64,000 nucleotides of DNA, taken from contig JAULBX010013430.1 of the NCBI GenBank assembly GCA_032358255.1, positions 1 to 64,000 of the forward strand, written 5' to 3'. The stretch is from Heterotrichella gracilis. Taxonomy: Eukaryota > Sar > Xanthophyceae > Tribonematales > Xanthonemataceae. Positions within the stretch are counted from its first letter, which is position 1. The number at the start of each line of letters is the position of its first letter. A program made the position numbers and the translations under genes. Under the pieces are notes generated by a model that ran no database searches, was not told the origin of the DNA, and saw nothing but the letters and a program-made list of their open reading frames with translations. Shown one piece after another: positions 1 to 64,000 of the stretch.

Positions 1-40
1 CACAACCCCCCCCCCCCCCCCCCCCCCCCCCCTCATGCAA
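1..40. repeat. Homopolymer C tract at the left edge
   Basis: A run of about 24 C (9-32) lies in the intron after the GT14 exon; assemblies often break here. Confidence 0.8.
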
Positions 41-70
41 CATACCGCCCCTGTCCGACCTCCCACGCAC

Positions 71-936
71 CACTGAGTGCATGCCCCACTCCACCACCAC
101 CCGCCCCTCCACCTCGGCGCCATGGAACAGGCTGTCGGGCGGGTAGCTGAAGTTGGCGCCGGGATGCACATGCAGCGAGAAAAGGCGCCTCCACGCGCTG
201 CCGTCGCGCCCGCCGGGCTCCGCCAGCTCCGCGGCTTGCGCCATGAACTCGCGCCATGCCGGCTCTAATGGCATCGGCCCGCGGGTGAGGAACAGGAGGG
301 CGACACGTGGCAGGGTGTCGGGCAGCGGCGCGGGGGGCCTGCGGGCTTGATTCCAGCGCCGCCGCCGCCGACGACGGGTGCGGCGTTGACCATGCTGAAG
401 CTGGTTTGTAGGTGGTTGTGGGTCGGGGGCGGGGTTTGCCAGCAGCTTGGTGCCGGCATGGGGGGCGCTGTCCGCCCCCTGCTGTGGGCGGTCTACATCG
501 CTGGTGAGCTGGTTGGGCGGGAACGGGTTGTTGGTTTGTTTGGGGTGGGGGTGGAGGAGCTGGTGGTGTGCAGTGGTGAGGGCTGTGGCTGTGGCTGTGG
601 TTGGGTCGGGGTCAAGGGGCAGGGCAGTGCCAAGGGCTGCCACAAAGGCTGACTCTGCCGTCTCTGCCTGTACGCTTATCCAAGCCTGTGTTGATAGTGG
701 TTGGAACGTTGAGGTGCCCTGCTGATGCCTTTACGGGAATGCATGCACCATGTATACATTGCAATGCATGCATATTGCATGCCGGCGACATCGATGGGGC
801 ATGACGATGTGGGGATTCTTTCATCCCTGACCGGACGTACCGCTGCCAGCTGGTTTGTGAGGGTGACGTACGTCCCACAGCTGAAGATCACAACCGCCAG
901 AGTTGCAGTTGCGAGCAACGCTTTCGAGGTGCCCAT
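71..936 (-). CDS. GT14 (core-2/I-branching type) glycosyltransferase, 5' part, runs off left edge
   Basis: Two exons are visible in transcript order: 936-841 (32 codons) and 652-71 (194 codons), both phase 0. Exon 1 gives a type II signal anchor (MGTSKALLATATLAVVIF...) and ends at donor GTACGT. Exon 2 first codes a Pro/Gln/Arg-rich stem. It then reaches the start of the catalytic domain, with the family pattern RVALLFLTRGPMPLEP, FSLHVHPG and VEWGMHSV. It ends at donor GTGCGT. Plant and algal GT14-like enzymes have the equivalent 'FLFLTRGPLPL ... YSIYVHP ... VEWGKVSMV'. They are Golgi membrane enzymes that transfer sugars to glycans; the acceptor cannot be read from sequence. The catalytic remainder (the LLSESC region onward) lies left of the window. 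The gene at 53786-58771 is a paralogue with a splice junction at exactly the same place. Family call is firm; the exon 1/exon 2 join is inferred from phase and signals. Confidence 0.8.
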
Positions 937-1553
937 CGCTGCAAGTTGTGCAGGGCGCAGTGCACGGGGGTGTATCTGCCATTTGGTGCGTTTAGAAAAC
1001 TTTCACAAAGCCAGCCTGTTGGCAGGGCTCCCATACACATTGGGCGATGCTCGCCTTCAAAAGATCAGCTCATGGGATCAACAAGTGTACAATTTGTGAC
1101 GACTGTAGAGAGAGTTACACCCGTTGGGCTAGTGCCATGAGTAGTGGACACCTCTTTTTGAAGTTCAAGCCCTCTTTGTACAACGCAAATGGTCTCAACG
1201 TTCTCAGGGACCCAAAGTTTGGTGGGTTAGGTGTACTTAAATATACCTATTCGGCTCTCTTTCAAAGCAGATAAACCCAAACGCCCGCCGATGCTGACGA
1301 ACTTAAACCGTGTTCGGCGTGAAACACTTTGTTGTGACGGGTATTCTTTCGTCCTGTGACACTGGCAGTGTTCTGTGGACGGGAATAGCTCGCATGCATT
1401 GGCATGCGAAGTTTGCATCAGTTGTGGCATGACACCCAACGAGCACTGGTGGAGCCACCCAGGCACTACGTTTGAACTCATGAAGTTATTGTTGGCCATT
1501 TCGTTGAACGACTAGGCTTTAAGGCTCTTTCATTGCCAACCAACTGCAGCAAA
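937..1553. other. Intergenic, divergent promoter region
   Basis: This 617-bp gap lies between the GT14 gene (minus) and the first DUF7918-like gene (plus), so both promoters should be here. An AT-rich stretch near 1236-1250 (aaatatacc) is the only TATA-like candidate for the plus gene. No convincing coding exon was found. Confidence 0.5.
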
Positions 1554-4092
1554 ATGAGGTTTTCATCCAGATTGTCTGTCAGCCTCACCACGCTTGATGG
1601 CACAGCTCTGCAGGAAGTTTCACAGGGCAACTCACACTATGTTGTGGCCAAGCCTGGCGAGGAGTTTCTCATAGAAGTCGAAACTGGGGGCAGGCTTGAA
1701 CAGCTGTTGGAGCCAGGCAGATATAGGTTGGGTATATATGCTACAGTGGACGGTGTCGACCTAGGCTTTCACAAGAAGCAGTCAGCGAGGGGAAGCTGCA
1801 AGATGGTCTTCCAGGGCTTCCTCGACAAAGGTTAGTGGGAGATTGGTATTGGGCTGCTATTCGAGGGTTGAGAGTGTGTCCCTTTCTGCCCAACAACAGC
1901 TCCATGGCAGCAAGGGCTGGTTGCCTCTCCACTCAACACAGCATACTGACCGCTGCAAGTGTTGTGCAGTGAGCAAACAAGCGGGGCCGCGGGGATCAAC
2001 CTCCAACAGCTGGACGTACTCCCGCTTCAAGTTTGCTGAAATCCCCGCTGGCGCCGAGGCGGGGTGGGGCAGCCGTGCTGGGGTGCCTGTGAACCCTAGC
2101 AAAGGGAAAGTCAACGTGCAGGTGTTCAGGATGAAAAGGACGGAGCTGAAAAACAGGCCTCTGGCTGAGCAGGTGAACCAGCATGACCTGGGTGCTGCCC
2201 CCCCTGCCCCAGAGGGCAAGAAGTGGTTCTCAGCCCCGTCGCTGCAGGCAACCAAGGGCTCTAAACTCACTAAGGAGCACCGGCCAGACCTCCACCACTG
2301 GGCCAAGGTGTGTGCAAACCCTAAACCGTAAAGCTGCATCTAAGGAGCACCGGCCAGATCTCCACCACTGGGCCAAGGTGGGTGACCTGACCTCCCCTGC
2401 AGCACATATGTGTAAGCAGGGAACCTCCCCAGGCTCGGATGTATAACACCACTTACCTCTTTGTGTGTCCCCATTGCCAACACGGCGAATGCCCAATCAC
2501 ACTGCCTGGATACTCAATTGAATTCCCAATCACACTGCCTGGTACCCTAAAAGTTCTAGGGTTTAGGGTTTAGGGTTTATGGTACCCATAGGTGTGCCCA
2601 TTCACCCTGTGCGGGTGGGGAACCCCCTACGTGTCCCCTACCCTGAAGTACCCAATGCCCCCCCTATGCTTCCACCCTACAGACCTATAAAACAGGACCC
2701 CTGGAGCATGCACAAGAGTCGGAGACCCATACCCAGTCAAAATGCCTGGTGCCCCGTGCAGGTAGGGGGGCCTGTGGCTGAAGCCACCCTGTTCTACGAG
2801 ACAGCCGCCACGCTGCAGCTGAGGGGGGTGCTCCAGCCCGACAACCCAGTGCACCAGCGCATCATCGATGACCACCTGGCGTTCGTGCCCAAGGGTGAGC
2901 CGCTGCTGCATAAAAGCACATCATTATTACCATCCCTCTTCACAATCACGAACTGTGCCACAGCAATCATCGTTGCATTACCATAACCATCATCCAAATT
3001 GTGTGCCAGCTGCAGCCAGTGTCCCACGCACATACAGGACTCCTCTCCCAGCTCAGGCCATGGCAATGGGGGCAACACTCGCCATGCCTGCGGCTGTGCA
3101 TAGTGGTTCATCGTTGCCCACGGTGTCCAAACTGCGACTCATTTTCTACAGCATTCTGTCATCCAGGCCACTTTTACGTTCGCGCTCACCTTGGCATGTG
3201 CCCCACCCGCAGAGGAGCCTGGCGAGCCCGCAGCAGCGCTTGGGCCAAGCACCGGCAGGGCAGCCCGCTGCAGGCCTGCATCGCCCGAAGTCGTGGACCT
3301 AACCAAGGTACCTGCTGCATCACACCATCACCAATGATCAGTGATTCTTCATCATAAATCCAAAGGGCGTGGACCTCGCCAAGGTACCCATGCTCCACCG
3401 GCGCTGTCCCCATGCATGTGCACAGGCTAACACTTGGCACATGCCTGGCAAGGCACATGCGGCGCACAGTGCGGGGGGCGGCCAGGCCGTTGGGGATTTA
3501 TCTGCAGCCGTCAAATGCGATGTGCCATGGCGTGCATGTTCACTCAGATATGATCTGTGCCAATGGGGTGCATGCGCATGTACGCCTGCTGGCACAGTGG
3601 AAGCCCCATGCTGCTCATTCCTGCATGGTGGAATCCCATATGGGGATTCCCGTAGCATTTAATGGTCAGACCCGTTGCGCCGGGAGCTTCCCATTGACCT
3701 CACCAGTAAACTGCGGCTGTGTCCGAATACCCACTTGGTTCACATTGCGATCATGCGAGTATGGTGGCAAGGCCTGTGCCTGAAGCCCTGGTGTTGGCCT
3801 TCCCACAGGGGTCTTCCTGCTGGAGCCTTTAGGATGTAGGGTTCCTATAATGACTAGGCACGTGTAGGGCATAGGGTTCCTTATAGGGAAGTTTGCCTGT
3901 GCCAGAAGCCCCGCATTGGCAATCCCGCTGTGACTTTTCAGTGGCCCCCCGCAGGATGACATCCCCATGCCCCGCCTCAAGGTCGAGGGCCGGGAGGTGC
4001 AGCGGGACGAGTTTGCTGTGTGCGACATGACGGAGGGGGTGCGCGCACCTGCATGGGAGGTCAGGAAGAGGCCGCATGTGGAGGTGGAGTGA
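1554..4092 (+). CDS. DUF7918-like protein, tandem copy A
   Basis: Five exons: 1554-1830, 1970-2307, 2762-2894, 3213-3307 and 3955-4092, giving 326 aa with all phases consistent. The start MRFSS is chosen because copy B starts at the same place, whereas an upstream in-frame ATG (1533) is absent from B. Residues 1-90 include HYVVAKPGEEFLI and YRLGIYATVDG. This matches the pattern of the DUF7918 family (fungi, algae, large DNA viruses), which reads 'intrinsically ... F.V.V ... DG'. Exon 2 has YSRFKFAEIPAG followed by GKVNVQVFR, like the family's 'F.Fa ... G.I.V.VYR'. Exon 3 codes ATLFYETAATLQLRG. Exon 5 codes a charged tail ending at TGA. The biochemical function of DUF7918 is unknown. Five matching exons in copy B show that this is a real, selected gene. 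The family name is an inference from pattern. Confidence 0.85.
2340..2381 (+). repeat. Exon-edge echo of copy A exon 2 (3' edge)
   Basis: This is a near-identical direct repeat of 2272-2311, the last part of exon 2 (coding KEHRPDLHHWAK) with its donor. It lies 69 bp downstream inside the intron. The copies differ by a single C/T, a silent change. The first donor must be used, because reading past it meets a stop at about 2329. Copy B of the gene lacks this echo. Confidence 0.9.
2556..2579. repeat. Interstitial plant-type telomere repeat (TTTAGGG)n
   Basis: About three TTTAGGG units lie inside intron 2 of DUF7918 copy A, between an exon-2 echo and a weak exon-3 echo (about 2595-2655). Confidence 0.85.
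3364..3389 (+). repeat. Exon-edge echo of copy A exon 4 (3' edge)
   Basis: This repeats the end of exon 4 (GTGGACCT.ACCAAG plus donor GTACC; original 3290-3312) about 75 bp into intron 4. The same echo occurs at the same relative place in copy B (7379-7404), so it predates the A/B gene duplication. Confidence 0.8.
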
Positions 4093-5456
4093 AGGGGCGG
4101 CAGTGGGGCAGAGGCGTTCAGGGTACAGGTGTCGTGGCGGCGTGGAAGATGTGGTGGCGCCAAGGCATAGTTGGAGTAGCTCGCGCTGCAAAGGCTGCTT
4201 ACCCCGGTGTGGCATGTGCTCCCCCTCACATGCCATACCCACATGCCTGCAGAGTCTAGGGGAGGATTTTGTTGTGTGCAACCTTGCCTCTCCGGCATGT
4301 GTACATCTATGTTTCTTAAAACCTTGGCAGAACACTATGTGTATGGTGTTGTACCAATTTTCGACACCTGTAAGGCACACGCCGGCATTCACCTTGGCCA
4401 TCGGATTCCCCACAAGGCCTTGTGGCTTAGTTTCAATAGGGCAATGCATATTTCTTTGCTGCTTTGTACTTCTTTCAAAAATGTTTTTGTGTTCCCCTGG
4501 CACGCTTAATTCCCGGTTATTTTCCTAAAAGTCGTACGCTGCCCAATTTCAACACGCAGTAGTAGTTCAAAAAGATCTAGAGAAAGGGAGGGCCAACCCT
4601 AGTGGCGGCCCTACACATGGGGTTGCACTTCCCGCTGCTTTAACTGACAGTGTGCACCAGTGGATGGGAAAGCAATCCCGTAGTGCATGTCGCTTTTGTA
4701 GAGTGCTGCAGCTGGCACAGGCTGTGACGCCTTTGGCACCTGCAGTATTGTCCAAGGGTAGTATAGGAGATTTTCTATCCTATTTTCCTCGTCCCTGTAG
4801 TGAGCGTTTCAGGCACCTGCATCCCCGGCTGCCCCATAAGAAGGGTTGCAAGTTCTTTCTCTTCCTTTTCTTTCTTTGCGATCATTGCCTCAAATTGTAA
4901 CCCACAAGACATGAATACAGCTAGAGGCCTGATAGAAGCAAAATGTATGATGCGGGTATATTGTATAATACTGCATATTGCATATTAGAGTTTAATTATG
5001 GGGCCCTCATGCCATGCAAAAACCTACAAGTCACTGGGTTGCACCTAATAGACGGGCTCCTACACTATAGAGCACACACATGTTCAGTGGCAAGGAACAA
5101 GGAGGGCAACATCTTGTTTCTTTTTTCCTTCCTTTTTCAATAAACTGCTTATAGAAATTAGCCACTGACTGCCAACAGCGTATTAATGCAATTGCGAGTT
5201 CTTTATGTATGAGATCTCCCGCCCAGAGAACGAGAAGATATACATGCCTGCGTTGGAGAGAATGAGTAACTAATGCATGCATGTGAGTCCATCATGCATG
5301 CATATGCCCATCGATTCACAGTGTTGCCATACAGCGACTAGAGGAGAAGAAAGCGATGAACCTGATGTAACAACTGGACTTGGCAAGCTCTAACAGAGGC
5401 TCCATAGTCTGCTCACAATATCACTCTAGCTGTCCATTTCATAAGCAAGAAAAGCA
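4093..5456. other. Intergenic between the tandem DUF7918-like genes
   Basis: The gap holds the 3' UTR of copy A and the promoter of copy B. A TGTAA, the usual green-algal poly(A) signal, lies at 4896-4900. The second half is AT-richer than the genes. No coding exon could be supported. Confidence 0.5.
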
Positions 5457-8298
5457 ATGAGGTTTTCGTCCAGCTTGTCTGTCAGCCTCGCCAAGCTTGA
5501 CGGCACAGCCCTACAGGAGGTTTCACACGGCAACTCACACTACGTTGTTGCCAAGCCTGGCGAGGAGTTCCTCATCCAAGTGGCACCTGGTGGCAGCCTC
5601 CTGAGCCTCGTGGAGCCTGACAGATACAGGCTGGGAATATATGCTACAGTGGACGGTATCAACCTGGGCTATTACCAGAAGCATTCAAAGAAGACCCCTG
5701 ACAAGGCTGTATTCCAGGGGTTCCTTGACAAAGGTTGGTATTGTGCAAAGCTTTGCTGAACTGCTTATGCTGGCTAAGGCCTGGGCTGATGATACACACT
5801 CACCACTGCAAACCATGCAGTGAACAATCAAGCTAGCCTGCAAGGAGCAGCTGCCAGTTGGAAGTATTCTCGTTTCAAGTTTGCCGACATCCCAGCTGGT
5901 TCTGGAGCAGGGCAGCCCTCCGGTGCTGGGGCGCCTGTGAACCCGAACAAGGGGAAGGTCAGCATCCAGGTCTTCCGGGAGCAACGGAAGCAGCTGAAGG
6001 CCGCACCAGCCTCCAAAGAGAGGTTAAACCAGCACGACTTGGGTGCTGCAGCCCCTGCCCCAGAGGGCAAGAAGTGGTTCTCAGCACCGTCGCTGCAGGC
6101 AGCCAAGGGCTCCACCCACACCAAGAAGTATGGACCTGCAGAAGCATACCACTGGGCCAAGGTGCGTGCTCTCGGCTGCATCATAGCAGGGGGGTTGGTC
6201 TCACCGGGTACAGGGTCCACACCATGCCCAACGTACCACAGCCAGCCACACTGCCTGGCTACCTGAATCACTGGTGTACCTAATCAAATCGCACAGACGC
6301 CCTGCGGGTGGGTTGGCCGTGGATGAAGCTACCCACATTGCATAGGTCGCATGTGGCGAAGGACTCATATATAATTAGAGTTGGGCTGCAAACACAACTC
6401 TCTATATGGTTTAGGGTTGTATGATATCCAATTGGGCTTATGATAGAAGCTGCGTTGCCTGGTGAACTATTCACAGTTCTCAGTCACACTGCCGGGTGCC
6501 CTGTGCAGGTGGGGCCCCCTGTGGCTGAAGCCACCCTGTTCTACGAGACAGCCGCCACCCTGCAGCTGAGGGGGGTGCTCCAGCCCGATAACTCGGAGCA
6601 CCAGCGCGTCATCGATGACCACCTGGCATTCGTACCAAAGGGTGAGTCGGCGCTGCGTAACTGCACACTATTGGTAGCATCGCAAATCATCACCCATCTC
6701 GCCATGATGCATGATCGCTGGCCACTCATACATGTGCCAAATGGCAAGCCCCCACTGCATGGCTGCGGTAGTGTCAGGTTGGCCGGCGTGCTGCCAACCT
6801 GTCGCCGGCTCAGGGTGATCTGATACGCACTCTGGACATTTGACAGTGTGATTGTGTCATGCCATGTGCTGCCGCCAACATTCCGTCTATGACATACCAT
6901 CATCCCGTATGCACACTGGCAGCAGCACCAGCACCAGGTATCATCATCATTGCCACCAGGTATAAACATCACCATATGCTGACAGCAGCTACCCTAGCCC
7001 GGTGTTTGTGAAGCACTGCTCTACGTCCTTGCCATAGCAAGAGGAGTAAAACGTGGGGTGGCGCTACTAGTAACACATCGATGCGTGATCCACCACAGGA
7101 GATATGCTCCTTCCAAACTGCGGCGGGCTTTTCTCACTTGTTTTTATCATCATATCGTGCCTGTCAGCACCATCCAGGCAATTCCATGTGTGCGCTCACC
7201 TTGGCATGTGCCCCACCCGCAGAGGAGCCTGTTGAGCCTGCAGCAGTGCTTGGGCCGAGCACCAGCAGGGCAGCGCGCCGCCTGCCTGCATCACCTCAAG
7301 TGGTGGACCTCACCAAGGTACCTGATGCATCATGCCATCACCATTGGCCAATGATTCTTCATCATTAGCACCTCAAACGTCGTGGTCCTCACCAAGGGTC
7401 CCTGGCCCCGCCTGGACCATGCCTTGCACGTAATCAATTAGTGACATGTATTGCTGCCGGCAATACAGCCAGGTCAGCGGTGTGCCCGGCACTTTGTGCC
7501 TGCTGCAGTATGCTTCTCCAAAATCCTAAAGACCCCTGCAGCCACTGCTTTACAATTCCACAAAATTCATCACATGCCTGGTTAATCGTTGACGCGCGTT
7601 CCATCAATACTGCCACGTCAGCAGTCTGCCCAGCATGCTCAACACCAACCAGCCGTATGCTTGCACTGCATATGCACATGCAATACCTCAGCAGGAAGGC
7701 GTGGGCACATGCCACGCCCCTGAGCTGTACGGGGCCTGGGTTTAGGGTTTAGGGTCTAGAGTTTGGGGCCGCACCTGTGGGCTGCGTGGGCACATGTCTG
7801 GCGGCGGCGGTGGGGCTCAGTTGATCCACGCCCTTATAAAGCAATGACCCATGGGCACTCAGATCCACTCATTCTGTGTCTGCTGGCATGGCGGCAGTGC
7901 CTCTGCAGCCCATCCCTCGCCCGTAAATTCCAGGGCAGCTGTGACCGGATTTCTCAGTCAATATCAATAGTGATCCCTTGTTGCATGATGACCTTTCACA
8001 TGTGGTTGGAGCTCTGCATTGGTCCACACCGCCGCACTCCTGCTGCTGGAGCCGATACACATTTGGGGTTAGGGTTTAGGGTGTACTGCCCCTTCCAGTG
8101 GTACCCTGTTACTCCTTGTCCGAAACTCCCCCCTGTTTCAACCCCCAATCCCCCCTGCAGGATGACATCCCCATGCCCCGCTTCAAAGTCGAGGGCCGGG
8201 AGGTGCAGCGGGACGAGTTTGCTGTGTGCGACATGACGGAGGGGGTGCGCGCGCCCGCATGGGAGGTCAGGAAGAGGCCACACGTGGAGCTGGATTGA
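5457..8298 (+). CDS. DUF7918-like protein, tandem copy B
   Basis: Five exons: 5457-5733, 5821-6161, 6509-6641, 7223-7317 and 8161-8298, giving 327 aa. Exon lengths are 277, 341, 133, 95 and 138; copy A has 277, 338, 133, 95 and 138. Phases are identical. The protein keeps HYVVAKPGEEFLI, YRLGIYATVDG, YSRFKFADIPAG and the C-terminal DDIPMPRFKVEG block. Introns have diverged in sequence but keep some shared echoes: the exon 4 3' edge at 7379-7404 and a decayed exon 3 5' edge at about 6299-6336. This shows that the whole gene was duplicated in tandem. Both copies are intact, so both are probably expressed. Function is unknown; the DUF7918 call rests on the same pattern as for copy A. Confidence 0.85.
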
Positions 8299-8668
8299 GA
8301 CGCGGCAGGGGGGCTGGGGTTTAGGGTGTTGGTTTAGGGTTTTGGGGGTGGGGCCACATTGGGCAGGGTGGTCAGGTAAAAGCACCACCTGGACCTTGGG
8401 TGAGGGACAGCAGGGGGAAAGTGTTTTGGGGTTCATTGTTCAGGGTTATTGACTCTTCCCAGCAAAGAACTGACTGTGCCTGCCAGCTGGTGCACACAGC
8501 AATGATCTTGGCACGGTTGGGATAAGGGTTTAGGGTTTTGGCGCGGATGTTTGCCTGCAGGTGAATTCATACGTCAGCATGAATGTTTTTGTTTCGTGCC
8601 GCCATTTGATAAGTTACCTTTTTATATCTTACTATTTCAAGGGACTTTTGACTCTTAGAAACGTTGCA

Positions 8669-9431
8669 ATGAGGGCCATGCCTCTTAGAAACGTTGCAAT
8701 GAGGGCCATGCACACGCGCTGTGCCGACGGACCACGAGCCCTGCTCTAGTTTTTGTTTTCTTTCAAGTCTTGAAAATTTTGTTGTTCCTTTGCTTCATCC
8801 ACGCTACAGATTGTGCCCTGCCTGCGCAGCAACACGGTTTTTATTTATGTTTCAGCAGCAAGAGGGTGGGTCAAGGACTTCACACGAAACACCGTTGGGA
8901 CGCATGCTTCAAAAAGGGGGCTCGGGCCCTATGTCCGCCGTCCCCTCCTGCCATACAGACGTTTTGCACTGAAGGCAGGAGCTGCACAGGAGTCTCATCT
9001 GGAGCAGGTGTGTTAGGGACAATGTCCCAGGTGTTCCCGCGGGTGTTGAAAGGGTTACCCATTTGTTTGCGCATGTGAATGTGCAGCCTGTGTGCACTCA
9101 GGCTACCATTGATTGCCATTACTCTTGTAAGTGACATATATCTAGTCTTCAAGTTGCCGTGCTGTCTGCACTTGGGTCCATGCCTAGCCAGCTGCAATGC
9201 ACCCAGTAGTATGCCGGAAGTTCCCTGTGGACTCAGTCATTTGTGGGTGCTCTTTTTCACTCTTTTTTCATCCCGGGATGCACCCAATGCAGCTTGGCAC
9301 AGTTTCGTGACGCGTTGGGCCGCTGCTGCAGCAACGCTGCACAGTTTCCACGAGTAACCACAGGGACCTTTGTAGTACGTCTTACAGGCAAGAACAAACG
9401 CCCAAATGTTGAGCAGTCTATTCCTTCGTAG
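8669..9431 (+). CDS. Possible small basic protein (96 aa), three exons
   Basis: This model is tentative. Exon 8669-8720 gives a Met/Arg-rich start (MRAMPLRNVAMRAMHTR) resembling an organelle presequence. Exon 8856-9007 follows a strong acceptor (T-rich tract then TTTCAG) and codes a basic stretch including GWVKDFTRNTVG and RRPLLPYRRFALKAG. Exon 9345-9431 ends with VRLTGKNKRPNVEQSIPS and a stop. Phases match throughout (1, then 0). The start region lies in a 30-bp tandem duplication (8652-8710). I do not recognise a family, and the third exon's acceptor is weak. It could instead be the 3' part of a different model. Confidence 0.35.
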
Positions 9432-9981
9432 TATACAGGTCACAAGGTCCAACCTTCAGTGCACATATAAATGAAATTATTGAGTACACTTTGGGTACAC
9501 GGCCCATGGGTAGGCACGTCATGCAGTTGCAACCACCATCGTCACACGAACGATATTCTAGTCAACAGCAAGGCTAAAGGTGCCCAGCTTATTAAGCAAA
9601 ATAATAAAAAAAACAAGGAGTGTCAACAACTGGCATGCAACGTTGCTATGCTGCTGCAATACAGGATAATATTAACCGAATATGCTCAGCAATGGAACGT
9701 TTTCCGTTGGTGACAGGAAAAATGGTGGCGGCCGTGTCACGACCAAAGCCATGCCACCCCATGCCAGATTATTCAGGTACGAAAACAGTAATACTGAGCA
9801 GAGCAAACACGGGCAAAAACAAAATAGGTCAGGTAGTAACGAACGCAAAGCTGCCAATCAAAAGTAGCCGGGCTGAGTGCCTCGGTGTGTCGCGGAAAGT
9901 TGGGGTAGCGTGCAGGCCTTTGAGAACAGAGGGAGCGAGCACTTATGAAGCTTCAGGCCAAACCCCACTTGCGCGTGCAGT
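9432..9981. other. Gap holding the 3' UTR of the minus-strand secreted-protein gene
   Basis: No exon is supported here. The base composition is mixed and slightly AT-rich. Confidence 0.4.
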
Positions 9982-11189
9982 CTATCCCTTCAGGTAGATG
10001 CACCCCGATACCTTGCACACCAACGGACAGGCATTGGGCCACTGTATCAGGCAAGGGCTGCTCAGTGCCGCGTTAATGGCCGTCGTTTGGGCCCGGACCT
10101 CGGTGGTGGTACTGGTGGTGGGTTCAATCGCTGCAACGGGGGCCGCGGCGTCGATGGTGACTGCTGCATCCACTGCACAAGCAAAAGCACTGGAGGGTGA
10201 GCAAGGTGGTCAAAAATTGCACCCACGAGGGTTTCACCCGGGTGAAAGGTTCTACTATGGTGCATCCGCCGGTTAGTCAAGGGGACCGTCGCTGATAAAT
10301 GCATGCATGCACAAGTGAAAACCAAGGCGGGGCAGTCGGAAACCTGCTGCGATGGACAGGATGCGAGTCACAATTGCACCCACAAATATGTGCATAGGCG
10401 GTGGAAAGGTGCCGTGCAGAGCTGCTTGAGGCTTCTACATAACCGAATATTGGTTTCGTTCACTGCAACGCATGCCGTACACGACCGCGGGTGCAACAGC
10501 CACGGATTCACACGCAATGCTTGACCACTGGCCCTCCTGGAGGACGCTGTGTGAGAAAATGTGGGTTTTGCTGCGTTGGTTCGTCAAGTGGCAGTACAAG
10601 GAACAGGTGCGCGGGCAGTGGGCTGTTCGACTGTAGTTGGCGCGTACAGCATGTGGCACCAAATGCATCCCTATGGAGCCACCAACGGCACCCAAAACAC
10701 ACGCCTGTGCAGCCCACACCGCGACCAACAATATGTATGCGTTGCTGCCAGCTGATGACAGCCTGCTGCGTGCGGGCTTACCAGCAACGTCCAGCAGCTT
10801 GCGCGTCCTAATCTGGTTCTGCCCAGCCAGCCCTGCAAGAGCAACAGCGAAAAGGGGGTCAAACGCTGACTCAAAGCACGTATGCAAGCCGGTCTGGAGG
10901 ACCAAAAGGGTCTATTCTTCAACGAGTGGTAGTGCAGCACCGCCACCTCTAGAGTATGCGTGGGGTTGGGTGTGTTTCCGTGGATATGCGTGGGCTACGT
11001 AGCAATCCTGCTGCAGGGCCTTGGGTCACCATGGTGTAACACAGCAAGCAGCTTGCAGTGGTTTGTAAGCGGCAATCGGTGTCATGCACAGCTTCCAAGG
11101 TGTGCCCGCTTGGTACCACCGGTGTCGTTACCTGCTGTCGAACATTGGGCAGTCACAACCAGCAGCAGGACAACAAAGGCAGCCTTCAT
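9982..11189 (-). CDS. Small secreted Cys-containing protein (99 aa)
   Basis: Three exons in transcript order: 11189-11132, 10832-10782 and 10172-9982, all joined in phase 1. Exon 1 is a near-ideal signal peptide (MKAAFVVLLLVVTAQCSTA). Exon 2 codes a short basic linker ending in TRKLLDVA, a type of segment common after signal peptides in plant-lineage secreted proteins. Exon 3 is Thr/Ala-rich, then has four Cys in its last 28 residues (PCLIQW, ACPLVCKVSGC) and a TAG stop. Acceptors TTGCAG and GTGCAG are good, and the donors (GTAACG, GTAAGC) are acceptable. No family is recognised. It is probably secreted or a wall/periplasmic peptide. Further small exons between 10335 and 10780 cannot be excluded. 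Confidence 0.55.
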
Positions 11190-11737
11190 GGTGAACAGGA
11201 GTCCTGGTGTCAACAGGTGTTTGGGGTTGGAGGTGGTAGGCAGTGGTATCTGGGGCAGCAGGTTGTTGTGTACAAGCAAAAGAGCTGGGCGTTTTGGGTT
11301 GCAGCCCTGGTTAAGCAGGTTCTGCCTATTGTGGTTGCCCAGGCTCAGATGAGTGAAAGTGATTATGCTGACATAACCTGATGTACCGGCCGCGGGGGGC
11401 CCTCGAGGATGACTCATATGTACATTGCCAGCTGGATGCACTTTTTCGGAAACCCTCGTGAGGGGTTTTGCTCTGACTTACCCCCCGCTTTCAAATTTTA
11501 ATTGGCACTCCCTTTGGTGTTGGGTTTCCGACAGCACGTTCACGCCTCTTGATAGGTGGGTTCGCACCTCCTCTGACGTTGTTGTGCCACGCTTTGGTCG
11601 ACGTTTAGGTGTGCTGTCTGGAGTTTGCGCGCTGCTGGGTTTTGAAAGTGTTTGAATGCGTTCCGAAATCCCCCCTGTCGCACACCCGGACTCTATCCGT
11701 CGCGTTCCCAAGCAAAGACACGCTTTCCAGCGTTTCC
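11190..11737. other. Divergent intergenic region between two small genes
   Basis: The upstream regions of the secreted-protein gene (minus) and the Ser/Pro-rich gene (plus) meet here. No exon is supported. Confidence 0.4.
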
Positions 11738-12470
11738 ATGTCCATTAGTGAACCTAATCCCCTTTCTTCTTCGAAGTCTCCAATGGCGACGCCAAGCTCC
11801 GCCAAATCCGGCTCTGACTGGTTTGGGTCACTGTTTTCTACTGGCCCCTCTCGGCACACACTGGAAACCGTGAAAACCAGTTCCCCCGACACCACGGATA
11901 ACTCGCAGACCCCACTTAAGCCCATAAAGACGCCCAGGAGCCCACCTTCCAGCCACCCAGGTGGGTTCTCTGCTTGCAACGCCGTGCAAGGCACCCTCAC
12001 GCCTGTGGGTGCACCCAGCAGGGGTGACAAAGCGTGCTTGCCTTTCACGGACTGCCCAAAGGTTGTATGACTTCTCTTTCAAGGGTTGCACAGCAGAAGT
12101 ACCTCGTTCAAGCTGCCTTGTCCCTGTATTTGCCGTAATCTGCCACTGGGGTGGCCTAATAGGGCGGAAACCTCCCAGCTAACGCCTCGCGTGTTCACGC
12201 AGAGCTCGCGTTCTCTCCTTCTGACATTGGCATCTGGGAGCTCGTCAAAGGTGGGTGGTGTTGTGGGCTCCTCTCCAGCTCGTGCCCTTGCCTCAGACTT
12301 GTGTGATTGAGCGTCCTGCCGTGTTTTGCGCAGCCAGTTGAGGGTGTGCCTGTCCTCATCTGCGTTTGAGTGAAGTTTGACTGTTGGCTGCAGATGGGAA
12401 GAGCAGTGGGAACAGCCCTCCACCCCCTCCCGCAAACCCTTTCCGCAACTTCTTCTCGGCGTCGCATTGA
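11738..12470 (+). CDS. Small Ser/Pro-rich protein (115 aa), three exons
   Basis: Exons 11738-11960, 12203-12250 and 12394-12470 join in phases 1 and 1, and the frame closes exactly. The protein has a Ser/Thr/Pro-rich first half with the short aromatic motif GSDWFGSLFS. Next comes a 16-residue exon coding ELAFSPSDIGIWELVK. The C-terminus is NPFRNFFSASH after a run of five prolines. Short hydrophobic/aromatic motifs in a disordered, phosphorylatable chain suggest an adaptor or interaction peptide, but this is inference. An in-frame ATG at 11609 could extend the N-terminus by 43 residues; that extension looks less like protein. No family is recognised. Confidence 0.6.
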
Positions 12471-12680
12471 CGTGAAGTATGGGTGGCAAGTTGTGATCAG
12501 GCTTGGTTGGAGCCCCTGATCAGATGATGGACAGGGGCCATGGAAGTGCCCAGCACATGCGCCCTGCGACCGATGAGTTGCTGAAGAAGCTAGTGTGAAT
12601 GGATCCCCAGCCCAGCTCTTGTATTTTAGCTACAGTGCGTAGCACAACGGTCTGACGTAGTTTGCTGTTAAAAGCTTGTT

Positions 12681-13267
12681 ATGGGATCTTCTGCAAGCAA
12701 GGTTTTCGAACGAGAAGCCGTTGCCTCTCAAGCTCTTGGCATACAGGTTTTGAGGTATGTAGGCTTTGTGCTTTTGGAGGGGCTCTCATTTTGGGCACTT
12801 GCTTTGCAAGCCGTGAGCACAGCTTGTTGGGCTCCCTGCTGGCAGTTTGGACCCACGTCTGAGGCACCCTGTACACTACCCGCAATAATACGTATTTCTG
12901 CTGAAACACTGCTCGCAGGATGCTCCTGATTGTTGTATTAGCAAGACCAGTTCCAAGGGCCACTGGTCCGTGGAAACGTTCTTTGCCTTGAAGCCTGTGC
13001 ACGTGTGGTACACTGCTGGAGTGCAATGGCTGTTTGTTTTCGTACCATTTAGATTCAATATAGTTTGTGTGTCTGACCTTCCTTGGTTGCCAACAGAATG
13101 CATTCTGTGGTATGCTGTCTCCCTCCTGCATCTTTGGGCAGGTCTGCCCCGTACAGGTCTCGTTTATTTTTATTTTCCGTGTCAAGGTGACACTCAAGTT
13201 CGACTGGCAAACTGTTGCCCCTGTAGTACCCACGTGCGTGTCGTACAAGCTGATGAAGAACTTCTGA
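12681..13267 (+). other. Unresolved small gene: probable first exon plus possible last exon
   Basis: The frame from 12681 starts MGSSASKVFEREAVASQ, a good N-myristoylation context (Gly2, Ser6 region). It stays open to a strong donor GTATGT at 12755, or a weaker one after CAG at 12746. A plausible terminal exon 13187-13267 codes VTLKFDWQTVAPVV... ending KLMKNF and a stop. Intervening exons could not be fixed because several acceptors compete and phases do not force a choice. The window segment may therefore encode a short myristoylated protein of unknown family. Confidence 0.35.
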
Positions 13268-13852
13268 CGGGGTTGTATCAGAAAACACTGTATAGGATAA
13301 CGGAGTTGATCATGCTGGTGCTTAGACGTGGCAATGCCAAGCTGCGGGTCCAAATTAACACTAGAGCTGACGTGAGTTTGGATTTCAGAGTGTTGCTATT
13401 TGTAAAGAGCGCAATACGGTAACCAAGGAATGAACGAAGAGATTAAAAAATAAATACAGCGCCAGGTGCAGTAACGCAACCTGCGGCTATGATACAGGCA
13501 CAGTGCAGCAGTACAGACGGCCTCAGTGCAGATGCAAATAGGAGGGCAAAAATACACACTGTACACATAGCAGGAAAGCATGGTCCCTATGTAAAACTGT
13601 CTTGAAACCCTCCTCCAGAAGGGGGAAACTAGTAGGGCAGGTACAGGTAACTTGCAGAGCTTGACAAGCTTCCACGTGCATATACATGGTAACACTTTGG
13701 TTCGCAGAGCGTGACGTGGCTGCTACACAAAACCCTAGCCATGTGCCTCGTGTAACCCTGAGGGGCTCCCTCTACTAGAGTCCAGTGTTGCAACGAGAGG
13801 CTCTTAACTCTCCCGACCCCTCAACGAACCACCACCCCACCAGCGGCACGAG
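13268..13852. other. Gap with the 3' end of the SET gene on the minus strand
   Basis: No exon is supported. The segment is AT-richer than the flanking coding sequence and fits 3' UTRs of converging transcripts. Confidence 0.4.
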
Positions 13853-16800
13853 TCAAGGCGCCCCACCCCCCACCCCGCCCCTCAGCAGCTCCCGGGCCCG
13901 CTCCACCACACAGCGCCACACCTCCACCTGCCCCTCCACAAACACCCGCATGCTGAGCACCTGGCCCCCCACCACCCCACCCCCCACCACCCCACCACCA
14001 CGCTCAAGCTCCTCCAGCCTCGCACCCGCCACCCGCCAGGGCGATGCACCCTCCTCCACTTGCCCCACAAGCGCAGCCAGTGCAGCAGCCTCGGTGGCGG
14101 GGGAGGTGGTGGGGGGACACAGCCGCCGCCACGCAAACATTCCCCACCCCTCATCCTCCCCCCCTCCGCCACACGTGCTCCCTCTGTTGCCTACCCCGTT
14201 GACAGGGTTTTGGAAAGCCCTGCGGAGGGTTTCCAGCTCGCCAGCAGTTGCGGATAGTACCCTGAGGCACGCCAGCAGCCTCCCCGGGATTGGCCCCACG
14301 CGCAGGTGGTGCGCAAGGGGGATGCGGTAGCGGGCCAGCACCAGGGTGCGCTGTGTCGCCAGGGGGTCACTGGGAGGAACCTGCGGGGGCGGAGCGGGGG
14401 GTCAGCCCTGCAAAATGACAAAACCCTAGCAGGTGCTCACTTCAAACCCCTGGCAGGTGCGCACTCCTTGAGCACAAGCGCACTCCAAACCCTACCCAGT
14501 TGCGCCAGAATGCTTCAGACTAGGCCCAAGCATCTAGGGGGTTTGGCGCCAGATTAAGGGATTTTCGGTGTGGCTCTTGGGTCAGGTGGAGCCAGGTGGT
14601 TAGGGTTTTCAAGCATACCTCTAGGGTCAGGTGCGCCAGCTCGCTAGGGTTTCCCTCTAGGGCAAACCCGTAGAACAGCAGCAGCTTGCGGTTGGGCAAG
14701 GGGCCATATGACAGGTACACCTGCTGGCCCCGCGCAATGTCCCGGAACGTCCGGAATTTGAGCCCCCCCGTGGCTGGGTCCCGCCTGCTGTAGCGGTTGA
14801 TGTGGGGCCAAGGGGAGTGGTTCAGGAGGGAGGCGTAGGGGAGGAGGCAGGGCGAGGGGGGTTCGCCGGGCTCGGCCTGTACCTACGGCAGCAGGGGGTT
14901 TAGGGTTTAGAGTTTTCCGGATGAGACGAGGCGAGGCGAGGGGCTGGCGCCAGGCTTGGCGTGCCACAGCAGGGGGTTTCGGGTTCCATGTCCAGGTTTT
15001 ATAGTACTGCCTGGGGGTCAAAGCGAGGAAAGGTCTACACAGCCCTTTGGCAGCTCCATTGGAAGCTGGCATCATTCTGCCATGAATAATGCCTTGGCAT
15101 TTCATTCACTACACTGATCAAACATGGTCCAAAAAATGACGCAGAGTGGCATGACCAGGGGTTGAATCCTTGAGCATGGATCAGAGGGGTTGATCCAGGA
15201 GGGATTGGACAGTGGACAGATCAATAGTCCGCCTAACCCCACATCCACTCCGCCCTACACCGCTGTGGCACCCCCCATCCCAACCATAGCCCACTGAGCC
15301 CCAACCCCACATTCCCCGCACACCCCGCACCCCCACCAGACCCCACCCCTCACCTCCACAGCATACGCGTACCACAGCTCAGAGGCCCACAGGAAGGCGG
15401 GCCAGGTGAACCAGTGCGGGTGCAGGTGCTGCGGGTAGGCAGCCAGCAGCGCATCCAGGGTGGGGCGGAGGGAGGAGTACTGCTGACGCACGTGCTGCGG
15501 GAGAGGGTGGGCGAGGGGGGTGGGATCAGCCAGAGGGGAAGGCAGGGTGTGTGCGGGGTGGGGGTTGTGATGGGCAGCGGAATTTGTCTAGGGCATATGC
15601 TTGGGGGTTTAGGGTTGGGGCGGCCCGCCCGGTGGTGCTGGCTGGCCTGCAATGCGCCACCTCATCAGGAAGCAATGCACAGCTCGCCCCCATTCCCCCC
15701 GCACCCAGGTATTTAGGGTGAAGTCTGTGTAGCGATACGGCATGGGGTCCTGCGATGCATGGCTTGGTGCCGAATGACTGCAGAAAGCACACGCGCCCAT
15801 GGGCCCCTGTTCCAGTGCGCTACACTGAAGGTGTTTACTTTGTGGTCTTAAGGGTTTTTGGGGTGCCTAGGGCTTGTGGTGAGGTGCTCAAACCCACCTT
15901 CCTGGCTAACTCGCCATGCGACCTCGCTCACATTCCCGATGCTGCACGCACACTCATGTGACACTAGGGTATTTAAGGCATCAGGCTATTTAGGGCTTTA
16001 GGGCGTCCGGGTACACCCCCCCACCTCTCTGGCATGCACAAAGTCGCCATGCGCCCCACGCCCCTCGAGCAGATCCACCACCTCCTGCTCCATGCTCAGG
16101 CCCGTCCCAAAACCCTCGGGTAGGGTTTCCCAGAAGGGCGCCAGAAAACCCTCGGGGTCCTGGCGGTCAGCCATGGTCCAGATGAGCAGGCGGGTGTCGG
16201 GGGACAAGGGGAGGTGCATCAATGCGGAGCCCTGCACAGGAGGGGAGTAAACTGCATATGTCAGTAGGGTCTGAAAAAAATCATCTTATCTTCTTGGACC
16301 TCCTGACAACCTTACGGTTTTGAGCTGCATCTTATATATAAATAAATATATATAAATATTTGGTACAGCAATCAGACTTGCAGCTGTAGGATTTCGGGCC
16401 GCACCAGGCGGAGCGCAACCCTAGGGTTCTACGACGGTCCAACCCAGCACAACCTAGGGTGACCTAGGGTTTTTGGTCCCCACCAGCCCTGAGCCAACCA
16501 CAAACTCCTGATTCACTTTGAGCCTAGGATGTACGGTTCAAAATCTAGGGCTTAAGGTTAGGGAATCAAGACGCACCAGCTCGGAGCCGTCCACATACTC
16601 CTGATTGATGATGAGGCCAGGAGGGAGGGTGAGTGCGCACTCCCCGGCATGCAGCTGCCGGGTGGCTGCCAGGCCGCGCAGCCCGTGTGGCCCGAAGCGC
16701 GCAGGGGCCAGGCTCGATTCTGCGCCCTGCTCCTGTACCCAGCTGCGGGTGAGGAGGATTTCATTAAGGGGGCATCAAGGGGATGTGGCATTTGAGATTT

Positions 16801-19099
16801 TAATCAAATTACGTAATCAATCACGTAATTTGTGCAACGCCCAGCACACAACAGTGGTCACATTGCCAGGCCCAATTGTGCCAACAGTGCTGATGTGGAT
16901 TTTGTACATGTAGCTGTGGCTGTAAGCGCGCGCACCTGTGAAGGGCTGTCTCTGCGGCTGTGGGGGAGGAGGGTGGGGTGGCAGTATCCGCTGCGTCCTC
17001 ATGGTAGCCCTGGCACCGCTGGGCTATGAGTGGCAACAGGGCCTGCGAGCAGGCGCCTGAGTGCGGAGGGATTAGGGTTTTGATTCTGGGGTTTTAGGGT
17101 TAAGGGGTTTTGCGGTGGATGGACACCGTTCGGCTGTGAGCGGCAGCATTGCATGGGGAGGGTTTAGGGTCTCTGCCAATGTGATAGTAATGGTTGCCAG
17201 AACCCACATTGTTTGCCACAGCATGCCTAGGGCCCGGTGTTTAAAACATAACTCGTCGTTATATTACATTCAAAACCAGCATTGCTCAGGCTGTGAATAC
17301 GAGAAGAGCACAATCGTGGTAGTATTATGCAGCAGTTGTTGCAGCCCTCAATATTGCAGAATTGTGTAATCACCTTGTTAGATCATCCGTTGTCTTTGTG
17401 TGTGTGACGAGGTTGTTTTCATTGGGCTGCAACAACCGCGATGCACTGGCAACTCTACCCCACTAACCCCTAGCGGTGCCATAATACACACCACCACAAC
17501 CGCACCGGCAACGCTACCCCCCTGCCAGTGGGCTTATGCACGGCATACACTGCGGGGTCAGTGATGTGACCATAACATGTATCCAGTAGCACCTTGGACC
17601 ATAATGATTCGGCGGCCATGAGTCAGCACGCAGGTGCATGTATGCTGACCCCACCTACACCCAACTGTTTCCCCGCAACCCGCCTCCGTGCGCCAACGCA
17701 CCTAGCTCGCCATTTGCGGCCTGGTCCAGCAGCCCAGACAGCGCTGCAGCCTCGTTCCGTGGGGACAGCTCCCGTTTCAGGTCATCGGGCTGTTCCACAA
17801 AGTACAGCTCCTCCTGCAAGGTAATAAATACAAATTACTTCTGATAATAAATGATATTATTTAGTAAAGAGTAGTACAAGTGCAATGTAATAACAAATTA
17901 TATTATCAGGGGGCAAGAGTTTGTGCAACTTTTGACACCATCCCACAACCCTGAAATTTCTTCACGGATATGGAAAGAGGTCATCAAGAGGAGTCCAAAA
18001 CCGGTCTCAAATTGAAAAACAAATATGTTCTTTTAGGGTGGGGTGGGGGGGGTGTCTGGGGGGTGCTCTCAAAAAGTTCAGTGGGAAATATAAAAACTTG
18101 TTAACTTTTTTTTTAACCACGTTTTTTGGGCCCAGACTGGACTGTCACCTTCATTGCAATGTTTCCTTGCGGTTGCCGACCTTTCTTTGTTCAAGGGGTT
18201 GCAGGTAAGTAATTTTTGGTGCAGGAAACAGCCTACGGGGAGGAAATTAAATTAAATTAAATAAAGATAAAATGCATTATAAAATAGATTTAATTAAGTA
18301 AATGTATTAAAATAAATGATATTCATTTAAATAAGGGTCCAAAAAGGATTTTTCAGCAGGGGGGTGGGTCGGTGTCCAGGGGTGGGGGACATTTTCAAAA
18401 TGTTGGGATGGTGTTTTTCAAAAACTTTCCTCCTGCCCCCTGATATTATTTGGTGAAAAGCACATGCCTTTTGTGAACACAAGGTACAGCTCCTCCTGCA
18501 AGAGACACCACCCAAGGAGGTCTCAGGCTGTCCGCGCCACATCAGGACGGGTGATGAAAAATTGGGGTTGGGTTCTCACAAGAAGTGGATTCAAGCCACC
18601 GAATACTTGGTGGCTCCGAAATGTGGGAGTTCGGTGGGTATGGGCAGTTGTGGTGTAGCATACGGGCTTAATTGCCCATTCAAGTAGCGTACACCCAGCA
18701 TACCCTTGGGACGGCACACTTTTGACCGGTGTAAGCCACTGCCAGTAGGGGTCAATATCCGTCCACCCTCCTCATAGGGAGGTTGGGGAGCGCTAGGGCT
18801 AGGACCGTAGCAGTAGAGGGATGGCACCACCCTCCCCAACCTTCAATGAGGGAAGGCTAAGGCTAAGGCTAGAGCGGTGGGGGGAGAGAGGGCTAGGGCC
18901 TGGGATGTATAGCGGGAGGATGCCATGGCGCTCTCCCTCCTCTCACCTGGCTCAAAGCATCCACCCTGGCGGCCTGCAGCAGCTGGTCGACCTTAGCATC
19001 TGAAGCTCGGTCCACAGCAACCTCATGGAGGTCCAGCACCCGCAGCAGGTGCTGCCGCCCCTCCAGCAAGGCGTCGTCAGGAGACATGGCCAACCACAT
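13853..19099 (-). CDS. SET-domain protein lysine methyltransferase, SETD3/Rubisco-LSMT type (563 aa)
   Basis: Eight exons in transcript order: 19099-18947, 17813-17702, 17056-16936, 16742-16577, 16231-16025, 15494-15354, 14882-14619 and 14380-13853. All phases fit and the stop is TGA. The N-terminal third is helical and charged. The split SET domain begins with HGLRGLAATRQLHAGE (SAM-binding GxG region). It continues through the helical iSET insert (exons 5-6, with WFTWPAFLWASELWYAYAVE). It ends with YASLLNHS, GQQVYLSYGPLPN and LLLFYGFALEGNPSE, the expected NH-S and catalytic-Tyr motifs. Exon 8 codes the C-terminal Rubisco-substrate-binding-like helical domain with a Gly/Val-rich loop. These enzymes methylate Lys or His of abundant proteins using SAM; the substrate is unknown. 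No clear transit peptide is seen. A second Met (19087) is an alternative start. Confidence 0.88.
15910..16590. repeat. Scattered telomere-like CCCTAA/TAGGG motifs and AT-rich tract in introns of the SET gene
   Basis: Introns 4 and 5 contain many isolated TAGGG or TTTAGGG units. A strongly AT-rich tract lies at about 16330-16362, the only such stretch in this half of the gene. No open exon interrupts the model here apart from exon 5. Confidence 0.5.
17820..18440. other. AT-rich island in intron 1 of the SET gene
   Basis: Composition drops sharply to AT-rich (for example the ATTAAATTAAATT region near 18245). The island sits between exon 2 and an echo of the exon-2 acceptor (18478-18512). Near its ends are inverted copies of a short motif: TATTATCAGGGGG near 17895 and CCCCCTGATATTA near 18436. 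It may be a small inserted element or an expanded intron segment. Confidence 0.5.
18478..18512 (-). repeat. Exon-edge echo of SET gene exon 2 (5' edge)
   Basis: On the minus strand this repeats the acceptor TTGCAG and the following codons for EELY.V found at 17820-17790. The copy lies upstream in the transcript with a working-looking acceptor, but the frame beyond soon diverges. Confidence 0.8.
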
Positions 19100-19739
19100 G
19101 TGTAGTGAAAGCTAGCCAATCAAGCGCTCCTGTGGCGCTGTCGTGCACCTTCGACACTAGTCCCACCGCCTAGATACCTCTGAAAGGTGAGCTTTGACAT
19201 AGGCACACCGTGTTTGTGCCTGTAATGGCTCGCTCTCACAGTGGTGCAGTGATGCCCTCATGCATTCGTGCATCAGTGGTGGCTAGTCTGCCACCCAGAG
19301 GACTTGGCAGGTCCAACACGCCAGTGGCTCCCACTGCAAGCGCAAACACCAGCCATATGCCACGATGATACCCCCAGCCCCTTATATACCTACGATAAGC
19401 TAGTGCGGCGCCACTTTTGACCCTACTCGGCTGCCTGGTAATACACATGCATGTGCACATGACCCCGTAAAGGCGAAGAGACTACAGTAGTGCGCAGTTG
19501 CGATGCACCAATAGGCCTGTCAGTGCGTTTCTGTTGCATTCCTGGTAGACTATTCGCATGCTGCGTCAACAACCGTGGTGCGACCTTCCTTGCCATGCAC
19601 ATGCATGCATAATGGCATGAACATGCGGTCGCCTTCCTCAACCCCTTCACAGTAACGCAAAGGCTTCAAAACCTCTGTCATCTATTACATTCAATCTTTC
19701 CCCTTCTACGCGTCTGTTGCCACCCGTTTAGTAGGAACG
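19100..19739. other. Shared divergent promoter region of the two SET genes
   Basis: This 640-bp gap separates two head-to-head transcription units. It contains several ATGCATGC-type palindromes (about 19444-19456, 19596-19612). No exon is supported. Confidence 0.5.
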
Positions 19740-22700
19740 ATGCTAGCGGGCATTGGTGCCCAAGCCAGCCATGGAGGGGTGTCAGCAGCCTCGTGCCTCT
19801 CCGCACGCCACCACCTGGCGGCGGGGTGCCGCCACACCACCAGCTTCTGCGGCACCGTGAGGGCGCCAGCCCCCCTGTTTGACCTCCTGGGCAGCCGCCA
19901 CAGGCTGCCAGCCCCCACACCTGCGGGTGGGTGGACAGGTGGGTGCGGTGCTGGCGGTGGTGGGTGGTGAGGTGAGGGCGCACTCACCAACAGTGGCCGC
20001 GTGGCACACAGCCCTGCCTCACACAAACTGCATCCAAGTGCCAGCCATGTGCGCAAGCTTGCACCGCGCCTCCCCAACCCGCCACCACCACCGCACCCAA
20101 CACACACAACACCCCGCACATGGCCCCCGCCCCCCAGGCTGCACATCCCCAATATGCAACCTTACATCATAAGGGAAGGACTAGGTAGACTACTTCTAAG
20201 TTCCTGATTCCCCTTGGCAGTAATGATATCCTGTCCCCACACTGTAAACTAACGCCCAGCCCCCTTGCTTACCCACAGCCCGCGGCACCACCTCCGGACG
20301 CTGTTTCGCCTCTGCCACTGGCGCCGAGCCCGTTGTTGCCCCCGCTAGCGTGCACCCCCTGGTGTCGTGGGTGTGCGGCAAGGGGGGGACGGTGGAGGGG
20401 GTGCGGGTGGTGGAGTGGGAGGGGGCGGGCTTTGGTCTGGAGGCTGCACAGGTGGGGGGTGGAGGTGGCTGTGGTTGTTGGTGGTGGTACCAGCATGTGT
20501 GACATGACCTGCATCAGTGTTGTAAACCCTCACGCGGGATGTGTAAACCATGGAAACCCTTATCTAGGGTTGTTAGCCCTGTGGAAACCCTAGCTGGGGA
20601 TGTGGAGTGCAGTCAGACTGTGTCCTGGCACGTTTCACAGGGCACCTCATAAACCCTATCCAAAACCCTACCCACAGCCCATTCAAACCCCTCCCCACCA
20701 CCACCCTCCCCTCCGGCACCCCGCCTCCCCCTGCACTGCCACCACACCCACCCACCCAAGCCACACCCTACTCAAAACCCCATCCAAAACCCTAATCTTG
20801 TACCATAATCTCTGCCCCGCCCCGCAGCCCCTCCCCTCCGGCACCCGCCTCATCCACCTCCCCTTGGAGTGCCACCTCACCTACGACCCCACCACCAGCG
20901 ACAAGCGCCTGATGGCGCTCATAGACCAGGTGCCCCAGGAGCTGTGGGGGGCGAGGCTGGCGCTGCAGGTGGGGGGGTTAGAGGGAAAGGGGGGAGGGAG
21001 GGGTGGGGGGATGGTGCAGCCTGGGGTCCAAAAATGAACCTGGGTATGCATCAAATGCCGCGCTTGAAATGCGCCTGTGGAATTGCACCCCCGTTGCCAC
21101 GCACTGCAAGCAGCTCCACCGTCAGCCGCAACCAACACCAATTATTAGACCATCAGGGCTACGGGGGGTGTTGCCGCAAGCCCCTTCACCTCCTATGTTC
21201 AGTCAATTCATTAGTCACATGTGCTCCAGCAATACAGCCAAATTAATAGTGATCCTTATATGCTTTGCGCAAATCAGCCCTGTCCTGGCGCTGCACCCCA
21301 TACTATCTCGCCACCTGTAAACTCTGCACCCTACGAAACCCTTGGCAGGTTCTTGCTCACCGCATGACGGGTGACGCCAATCCCTTCGCCACCCACAAAA
21401 CCCTACAAATCCCCTTTGAAACCCTTACATTAACTTTACAAAACCTTTGCGCAGGTGCTTGCACACCGGGTAGCGGGTGACGCCAGCCCCTTCGCCACAT
21501 ACATCCAGCACCTGCCCGTGGGGGTGCCGGGGATCCCCATGTTTTTCCCTGGGGATGCGATCGAGGGCCTGCAGTACCCACCCGTGTCGGAGCAGGTCAA
21601 GCGCAGGTGCAGGTGGCTGGTGGGCTTTTCGAGAAATGTGCTGGCGCCAGTAATTGGGACGGATCAAGACCCTTTTGAGGGTCAGAAGGTGGATGCAAAC
21701 TTGCTAGGTGCGGTGCAGAAGCCAAGTTTCTGCTAGCACTGCTCTTACTGAACGGTACAAAAAAGCGATGATTGATATATCGTTGGCATGTGGAAATAGG
21801 ATTTGGTCCAAATGGAATGTGGGAATCGGCCAATGGTCAACAAAATACGGGGTTTTAGCCAATGAATTACGACGGATACTTGGGGCTGCATGCATGCAGG
21901 AAAATGGCTGCTGTGCGCTCTCGTGCCTTCCTTATGCCACGGGATGCTTACCCTAAACCCAAAACCCTAACCCGCTGAGACCATCCCCGGAATTGCGTGC
22001 GCGCAGGGTGGGGATTGGCAGCTGTGAGCTCCCGCGCCTTCCGCACGCGTGGGGACAACCACCCCGCCGCCCTGCTGCCCCTCATCGACATGTGCAACCA
22101 CAGCTTTGAACCAAACTGCGAGATCAAGCGGGCGCCAGGTGGCGCGGTGCGTGGGCTGGGGAGGAGGGGGGAAGGGGAGCGGCTTTTTGGATTTTTAGGG
22201 TTTAGGATTTGAAGTGTTTTGCTGGATGGCATTTAGGGTTTGGTAAAGCTTTGAGCCTGCGAGTTCAAGCGGGCGCCAGGTGGCGCGGTGCGTGGGCTGG
22301 GAGGGTGGGGGGTTCCCTGCCTGGGTTTTAGGGTTTAGGGTTTGGGTATAGTATGGAGTGCTGCATGGAGGCAGGTTGTGATGTATGATACTGCCAGGCA
22401 AGTAGGGTCTTGCATGTGGTTCTGGCCGGCAAACCTCGCCATCACCACCACTACCCCCCCCCCGTCTCCCAGGTGAACATAATAGCCAAACCGGCACAAC
22501 CCACCGCCCCCAGACGCTGAGCACACCACCCCTCAACACCCCATATTGGCAGGTTGTTTTCAAAATGTTCTTTGTAAAGCTCAAAGGAAAAATGATCAAA
22601 ATGTCCGCTCCACAACCCCCCAATCCCCCTCCTCCCAGGTGAACATGGTTGCCAAACAGGACATAGCCGAGGGCGAGCCACTGGTGCTTAGCTACGGCAA

Positions 22701-25632
22701 CCTCAGCAACGACTTCCTGCTCATGGACTATGGGTTCATGGTCACAGACAACCCACATGACCGCATACAGCTGCGCTTCGATCTGGGTCTGGTGCAGGTG
22801 TGGGCGGTGGGGGGTGGGGCGTGGGGGTGAGGGGTGCATGGTGGCGCCTAGCTGTAGGTCGAATTTGAGTGATTTAGTTTTAGGATAGATAAGGATGGAT
22901 GTGTTGATCAAGGATTATAGGTTCATGGTGACTGACAACCCACATGATCGCATCCAGCTGCGCTTCGATCTGGGCCTGGTGCAGGTGTGGGGGTTGTAGG
23001 GGGGGGCGCCTAGCTGTAGGTCAAACCTGAGGGATCCATTTTTTCCTTATAATAGTGGATTTCCTACACATGGAATATGGATCATGGTGACTGGTAACCC
23101 ACATGAACGCATCCAGCCGCTTCAGCACAGGCTTGATGCAGGCAAGGCGTGCGTATGGGTGTGAGTGTGCCATCATGCATTGTTGTCCCTGCAGCTGTGG
23201 CAAGCTCTCGCCATCCGCCTATGTGCCTCAAAAGCATGGGACCACTCCCACGCCATGCAAGCCCACCATGTGCCCCCTCCCATCCCAACTCCCGAACACC
23301 CCCTCCCCCAACACAGGCTGGCCGCATGGTGGCTGGGTTCCAGGACGAGGACAATTCCACGCTGCCCGCCCTGGCCGCCACGTCACTGGACACGCTGCCA
23401 GCCTGGCAACAGCAGGTGGGCGGGTGCTAATAGCACCTGTAGCGCATGTGTTTGCAAGGCATTCCTTGCACCTGCCTGATGAATCAGCTGCACAACATGC
23501 CGCTAATCTGGCTGTTTTGGTGGAATGCATGCATGTAATCAACAATGCGCTGTTTTTGGCGTGCCTTACACGGCGAGCGGACGGCGGGGTACCGGCGGCC
23601 GCTAGCCTGAAATTCTACGGCACAGCAATAAGCTAGAAACAATTTTGGCGAATTTTTCTTTGGTCCCTGTGTCGATCCCCGTGTAGATATGGGGATTGTT
23701 GGCATCCCGGGCCGAGTACGGCACGCCCCTTGCCCGCGTGGCCGAGCAGGTTTTAATCCATCGTACCTGCAGCCCCTCCCCACCTTTAAGACTGAGCCCA
23801 CCTCATTGGATCCCCAGGAATTCCACACTACCAAAACACCGGTGCACAATTTTTTTCACAGCCTGTATTTGCATTAAAAAATACCTGTTGGGAATAGTAT
23901 TTTCACACTACTGTATCCCCTGGCGCAGGTTCTGGCTGAGCTGCACTTGATGGGGTCAGGGGCCAATCTGGAGGTGACACTTGGCGGCGCGCCGGTGGTT
24001 GACGGGCGCCTGCTGGCGGCTGTGCGACTGCTGTCCTGTGGGGACTCTGGGGAGATCCGGGGCAAGGGGGTGGAGGCGCTGCAGGGGTGGGAGGGGACGC
24101 TGTCGCCGCCGGTGGAGGTAGGTCGGGGCAAAAAACCCTAAAAATACTAAATTCCAAACCCTAAATTGTGGAGGCTGAGAGGTGGGAGGGGAGACTGTCG
24201 CTCCAGTGGAGGTAGGGGCGGGGCAAAAAAAACTACAAAAACTACCCCCCAACCCCCAAATTGTGGAGGATGTGCAGAGGCGGGAAGGGACGCTGTCGCC
24301 GCCGGTGGAGGTACGGGCGGGGCGAAAACCCTTAACCCTTACCTTAGCTGACTGCATCATTATGAGTAGGCATTCCACCCATGCAAACCCTAACCTAGGG
24401 TGTCAAACCCCGCCTCTAACCTACTGCCTTCAGGTGCAAGAGTGGTACAGCCAACTTGCACCATGAACCCATAACTTAGGGTGTTTAAAACCCTATCCTA
24501 CCCTGCCACAGGTACTGCCCTGGGCACCCTGGGCACCCTGGCACCCTTGTCCTCTCTCGTGTTTCAAAGCCATCGCAACCACCCTGGATGCAAACCCTAC
24601 CCTAGGATGTTGAAACAACAAATCCTACCTGTTGCCCTGTGCACCCTCGTGCCGCGCCGTCTTCCAACCTCACAGACACACATATGGTGCCAAATCCATG
24701 CTAAACCCTAACCCAGGGTATTGATACAAGAAAACAAAAATTCACATGATTTCCCTGCTCCTACAGGTTGCTGCCCTACGCACGCTGACGGGCGTTGCTG
24801 CCCTGGTTCTCTCTCGTTTCGCAACCACCTTGGATCAAGATGCAGAGGTCCTGAAGGAGGGGCAGGACGCTGAGGGGACCCCGCTGTCCCCCGAAATGCG
24901 CATCTCGCTGCATTTCCGGGTGGCCAAGAAGCAGGCCCTGGTGGCGGTCATGCGAGGACTGGCGGAGCGGATTGAGGTGGGTGGTGGGTGGGGAGTGGGG
25001 GGTACTGGTCGCTGTTCGAGGTGGGTGGGTGGCGGGTAGTGGGGACATCGGTTGTTGCTCAAGGTTGAAGGTGAATGGGGCGAGGAGTAGGGGTGTTTGT
25101 GTGCACAATCGTCGTTTCATTACGAGCTCAGTCCCTGACTCCATCCCCACTCCATGCAATACCCATCCCCATTCCCATCCACTATGTGAGGAATCCCGTG
25201 ACTGGGCGGTGCCAGTGGAACATCAATGATTGGCAATGAACCATTTCTTCCAGCATGGCATTGCCATGAATGATTGCAATGAACCATTTCTTCCAGCATG
25301 GCATTTCTATGAATGCATGCATGTCAATGTTATGGAGCAACAGAGCGCGGTGTCGTAATATATGTTAGGTTGGCCATCCTGGTCCCTACATGCCCATAAC
25401 CAAGAAATGAAGTCAAACCATTAAAAAAAATAAAGCTATAACCTCTCCCCTCCCTTCTCAGGAGCTCGCGGGTGCCAGCCTGCGCTCCCTGCACAACCTC
25501 AAGCCCCCACCCGGCCAGGGGGGACAGCCTGCGGCCAAGAAAGACAAGGCCCCGCCTAAGGAGGGCCCCAAGACCCGCAACGAGGCGCTGATGGCCAAGA
25601 AAACAAAGCCTGCCAAGGGGTTTGGGGCATGA
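19740..25632 (+). CDS. Plastid-type SET-domain methyltransferase, Rubisco-LSMT-like (573 aa)
   Basis: Ten exons: 19740-19926, 20279-20451, 20828-20968, 21455-21707, 22007-22146, 22639-22797, 23317-23415, 23929-24117, 24767-24976 and 25462-25632. All phases are consistent. The first about 70 residues are Ser/Ala/Arg/His-rich with few acids, as in a chloroplast transit peptide. SET motifs follow in order: FGLEAAQPLPSGTRLIHLP; the iSET helices; VSSRAFRT; LLPLIDMCNHSFEPNCEI (the NHS core); and GEPLVLSYGNLSNDFLLMDYGF (catalytic Tyr). Exons 7-9 make the Rubisco-substrate-binding helical domain. The tail is Lys-rich (KKDKAPPKEG). Such enzymes trimethylate Lys of Rubisco large subunit or plastid aldolase; the exact substrate is not shown. 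Introns hold more exon echoes than in any other gene here. Confidence 0.9.
21345..21394 (+). repeat. Exon-edge echo of LSMT-like exon 4 (5' edge)
   Basis: This is an approximate copy of the acceptor and first 45 nt of exon 4 (21450-21500), coding VLAHR...GDA.PFAT in both. It lies about 105 bp upstream of the real exon. An ATG-TGA change interrupts the frame of the copy. Confidence 0.8.
22256..22301 (+). repeat. Exon-edge echo of LSMT-like exon 5 (3' edge)
   Basis: This is a near-perfect copy of 22118-22163: exon end coding KRAPGGA, donor GTGCGTGG and the beginning of the intron. TTTAGGG units lie between the two copies and just after the echo. Confidence 0.9.
22326..22346. repeat. Interstitial telomere-type repeat
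   Basis: Two and a half TTTAGGG units lie directly downstream of the exon-5 echo in intron 5 of the LSMT-like gene. Confidence 0.8.
22463..22497 (+). repeat. Exon-edge echo of LSMT-like exon 6 (5' edge)
   Basis: This partial copy of 22631-22665 covers the acceptor CTCCCAG and codons VN.{2}AK. It lies about 168 bp upstream of the true exon. Confidence 0.75.
22915..22990 (+). repeat. Exon-edge echo of LSMT-like exon 6 (3' edge), first copy
   Basis: This copies the last about 67 nt of exon 6 and its donor. All five base differences over the aligned codons for FMVTDNPHD...LGLVQ are synonymous. A possible AG acceptor at 22919-22920 and the donor at 22985 bound it. A shorter, more decayed third copy is at 23080-23121. 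Confidence 0.9.
24165..24330 (+). repeat. Two exon-edge echoes of LSMT-like exon 8 (3' edge)
   Basis: Copies at about 24168-24235 and 24262-24330 repeat the exon end coding GWEGTLSPPVE, the donor GTA.G..GGGG and the A-rich start of the intron. The second copy is closer to the true exon than the first. Confidence 0.85.
25236..25312. repeat. Short tandem duplication in intron 9 of the LSMT-like gene
   Basis: A unit of about 38 bp (starting AATGAACCATTTCTTCCAGC) occurs twice, the copies about 40 bp apart. Confidence 0.8.
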
Positions 25633-26583
25633 GGGGGGTTCAAGAGGGGAGGATAAGGCGTTTTGGGGGGGTCAGGAGAGGGGGGGGGACGATTTTTTGG
25701 GGGGGAGGTGGTGGGTGTATGGGGGTGTGGGGGGGTGGGGGGGGGGGCGCCATGGAATGGCTTGGCCAGAGGTTAAGGGCAACTCTACCCGTTCACCATC
25801 TGTGGTGGGTTGGCTTGCATGGCCACCGCTGAGACTGCAGTGCACCTATATGTGACCATGCAGATAGTGGGGGGATGATGATGGCGGGGTGCGGGCCGCA
25901 CCGTGCGGCGGGTAGCGTCTTTTGTTGAGGGGTGAGAGAAAAGGAGCAGGCTAGGGGAACTATGGCGCATTGTTGCGTCTATTTACGTATGCCGCACAGG
26001 GCCTGGTTAGGCTGCGAGAGGCGGCTGGTACCCCAAGCGTGAAACCCTGATTGGGACTATCCACTCGCCCAGGCCCTCCCAGTTGTACTGCCAGTGGCTA
26101 GCTGGAACAGACTTGAGTGATTAGTAATGCGCCATGTTTTGAGTGCATCCAATGGTGCAAGGCTCGGGCACAGATGCAGTACGTGCTGGTGCTTCAAGTC
26201 CTGGATGCTGCCGCGGTATAATGTAATCTTCCCCGTGGGTTGTGGCTCCTAAACTCGCGTTTTGCATGGTATACTGTTCTCGAACTTCCTAAGCATTACC
26301 GGCAGTAAAAAGGGTCAACCATGTGCCATGGCTTTGCAATATTTGAGGCTGGTGTTTTCAAGCAGTCCTAGCTAGAAATAAAGAATCCAATGAGGCCCTA
26401 AACCCTACCCTTGGGCTCTAAACCCTAGCTAAGGGTTCCTCTCCCCTCCCGCCAAAAAAAGCAGCCGTGGCACCACCCTGCACCTTTCAAGCTTCCTTGT
26501 CCTTGCTCGCGTACTAAAGCTCGTGCTTTCCTGGAAAACGGTTGTAAACCAGCCCCCCTCGACTCACACAGAATCCAGGGCAG
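25633..26583. other. Intergenic between LSMT-like and PsbP-like genes
   Basis: The gap starts with a very G-rich 3' UTR (25633-25745). It ends with the presumed promoter and 5' UTR of the PsbP-like gene. CCCTAA units occur at 26396-26430. No exon is supported. Confidence 0.5.
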
Positions 26584-28774
26584 ATGGCGACCACCACGTG
26601 TGCAAAGCTTGTTGCAGTGAACAACTCGCAACGATCGAAGGTAGAGCACTTTCTGCTTGTTGCTGCTTGTTTGGACGGCTCCTTAGACCAGCTGCCAACG
26701 AGATTTAAGTCTTACAGGCTCGAGTGGATGCTTTCAAGGCTGGACCCGTGCGCTGCAGTGCGGTGCCCCGCCCTGATGCAGGTGTGTAAGGTTGTGTGGC
26801 CACCACACACACCGTCAAAGATCACCAATTGCAGCTGGTCCCTTGCATTGTCAGCTTGCCTGGATTGGGTTTTCAACGGGTAGTCGGAATTTAAGGTGTA
26901 AGGCGGTCCTTTTTATTCTCCACAGGCTCAACATTGAACAGGAGGCAACTACTGCAGTACTCTGGCATGCTTGGCCTGGGCCTGGCTGCAGCACCAGCCT
27001 CCCAAGCTAAAGGTACTTGCTTCAGTCTCTTCAGTTTGGCTTTGCATAGCAAATTTTGCTGAGCTTGAAATAACGCCTGTCAACGCAACACGCCTTCATT
27101 CTGCTGTACACCTTGTGTGGGTACCTAGCGTGGTTATCATTGTGACTCACCCACCCACCACCCACCTCAGGACTGGGTGGCTTCAACCCCGTGAAGGACA
27201 ACCAGGACGGCTACTCCTTCATATACCCGTTTGGCTGGCAGGAGGTGTCTGTCAGGGGTCAGGACGTGGTGTTCAAGGACATCATTGAGCCACTGGAGAG
27301 CGTGAGCGTGAGCATTTCACCCACAGACAAAACCACGGTGTCAGAGTTTGGGGACCTGGCAGAGGTGAGAAGCAGGCATCTTTCCCTTAATTTGCAGGGG
27401 GTTTCCCTTAGTAAGGGGTCTACACAGTCGGGTGTACTGGGTACCCGCCTGCCGTTGCAAAAAGACCTGAGCAGGAACGACCATCAGACGTGGTACTAGC
27501 TCAAGTAATTTGAGTGGGACATGAGCTGGCAATGGCTGACTGCCAACCTGGGTGTATTGCTAGAATGCAGGTACAGGTAGTGGCTGCAACCAGCTAACAC
27601 CCGGACGTATTGCAGGTGGTCCTGACCCTTGCAGACAAGGTGCTTACCTCCCCACAGCAGGAGGTCAAGATCCTGGCTGCCAAGGAGGTAAAAGCACAAC
27701 CCCTCAGCTTGCTGAAACGGCGTTGAATGTGTTGTAGCACTGCCTTTCTCAGTGGTTCACAGAAACGCAGTGGTCTTCCCATTCCAACCAGTTATGTTTT
27801 CCTCAATGCCTGTTGCGTGCCTGCTTTGTGTGTGCGGCCCTGTTGGGCTTATTTCGGTGCTGTGCCTTGCAGAAAACGGTGAACAACCGGAAATACTACG
27901 AGTTTGAGTTTGCCGCCAAGAACCCCACCTATATCAGGCACGCGCTGGCTGTGGTGACTGTCGCCAATGGTGCGTGGAGCACGGAATATTCATGGTCCCT
28001 GCACTGCTTTCGTTCTCATAGCATTACGCGGTGATCAAGGGGTGACGGAGTCTGTGGCGTGGGGCATCCATGAACCACGTACTGGCGTTGCTGGCGACGG
28101 GGCTGTAGATGTGTCAGTTTAGGGTTTAGGGTTTGGAGTGGCGCCAGGTAGCCCTACACTGCAAGCTTGCTAAATACTCCGCTGGCTTGTCGTTGAAAGG
28201 CTGTGTTGTCACTTTGTTAGGTCACATGCACCGCAGCAAAACCCTAGCAGCAGCCTTGAGCATGCTGTGCACGGTTGTTCTATCCAGGCACTGCGAGCAT
28301 AGGTTGCAGCGGGATGTCGGGTAGGCAGTCAAATGCATGTTATCAACAACCGTCCTGCAGCGCTGCTCATGCGGCGCCAAGGAGTTGAGACCCTGGCACC
28401 GATTATCACATCTTGACAAGGGCAGACCCAGCATCGTTGTAGTCTGACCTTGCTGTGTTGCCCTGCAGGCCAGTTCTACACGCTGACCACAGGGTCCATT
28501 GAGAAGCTAAACCCTAAACCCTAAACCCTAATCCGAGTTCACATCTTGCTGTGCTGCGCTGCAGGCCAGATCTACATGCTGACCACAGGGTCCAACGAGG
28601 TGCTAAACTTTAAAAGCTGAACCTTAAACCCTAAACCGACTTTACATCTTGCTGTGTTTTTCTGCAGGCCAGTTCTACACGCTGACCACGGGGTCCAACG
28701 AGAAGCGGTGGAACGCCATGCAGAAGAAGCTGCAGGCAGTGGTGGACTCCTTCGAGGTGGTGGACCGCTACTAG
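26584..28774 (+). CDS. PPL1: PsbP-like protein 1, thylakoid lumen (225 aa)
   Basis: Seven exons: 26584-26640, 26718-26781, 26926-27012, 27171-27364, 27616-27687, 27873-27969 and 28668-28774. Phases are all consistent and the stop is TAG. The N-terminus is a bipartite plastid/lumen presequence: a Ser/Thr/basic transit peptide, then the twin-arginine motif NRRQLLQYSG with a hydrophobic stretch and an AxA-type site (APASQA). The mature part is a PsbP fold with YSFIYPFGWQEVSVRGQDVV, KDIIEPLESVSVSI, YYEFEFAAKNP, YIRHALAVVTV and FYTLTTGSNEKRW. These match PPL1, a lumen protein needed for repair of photodamaged photosystem II in plants. Exon 7 is preceded by two echoes of its own 5' edge. The PPL1 identity rather than another PsbP-domain protein is a judgement from motif wording. 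Confidence 0.92.
28118..28137. repeat. Interstitial telomere-type repeat
   Basis: Two TTTAGGG units and part of a third lie in intron 6 of the PsbP-like gene. Confidence 0.8.
28464..28606 (+). repeat. Two exon-edge echoes of PsbP-like exon 7 (5' edge), with telomere units between
   Basis: Copies at 28464-28506 and 28556-28604 repeat the acceptor TGCAG and codons for QFYTLTTGS. Between and after them stand CCCTAAA units (28507-28533). Splicing to the first copy would hit a stop inside the CCCTAA array. Confidence 0.9.
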
Positions 28775-30970
28775 GCAGTTAACCAATCCAGCTGTGAGCG
28801 GAACACATGTGGCGACCCACCACCTGGGCTGGAGAAAGGGCAGCCGCAGCACACAGCCAGCTGCGGTGCAGCATTTTGTCGACATATGCAGTAGATGGCG
28901 TGGCAGGGAAAATGTCGGTAGCTTTTGGATCCTTTTTTGCGGTCAACGCCAGGCAGCTGAGGCAGCCAGGCATTAGTTGCAGTGCCGGATTTGAAGGCAT
29001 GTGGCGAATTGGGTGGCAAGGGAGCAGCGCATTTTGTGTCAATGGAGGTCAAGCCGGTGACTGGTCCCTTTTGCCTTTGGGGGAATTGAGTGCTATCGCC
29101 ATGTCTACCATGCAGCGGCCAAGTACCGGCTCCTGGGTTTAACTGGGAGCGATTGCGCCAGTGGATGCAATTGGGTAACACGCAGGAGCGCTATTTGGAC
29201 AGGACAAAGTGAGAGAATTGGGTAGTGGGCAGTGCTTGTTTTTGTGCCCTTAGCGGATAGGACTGTAGGCGAGCAGATTTGCAGCAAGAGATATGCAATG
29301 GAAGGGTTACGGAGAAGAGAAACGCGTGTGGCCAGCCTTGGCCGCTGCAGTCATTTTTTATGCAGATGTAACTTTGATGAAACCACATGCACGCCAGTGT
29401 TGAGCGGCCGGGGTGGTTCAGCAAGTCTGCGGGCATGGTCAGGAGCCCCAGCACCTGCTTTGGACGCTCATTGGGCCTGCCCTGCTCAACACCCTATCAC
29501 CACCCTACCTTCAGCATCCCAGAGAGATCTCACAGATCTTTTCTGCCCAATTGGCACGTGCATCACTTGATTGCGCCCCGTGCATCACTTGATTGACTGC
29601 CAGCGGCCCACGTCAGGGCTGTTCCGCGGCCAGCCTTGAGATAGGGTGATGCCACGCTGGCACAAAGCCGCCAATCACATGCCATCTAACCCTAACTTCC
29701 TGCCCTAGGATTGGCGGAGCAAGGCGATGACGTATAGCCTCGAGGCAAGGCACCCGCACATTGCTTGGGCAGGCGCTGCAGTGTGAGCCGGTGCGGGTGC
29801 CACGCTGTGCGCGTGTTTGTGCGGGGTGCGGCACGCTAAATACTTGGCGATAACCTCGCGTCGACGTCAATTGATAGCCGAATTGAGTAGCCGCAGGTTG
29901 GTTCTTACTGCTGACTATAGTGCCGCAAGTGGGGAACGGGTTTCAGCAGGGTTGTTGTAGACATCACTTGGCTCGCAAACCTCTCACGGGCCAGCTTCTG
30001 GCCTTGGACTCCGACCCGAGCATCTGGGCATTCAAGCGGCTTGCACCCAACCATGACGGTACGTTCACGCAGATTAGGCAGCGGTGTATGTTGGTATCAG
30101 ACTGCATTCCCAAGTACCTCACGGCTGTGCACAGTTTATGCTGTGGGTTGTGCACTAGGAGTCACGACGCCGGGCGACGAAAGCCATACCCACCAGGGAA
30201 TTGAACAGACGCATTGCCCAAGAGGTAGTTCTTGTGCATTGGGTTGCCTCCGCGTTGTGGTAGTGTCTACGGACATAGGCGTGTCGCCTAGGCCAGTATA
30301 TCTCCTAGGACGCACAGGTGCACAGCGTGTCTCGTAGATCACGTAGGGTAGCTGGAGAGTCATCGGCAACAAGCGCATTTAGTGACAGCGCCTCGTCATT
30401 GTAGCGTGCGTACGCAGGGCTTGCAAGGCAGGGTGTAGGTACAGCGCCATTGTACAATTCTCTTACGTACCAGTACCAGTTCCGCCAGCCACTGCGCTCG
30501 CCCATGCACATTCGCCACCCCGTTGGGTGAAAGCAATCGAGTCGATCGAGCGCACTACTAGATTCGCCCGGTCTGTGCGAGCTGCGCGTGGTCCTGGCGG
30601 TGCGCAATAGGGTCGAAACAGCCTCATGCGCAACGACATGCATCCAAAAGTTTACTGCATCCGACGTGGCGGTCTACCCATAGCCGAGACCGCCTGTAGG
30701 TGAGACGCCACTGGCTGCAGCTGCGCCCACAACCAATAACATACCAATTGCACCACTTATCCGTAGCGTTACCGCACTTCCAAGATAGCTATTCTTTTCA
30801 GAGTTCCGCTTTCCCTTCTAGCTTCTGTCGTTCGCCGTATTCTTTTGTTCGTGGTGGTGTTGCATCGCCCGGGAAAACACCCCACCTTATCCATACCCGA
30901 GGTACCAGCAAACCGCCTATTTCCGTAGGCCTCAGGTCCCGCGCGGCCCTACTCACTACAGCGCCACAAC
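28775..30970. other. 2.2-kb intergenic segment
   Basis: It begins with the 3' UTR of the PsbP-like gene, with a TGTAA near 29364. The middle (about 29600-30700) has a different texture from the rest: fewer TTTAGGG motifs, many TACG/CGTA words, and an open minus-strand frame of 112 codons at 30305-30643 with no recognised homology or splice context. It may be a decayed mobile element or the 5' region of the next gene. No gene can be supported. Confidence 0.4.
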
Positions 30971-31743
30971 ATGGAGGACGATTGCGTCTCATCGGCGCCC
31001 TCAGCAGTGTCAGCGGCGCCCTCATCATCCGACGCATCCCATGCCCTCTCCCGGCCCTCGCCATCGCCATGCTGCCTCACCACCGCCAAGGACGCCTCCG
31101 AGTCCGCCGCTGGCTACCCAGTGGTGTGGTACCACGCGATGCAGGCGACCTACCCGTGGGTGTACGCCGCGGGCCCGTCGTATCCTACCGCCGTGGCCTT
31201 CAACCAGGTCCCCATGCCCTACACTTGGGCGGTGGGATATTCCAACCCTGTGTGGCAGCCCTCGCAAACAACCGCTGGTGGCGTCCCCTACGGCTACGGT
31301 GAGAACTCCTTCGACGCTATTACCCGCCCTGAGCTGCACTATGTGTAAATCGAGTGGACTCTGTCCAACTGCCTGTGGCTGCCGTTCCCTGTTCTTACCC
31401 TAGCCCTGGATATTTCCTTGCTTCAGGGTACTGCGAGCAGGGCAAGCTGGTTGCTGAGGGCCAAGCCTGCCCAGCTGGAGCCTACTACATGCCTCACCAG
31501 CCGGTTGAGGAGGCTGTGGTGCCTGCCCTGAGCCACGGTCTGGCCCTGTCTGGGTCACCTCCACTGGAGGACACCACCCTCATGGTGCCCTCTGGCCTGG
31601 TTGCAAGTAAGGCTGGTGCCACCCAGGGCCTGGTCGAGGAGGCTGGGCCAGTGTGGGACGCAAGGTGCAGCGACTCAGAGTCGTGTGGGACAGTGGTGGT
31701 GGCCGATCCAGCGATGGCTGAGGGCTGGGGCTGCAACTACTGA
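30971..31743 (+). CDS. Unknown Tyr/Pro-rich protein (214 aa), two exons
   Basis: Exons 30971-31298 and 31427-31743 are joined in phase 1 (donor GTGAGA, acceptor TTCAG) and end in TGA. The first about 50 residues are Ser/Ala-rich and disordered. Next comes an aromatic/Pro stretch with YPVVWYHAMQATYPWVYAAG and MPYTWAVGYSNPVW, a low-complexity type seen in RNA-binding or stress-granule proteins. The second half is acidic with several Cys. No domain is recognised, and the exon boundary is well supported by codon use on both sides. It has no neighbours of related function. Confidence 0.65.
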
Positions 31744-33709
31744 TTGGTCGGCATTTTGGCACACGTGCTTGCATATATTTGGCCCCAACGCACGTCTTGT
31801 GTCTCGAACCCCCCTAGTTTCGTCTGGGTTCTGATAGGGGTTGTATCATGTATTGGGTTGCAGCCAGCTGACTTTTAATCACAGCCTGGCCTGCTAGAGA
31901 CAACAGTTTGTGGGTGTACACCGGGTGGATGCAAATAGGAGGGTTTGATTTGCATACCGTGCTTCAGCACCGTTTCAAACATAAGAGTTAATGTTTACAC
32001 AGCTTGGGTGTTCGTGGGCAAAGGTGGGGACGATGAACTGCTATTTATGTTTTTGTGGGTGAGATGAGATGATAGGCTATAAATGTCGAGGCTATAAACG
32101 TAATTGGGTTTTGAGAAGATAGGCTATAATTGTTGAGGCTATGGTTTTAACTGGGTATTGGTTTACAGGACGCAAATTTGTTGTCGGTAGATTAAATAGA
32201 GGATGAACTGCGAATAGGTTGAAAAGCACTGTAGTTTGGTTTGAGCACTTTTTGTTGATCTGGCTATTTTTTTACTGTCTTATCTGTGTTTGAAATGATA
32301 TGGGGTTTGGGTGTGCGGTTTGGTACCGCGCTTGCCAGTACTACCCAGGAGGCCTTTCCCTCCTGATTTGCAGTTTGTATGTGATACGGTGCTTTTTTGC
32401 GTCGCTCTGGATATGGGTTTGGTTCAGGTTGGCATTGGTTGAATACCTTTTCTAGTATAGTATGATGTTCTGCTGATGCAGACAGTAGCACTAGCAACAC
32501 CCAGCGCTGCTTTAAGCTTGTAGGTGGTGGTGGCTGTGCCAGCGTGTGCGCCAGTCTCGAATTTTTTTATAGTGGTGTCCACAGCACACCTTCAGCAGTT
32601 TCTGTGTGACCACCCAAACGCTCTCGGAGGCTGTTCAGACTCCTCGTGCCTTTCAGCGCCCTTTGTTTGTGGCGGCGCAGCAAGTATCAGATACTACTCG
32701 TGTATGGCTTGTACTTTTATGTGGCATGGCAGCCTGCTCTGCTGTGCGTGGCAGTGCAATCATGGCTTACTTTGCACCTATGGCTTGTGGGGTTTCAATT
32801 TCTATCCGTGCAGTCGACACGTGCTGGCTTATTTCTCAGCGCAGATGGTTTGTACAGGCAGCAGGCAGCGTTTTATGCACGTGTGCAAGGCTGCTCTTGT
32901 TTCAAGGCAAAAGGAGGTTTACACAAGTTTCACTCTCCACAGGTGTCCTGTTCCACATTGTGGCAGCGTGCACCAGATTTGCAGATAATTTTAGGACCTC
33001 AAAAGGGTTTTGGTCCAAAAGGAATGACTCCACGACATTACACACTGTTTATGTCATGAATGAACGGCTTCACAAGGCTTGGTCTATTGGTACCAACTGT
33101 AACGCTATTGATAGTTGTCAACTGTGAATGATGTTCAATTTTTGCAAAAGGCTTTGCATACACTGTGTGACATATACGCCACTGGCAAGCTGGGTGGGCT
33201 TTGCATACAATGTGTGACATATACGCCCCTGCCAGGTTTGACTCAATGCAAGAAAGGCCTTCGAAGGGACATGGAACCACACGGGTGACAGGCTACGCAA
33301 AAGAAAGGGAACGCGCAAAGGTGGCCCTAGGCTGTGAGAAGCAACGCACAAACAAAAAGCAAAAAAAAGCCTGTAAAAGTCCCAACATCAATGGCGCCCC
33401 CGCAACCAACTGCTCTGAAACGTTTAACCCTTTGCAAGGGTTTTCCTGCATAGTGGGCCTTCACCGCCGCGGCCACCCTAGCAAGGGCTAATAGCCTCAC
33501 ATAAGCGCAACCCTGGGGGCGGGGATGTTACCCCCCTCCGCACCACCACCACGCCGGCCATCTCGCCCTGTGACGATCCGCTCACTCGCTCCGCAACCCC
33601 CCTTTCCCTCCCCTCCCCTCCTCCTCTCAACCCTTGGACCCCCCCCCCTTTTCGTTCTGCAGCCACGCCCAGAGCTTTCCCTCTCCTCTGCCCCCATCGC
33701 CCCCTCCTC
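31744..33709. other. Long AT-richer 3' UTR/intergenic segment between converging genes
   Basis: Contains two local tandem duplications. One is a GATAGGCTATAA unit at 32070-32150. The other is a TTTGCATACA.TGTGTGACATATACGCC unit at 33152-33231, period about 45. A stretch at 32606-32690 reads like an exon (SEAVQTPRAFQRP) but has no start, acceptor or continuation that I can support. Confidence 0.4.
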
Positions 33710-35532
33710 TCACCCCTTGGGCCCCCCCTTCTGCATGAGCACCGTCCAGTGCAGGCAGTGGAGGCGCGCGTTGGCCAGCACGCCAGGGTGGCAGCTGGCA
33801 ATGGAGTAGCCGTGCGCCTCACGGGCCGCCACCTCGCGGTTCAGAGTCTGAAGGGAAGGGTTGTAGGGATTAAGGGTTTAGTGGAGGGATCGGTAGAAAA
33901 GCAAACGATGTTGGCGCGCACATACACCCGCACACACGCACACACCCAGACCCACCCACCATCGCCACACACAACACGCACCGCCAGTGCCGCCGCCGAG
34001 CACCACGCCACCCCCACACCCACCACCCCTCCACGCACAACCACGCACACACCACGCACGCATGCACCCACCACCTCATCCGCCACCGCCGTACACACAC
34101 CACGCACCGCCAGCGCCGTGCCCCCCCAACCCCCCCCCTCTCTCGCCGTCAAAATAACCTCCCTCACCATACACACCTGTCACCCCATCCCACCACCACC
34201 ACCACCACCACGCACGCACCCACCCAGACCCGCACACCACAACCACCACCCCACCACGTACCCTCAGCGCCGACGACGACCGTCGCTCCACCGCCCCCAC
34301 CCTTTCTCCCTTTCAAAGTACCCCATTCACCATCCACACACCCCAACACCCCACCACGCACCGCCAGCGCCGCCGCCGACCGCCGCTCCACCGCCCCTTC
34401 CTCCTTAGTGTCAAAGTATCCGGTCTCAACATACACAGATTCCAAGGCGCTCCCCCTGGCGGCTGCAGCCAGCGCGCCCCCCACCCGCTCCACCAGGCCG
34501 GGCAGCCCATAAAAGTGCGCCTCCCGGAGCAGGGAGCGCAGGGCGGAGGTGTCGGAGGGCAGAGGGGGGGAGGGGGCTTCGCTGTATCGGGTGGCGCGCA
34601 GGTACTCCAGCACGTACTCAAACACCTGCCGAGGGGAAGGAGTGGGAGGGTGGGGGGTCAGGCATGGGGGGCCTGTCAGTACTCCCCAACAATGGTGCAA
34701 TGAAGACCTGTGTGGCGCAAAGCGAGGATGGTAGTCTGGCTTAACGCTGCCTTCAGTATTTTGTAACCTGCTGGACTGCTGGAACGCTCCAACGCCACGC
34801 CAAACCCTAAACCCTAAACCCTCCATAACAATCCACCGCACCTTGCCGCTCCTGTCGATGAAGTACTCGCCCCCCATGCCCCGCGGGTGGCCCTGCGCAG
34901 TCGCCAGCTTCCACAGGTAGGACCCCTCCACCCCCGCCATGGTTGCGGCTGTGGTCACAAAGCGCATACCTCCTATGTTGAGCGTCACTAGCTTCTTCTC
35001 AAGCTGGCGGCTGGAGGTGGAGGCCAGGGGGGGTGGCAGGGCGGGGGCCGGGTCGGCGGCGGGGGCGACGGCGGCGGGGGCCTGCGGGGTGGGGAGTGGG
35101 GTTGTGCGGTTGTGTGGCTTTTTTCCCGCCTAGCTACCCATGGGCTATGGGCATGCGACCACACCGCCCATAGCCACGGCACTGGCATAGAAAAAATAAG
35201 AAGGTACTCTGCATTTATTCAAAAACAATGTTGAGGTTTCTAGAATGTATCAAGCAAAAAAAGACAAAGAACATATATGAATGTACAGAACCAACCAGGG
35301 GCGTGCACTAGCGCCCATGGTACAGGCAACATCTACAGCGCCATGCCTGGTCCAGGATACAACTACCCGACAACAGCAGCATGCGTATCACAGAAAGGGC
35401 GCAGTTGTTGCAGCATGGAAGTTGCAGGGTGACACACGCACCTCTGGCAGCTGCGGCCCCCCGATTGGCGCCACGGGGGCAAGCGCGGGGCGGGCCATGG
35501 CCTGCAGCATGTGCGCCGCAGCCTGGCCCTGT

Positions 35533-35579
<47 letters not shown>

Positions 35580-37561
35580 TTGTTGCTGCTGTTGGGCGGC
35601 CATTGAGTCCTGGGTGGAAGACATGAGCTCCAGGAAGCTGGGGCCGGGGGTGAGGGAGGGGAGCGGACCCAGGGAGGTGCCTGAAAATAAGATCATATTT
35701 GTAATTTTGAGGCGGGAAATAAATAGCTGTTTTTGCGTAGATCAATGTTGCCCAGGTCAATACAGCCTGATCATTTCATTTGTTTTGCCAGTACTTCCTG
35801 CTTGTGTAATTTGGATGAATACAGAGTATGGGTGGATGGCATGGGCTCCAGGAAGCTGGGGCCGGGGGTGAGGGAGGGGAGCGGATCCAGGGAGGTGCCT
35901 GAGGAGGGGGGGGAGGGGATGCTGTGTTTGGTTGAAGTACGTACTGAGGCTGCTCAGTAAAATCCCTTTGGGAAATTCAATGGCATCTACTGCACAACCT
36001 ACGTGAAAGAAACTGCGCCATGCACCCCGTGTACCTTACAGGCCGCACCACCGTAGGAGAGCAAGGGATGCAGCAGGCCGCGAGTACCCTACTGGACTGA
36101 GCGCTCCAGGTTCAAAAAAGCCACAGGGGGAGCGGAATACGGTGTGGTTTTGTGCGCGGAGCACGGTGGGCGTGGCCAAAGGTGGGTACAAGTGGGATCC
36201 TATGTCGACATTATTCCTCCCCAACTTGGTAGGGTTTTGTGGTAGGGTGTTTTGGGAGCCGATGGCCACGTGTGCACATGGAATGGAGTGTGTTCGGCAG
36301 TGACTAGGTGAGGGGTGACTGTACCTGACATCACGTCAGCTGGTAAGCTTAGATACTGTAGGGTCTTTGTAGGGTATATTCTTGAAGGGTATATTCTAGG
36401 GTTTGCCTTTAGGGTTAAAAGGCCGCAGCGTTGGTTTTGGCAGTGCACTGGTGCTGTGCTGACTGTACCTGACATCACGTCCCCGTCGTGGCGCGCAAGG
36501 CTGTCTGCTGCCACTGTAAACTCCCTGAAGAGTGGGTGCACATACTGCATCATGTCTGGCACTGCCATCCCTGCCACAGGTACACAGGGGCTGAATTCTG
36601 GTGCAAAGCGGCATGGATGGCAACCAACGTGGTGTGGGAGTCGTATGGGAGGTGGACATGAGTCTTCATGGCAGGCTGAGGTTGTATACTATGGTTGGTT
36701 GTGTTGTTTACCTGGTAGGTAGCCTGTAGCAGCTCCAGAGCCTTTCTTGCTGGGTGGCAAGGTCAGTGGCATCCCTGCGGCACCAGATGGAGGGAATGGT
36801 GAGCAAAAGCAACGCAAAGGGCCGGGTTTCAAGGCTGGGAGGAGCATCCACAAAGCCAGGCGACAGTAAGCTTGGACACTCGCCACTAGGGTAACGCCAT
36901 GGTCCGACTCAGCTCCCCATTGAGTTGCAACGGGTGAGCTGAGTCGAGCGAGTCTCAAGTTTGAAAAACCTGCGCAGCTCGCTAGGCAAAAACTAGGCCC
37001 TTCTCTGGACACTACTAAGCTCCAACACCCGTGAACAAAGCTACCTTCTCGCTTCGTCCTGCCCTCCCACCACGTCTCGCAGTAGGCAGCCAACTCCTTC
37101 AAGTCCGCCACAAAGCTGTCCACGCTGCTCTCTTCCTTGATGTAGTCCTTGAGGGCCTCGAGCACCACCCGCACGCAGTGCCACTCGTGGTCGCTCTCGG
37201 GCAGCCTGGCGTTTTGTAACGCCTTCAGCTGGACACCGTTCACCCGTGGCCTCCATGCCTCCAGGTTGGGAGTGAACATCCCCTTCACCAGCCTCCAGAA
37301 CCGCTCCGCACCCACCAGGGCGTCTGCCTTGAGGTGCTTCTCGAGCACGGGGTAGATGTTGGCCCGCTCCCCTTGCAGCGTGATGACGGGGGCCCGGATG
37401 GCGCCCGTGTCGCGGATGATTATGGCCCCCGCAAACTGCTTCTGGATGTCATCCTTGAGGGGTTTCTCGGGCGATGCCATGGCTAGGTGGTACACAGATA
37501 GACCCTGTAGAACGGTGGGTGGGCCTTCCCGCACACACTCTGCCGATATCACAAGCTGCAT
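33710..37561 (-). CDS. BTB/POZ (KCTD-type T1) protein with polyglutamine tract and unknown N-terminal domain (about 520 aa)
   Basis: Seven exons in transcript order: 37561-37045, 36774-36712, 36570-36469, 35680-35442, 35081-34842, 34625-34362 and 33847-33710. Phases agree at every join. Exon 1 codes a 172-residue domain I do not recognise (MASPEKPLKDDIQKQF; DHEWHCVRVVLEALKDYIKEE). Exon 3 adds a helix (YVHPLFREFTVAADSL). Exon 4 contains 22 consecutive Gln. Exons 5-6 are a T1/BTB domain: VTLNIGGMRFVTT, GGEYFIDRSGK, VFEYVLEYLRATRY. This family forms oligomers and often acts as a cullin-3 adaptor. Exon 7 (AREAHGYSIASCHPGV) ends at TGA. Exon 1 is preceded by a possible acceptor (CTACAG just before its ATG), so more 5' exons may exist. 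It could also be two genes, with the BTB gene starting in exon 3; consistent phases favour one. Confidence 0.72.
34076..34361 (-). repeat. Decayed echoes downstream of BTB exon 6
   Basis: The end of exon 6 (coding GYFDTKEEG...LA plus donor GTGCGTGG) is echoed in degraded form near 34262-34320 and again near 34100-34190, each ending in a GT.CGTGG donor-like site. The intron is extremely rich in GTG/CAC. Confidence 0.65.
34800..34823. repeat. Interstitial telomere-type repeat
   Basis: About three CCCTAAA units just downstream of BTB exon 5. Confidence 0.85.
35528..35600 (-). repeat. CAG/CAA repeat coding polyglutamine
   Basis: Twenty-two consecutive Gln codons (mixed CAG and CAA) in exon 4 of the BTB gene, read on the minus strand. 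CAA interruptions would limit slippage. Confidence 0.9.
35840..35905 (-). repeat. Echo of the polyQ exon 5' edge (possible alternative exon)
   Basis: On the minus strand an acceptor (CCTCAG) is followed by a near-perfect copy of the first 55 nt of exon 4 (coding GTSL.PLPSLTPGPSFLE). The frame then runs to a stop without reaching a Gln tract or BTB domain. The original is at 35680-35626. Confidence 0.85.
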
Positions 37562-39200
37562 TGCCTGTAGGCCAAGCTTTAGGCTAAAGTTTCAGGGTGC
37601 AGCACATGTGCACAAAGGACCAGTACTGGGTTTCAGTGCTAGGGTTTTGCACCCAGCCCCTATAGCCCGGGGCCCTGCTGAAACCCTACAGGATAGTGTG
37701 TACAGCAACACCAGCGCCCTTACGCGTCCTTCAAAGAGTTCTGCTCTCAACATAGACCAAAACCTGGCCTTGTGTGGAACATTTTGAATGAAGGTGCCAC
37801 ACGGCGTGAGTTCCACACCAGTTCAAAACCCACCATGGATGCATGATGCCCACAGCTGCCGTTGTTGCGCATGGGGGTCCGTGACTGCCGTTGTTTCTGG
37901 TGAGAAGATGGCACACTTCCTTCAGTTGCCTTCAACTTGAGAGAAGCGCCAGGATTGGAAGGCCATACCCCATATCCCCTGCCGTGGCAGCCTGCCTGTA
38001 TTGCCTACACATGTGGTCACAAGGCATGCCTTGCCACACGGTTCCACAGTGACTGTGGAAGCCGATGCTGAGCTGAGCTGAGCTGATTAACTGGCTTGAT
38101 TTGAGACTGTCACAACTCCTCTATCCGGTGCTGGTGTATACAAGAGCTCCAACCTTACACAGGCAATGCGAGCACACACTCTTAGGCCATGTGCCTTTGA
38201 GCATCTGGTCCCTTGACACCAATAGTGCAGCGTTTCATTTCGCAGTCTTAACGCCAAAAGGCTTTGGGTTGTGCCCCGTTCACATGGGCTGACTTGCAAA
38301 CCAGTAGAGCCAGCCTGGCAGCACTACCCACAATTTTCAAGTGATAAACAGTAGTTTGTAAAACACCTACCACAAGCTTCATCAAATTCTCCTGCCCAAA
38401 AACAACGAAAAAACAGTGCGGCAGGAACGCTCGTCAACCGCTAACAAGCAATTGACGGTGGATAGGCAACGCAAAACAACATCCTGCATAAAGGTCTGCT
38501 ATCATGCAGACAGCAACCAAGTTGCCAGACCGCAATGCGACAGGGTCTGGTCCGTGCAGACAGCTGCTGCAGCAACACACACCATTTATCAACTGGGCCA
38601 CCCTTGCCACTAACTGGCGGCAAGAATGATGTTTGTTGCTGTAATCACGTGCCCCAGCAACTCAACTCGGCAAATCTATAGAAAACTGCCCCTCTCAAAG
38701 TGCCATCAAATGGTCATCCCCACTCGATTGCTGCCTCTACCGCCAGCCATACACATCTATCCAGCCTGGGGCTTGAGGGGCCCCAATACCTGAGGTTGGG
38801 AATGGGAATCTGTGGATAGTGCCGGGGATGCTACATCCCACTTGGCAACCAACTGAAATGGCAAAGTCCCCTACAGCCCCATGCTCCCAGCTGCCATAAT
38901 CACCGCATGATCGCAGTCTCAATTCTCTACCCCCTTGTCGAGGCGGAAACGCCCGCTCACACCCAGCACCTCCACACCCACGCTGCGCCCCCAAACTTAT
39001 AAGAGACCCGGTTCGTCACGTCTCCCATTACTGACTAGATGAGATGTAATCATATCCAATCAGTTCAGACAAATATACAGCCATACATGGCGATCTGCCA
39101 CAGGGACCAGCTCACCGCAATCCGTGAGCAAGTGCCTTTTACTCGTCAATCCATCATTGAATGAGATGTATTCAGCTCCGATTAGCCCCAATTGATGAGC
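37562..39200. other. Intergenic, upstream of the BTB gene and downstream of TROL
   Basis: Holds the 3' UTR of TROL and the promoter, or undetected 5' exons, of the BTB gene. It contains the short direct repeat GCTGAGCTGAGCTGA near 38072. Nothing else is supported. Confidence 0.45.
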
Positions 39201-42200
39201 TTACGCTGACACGTTAGTCCGCGCCTTCCACTGGTCGATCCACTGCCGCGCCTCTGCTTGCTGGCTGCTAATCTCAACAGGGGCGGGGGTGGCAGGGGTG
39301 GGGGCAGGGGTGGGGGCGGCTGCCGCGGGTGCCTGGGGTAAAGTGGGGAAGGGGTGCATTAGTGTCAGGTGTCATGGAAAGGACAGGTCCGGCGGGGTGG
39401 CAACGCATCGGGGCCCACTATAGCGGGGCTGGCTACGATTCTCACAGCGGGGTATCTGTGTCACTGTCCTGCCATCTGGGGATGTTGGTGGGCATCGCCA
39501 TTGTCCTGCCACTTAGGGTGCACGACTCCTCATCGCCGCCGGTGTGTGAACCCTAGACCCTAGACATGCAGGTGACGGCCATGCACAACATGTGTAATGC
39601 AGCAGGCAATTTGATTTGCAAGTGGGGCGCTGTACACTGCCCACTTGCCCGTTCCCTTTGTTTCCTTCTCCTACCCCTGTCATGAGCTATTTGCAGCCTG
39701 CAGTCAAGCACCGGCACATCCACCAGATCCTACCATTGCTAACCCTATACGGACCTCAGTGTCGGTAACGTGCTAAACCCTGCCCTAGCCTGTCGGCGAA
39801 GTCCTGACCCTGCTCTAGGCTATATGTGAAAAGCTACTTCCTACATGGGACTTGGTGTTGGTAAAGTGGTATCACCCGTGGATGTACCATGCCTCAGGAT
39901 TCGCCGCATGCACAGCGACATAGTGAATAGATCGTCACCTTGGCCTGGCTTGGATTATTTAAGGTTTAGGCTTAAGGGTTAAGGGCTTTAGGGTTTAGGG
40001 TTTAGGGTGAATGGCGTCGTCCCCTTGGCCTGGCCATCGTGAGGATCGGGGATTCGAAAACAGTAAACCGATTGGGAATTTATCAGCAGTTTGGCCAGCG
40101 CACGCCTGTCTATGGGCAACTAACGATTTGATGAAAACCCTAACCCGAAACCCAAAATAGGCTGTGTGATGCCAGGTGGCAGCTATGCGAGTGCGTGGTG
40201 AATGGAGAGGGGTGCAGCTCACCGCGTGGGGTGGTGGTGTGGTGGGGGGTCCCTCAGGCTGTGCCTGTAGTGGGCGCCTGGTCCGGCGCAGGGGCGGGGG
40301 TGGGGGGTGGCGGGGTGGTGGGGGCAGGGTCGGGGGGCGTGGCGAGGGCAGGGGGTGGGAGGGTGGCGGTGGCGGGAGGTGGGGGCGCCACGGCAGCCGG
40401 TTGCAATTCCTTTGCAGTCTATGCACGATGGTGGGACCAGCATGAGTAGCCAGGAACACACACACATGTGGTGGTGAACCCTAAACCCTAAACCCCAAAC
40501 CCATGCAGCCAGGCGAACCAGCGCACAAATCCTGGTATGCAGGCGTCTGCGCTGTGTGTGCAGGCGCCTGCATCCTACGCCCTACCTGCCCTCGCTGCCG
40601 TTACATGTGGAACCCTAAACCCCAAACCTGAACCTCCCTTAAAACCTAGGACGCCCAACCCTACTAACCTAGCCGCATTGCTGAATGCAGGCAACTACCT
40701 GTCTATCCACTAGGGGTGGATAAACTAGCCATGCTCACAGATGGCTACCTCACTACATACTCACCCACCTCGCCCACCTACTCCTTTTAAATGGATTTTT
40801 TTATGCATAACATTAAAAATAGACGCCCACCTTGCCATTCCCTGCCAGTGCCTCTGGGTCCTGCAGCAGCAGGTTGGTGGCGATCTTCTTCAAATCCTCC
40901 CCTGCATCATCGACATCGATCTTCTCCTTGATCAGAGTCCTGCAGGGGAGGGGGGGAGTTGTTCTGAAGGTTGTTGAGGGTAGGGGGTTGAGGGTTTAGG
41001 GTTGGGGAGGGGGGTCAGGGGGGTGGGAGCCACGCGTGCGTGAGCCCACCAGCCTTGACTGTCACTTTAAAGGGAAAAAAGGGGAAGAAAGGGTGGAGAC
41101 AAGGCCAGGAGGGGGGACCCCGGCAGACATGTGGTGATGGAATCAGATTCCTGGGGACATGCTGCATGCAATAGCGTGAAGGTCTAACAGCATCTGCTCC
41201 CTGTTTCAGGGCTTGGCCATTGTATATAGGTTCTTTATTTAGGGTTTAGGGTTTAGGGCCTTCCCGCACGCACGTGAGGCCCGACAGCGTTTGCTCCCTG
41301 TCCAGGCCTCGGGAGTGATAGGATCTTATTTTGGTCTAGGGTTTAGGTTTTTTTTCCCACGCACGCGAGGTCCGACAGCGTCTGCTCCCTGTCTAGGGTT
41401 TATGATTAGGGTTTTGGGTTTTCCCCGCACGCACGTGAGGTCCGACAGCGTCTGCTCCCTGTCCTTTGCAAACAGCAGCCTCTTGGCCAGGAACTGACCC
41501 GCAGCCACCACCCCAAGCACCTCCAGCACAGCCTCAATCTCGTTGAACAGCAGCACTGCGGCGCCAGCGGTGGCGGCGGCTGCCAGGCCGGCCTTGGCAA
41601 GGGTGGGGGTGGCCTGCAGGGTGGGGGTTGGTGGGTTGGTGGGGTGGGGGTGTATGCATTCAACGGCGTGCGTGGGGTATGCAAAAGAGGTGTGGCAATA
41701 AACTAGGAGTCAATCTTGTTGGATGGGAGACAAGAGGCGCCGGCGGTGGCGGCGGCTGCCAGGCCAGCCTTGGCCAGGGTGGGGTGGCGGGGTGGGGGTG
41801 GGTGGCGGGGTGGGTTGTATGCATGCCACGGGCAAGGTTTAAATCCTACTTTTTCATAGCTCTTTCACTGCAGGGTGGGGGTGGGTGGGTGGGTGAGGTG
41901 GAAAATGTGCATGGGATTGCGCAGGGCTAATGGTTTCTATTCGGGCCGGATGTTTTGAGATGGCCAGGCCTTGCATTGTATGTATTTTAGGGTTAAGGGT
42001 TGTGGAGCCTCGTACCTTGAAGTCGTCTGCCAGCGTGTCCAGGCTATTGCCCAGTTCGCTGAAGAGTAAATTAGGGTTTGGGGGTCGGAAATTAGGGTTT
42101 AGGGTGCAGGAGCCCACCTATAAGTCATCCGCCAGCATGTCCAGGCTCTTGCCCAGGTTGCCAAAGTCCTGCTTTAGGGTTTGGACAAGGGGTATATAGG

Positions 42201-44378
42201 AAGAGACTCTCTTTCTATATACCCTTTGGTATAGAGTGCAAGTTTTAGGGTTAAGGCTCTTCATAATAGGGTTTTGAAGCCTACCTTGAAGTCGTCTGCC
42301 AGCGTGTCCAGGCTCTTTCCCAGGTTGCTGAAGTCCGGCAGTGCAAAGCTGGGGAGCTTGGTGGGCTCCTTCCAGGGGAGGTCGCTCACCTGCAGCACAC
42401 AAGGGGAGCAAGTGGGTGGGGGGGTGGGTGGGTGAGGGAGGGGGGGGGGAGAGGGTGATGTGGTGCAGCATGCCGGCCTGGAAGCTTGGGTGGAAGCCCA
42501 TAGGTATGTGGCGTTGGGGGTGTCATTGGTGGTGCACGTGTGTTACCCTAAACCCTTATCCTTTGGTTGGTACCTTCTGCCGCTGTATCTTGAAGCGCAC
42601 CTGCTCAGCCCAATACCCAAAACCCTTATGTGGGGTTTCATACCATTAACACTACACCCGTATGTGGGGTCCCGCACCTTCCATCCCCCCGGCCCCTCTG
42701 CTCCCCCTGTCACGTAGTACACCTTCTCGAGCTCGGCAACCTCGAGGATGTCCTTGGCGGCGCGGGGCGCGTCTGAGCCAAAGCTGCAAGGGCAGATGCG
42801 GGGCTGCGTGTGAGTGTGACAGGCCTATTTTGCTGCCAGACCACAGGTGCATCGCATATCAGGTCGTGAGGCCAGCTGTCAGAGACGGGGTATTGGGAAT
42901 GGCCCCTCAGAATCGGGCACGGTCGGGCCTCGAGTTGAGCCATATAATCGTTGCAACCTACCACTACTTGGCAAAAACACTTCACTGAGCTTTGTTGCAG
43001 CGTTATTTCAAAGTATCGGGCCACCCGGTCGGGTCGGACTCTGAGGGGCCAATCCCACTACCCCGTCTCTGGCACTTGGTGCCACATGGTGCTGCCACCC
43101 ATAACGGGAGAAGCGGGCAGGGGCATAGGGTTCAGGTGGGTGAACCTCGTAGGGTTCAGGTGGCTGAACCACACTAGTGCTGCAGCGCACTACCATTGAA
43201 GGGGGTGGAACCGTGAGCTGCGGTGGCCGTTGCAAAGTCACGCACAAGGCGAGCTTTGGGCAAGGGGCTGGCTGTGGCACAGCTGTACATAGGGCAGCTG
43301 TACATAGGGCAGCTGTACATAGAGGGCTGAAGTGGTGCAGTGTGTGAGCACTACCTGTCAATCAGCAGTTGTGGCCACCACAGTTGTGGCCACCACAACT
43401 GGCTAGAGAACTGGCCAAGTGGTGCAGTGTATGTGGGCTACCTGTCAATCAGCAGCACGATGGTCTCCTCCTTGATGCCTGGCAGCTTGGCAAACTTCTC
43501 TGCAAAGCCCTCCACGACCTCGATCTCCTCGCCCACCACCTACAAATGTCACACAGTGTGCCTATCAGTACACAGGATCGCAGTTGATTGCTGTCTAGGG
43601 CACAACCTCTTCCCCAATCAACCAAAAACCCGTTACCCAGTTGTCTTTTCAAACACAGCGTTGTGAAAGGGGTGTACGGCAGGGCAGAAAGCAGCTTCGG
43701 GCTCGCTGAGAGCCGATGCACGGCGCCCATCCGTTACTAATATCAGTCACACGGAATGTGTGGAAGGGAGGATGCACCCGGTTGCTTCACGGCAGCATCC
43801 GCCACGCATCTGGCGCCCCCTACCTGTGTGTAGGGAAGGCTGAGCAGCTTCTTTTTCGTGCTCCTGATGTCAGGAGTGCCAACCTCCTTGACGGTGGCCT
43901 TGCTGCGGATGTCGACCAGCACCACCCGTGGGTCTTCGGCCAGGGCTTCGATGGCTTGGGCAGCGGTGGTGGCCGCGATCTTGGACGGCCCACCGCCACC
44001 GGACAGCAGGGAGATGCCCAGAGGGATGAGGGCCACCGCTGCTGCGCCTGCTATGACGAGCGGGTCGACCGATGAGAGGTCTGGGAGCTGCAGGCTGGAG
44101 AGGTCTGGGAGGTCGATGCTGGGAGAGGCGACGGTAGGGACTTCCACGGGGGAGGGCTCGAGGGGCACGTAGGCGAGGACGGCCATGGGGAAAGCTGCAA
44201 CGGCGGCCATGGCAGCGCCCAGGGCTGTGGGGAGGCTGTGTGGGGCTGGCTTGTGCTGCTGCTGCGCTGCCCGGACGGTGATCCGTGCGCGGTGGGTCCT
44301 GGCGCCCCTGGTGCCACCCACCACGGGGCTTGTTTTGAAGGCTGAGCTAAGCATCGTGCTGCTGGTGGAGGCTGCCAT
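39201..44378 (-). CDS. TROL: Thylakoid rhodanese-like protein (about 471 aa)
   Basis: Exons in transcript order: 44378-43824, 43539-43442, 42783-42678, 42389-42285, 41613-41435, 40939-40831, about 40409-40278 and 39332-39201. The order of features matches plant TROL, which anchors ferredoxin-NADP reductase to thylakoids. These are a transit peptide, a hydrophobic stop (AAVAAFPMAVLAYV), TM1 (PLVIAGAAAVALIPLGISLL) and a rhodanese-like domain (VVLVDIRSKATVKEVG, KKKLLSLPY, EGPGGWK). Next are LPWKEPTKLPSF, TM2 with LLFNEIEAVLEVLGVVAAGQ and the family block AKRLLFAKDREQTL, then an Ala/Pro tail. The catalytic Cys loop reads VLLID.FGSD, so the rhodanese is inactive, as in TROL. Exon 7 is uncertain: its Ala/Pro frame stops at 40254-40256 unless a non-GT donor near 40278 is used. 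The last exon ends EARQWIDQWKART...SA. I do not see the plant FNR-binding Pro/Glu repeat. Confidence 0.88.
39986..40009. repeat. Interstitial telomere-type repeat
   Basis: Three TTTAGGG units in the last intron of TROL. A second array of CCCTAAA is at 40478-40496 in the previous intron. Confidence 0.85.
41238..41400. repeat. Echoes of TROL exon 5 (3' edge) with telomere units
   Basis: The exon end coding EQTLSDLT and its donor (original 41460-41425) recur at about 41265-41310 and 41350-41398, each preceded by TTTAGGG-type sequence (41238-41258). A fainter remnant is near 41187. A 5'-edge echo of the same exon lies at 41722-41795. Confidence 0.85.
42005..42178 (-). repeat. Two echoes of TROL exon 4 (3' edge)
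   Basis: Copies at 42112-42175 and 42010-42066 repeat codons for NLGKSLD.LADD (original 42285-42335) and the donor. The nearer copy ends in a stop codon (ACTTATAG). The farther copy is bounded by AG and GT (42058-42016) but would shift the frame. Confidence 0.85.
43328..43375 (-). repeat. Echo of TROL exon 2 (3' edge)
   Basis: Repeats codons LLID, the donor GTAG and about 25 nt of following intron. The original is at 43460-43408. Confidence 0.85.
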
Positions 44379-44806
44379 TGGGTACAAAGCCCAGCTGGTT
44401 GCGCAAGGTGGGCTGCACTGTTCTAGAGGGAACCAGATCAAAACGAGCTCGTTGCTGATGCTCGCTCTATACGCTTGGTGGAAGGCAATGCAGCTGACAC
44501 AGCAAGCCTTTAGAAAAGTGGCTACCCACGGACGCTTATTCAGCAAGCAATCGACAGCCGTTTGCTTGGGTGCACCCCGAAAACTGTTGCTGAAGGCATG
44601 CATGTATCTCGCTTTTTTGTGGATAAGAACCACAACCCCCCTCACGTCCCGGGGATTCACCAAAAAAGCTGAAGCCCGAGTTTAGCAAACTTGCGCCTAT
44701 AAACGGGCATGGATCCACGCCACAACACATCCTATCCCACACAGCTCAATCCTCTAAAGCCACAGACGCATCCAGAGCTTACATTTATACTGAAGCACCC
44801 ACAGGC
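44379..44806. other. Divergent promoter region between TROL and the SDR gene
   Basis: 428 bp between two plastid-protein genes transcribed away from each other. No exon is supported. Confidence 0.5.
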
Positions 44807-47800
44807 ATGTCACCCAGCATATGCATGCCATGCCGCTCACCACCCACCCACCCATCACCCAGCCACAGCCACCGCTCGGCGGCCAGGCGGGTGCCGCCCA
44901 CTCGAGCAGCTGACGCAAACCACCAACAACCACAGTCGGGATCGAACCCTGGGCCTCCCGGCAACCGCCTATTTGTGTTTGGCAACGGGTATACAGCCAC
45001 TGCCCTGGCTAGCTACCTCACAAGTTCAGAGCACGAGGGCGAATGGTACGCACCATAGCGTGTGCCAGGACAGCCCTTGGTGCAGTCCACCTGTCGCAGT
45101 GCGCTGGCTGTGGTCTCTTGCCCTCATAGGGTTTGGGACGGTTTAAGCACAAACCCTTGCATAGGATTTTGAGTGACCCAGGTGCATACCCTGCACACGA
45201 CTCTTTTTTGACGTCTTTGTACAATGCATTTAATCATCTGTTGCCAGGGAGGACAAACGCACCATGCATGCATATGTACAGCGCCGGTGCCAACTTACCC
45301 TACTAGGGTATTGCGTAGCTCATCTGGCAGCTGAACCCCGGCGCTGTGGCGCAGGCGAGTCACCACCACCACCCGCAGAGAGGAGAGGATGGCGCAGCCC
45401 TCAACCACCGGGCCCCACCACGCGCTCGTGCACTTTGACGACCAGCAAGGGTTGCGGTGCGCAGGCCCAAAACCCTCCAACCTACACTCAAAACCCTACA
45501 CCAAACCCTACTAAGAGTGCGGCCCTCCATTGGCCTTGGCCCCACCCCACATTGATGCCCTTTGATGACCAGCAAGGTTTGCGGTGCGCAGGGCCCAAAA
45601 CCCCTGCACCAAACCCTATTGGCCCCCAGCCGCTACCAACACACAGAACTAAACATGGCAGCGAGCTTGTTTGACAACAACTTACACTTTGTTTGGCATT
45701 GCTCAACTCGATGCCATCCTGGCGATCAGCAAAGGTGGCGGTGGTCAAAAACCCTACTTGCCCTAGCTACACACCGCACAGACCTTGTTGTAACAGCGAG
45801 CTCGCCGTGATCTTTTTTGAACCCATTTTCACTTTGCCTAGCCATTGCTCACCTTTGATGCCATCACATGGCAGCCAGTGGGCCATCCCACCACTGCTCC
45901 ACCCAACTCAGGGCACTTGATGACGCAATGGTTGGAGATATTGCATGCGTGGACACGCTCACTTGCATAATTCAAAGGACTGGCTGAAAGCGCTTTTATC
46001 TTGCCCTGAAATGTTGTGGTGTTGGGCGTGTGGGTGCAGGGGTGATGCGCTGCTTGCCCTGCGCCAGTCCACCCACGTGCTCTCCACCATACCCCCCAAC
46101 AGCGACACCCACACAGATCCGGTAGGGTGCCGCCTGTATAAACCCTACTCCCAAACCTAGGTATAGGCCCAGCACTCTTGCCTAGCCACATCCTGCTCCA
46201 CAACATGGCGTTGGGTGGTGATGTGGACACGCCTAGACACTACTAAATGAAAAACAAAAAACGACATATACCAACCGGCCGCCCACATGCTTGCATGGAA
46301 TGTGTGCACAAAACCAATGTGCATTAACAATGTTTATAAAATTGCAAGTATTAATGATGATACAATAATCACTTGCCCGATCGTAAATACACTAACATCC
46401 CTCGGCAGGTGCTGGAGCGGGTGGGTGATGAGGTGGCTGCGCTGGCGGGTGGTGGTGGTGGGTGTGTGCGGTGGGTGGGCTACCTGAGCAGCAGCAGTGT
46501 GTATGGGGACCACCAGGGGGGGTGGGTGGACGAAAGGTGGGTGGAAGGTGGGGGATCAACACCATCTGGGGCCTGCATATACACATGATATGCAAGCGTT
46601 GAGGGGATGTCAAATTGCTCAAGTGCACGTGGTGGTAACCTTTGCATTGTGCATATGGCATAGAGAGACATGGCGAAGGGTAATAAGATCTAATTTATTA
46701 TATAAGATTGATTAGACTATTATACCTTATTACCCTTGAAATGGCCAAGGGTGGGTGGGCATGCGTAGGCACCTGCATTGAGGGCTTGGGGTTTAGAGTT
46801 TGCACCACTCGTTCCGCGCACACACCCCACCCATTGAGCCTTTGCAGTTCCGAGCTGCGCGCAAATGGGGGGGCGGGGCTGTTGCGGGTGGTGGTGGAGC
46901 GGCAGTGGCTGGAGCTGTGGAGGAGGGGGGGGCTGCCGATGCACGTGTTCAGGCTGGGAGGTGAGGCGTGGGGAGGAGGATGGGAGGTGCGGTGTGGGTC
47001 GTGCAGGTTGTCCAACTGGGGCGTGAAAGTATGTGGCTGTACGTTCAGGTGCCCGGTTTTGCTGTGGCATTGCCATTTGGGGGTGGGGGGTGGCTGTGGA
47101 TGGCGCACGAGTTCTTCATGCACCTTGGCATGGGTTGTGAGCCTGTCCCGGCCTCTATGTATTCCCCTGTGTGGGCAAGTGGGACACCTATTGGCATGCG
47201 CCCCTGTGCAGTAATCATTCATTGCCTATTGCAATACTATCCTGTGCAAGTAATCGTTCATTGCCTATTGCAATACTATCCTGTGCAAGTAATTATTCAT
47301 TGCCTATTGCAATACTATCCTGTGCAAGTAATCATTACTTACCTGATTGGCATGCGCCCCTGTGCAGGCATCTATGGCCCCGGGCGTAGCGCGTTGGATA
47401 CAGCACAGCTCAAGGTGGGTATGCTGCATGTGACACAACCCTGAACCCTAAATCCACAATCATAAACCCTTACTTGAATCCCTAAACAACCTGGTGGATG
47501 CCGCACAGCCCAAGGTGGGTACACTTGTGGACTGTGCCCGCATTCGACGCGCTGTCACACCATATGGTTCGCCCTCAGATGGATTCAGGGATAAGGGTTC
47601 GACCTTAGATAGATTTCAGGTTTAAGCACAGGGCTTGCCCTCGTATGGGAGCTTGCATGCGCAGTACCACAGATGCCAATGAAGCATCGCCACACCTCTC
47701 AGCCCCCCAACCAACCACCAACCACCCATGTAACGGAAATATATGTGGGAAGTATATGATCCATAGTAATTACTGACTGGACAATTCTCGTTTTTGGGAG

Positions 47801-48488
47801 TCTGTTACAACCCACCACCAGAGACCAACGAACCACACTCCTCACTCCCAGCACCCACCCTCCCTCCCCGTAGGCCACAGACGCCTCCCCCAGCCAGCGG
47901 CGGCGGGGCCGCCAGCGCTTCACCGCGCGCTGCCACGTGTACGACATCTGCCAGGTGCTGCACGCCAGCATGGCGATGTGGCCCCCACAAGGGGGGGTAT
48001 ATAACGTGGCGGATGACGACCCCGCGGGCAGGGGGGAGGTGGTGGGGTTTGCCAGGGGGCTGCTGGGGGTGGGGGGTGGGGGGCAGGCAGGGGAGGGACG
48101 GGGGCAGCAAGGGGGGGTGTACCTTGGCAGCAGAGGGGAGGGGAGCAATGGGGAAGTCGGCAGCAATATCCTAGCTTCCTCTGGCACATCCCCTTTCCCA
48201 CCTGGGAAGGCCAATGCACCCGACAGCAGCAGGGGAGGGAGCGAGTTAGAGGGGAGCACGCACGATCATCCCAATGGGGAGGACGCACACCCACCCACAC
48301 CCACCTCCAGTGATCCAGGGGAGCCACAGGAGTCAAGGGGAGCGGCACTGGCAGAGAAACGGGTGTGTAATGCCAAGATCAAGGGGGTGCTGGGGGTGCA
48401 GCTGGAGTTCCCCTCCTACCAGGAGGGCCTGACGGTCATACATGCGGGGGACATCAGGCCATTTAGGGTATTGCCATCAAACGGTTAG
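44807..48488 (+). CDS. YeeZ-like extended SDR (NAD(P)-dependent epimerase/dehydratase family), 439 aa
   Basis: Seven exons: 44807-45045, 45355-45450, 46040-46121, 46409-46536, 46848-46960, 47368-47414 and 47874-48488. Phases are consistent and the stop is TAG. A Ser/Pro/Arg-rich N-terminus of about 45 residues looks like a plastid transit peptide. The Rossmann start is RLFVFGNGYTATALASYL, then RVTTTTRR. VLSTIPPN, YLSSSSVYGDH (SDR Ser and Tyr region), HVFRLGGIYGPGRSALD and HVYDICQVLHAS follow. VYNVADDDPA and KRVCNAKIKGVLGVQLEFPSYQEGL complete the pattern of YeeZ and its plant homologues. The substrate is unknown. Between VADDDPA...LLGV and KRVCNAKI a loop of about 110 residues, rich in Gly/Ser/Pro, replaces a short turn. 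Donor-like sites inside this loop could hide an intron, but the frame is open. Confidence 0.87.
45553..45600 (+). repeat. Echo of SDR exon 2 (3' edge)
   Basis: Repeats TTTGA.GACCAGCAAGG and following bases of 45433-45475, about 125 bp downstream in the intron, with CCCTA-type motifs in between. Confidence 0.85.
47189..47367. repeat. 39-bp tandem repeat (x3) flanked by duplicated acceptor of SDR exon 6
   Basis: Units at 47212-47250, 47251-47289 and 47290-47328, followed by a partial fourth. The block is bracketed by two copies of the acceptor tract TTGGCATGCGCCCCTGTGCAG (47191-47211 and 47347-47367). Only the second is followed by exon 6. An echo of the exon 6 3' edge is at 47487-47530. Confidence 0.9.
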
Positions 48489-49890
48489 GGTAATGCCAAT
48501 GGCATCTGACATGCAGGGTATTCCCGGTTTTGACTATTTTGTACCTGGGTGGTCTTCTGTGGGTGTTAAAACAAAACTTTCGTTTCTTCTTATTTTGATA
48601 TCTAGAGAATTCGAACCGAGTAGACAACAGTAATCCCACTGCCCTTTATGCCGCGTGGCAATTGCATGCACATAGTGCAACATGAATGAAATTTGACAAA
48701 TATATTAGGGTAATAATGAACATATGTTACATTTATGTTGCGTACATGATGTGATGATCACTGCATAGCATTTGATGATCACTGCATTGCATTTGCAAAC
48801 TGACTTCCATTTTCAAGTAATTTCACGCCATTTTCACACAAACTGAAGACAGATATGTAACGTATACTAATGTACAATGTTTATTCACACGACCACACAA
48901 CGGGGTTGTACACTTGTCCTCCCAACCCCATCCTACTAGGCCATCACCAACAGTTGCCAGCCCCAGCCCATAATCTACAGCATCACCACAACGTCTTCAC
49001 GCATTGCTCCTACAGATGCAGTCTTTCATACTCTACACACCACCATACAAGAGTGGCCACCCGGCATATTCAACTGTAAACCCCGCCATCACATCCGTAT
49101 CAAAACAGCCCGTGCCAAAACACGTGCACAGGATTGTTTATGCACAGCTCTGCCCAGCCGCGCCACCCCACATGATGGGCAATGAGACGCGCCCGCTGGC
49201 GCCGCCGCGCAACGGTTCCCCGCACCTCCCGCACGCATAAAGCCCTCGGGCCCCGTGTGTGCGTGCGGGGGTGCATAACCTGCTACCCCTGGCCGCTGTG
49301 CGATGAAGTTGGGCAACATCCTGTGCGTTGCGCTGGCAATACCCCGATGCAGGCGCGCTAACCACCCACCCCCCATGGGTCAAGGTACCCACTACCCACT
49401 TCCACGCTCATCCTACTACAAACCCACCCACCCCACACACTCACAAAAGCAAACTGTACTAGGGAACAAAAACCTCAGTGACACTCTCAACTGGTCTGGT
49501 TTACTCCTGATGAATTACTTTATGTCGGTCCCAAACAGCCGGCAGCTGCCAAGGCAGCTGCCAGGCCACATTGCACAGGCAGACAGCATTGCATTGCACG
49601 ACACACGCCCCCCAGAAAAAAGAGAAATTGCGGTTGACCCCCTCATGTCCCCCACATGCAGGCCATTATTTAGTATCCATTGCAGGCTCATTATTGGATA
49701 CCAGCACTACAAGGGCACCTGCTTGGTCTACTTGGCCCTTTATTTTAGAGGCTCCTCCCCCTCCCCACGCCACCTCCCACCGCCACCACATGCTCTGTTT
49801 CCCCACACCCTTAGCAAGGGTTCCCGGGTATCACCAATCCACACCTCGCCAAGGTTTTCCTCCTAGCGGGGTTTGCTCCTAGGGTTTTCC
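48489..49890. other. Intergenic between converging SDR and methyltransferase genes
   Basis: AT-rich from 48640 to 48900, then GC-rich. On the minus strand at 49110-49250 a short frame with CxxC pairs (YACGRCGEPLRGG) could be an exon of a small gene, but no start or partner exon is evident. Confidence 0.4.
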
Positions 49891-52800
49891 TCAGCTGTTC
49901 TTCCTGAGCAGGTACAGCTTTGTGGTCAAGGGGAGGTCAAAGGGTGAGCCAGGGGGGTGGAAGCGCTCAACCACCTGGCGAACCTGCAGGGAGGGAAACA
50001 CCAGGTGTCAGCAGACGCTGCAGCATGACTATGGCTTATCATATTTCAATGCAGACAGGGGGATAGTGTCATAGACGCAGAGTGGAAGCCACATTCACCA
50101 GAGCTGCATTAAATAACCTTGAACCCCAAACCTTGAACGGACAAGGCAATACATGCAGGTCTAACCAAAACTTCATGCTTTTCTCCCCCAGCAACCATCC
50201 CATCCAAATCCTAAATAATAAATCCTTTAGTCCCCCACCTGTTCGTTGAAGTCCTTCCTCTGCGCCCCAGTGACCACCCCCCTAATGAAGCTCATGCAGT
50301 CCAGCAGGTCGGTCAGGGACACCGCGCTCTTCATGTGGCAGGCGTTGGGGTGCAGCGAGTAGTCAACCATGCGGAACAGGTCGCCTGGGATTGGGGGGAT
50401 ATATTTTTGTTAGAAAGCAGGGGGGGGCCAGAGGGGGAAGGCAAAGAGAGGCCAAACACCAGCACAGTTGGCAATGTAGCATCTATTGACACTCGGTCGG
50501 TAGAGATAGCCCACCAAACCCTAAAGGTGAGGACCTGAACCCTCCACATCCCGCATGCGCTGGATCCCCGAAGATGCCACAGCCCCACAACATTGCAAAT
50601 CGCGCACCCTGCGTAAGCTACCCCTTCCACTTGCCATAGTCCGGCTGAATAATATGTAGGGTTTTTGCAATTGGTCACAAACCCTACCCCACTCACCCTG
50701 GGTCAGCCGCTCCCCCCACGTGTCGTAGTCCCTCTGCTTGGAGAACCGGCTGTAGCCAGGGCTAACGTGCTCCATCAGGCTCTCCAGCGCTCCCACAAAG
50801 GGGTTGCGCAGGTCCCTGGGTAGGGGTGATAGGCTATCGTGAGGAGGGGAGGGGGCGGGAACGGGCGGGGCAAGGCGGGGGGCGGCAGGGGGAAAGTTGT
50901 ATGATGGGTGATTGGTGAAAGCTGCTATGGATAGCAGTGGGGCAGCGTAGGTGTGTGGGAGGAGGGAGGAAGGGGGTGTGGGCGGGTGATCAGGCATTGT
51001 GGTATTGCCACTACTACATCACATGCCAGGGCAGGGCAGGGCAGCGCCCAGCACGGCCCCACACCCTAGGATTCATCAAACCCTACAAGGGTTTCCCTTG
51101 TAAGGGTTTCCCTCTCACCTGTCGCTCCAGGCCACCGCCATCCTTGAGCAATACGGACCAAAGCCTAGGGTTTCCTCGCCCGACCACCACAACCCTACAT
51201 GGGTTATATCCGCTCACCTGTCGTTCCAGACCACCGTCAGCAGCCCCCCATCCTTGAGCAGCAGGGACCAAACCCTAGGCTTCCCTCCCCCGACCACCAA
51301 AACCCTACAAGGGCTCTCCCTCTCACCTGTCGTTCCATGCCACCGCCAGCAGCCCCCCATCCTTGAGCAGGCGGTGCATCTCCCCCAGGGCGCGCGGCAC
51401 ATCCACCAGGTGCAGCCCGTGCATGACGGTGACCAGGTCAGCGGTGGAGGGGCGCAGCACGGTGTGCTCAAGGCGGGAGCTCACCACCGTGATGTCCACC
51501 TGGGATGTAGGGTTTAGGGTTTAGGGTTGGGTTTTAGGATCTAGGGTGTGTTCCAGGCGAGAGCTCACCACCGTTATGTCCACCTGGGTTTCCCATGGAG
51601 TGCATGTGAGTTGGTATGTAGAGTTTGGGGTTCACATGAAACCCATGTGAGGTGGGGATTTAACGTCCAGGGATTCAGGAGTCAAGCGGCGTGCTGTCCA
51701 CCTGAGATGGCAAGAAGCAGCTGACAGCACCACCCTACCCCTCAACCCTAATACAGATTGCGAAGGGGCATTTTTCAACTCACATGCCACACCAACCACC
51801 CAAGGGCAGCAAACCCAAAGGACCATTATTCGCACCTCGTGTGCTTGCGCGTTTTCGTAGGCCTGTGCGGCTCGGACGGCGTCTGTTTCCACGGCAATGA
51901 CGCGGAAGCCCCTGGTGTGGGCGGGTGGGTTGTGAATGAGGGGGGGTTGGGGCGAGAGGGAATCTTGATTAGGGGTACACAGCACCCGTATGTGCTGTGA
52001 GACTGTATATAAGCTTGTGAATACAGAGGGAGGTGCTGTAGCTAAACCCTACAGGGGTTTGTAGACCCCACAGGTGCGTGTGTCTGCAGCCTGACCTGCC
52101 ATTGTGGACACCCACAGACAGACAGGAGGTACATGAGGGGTTGGTGGAAAGGTATGTGGTGAGAGGAGTAGCGCTGGTGCCTAACTAGCAAAAAAGCCAA
52201 CAATAAAACAAGCCAAGTGTATAGGGGTCCCCAGGCTGGAGATTACTGGCAACTGTGCACACCCACAGAAAAGATGGGGCATAACATGCTATGCCAGATA
52301 TTTCGGTATCAAAGCGTGGGTATAGGTGAACTGTTCTTTGGGCAAGTTTGCTTCAAACTGTAGTGTAGGTGGTTTGAAAACAGGGGAGTCGAGATCACCT
52401 TTTCGCCAGTTCAACCGCTCCCCTCCCCGTGCTGACCGCAATGTCCACCGCCGTTGGGTAAGAGTGGCCCTTGTCCGGAAACTGGTGCGTGATCGTGTCG
52501 AACACGCTCTGGGGATACTTCGACCTGCCAAATCAAGTGTCGGAGCTTGTAAAAAAGGCGGGAAAAGCATCGCCCAGCAGGTGTTTGGAGTTGCTGCTGG
52601 AGGCACACTTACCTGTAGGCTACCAGAGGGTGTGCAAAGCGTTGCTGCCGTCCCAGGCCGTGCATCACAATCCCTTCCGGGACCTCGTCCCGTTGCTCCG
52701 GTGGCTGGGTGACTCCCATGGGTGAGTGTGCGTAGCCAGGAGGCAGCGGTGGTGGGCTGTCATCACTGCGCACAGCCGCTTGGGCGAACAGGCGGGCTTT

Positions 52801-52959
52801 CTGGAGCAAGCACCCAAGAGCTCCCTGGCTGTGTGGTAGCAGGGACTTGGCTGCTTGGTACGCTACTCCTGCGAAAGGTGCGAGACCTCCCGGCTGCATC
52901 GATGCTAGGAGGTTCTTATTCCGAAACGGACAACGGACGGCCAAGAGGGCCAAAACCAC
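49891..52959 (-). CDS. Class I SAM-dependent methyltransferase (Methyltransf_11 type), 359 aa
   Basis: Seven exons in transcript order: 52959-52613, 52524-52399, 51911-51836, 51499-51327, 50815-50697, 50384-50239 and 49983-49891. All phases agree and the stop is TGA. The N-terminal about 105 residues are unusual, with no family match. Then come YPQSVFDTITHQFPD and motif I AVDIAVSTGRGAVELAKRGF. Motif II follows as VIAVETDAVRAAQAYENA. Motif IV/V is TADLVTVMHGLHLVDVPRALGEMHRLLKDGGLLAVAWND. The C-terminal half (MEHVSPGYSRFSKQRDYDTW; FHPPGSPFDLPLTTKLYLLRK) resembles the trans-aconitate-methyltransferase-like/CRG1-like group. The substrate is unknown. An alternative start is the Met 20 residues downstream. 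Introns carry multiple echoes of exon 4. Confidence 0.87.
51060..51310 (-). repeat. Echoes of methyltransferase exon 4 (3' edge)
   Basis: The exon end coding LLAV.WND and its donor (original 51327-51365) recur at about 51216-51262 and 51114-51158. Each is followed by the same CCCTA-containing intron start, giving a roughly 105-bp tandem array of exon end plus intron start. Confidence 0.88.
51508..51600 (-). repeat. Echo of methyltransferase exon 4 (5' edge) with telomere units
   Basis: TTTAGGG units at 51508-51531 separate the exon from a copy (51545-51590) of the acceptor and codons for VDITVVSSR. Confidence 0.85.
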
Positions 52960-53785
52960 TGGAGTAGGTGGGATGTCAACACTAGGTACGGTCCCTTTGC
53001 AGCACTTGGGTCACAGAAGGGTGTAATGTCAGGGATCTGAAAGCCTTTGTTGAGAGGCTACACACGATGGTGTGACTGATATTACATGCCACAGGTCACT
53101 TTCGGGACGAATGCAAGGAAAGACACAACGGCGTTCAACAGTTCTCAGGTTGTAAGCAAGAACTATGCTAATCAAGCTATGAGAGAAGTGAGTTCAGCCC
53201 TTGTATACGACGCAGGAAGCCGTGGCGACGCAGCAGATACGGAGGCTGACTGTGCAGCACAGGCAGAACCCTACCCAAAACCCTCCATTTACCCTAGACC
53301 ACTGCTGCCACTCGGCCCCCCCTCTTTTCCTGACTGTTTTCCAGGCTTTTCTGGGCTGTAAAAGCATGGAAAAAGTAGCAGTCATCGGAATTCCATGAGC
53401 AATGAACAAGGGTAGCTTTTCCAATCAATGGGCTTTTTCACATAAGAATATCCCGCCATAATACTGGCGCTAACCCAGTGCCAAAGATATTGGAAAACTG
53501 TGCTTGCTTCTAGCAGCTTGCAAAGTACAAGTGCATGGCATATGCCACTGCACATAGTGTTGGATACACATGTCATTGGGGATGCTAGATAGGTATCTGT
53601 AACTGGCATGGCATAAGCTGGTGCTTGCCATGCCTTCCTTGCATTGGGAAGTTCAACAACCAACAGTCATGCATGCCCAGCCGGCGTCAGCTCATTCCCT
53701 TGAGTACTAATTCCAACTGAAGATGATATTCTACTACACCATGTAAGATGGTGGCTATCACCTCCTGCCCTTGAGATCCCCTCCC
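52960..53785. other. Intergenic upstream of the methyltransferase gene
   Basis: Holds its promoter and the 3' UTR of the downstream GT14 gene (minus). No exon is supported. Confidence 0.45.
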
Positions 53786-56700
53786 TCACCCCTCAACCAA
53801 GGGGTCATACAATTCCCTCCCCAGGGCCAGCAGGGGACCCAGCGCCTCCCACTCAAACTTGCGCGCAAACAGCGGGCACTGCTGCGACATTTCCTCAAAC
53901 CTGATCCCACTCGACCCCTCGTTCCCCTTGGCACTCCCAGCCACCCCAGCACCCCCCTCGAGCAGCGGGTGGGGTACAACCCGCGTGCCCACGATATCGA
54001 TCATGCCATCGCCCCCCTCCCAGCTCTGCATGCTGCGTTGGGAGCCCAGGTGCACTTGGTGGGTTTTCCCTGGCGCCAAATTGATGTTTCCCCCCTGCTG
54101 CTGGTGCGCCAAAGTGATATTTTCCCCTTGCTGCCGACGCCGCTGGAGCATGTGCATGAGCGCAATGTAGTGCGCACACAGGGGGTCCCACGCGCTGTGG
54201 TGGCCGGTGGCGGCATTGGTGGGGAGAGGGGGAAGGGAGCACCTGGCAGTCAGGGAGACAGCCATGTGGGTGCCATGTGATGCTCCAATGGGCCCCTGTG
54301 ATGCCACCTCACCGATGTGTGCATTTATGTGTGCTCCTGCCGGGCCGCCATGTGGCACTGCCTGGTTGGCTCCTGATGCTGCCGCTGCGCCATGTGGCGC
54401 TTCCTGGCTGCCGTGTGATGCTGCGACCGCACCAAGTGGGGGTGCTTCACCGGCAGGTGGTTTGCCGGGGTGGGGTGCTGCGACCTTGGCATGTGGTGCT
54501 GCACCCTTGGCATGTGGTCCCACAATGCTGCCATGTGTTCTATCGTTGCTGGCGGATACTCCATCTGGCGTGGTGCGATGGGGCCTTGGAAGGCTGGCCA
54601 TGTCATTTGCGCTGGCCCTGTGTGGATACCCCGTCCCAGGGTTTTCCAGAAGGGTCCTGGCGCCATGGGGATGCCTGGCCATGCCACGTGAATCCCCGCA
54701 AAAACCCACTGCCTCCCCTCTCCTTATCACCACACCACCACCCCGTGCCCCGCCACTGCCATACCTCGCTGCCCAACCCCCCTCCCCTCCTGAATTTGCG
54801 TCCAAACCAGCATTTAGCCTCATCTCTGAAGTTGAAGGCTCAAAACCTGACCTCGAAAAGAGCTCCAACAGGCATGCCTTGCTGCCAAGGCAGGCTTTGG
54901 CGCTGGCATGCGCCCTGGCCACCCCCTCCTCCCCACACCCTTCATCCTCCTTCTCCCCCCTGAGCACCCGCAGCAGCGCCCCATCCACTGTCTCAGCCCC
55001 ATGGGTGTGGGGGTGGAGGGCTACACCCTTCTCCCACCAGGTCATGGTCACCCCCCCTTTGCAATCGGTTTCATTGTCCAACCCCTTGGTGGCAAGCAGG
55101 GTGGGGATGTAGTGTTCGTCGCTCACGCAGCTGCGGTCCCTGAGCGGGTCCCCGGGATCACGCCTGTGGATTACAAACGACATCTAAATAATTACAAGGA
55201 GTTTTGTGTATTATACAAGGGCACGCAGCTGCACGCCTATTTGGCAAAAACATGGACAAATGTGAAGATTCTGGGGATGCAGCGTGCGTCTTGGAACTGA
55301 AAAAACAGTAATGGATAGGAATATGGAGCATCAGCTACACAGCCATTTCTTGCTTCTTTATAATATTAGCCACAATGGCATATTGAATTGTACACTGAGC
55401 TTAAGCTGAAGAAACAATCGCACATGGTTCAGCTTACATACTGGCTCGCTCACTCGCAGCAATTTTTATGCCCGCAAACACGCCAAAACCTCTAGCCACA
55501 TGACTAACTCCAGGAGTCATGGGAAAAAACGGCCTACCTGTGCTTGATCCCCACCCAGCACTCGTTCTGGAAGGTGCTCCTGAAGCGCTGGTCGTCCACC
55601 ACCAGCTGGGCATGGGTGCGGGTGAGCATGAACCACTGGCTGGACTTGCGCCAGGCGCTGCGGGGGATGCCGCCTGCCGCCATGGGGGGGTACCACCTGC
55701 GCGGGTGTGAGTAAATTTGGGTGGGTGAGCATCATGTAAAGAATAGGCCCCAGTGGTGGTGGGGGTGGGGGTGGGGGTGTTTGGGACACTTGCAAGGTGC
55801 ACAAAGTGGCTCGCCAACAGCCAATTATTGATATGTGGTGTGTCAAAAACTTTTAACAGGGATTGCTGTCCAATTTTTTATTGATCTTCAGGATGTAAAG
55901 CAATTGCCTCCTGCATTTTTACCTCCCTGTTACTTCCCTGGGTTACTTGCACACATCCATCCACCACCCTTGACCCTGCACTCCATACCACCCACCCTTG
56001 CCCCGCACCTGTTGACCTCCCTGCTCCTCCCCTCCGTGGTGTTGCACGCATCCACCCTGCTCGTCCCCTCGCTCAGCGCCTGCATGTACACCACCCCTGG
56101 CGGGTGCAGGGGGGCGCATGATTCAGACAGCAGCACCATGTGGCTGACCAAGGGGTCTGAAAGTGCGGCGCGAATTAGGAGGAGCTCAGCTTCCATCTGG
56201 ACGAGAAACGGGGTCATTTAGGGTTTGGGCTGGGGTTTTGGCTAGGGTGTGGAAAAAGGGTGTGAAGGGGGTGAAGGGGGTGAAGGGGGTGAAGGGGCGC
56301 ATGACTCAGACAGCAGCACCATGTGGCTGGTTAGGGGTTCGGACAGGGTGGAGCAAAGCAATAGGAGCTCAGCTTCATCCGGGGGGGGGAGGGGGTGATT
56401 TGGTGTGCATTAAGGGTTGCCATTACTGCAAACAGCAGCATTGGGCGAGGTAGGAATGCTCAGAGGGAAGGAAAGACAGTCCTTACCATGCACAGTGCGC
56501 ATGCACGTGTGCACCGACTGGCACTGCAGTCATGGCGCACGTGCACCACACACATGCCTTCAACTGCCATGCAATTGCGTTTACATCATCCTCGGGAATG
56601 CCATCAGAGTTGCTGGGGATGGGTCGCGCTTGTCATGTTAGGATTTTAGGGTTTTGGGCGAGGGCGCACCACCGAGTGCTGCGCCCACTGCATATGCACC

Positions 56701-58771
56701 CGCTCCCCTATGGATGGGTGCGATTACAATGTAAGGGTTTTACGGTTTGTGTAGGGTTTTGGGCTAGGGCGCACCACCGAGTGCTGCGCCCACTGCACGT
56801 GCACCCGCTCCCCTGTCTCCCTCCTCTGGAAAAGGCTGCCATTCCCATAATACACCCCTGGCGCAGGGTGCACGTATATCGAAAACAGTACCTCCCAAGG
56901 CTCTCCCCCCTGCAAAATAGATGCTATTCTGCTCCCCTGGGGATGATACTGCCCTCCCCTCATGCTGCCCTGGTGCGCTGTGTTGTGTGCCCCTTGCTGC
57001 CAATTACGCCCCTTGTGAAATGCGCGCGCAATGTCGCCGAATCTGTAGAGGCCCACCCCAATGTCCTGCATCCCCCCGGGGTTCAACCCCACGTATTTGA
57101 CCTTGTTGCCCCCCTCAAATTGCCCCCCTTGACCTTCCCCGTGCCTCCATTTGAAATCCGCCAGATCCCCAACTGCTGCCCCAGGGGAAGGGATAAACGT
57201 GCCGCCAGGGGGGATGTCATATTCGAGGGTGTGTAGGAGCTGCAGGGCTGTTTGTGAGGCTGCATCTAGCCACTTGCGCCACATGGGCTCCAGGGGCATC
57301 TCCCCTCTCACCAGAAATAGCAGTGCCACCTGGGGAAGCACAAAGCAGGTAACACCACATCACCAAAACATGAATGTGACATACACTGAACTAACTTCAG
57401 TCTACCGTAGCTACGTGTACAGCCTGTCCTTCAGATATCTCAGGAGCAGATATACACATTCAGTTTGAAGGCATGCCGCCTCCCCTAGCGCCATCTTGAA
57501 AAGCGCCCACAAGCTTTAACAAATTAGCAAAGCTTAATCAACAAGGCAGTGGTGACAGCTGTGCGCCACCAGTGCGCTGCTTGGCGCCGCATGTGCGCAC
57601 TCCTGTCATCTGGTATTGCTGCCATGCATGTGCAATTGGCAGTACATGACTCACCTTGGGAATCCGAGGATAAAGTGGATCCTCTGCGGTGGTGGTGGCT
57701 GTGGTGGCTGTGGTGGTGGTTGTGGGGAGGGGCTGGATGTGTGCCTGCATGCAACCACAACACCGCATGGACACAGGGACCATGGGTTTTGCCGGATGAA
57801 TAACACCTTTGACCCTCTCAACATTTACAGGGCTTGGTCCTGCTTGTATGGTGCGTGCAGGGGTGTTAATATATAAACCAGGAACGTTCCATTTTCCTGG
57901 AATATATATTAACACCCCTGGTGCATGCTATCACGATTTTCTTTGGCATAAATACGTTTGACACGCATGCACAGTCAGGGACAGGTACCCTCCCCGTGGT
58001 CACTGTACTTTATGATAATCCCCGCCGTGATCAACCTTCATTGCAGAGCACCCAGCAGTTGCCCACCGCCTCCCGCTTGCTATGCATGCAGCTCATGCAG
58101 TTGGGTGTGGCGCACCCACCATGCAGCGGTGGGTCCCGGCAGCACTCAACTGCACGAGCTGCATGCATAGCAAGGAGGGAAGGCAGCGGCAACTGCTGAA
58201 AGGCTTGCAACCAACGTCGACTATTGGCAAGTGGGGAGTTCAACCAAGGAGAAAACGTTTCAAGCAGGGTGGTAATGATCAAGCATGTTTGTGTGATCTC
58301 AAACAGGAAAATTTGGCTGAAGGTATTTTGCGCAATGGCAACGGGACAGGGGAGGTTACATAGGGAGGTGAGGAGCCGTCAGCTAGGGGTGCACTTAATT
58401 TTTTTTTTTTTTTACTTTCGTGTCCCCCAATGATCACCACATACTGCAGACTCAATGCATGCTTCAAATAATTCCATTCCACTCTCGACTGCTCTACTGC
58501 CCCTCCCTTGCCCCACACAATCCCCACTCACCTGCTCCCTTCCCGCAGCACCTTCCACCCCTGCTCCCCTTGCCCACCCGTCCACCTCCACCCCCACCCC
58601 TCGCTCCACCAGCCAACTCTGCCTCTGCACCACCCCCACCAGCCCCGCCACACAGAAACACCCCACCACCATCACCAGGAGCTGAAATAGGCCCTCCCGG
58701 GGGGCCGCGCGATGCGGGAATTTGCGCAACCCCCCTGGGCCAGGTGGGCTGGCTTTGCGCTCCTGCGCCAT
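53786..58771 (-). CDS. GT14 (core-2/I-branching type) glycosyltransferase with long insertions (about 869 aa)
   Basis: Six exons in transcript order: 58771-58532, 57744-57655, 57329-56775, 56196-56009, 55696-55538 and 55163-53786. Phases are all consistent. Exon 1 codes a type II anchor (LFQLLVMVVGCFCVAGLVGV). Exon 2 is a Thr-rich stem ending YPRIP. Exon 3 starts KVALLFLVRGEMPLEPMW, carries an insertion of about 100 residues, then FSIYVHPAPG and VQWAQHSV. Exon 4 has SHMVLLSESCAPLHPPGVVY. Exon 5 has WRKSSQWFMLTRTHAQLVVDD. Exon 6 has CVSDEHYIPTLLA and WWEKGVALHPHTHG. It then has about 300 residues of His/Gly/Ala-rich filler (PHAKGAAPHAKV, HGSQEAPHG), and returns to the family C-terminus CPLFARKFEWEALGPLL. 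This is a Golgi sugar transferase; substrate unknown. The filler could include an unrecognised intron. Paralogue of the gene at the left edge. Confidence 0.85.
56288..56382 (-). repeat. Echo of GT14 exon 4 (5' part) with lost acceptor
   Basis: This copy of 56196-56105 still translates as DEAELLL...LTSHMVLLSESCAP in the right register, but the acceptor AG has become GG after a C-run. It lies about 100 bp upstream of the true exon in the transcript. A four-fold GTGAAGGGG unit lies between. Confidence 0.85.
56652..56712 (-). repeat. Echo of GT14 exon 3 (3' edge)
   Basis: Repeats 56765-56815: codons for QWAQHSV, donor GTGCGCC and intron start. Confidence 0.88.
57858..57920. ncRNA. Short perfect hairpin in intron 1 of the GT14 gene
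   Basis: Arms 57858-57875 and 57903-57920 are perfectly complementary for 18 bp (CAGGGGTGTTAATATATA). An inner CCAGGA/TCCTGG stem continues the structure around a small loop. It may be a small inverted-repeat element or a small-RNA precursor; expression is unknown. Confidence 0.45.
58053..58198. ncRNA. Long imperfect hairpin, pre-miRNA-like, in intron 1 of the GT14 gene
   Basis: The sequence 58053-58107 pairs with 58143-58198. The core TTGCTATGCATGCAGCTC (58077-58094) matches its partner (58157-58174) perfectly, with few mismatches through the next 13 bp. The outer CAGCAGTTGCC also pairs. An inner CACCCACC/GGTGGGT(C) stem closes the top. The total fold is about 146 nt with short internal bulges, which is unusual for unselected sequence. 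Confidence 0.5.
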
Positions 58772-60746
58772 GGCGTGGGTGGGTGGGGTGGGGTGGTGGG
58801 TGCGTACCAGGCAAGGGGTGGTGGGGAGGGTGGGATGGACGGGTCTGAGCTAGCTATTCCTATAGAAGTGGGCGGTGGGTGATGGCTGTGGCTGTGGTGG
58901 TGGGGGCTGTGGTGGTGGTGGCGGCGATTGTGGCACCCCAAGTGACGGCTGCTAATTGCAAAAGGTTGATTGCTTACAGCCAGATAGCCCCCACCGGGTT
59001 TCTGGGTTGTTATTGATGCCCAGCAAACGTTGAAACCCCAGCCCAGGGTCATGCGTTGTCCAGACGTCCAAACCCTAAGCCAGGGTACTGCTGCCCAGCC
59101 GCACGACCCGGGTGCATCACACCTTGAAGGAAGATCGTGCAGAGGCTCATAGTGAGCAGTGGGCGAGGATCATCACAGGGTGACGACCAGAGATGGCAGG
59201 CCCTGTGGGGGTTAGGGGGTGTTAACGAGGGTCTGAGATAGTGCTCGATACATGAATTCAATGCCGCATGCACTCCCTCACATAGTTACCACGCAGGAGG
59301 CTTCCATGTAACATCAACAGTTGGGACCTGATATCATGAGAATTGACCAGCCAGTGCCAGGCTGCACGGCAGTTCCACAGCTGTACAATAGCGCCTGAAG
59401 CTGTGTGAGATGGTGCCTCCACGGTGTGGAGAGGTATGCACATGCATGCATAGCATTGCATCCGGATCAGTGACACCTGGTGTGCCCACTGGGAGTCCCA
59501 GGTGCACTAGAGTCTGAGCTAAGTCTGAGGCTGTCCTGTGTGGCTTATTGGAAGCTGAACGCGCTGGAGGCCTCACCATGTGACATGTTTTGAAGGCGCT
59601 GCCCCACGATTTTGCTTGCTGGTAGTATTCGCCGGCAGACTTGTCGCTCCAAAGCTTGTGGGCTCCCAGGCTGCCTCCGAGGCACAGCTACGTGACCTTC
59701 CTAATATGTGAGGCAGGTAGCCTGTATATGATGCTCTTAGAATAGGCTAAGCTAGGCTAGTAAACGAAGACGAGAGCCGTTAACTTAACGGCTGGTAGGA
59801 ACCCGTCATGCATGTATATGTGTGTGACACCCCGGGCTCGCTGTGTGTAACACCCAGCCTACCAACTTAGACCCGACCGTGCTCAACCGAGTCCAGAATT
59901 CCACGGTTGACAGTGACTGTGACAGTCGCGAACTTCAGTGTTATGCACGCTTAGCATAAGTCGGACTTCCTTCGTCTGTGTACACTGTAGTGACTGCCCC
60001 GCTGATTATGATCGAGAACCATTTATGCTTGGTGGTCGTGTGACCAGTGACTGTGTGCTGCATGAACGCATGATCCCAGGGGAGCAGCATGCATCACTGC
60101 AGGGGAGGACTTCAGTGGCAAGCTTGCAGTTAATGGCTGTGGACCGCCGCCCGTCTGGTTGAACGCATACCCCCACCAAAGTGATCTAGCTCAATGCTCA
60201 GAGCTCTCAAAACAAGCCTTAGAGCCTTCTAACTGACAGTGTCAGGCTGTAAATGGTTACCGCTACCGTTGTTAACATGTGAATGAAGTACACCTCTCAG
60301 ACTGTCAGTGAGCACGTATTGATTGCCAACTATCTGAGACACTAAGTCTACAAGGACTCAGTGAGTCGCATTGAGACACACAGTTTACAAGGACGATGCT
60401 CGACATTTGACAGCTGTGTGTCTGCTCTATGAACAAACCCAGGGTCTCACACTGCTGCTGGGGACTGAACCAAGTGGCAAGCCTCAGGGATGGCCAGCGC
60501 CTATTAGTAATTGAGTGTAAACCCTCGCGTCAATCAGTTTAAAACCCTGCAGGAGGGCAGCCTCTGGACCGCTGTGGCACAACGCCCACACACACTGCGG
60601 CACACCACGAGCCAGCAAGGTTGGAAAAAAAAACAGAACTGTCAGACACTGTCAGGTAGGGCATCAGCCCAGCTGGCGGCCAGTGGATACATGGCGTAAG
60701 AACAGCGAGCGGCCATGAAGTCCACTGTTAGGGTTATTGCCTAGGG
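58772..60746. other. 2-kb intergenic segment
   Basis: Between the start of the GT14 gene and the end of the poly(A)-polymerase-like gene, both on the minus strand. It has few TTTAGGG units and several short direct repeats around GACAGTGTCAGG and CACTAAGTCTACAAGGA (60220-60400). No exon is supported. Confidence 0.4.
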
Positions 60747-63700
60747 TTACCGCCGCATGCCCCGGCCATTACCCCTCCTGCCATACCCCCCGTGGCCACC
60801 ACCCCTTCTCCCCTGGTCCCCACCCCACCCCCCACCGCCTCCCCTCCCTTCCCAGTGCCCCTCCCCCATGGGGTACTCTTCTTCATGATCCTCCCCCTGA
60901 TCGAAAGCAATCGGTCGCTGATCAGGCGTCCAATGCACAGGCGGCGCCATCATCATGGGTGGGATGACTGCTGGTAACAAGGGGGGCGCAAGCAAGTGGG
61001 GCAAGGGGAAGACGGGAGCAACCGGGGGGAGGAAAATGGGTTGGAGTTGTTGGGGATAGCCCACTCCCTCATCCTCATACTCCCCCCACTCCTCCTGGTG
61101 GTGGGTGTAGGGGTGGGGATGGGGGTGGTGCGCGTACTCCCCTTCGTAACCTCCGCCCCCCCCCCCCTCCTCCTCCTCCCCCCACCCCTCCTGGTGGTGG
61201 TGTGGGCGGGGGGGGTACCCGCCGCGCGTGTACCCTCCATCCCCCCCCCCCTCCTCCACCTCCCATTCCTCATGATTGTGGCGAGGGAGGGGGTCGCGGT
61301 GGTGGTGGTGGTGGGTGGGGTGGTGGTGGCGGGGGCCGGCAGGGGGCGTGTCATGGTGGTAGTGAGCAGGGGGGGGAACCCGAGAGTGGCGCTGGTCCGG
61401 GTAATACTTCTCCCTGAGATAGGGGGGGTGACCATCCTCCCTATTTTCTCTCCCTGCACGCAGCACGCATGGTAAGTAACATCGAATCAAATCAAACACG
61501 TTTTAGTATAAATCGAATAAACCACATTTAATGTATTCTAACGTAATGTGGGTGCTTCCTCCCCATTGGATCAGCCTAAACATAGCACACTTTTTCGATA
61601 CTAAATAACAACACGCTGGCAGCATAGAAAAACGATCAATACCCTTGGCTGCAAATGAAATCTATGGGCTGCAACCGCATGGGGCGCAATCTTCTGGGGC
61701 GGCACGATAGCGGCATTCTGAACGTGTTGAATCTATCTCTTGGTGCCAAGAGGACTTTGCCCGTGCAATGTGGGTATGCTTGTGAGGAAAGGATGCAACA
61801 CAGCACATACAACACAAATCCTACACCAGGGCACGCTGGAGGGTTTAGGGTTTCCTCGCACCGGTGTCGTCCCCCCTCCGCCGTACATTCCTGTCTTCCC
61901 CGCGCCCCCCTTCTGACCGCCCCCGCTTCCCCCCTTCCCTCCCCCACCGTTGCTCCTCCTCTTCCCCCCCCCACTCCCTGGCGATGGCCTCATCAAAGGG
62001 GAAGAGGGCATCCAGCAGGCGGGAACCCTCAGCAGGGTTTCTAGGGTTTCTGGAGTTTGGGGTTTTCCCCCGCATGGCTTCTTCCAGGGCGTCGTAGGCG
62101 TTCTCAAAAGCGAATTTTACCTGCAGTGGGGATCACCAAAACATATTCATATTTCATGTTGTTTGGATCAAAAGGTGGCATCATGAACGTCTTTACCTAA
62201 CCCTAGACCTGTCATCCTTTGCACATTTGTTGCTTACTGCAGTGTCTAGTTTGTGCTGTTTGATAGGGTTTAGGGTAGGTTGCCCTCACCGCCTGCATCT
62301 GGTGGGAGCCCACCGACACATCCCTGCCGGTCTGGGGATCCTCAATGCACACCCGCATCTCCAGTGCCTGACGCATCTCCTCCTGGGGGGACAGGGCCCG
62401 ATTGCAGGGCAGGTCGGCTTTCTTCACAATGCCCCCCTTGCGCAGCGACACGGCTTGGTCCTGCGGGGTGTGGAGAGCGGGAGGGAGGGGGGGTGAGGTT
62501 GGGGGTGTGTAGCTGAGAGAGACGACGCAAAGGGTGTGGTTGGGACGGTTTCTCTTGTTCTCGATTCAGGGTGTGGGTTGAAGATGTGAATAGGGCTGCG
62601 GAGGGCATGCCGTCATTATTTCTGCTACTCCGTTATTCTGATGTTAAGACGCAGACCCATTTGCACTCAAATGGTCCGCAGAGTGAACTTAATTCACATA
62701 TTACATGGCAAAACCCCATTATCTGATCATTCAAAACCCCCTTCCCATGCACTCACGTAGTAGTCAAAGTCCTTCCCAAATCGCTTGAAGAACCCCATCA
62801 GCAGCCTGCCCAGGTGGCGCGTGTCCATCCCCTTCCTCCCCTCCTCCTTGATGTGCGCAATCACCATGTTGCACACGCTGAAGCTGCCCAGGCCACCTGC
62901 AAAAGGGGTGGAATTAGGGTTTTAGGTTAGGGTTTGGTCTTAGGGTTTTGTGGCACCTGCCCTCCCCTCCTCCTTGATGTGAGCAACCACCATGTTGCAC
63001 ACGCTGAAGCTGCCCAGGCCACCTGCAGGGGGGCGGGGAGTAGGGTTTTGGTTAGGGTTTGTGTTAAGCGTTTTGGGTAGGATTTTATGATACCATGCTG
63101 CACACGCTGAAGCTGCCCAGGCCACCTGCAAAAGGGTCGAATCAGGGGTTTTGGTTAGGGTTTGGTCTTAGGGTTCTGTGGCACATGCCCCTCTCCCCAC
63201 CCCACCCCACCCACCCCACGGCTACCAAGTCTCCAAGTATCGGCAGGCAATGACAGCAAGTACCCTGAATGTGACAACTCCCCTCCTGCCCCCATCCCCA
63301 TCCCCATCCCCACCCACCCCACCCACTCCCACACCCACCCGTGGCCACGTCGTTGAGCCCCTTGTGCTTGAGGAATGTCTTGAGCAGCAGCACCAGGGGC
63401 CGCAGGGGGGGCAGCGCCGCCACCTGGGACTTCATGTACTCAGCTGCCTGCGGGCCCTGGTCGCTGGAGATGGAGATGTCGACCGGGATGCCCTCATGGG
63501 TCACAACCTGGGACGGGGTTTTATTAATACTAAAAATGATAACAATTATTATGGTATCATGCTATTATCATTTCTACAAAACCAGAATATACCAAGATGC
63601 CTTCGGGGGTCACAACTTGCGGAAGGCGGGAAGACGGGTGGGCTGTGACTCTACAACCCACCATGCTAATCTGCTAAACTGGCTTTATCACTGGTACGTT

Positions 63701-63841
63701 TGTACGTTTACCCTACCTTAAGCACCGGTATCCTTGCATGCCTGACGTTGAAGCACGAGGCCACCCCCCCCTGGGCCCGCAGGGTGCGCGCAATCTGATC
63801 CAGGAGCTGACCCACCTCCACTCGCTGGGAGGGGGTGTAGC
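60747..63841 (-). CDS. TRF4/PAPD5-like non-canonical poly(A) RNA polymerase, 3' part, runs off right edge
   Basis: Six exons in transcript order: 63841-63717, 63507-63339, 62896-62757, 62460-62290, 62120-61862 and 61453-60747. Phases are consistent; upstream exons lie beyond the window. Conserved blocks of the nucleotidyltransferase are present: ARIPVLKVVTHEGIPVDISI (third catalytic Asp strand), LLKTFLKHKGLNDVATGGLGSF, MGFFKRFGKDFDYY, VCIEDPQTGRDVS (the family's CIEDPL..GNDV) and VKFAFENAYDALEEA. In yeast and animals these enzymes add oligo(A) tails that mark nuclear RNAs for exosome decay or trimming. The last exon is a low-complexity tail rich in His, Gly, Pro and Glu, ending in an RGG-like string (GRRGNGRGMRR) suited to RNA binding. 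The 5' half with the first two catalytic Asp is not seen. Confidence 0.88.
62957..63022 (-). repeat. Phase-preserving echo (possible cassette exon) of poly(A)-polymerase-like exon 62896-62757
   Basis: A 66-nt copy of the exon's 5' part, with acceptor CTGCAG and donor GTGCCA, codes GGLGSFSVCNMVVAHIKEEG. Its length is a multiple of three and its phases equal those of the real exon start. A further copy at 63088-63133 has an acceptor but soon meets a stop. Confidence 0.85.
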
Positions 63842-64000
63842 CTGGGGAGGGGGTGGGTGGAGGTTAAACGGGAGTTTAACTGGGAGGTAACAAAGGGGTA
63901 CACGTGTGTGGGACTGTACTACATGAGCATTATTGGCCTTGCCCTGGAGGAAGGAATGTGTGCGGATTCACTTGGCTGATGTTATAGGTAGCCTGCTGGG

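Follow-up and report, generated by a model that had tools for sequence, protein, structure and literature searches.

Duplicated exon edges and telomere-like filler in the introns of Heterotrichella gracilis

What kind of event leaves copies of exon edges inside the adjoining introns? Such direct repeats, hereafter called echoes, recur along the window, the 64,000-nucleotide stretch of Heterotrichella gracilis DNA analyzed here (contig JAULBX010013430.1, positions 1 to 64,000). The initial annotation had announced at least twenty of them, 30–100 bp long and about 50–700 bp from the original. In total, 44 local direct pairs were found in the window at E ≤ 0.01 and 36 at E ≤ 1e-3, in agreement with that number. 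The copies are 18–249 bp long (72–100% identity) with start-to-start distances of 70–1251 bp, mostly 70–270 bp. Both matches with 100% identity are short and of the telomere type.

Echo loci in the window

The anatomy is that of a copy, a gap and a second copy. In the DUF7918-like gene A, a donor echo (2270–2384, plus strand; 96% identity over 45 bp) consists of the exon end with GTGTGTG (2270–2314), a filler, CAAACCCTAAACCGTAAAGCTGCAT (2315–2339), unlike either flank, and the echo itself (2340–2384). The donor echo of the DUF7918-like gene B is weak (7292–7397, plus strand, 7292–7318 paired with 7369–7397; 86% over 29 bp) and enters only the E ≤ 0.01 list, with an E value of 4e-3. The first SET gene, on the minus strand, carries an acceptor echo whose gap lacks telomere hexamers (14841–14985; 73% over 67 bp), a donor echo with a sense telomere-like gap (16481–16630; 75% over 57 bp) and a short acceptor echo located 682 bp away (17796–18502; 96% over 25 bp). 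In the second SET gene, on the plus strand, an acceptor echo with AAACCCT in its filler (21332–21498; 82% over 62 bp) is followed by a donor echo with an antisense (TTTAGGG) filler at 22172–22246 (22102–22312; 87% over 70 bp), by an acceptor echo with a motif-free gap (22448–22660; 78% over 51 bp) and by a donor-side exon edge present three times (22711–23123; 72–80% identity). Further along the plus strand, three copies of an exon end with its donor (24070–24335; 79–85%) are separated by A/C-rich, CCCTAAA-like spacers.

The PsbP gene, whose spliced model matches the Pfam family across its length with an E value of 2.7e-51, has two acceptor echoes (28449–28706, plus strand; 82–90%) upstream of the genuine acceptor, whose exon starts at 28668, with TAAACCC repeats in the fillers at 28508–28544 and 28600–28647. 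On the minus strand are tandem copies in the BTB gene (34243–34494; 73% over 157 bp), an exon-edge echo (35611–35902; 95% over 74 bp) and a donor echo with a sense telomere-like gap in an uncertain exon model (36293–36481; 85% over 47 bp). The 144-bp filler of the exon-edge echo (35685–35828) is non-telomeric and unlike both flanks, and a search of the genome found only itself. Also on the minus strand, an array of an exon end with the donor GTGCGTG (41187–41464; 72–90%) has CCCTAAA fillers between its copies, an acceptor-side exon-edge copy has a motif-free gap (41534–41831; 77% over 133 bp), and an exon edge is present three times with CCCTAAA-rich spacers (41987–42339; 75–87%).

The gene at 43.4–44.4 kb, probably the one initially named TROL, shows a copy of its stop-codon end with a motif-free gap (43330–43455, minus strand; 90% over 39 bp). 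Two donor echoes on the plus strand lie in the gene initially named SDR, one with AAACCCTA in its filler (45411–45603; 85% over 66 bp) and one with a 73-bp sense telomere-like filler (47395–47521; 89% over 27 bp). The remaining loci are on the minus strand. In the methyltransferase gene (Methyltransf_11, Pfam E value 9.3e-14), an exon end with its donor is present three times (GTGAGAGG/GTGAGCGG; 51102–51370; 81–90%), next to an acceptor echo (51461–51588; 91% over 44 bp) whose 40-bp filler (51505–51544) is mostly CCCTAAA-like in the coding orientation and unlike the flanks. The GT14/Branch gene (Branch, Pfam E value 3.6e-32) has an acceptor echo (56111–56401; 77% over 109 bp) and a donor echo (56647–56814; 95% over 63 bp), the latter with a telomere-like 42-bp gap (56710–56751) that resembles a flank. 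Finally, the exon start of the PAP_assoc gene (Pfam E value 2.9e-12) is present three times on the acceptor side, with CCCTAA fillers (62835–63190; 75–92%).

Pfam assigned at least one family to seven of ten predicted proteins but none to DUF7918-like protein A or to the genes at 41–43 kb and 45–48 kb, whose names are therefore those of the initial annotation. As far as names and models correspond, each gene listed there does have a pair inside it or at its edge, the weak spots being the DUF7918-like gene B and the gene at 43.4–44.4 kb, touched at its stop-codon end only. The wider statement that nearly every large gene is affected has to be reduced: 36 of 60 predicted genes with at least three exons have a pair. 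No Rfam family matched the window at the gathering score.

Number and placement of the pairs

Over 234 kb, 126 direct and 7 inverted local pairs were detected, against none in shuffled sequence; the pairs are therefore not due to chance. The spacing is 60–200 bp in 91 of the 126 direct pairs, and 108 are closely linked duplicates with an offset of 60–300 bp. At least one pair occurs in 15 of 17 nuclear 10-kb stretches (L012–L028), showing that the phenomenon is genome-wide, with a density in sampled nuclear DNA of about one pair per 2 kb. After removal of 4 low-complexity pairs from 133, 129 were typed. Their median identity is 83% and only 4 reach 98%, which makes an assembly artefact unlikely as an explanation of the bulk, although it had been envisaged as a refutation. 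Around a 100-N gap in one sampled stretch (L022, 1877–1976), copies are 96–100% identical and may be artefactual.

The pairs prefer genes and splice junctions under gene models built by a self-trained ab initio gene finder from DNA alone. Pairs joining a boundary to an intron number 44 of 129, versus 15.5 under random placement, and a single pair is intergenic, versus 29 expected. Donor-side and acceptor-side pairs are about equally frequent (24 and 23, window and samples together), so copies do lie on either side of the boundary, as had been proposed, and 68 of 336 introns hold one. The enrichment at junctions supports the idea that duplication is frequent throughout the genome and favors splice junctions. 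The claim that copies always span a boundary was, however, overstated: 61 of the 129 pairs include such a copy, while 24 are intron/intron and 14 exon/exon. Of these last, 12 have an offset divisible by 3 and no intervening intron, and they look like ordinary protein repeats, probably unrelated to the echoes. That intergenic DNA is almost free of local direct pairs had been overlooked in the initial annotation.

The echoes themselves are neutral. In exon-intron pairs, 60 of 64 indels shift the frame, so that the reading frame is not kept in both copies and the suggested supply of alternative exons is not borne out. Mismatches fall on codon positions 1, 2 and 3 at 97/847, 103/852 and 155/844, positions 1 and 2 being thus also altered (11–12%). 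GT is kept in 23 of 24 donor echoes and AG in 19 of 23 acceptor echoes, and 19 of the 23 acceptor echoes are outscored by the genuine site. Divergence within pairs is 0.131 for intron halves and 0.140 for exon halves, an uninformative comparison since local alignment masks the difference. Overall, the echoes look non-functional and subject to neutral decay, which has blurred the ends of the copies.

Telomere repeats between the copies

Among 44 exon-intron pairs with a gap of 10–150 bp, 34 gaps carry hexamers of the TTTAGGG telomere repeat, whereas random intron segments gave a mean of 11.5 and a maximum of 19 (200 draws). Each of the 34 has a single orientation, sense in 25 and antisense in 9; the 10 gaps without hexamer include the 144-bp filler of the 95%-identical pair. 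Motif richness is higher in the gap than in the outer flank (34/44 versus 21/44, p 0.008) and 7-base periodicity in gaps is 0.354 versus 0.284. Two 24-bp gaps (L014 8124 and L020 376) are telomere-like over their full length. The motif is the telomere repeat of the species: (TTTAGGG)6 opens six contigs, at most 7 bases from their start, and the genome encodes a telomerase RNA-binding domain. This filler, the most specific clue to the origin of the echoes, had been overlooked in the initial annotation and has no place in the mechanism proposed there.

The motif is also frequent beyond the gaps. CCCTAAA/TTTAGGG occurs 166 times in 103 kb of intron, 16 times in 87 kb of intergenic DNA and 3 times in 82 kb of exon, and the most frequent intron 8-mers are telomeric. 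Genome-wide, counting overlapping registers, the 17-mer AAACCCTAAACCCTAAA is found 2731 times (control 0), and CCCTAAA pairs in the same orientation number 2518 at 75–105 bp (control 8) and 1063 at 170–200 bp (control 6), compared with 82 convergent pairs at 75–105 bp.

Fillers are already degenerate in pairs with at least 94% identity, and the telomere score does not correlate with pair identity (r 0.09, n 44). Young pairs (identity ≥ 90%) could be tested in 14 cases, and in 7 of them the gap differs from both flanks, most clearly at 2270, 35611, 51461 and L021 8213. In the other 7 it resembles a flank (51102, 56647, 62863, L013 341, L020 3019, L025 4110 and L026 206), so that in some events a unit bearing the motif may simply have been duplicated in tandem. 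Flank-like gaps are expected at 51102 and 62863, which belong to arrays.

Origin of the echoes

We propose, with about even confidence, that an echo was left behind when a break at or near an exon-intron junction was repaired with duplication and addition of telomeric filler. A staggered-end break, or paired nicks tens of bases apart, would open across the junction. With both ends filled in, the roughly 40 bp of exon and 20 bp of intron enclosed by the nicks would be present on both sides. Short telomeric DNA, probably made by telomerase or else captured, would be joined to one end, and end joining would then yield the order A, telomere filler, A'. The copy attached to the rest of the exon would stay in use, while the other would become a neutral, decaying echo within the intron; repeated rounds at one junction could build arrays that repeat about every 100 bp. 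The net outcome would be longer introns and no intron birth. More tentatively, the process could be ongoing and coupled to transcription or splicing, breaking junctions and mending them with telomerase-made filler, so that the junction is duplicated each time. If so, introns would grow across the genome through a process directed at junctions, and telomere maintenance would be tied to gene architecture.

Parts of such a repair have precedents. In mammals, short telomeric arrays were inserted during double-strand-break repair, telomerase is reported to act at breaks, and flanking duplications accompany 10 of 155 interstitial telomeric loci (Nergadze et al. 2007, Table 1, PMC2246262). The loci described here likewise combine short telomeric arrays with duplication; unlike the mammalian insertions, they cluster within introns, with a copy of an exon edge on either side. 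Moreover, the mammalian insertions were inferred to be exact at birth, in contrast to the degenerate fillers found here even in young pairs. The 10 gaps without a telomere hexamer and the motif-rich outer flanks also weigh against the proposed repair. At staggered breaks, fill-in of complementary overhangs by CST-Pol alpha, CST being also in charge of filling in telomere ends, gives small tandem duplications of tens of bp (PMC8355091); the breaks in question were made experimentally, in cells of mouse and human, and the main text of that report does not use the word "filler".

It is possible, though rather improbable in our view, that the telomere-like stretches pre-existed in the introns, the gap being old intron sequence. 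A fragile stretch would break and synthesis-dependent strand annealing would copy in the nearby exon edge, or a unit made of exon edge and telomere-like stretch would be duplicated in tandem. The 7 young gaps that resemble a flank strengthen this reading at the expense of repair with added filler, and the motif richness of 21 of 44 outer flanks is in keeping with it, as is the motif coverage of pair-free introns (2.7% of bases versus 1.2% in intergenic DNA). Human proximal repair-mediated duplications, 824 closely linked cases reaching 619 bp and some including splice sites (Pace et al. 2009, PMC2671141), offer a parallel, from which the present pairs differ by their density, direct orientation, telomeric filler and junction preference. 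Against pre-existing stretches stand the 7 young gaps unlike both flanks, the two gaps that are telomere-like throughout, the narrow spacing and the overwhelmingly direct copies. Untargeted small tandem duplications, of which only those with a constrained exon edge are recognizable or tolerated, are unlikely. They would fit the neutrality of the echo side and the simulated detection of pairs, which falls from 0.88 to 0.54 once both copies drift, yet the detection-corrected expectation is 87 intron-only and 84 intergenic pairs versus 24 and 1 observed, these expectations counting 58 exon-intron pairs, not all of which contain intron sequence, and being about one quarter lower with boundary-typed pairs only. 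Detection bias is not enough to account for the focus on junctions and genes, and the several-fold lower intergenic density of the motif is independent of pair detection.

An insertion between duplicated targets, with one orientation per gap, would also suit a mobile element with long target-site duplications, such as an introner or a retroelement fragment. Penelope-like or telomere-associated retroelements could supply the latter. We consider such an element very unlikely, as no shared element body was seen: the leading intron 8-mers are telomeric, and a genome search with one long filler returned that filler alone. Introners, reported chiefly from fast-evolving lineages, green algae among them, resemble the present case in being intron-associated insertions at genome scale, but they create introns from shared element copies, and in families with DNA-element signatures their target duplications are 3–9 bp (PMC9860276), compared with about 45–80 bp in our young pairs. 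Selected roles for the echoes, as alternative exons, decoy splice sites or telomere-like splicing signals, are highly improbable. The retained GT dinucleotides, a local peak of CCTAA 25–30 nt before the 3′ splice site and the excess of sense over antisense motifs in the 3′ half of introns (73 versus 16; 44 versus 30 in the 5′ half) speak for them; the frameshifts and weakened acceptors speak against, and selection on orientation at 3′ ends would not place fillers between copies. We give almost no credence to the initially suggested birth of introns from a duplicated AGGT-containing exon segment. In one potato RdRp gene, a duplication that likewise crosses an intron-exon boundary did give a new intron (PMC4974935). 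Here, many loci are concerned and introns only grow: none of 304 usable introns has ends matching the opposite exon edges (0.1–0.2 on average with shuffled pairing), in a test that sees births still at least 60% alike over 24 bp and indel-free, older or indel-bearing ones escaping it. Existing introns were therefore enlarged.

The combination is best read as a variant on interstitial-telomere insertion and repair-mediated duplication. Among the listed titles and abstract openings, with few subscription journals covered, none described telomeric filler within intronic duplications of splice junctions. Intron growth and abundant short interstitial telomere repeats, usually studied separately, coincide in this genome, which provides cryptic splice sites as well as a system in which the repair of breaks at splice junctions can be tested. 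The same-orientation motif pairs, some 2,500 at 75–105 bp with overlapping registers counted, are accompanied in the sampled loci by exon edges in decay.

Distribution of local direct repeats

Self-alignment of the window returned 44 local direct pairs, each made of two nearby copies in the same orientation (E ≤ 0.01). In 234 kb, comprising the window, which corresponds to C136:1-64000, and 17 nuclear 10-kb stretches sampled from the same assembly (68.5 Mb, 903 contigs), 126 direct pairs were found, versus 7 inverted pairs and none in one block shuffle, and 15 of the 17 stretches contained at least one pair. The repeats described in the initial annotation are therefore real and genome-wide. 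Since identity reaches at least 98% in only 4 of 129 pairs, the assembly artefact considered at that stage is unlikely to be their source in bulk.

All assignments to exon, intron or intergenic sequence depend on the models of a small hidden Markov gene finder, trained ab initio on this genome. Splice signals, seeded as GTRAGT-like donors and YAG acceptors, sharpened during training to GT[GA]NG and (C/T)TGCAG. At least one Pfam family was matched by 7 of the 10 predicted window proteins, and the PsbP match spans splice junctions of its model (E = 2.7e-51). The 274 kb of the window and stretches L012-L032 were split into 82 kb of exon, 105 kb of intron and 87 kb of intergenic sequence.

After removal of low-complexity pairs (4/133), the 129 others were compared with random placement. 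Pairs joining an exon-intron boundary to an intron numbered 44, versus 15.5 at random, a value reached in none of 400 draws; this is the junction enrichment that the initial annotation had proposed to look for. The accompanying statement that copies always span a boundary stands as a preference, given 24 intron/intron (24.3 at random) and 14 exon/exon pairs (9.6 at random). Exon/intron pairs numbered 21 versus 16.6, boundary/boundary pairs 13 versus 8.8, and intergenic pairs 1 versus 29. In 12 of the exon/exon pairs the copies are in frame and no intron intervenes; several intron/intron pairs adjoin junction pairs (in L013, L020 and L025, for instance). Presence in nearly every large gene is likewise softened: among the 60 predicted genes that have three exons or more, 36 contain a pair. 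When detectability was simulated from the 58 exon-intron pairs, out of 61, whose offset is ≤400 bp, uniform placement predicted 87 intron-only and 84 intergenic pairs, versus 24 and 1 seen. These expectations may be about one quarter too high, because 14 of those 61 pairs contain too little intron for boundary typing; the deficit holds even with such a reduction.

Anatomy of the pairs and their gaps

In 61 pairs, an exonic or boundary-spanning original is accompanied by an intronic copy, or echo (24 donor, 23 acceptor and 14 untyped). Among the 47 typed pairs, 45 have their echo on the intron side, partly as a consequence of pair selection. Homology covers medians of about 40 bp of exon and 20 bp of intron, and is down to background within 60–70 bp on the exon side and 30–50 bp on the intron side. 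Intronic and exonic portions of the copies have diverged to a similar extent (0.131 and 0.140). Codon positions 1, 2 and 3 have mismatch counts of 97/847, 103/852 and 155/844 (p = 3e-5), the pattern of a free copy against a constrained exon. Together with the frameshifting nature of 60 of 64 indels in exon-intron pairs, this speaks against echoes as alternative exons.

Original and echo are separated by a median of 63 bp in donor and 51 bp in acceptor pairs. Telomere hexamers occur in 34 of 44 gaps of 10–150 bp, versus a mean of 11.5 and a maximum of 19 in 200 draws of length-matched random intron segments, a conservative comparison as these were taken from all introns. The motif is in sense orientation (CCCTAAA on the coding strand) in 25 gaps and antisense (TTTAGGG) in 9, never both, and gap sequence has a 7-base periodicity. 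The motif is absent from 10 of the 44 gaps, among them a 144-bp filler that is unique in a genome search.

Telomere-like sequence in introns

(TTTAGGG)6 is found in 16 contigs; it starts at most 7 bases from the contig start, in outward orientation, on C70, C140, C526, C609, C717 and C770 among the contig ends examined. Contig C626 encodes a telomerase RNA-binding domain. A TTTAGGG telomere and the PsbP gene are both compatible with a green alga. CCCTAAA and TTTAGGG have 166 joint occurrences in intron sequence (103 kb), against 16 in intergenic sequence (87 kb) and 3 in exons (82 kb), and the most enriched intron 8-mer is AAACCCTA, 104-fold over composition. CCCTAA or TTAGGG is present in 42 of 68 introns with a non-telomeric echo versus 73 of 268 others (p = 2.7e-7), an association that is clear in two of four length classes (60–200 and 300–450 bp). 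In genome-wide counts, which include overlapping registers of single tracts, AAACCCTAAACCCTAAA occurs 2731 times (control, 0), and ACCCTAAA forms 2518 same-orientation pairs 75–105 bp apart (control, 8) and 1063 at 170–200 bp (control, 6). Convergent pairs at 75–105 bp number 82, the reverse count representing the same sites. By eye, several matches resemble acceptor-plus-exon copies between fillers, such as C11:137250 and 137336. Intergenic motif density is 0.56 per kb within 200 bp of genes and about 0.3 beyond 500 bp, a rise that may come from untranslated introns or from the duplication process itself.

Sense motifs outnumber antisense ones 44 to 30 in the 5′ half of introns and 73 to 16 in the 3′ half. 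This weak, then strong, bias suggests that selection may disfavour TTTAGGG, which carries an AG, upstream of the 3′ splice site, and makes a mechanism with a strand bias less likely. In predicted introns of at least 100 bp, CCTAA shows a local maximum 25–30 nt upstream of the 3′ splice site (19 hits versus 7 and 12 in neighbouring bins), so that telomere-like sequence may double as a branch point. Separately, TGCATGCA occurs 47 times in introns of the window and L012-L032 versus 1.5 expected, with intergenic over-representation at least as strong.

Possible origin of the repeats

The best account is a telomere-filled, junction-preferring duplication that enlarges introns. If both ends of a staggered break were filled in, A-A′ would result, and telomeric filler would make this A-T-A′. 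Both steps have precedents: PMC8355091 describes small tandem duplications from overhang fill-in by CST-Pol alpha, and PMC2246262 describes telomerase acting at breaks in mammals, with duplications in 10 of 155 tabulated insertions. The proposed process would be a variant form of the break-repair insertions already known. Our guess is that the preference for junctions and genes stems from transcription- or splicing-coupled breakage.

The main rival is that the telomere-like stretches pre-existed in introns; outer flanks are also motif-rich (21/44). Young pairs (identity ≥90%, gap 10–250 bp) number 17, of which 14 are testable, three in stretch L022 being spoiled by an N run. Seven of these gaps are unlike both flanks, which points to inserted material: those at 2270, 35611, 51461 and L021 8213, the less clear L025 3782 and L030 2534, and the exon/exon pair L029 257. 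The seven others resemble a flank (51102, 56647, 62863, L013 341, L020 3019, L025 4110 and L026 206), owing to array structure, a shared motif, or simple tandem duplication of units that carry the motif. Fillers of young pairs have already degenerated, telomere score showing no rise with identity (r = 0.09). These flank-like gaps and degenerate fillers weigh against the duplication account, as do the motif-rich outer flanks, the 10 gaps without the motif, the similar divergence of intronic and exonic portions, and the rise of intergenic motif density near genes. Recent intron birth by AGGT duplication, the model named in the initial annotation, is not supported, its signature being found in 0 of 304 introns.

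Other repeats were also observed. At 47203-47336, a minisatellite (39-bp unit, 3.5 copies, 94% matches) of another kind than the telomere-filled pairs lies inside a predicted intron. At L022:1670-2094, copies 96–100% identical lie around 100 consecutive N; they may be an artefact of assembly or form a very young array. Local repeats are almost absent from contig C1 (894,458 bp; L007 and L009-L011), with 1 direct and 0 inverted in 30 kb. This contig has a GC content of 0.33–0.36 in L009-L011, versus 0.50–0.57 in sampled nuclear stretches, carries a SET-domain reading frame, and resembles sequence of a bacterial symbiont or contaminant that entered the assembly.
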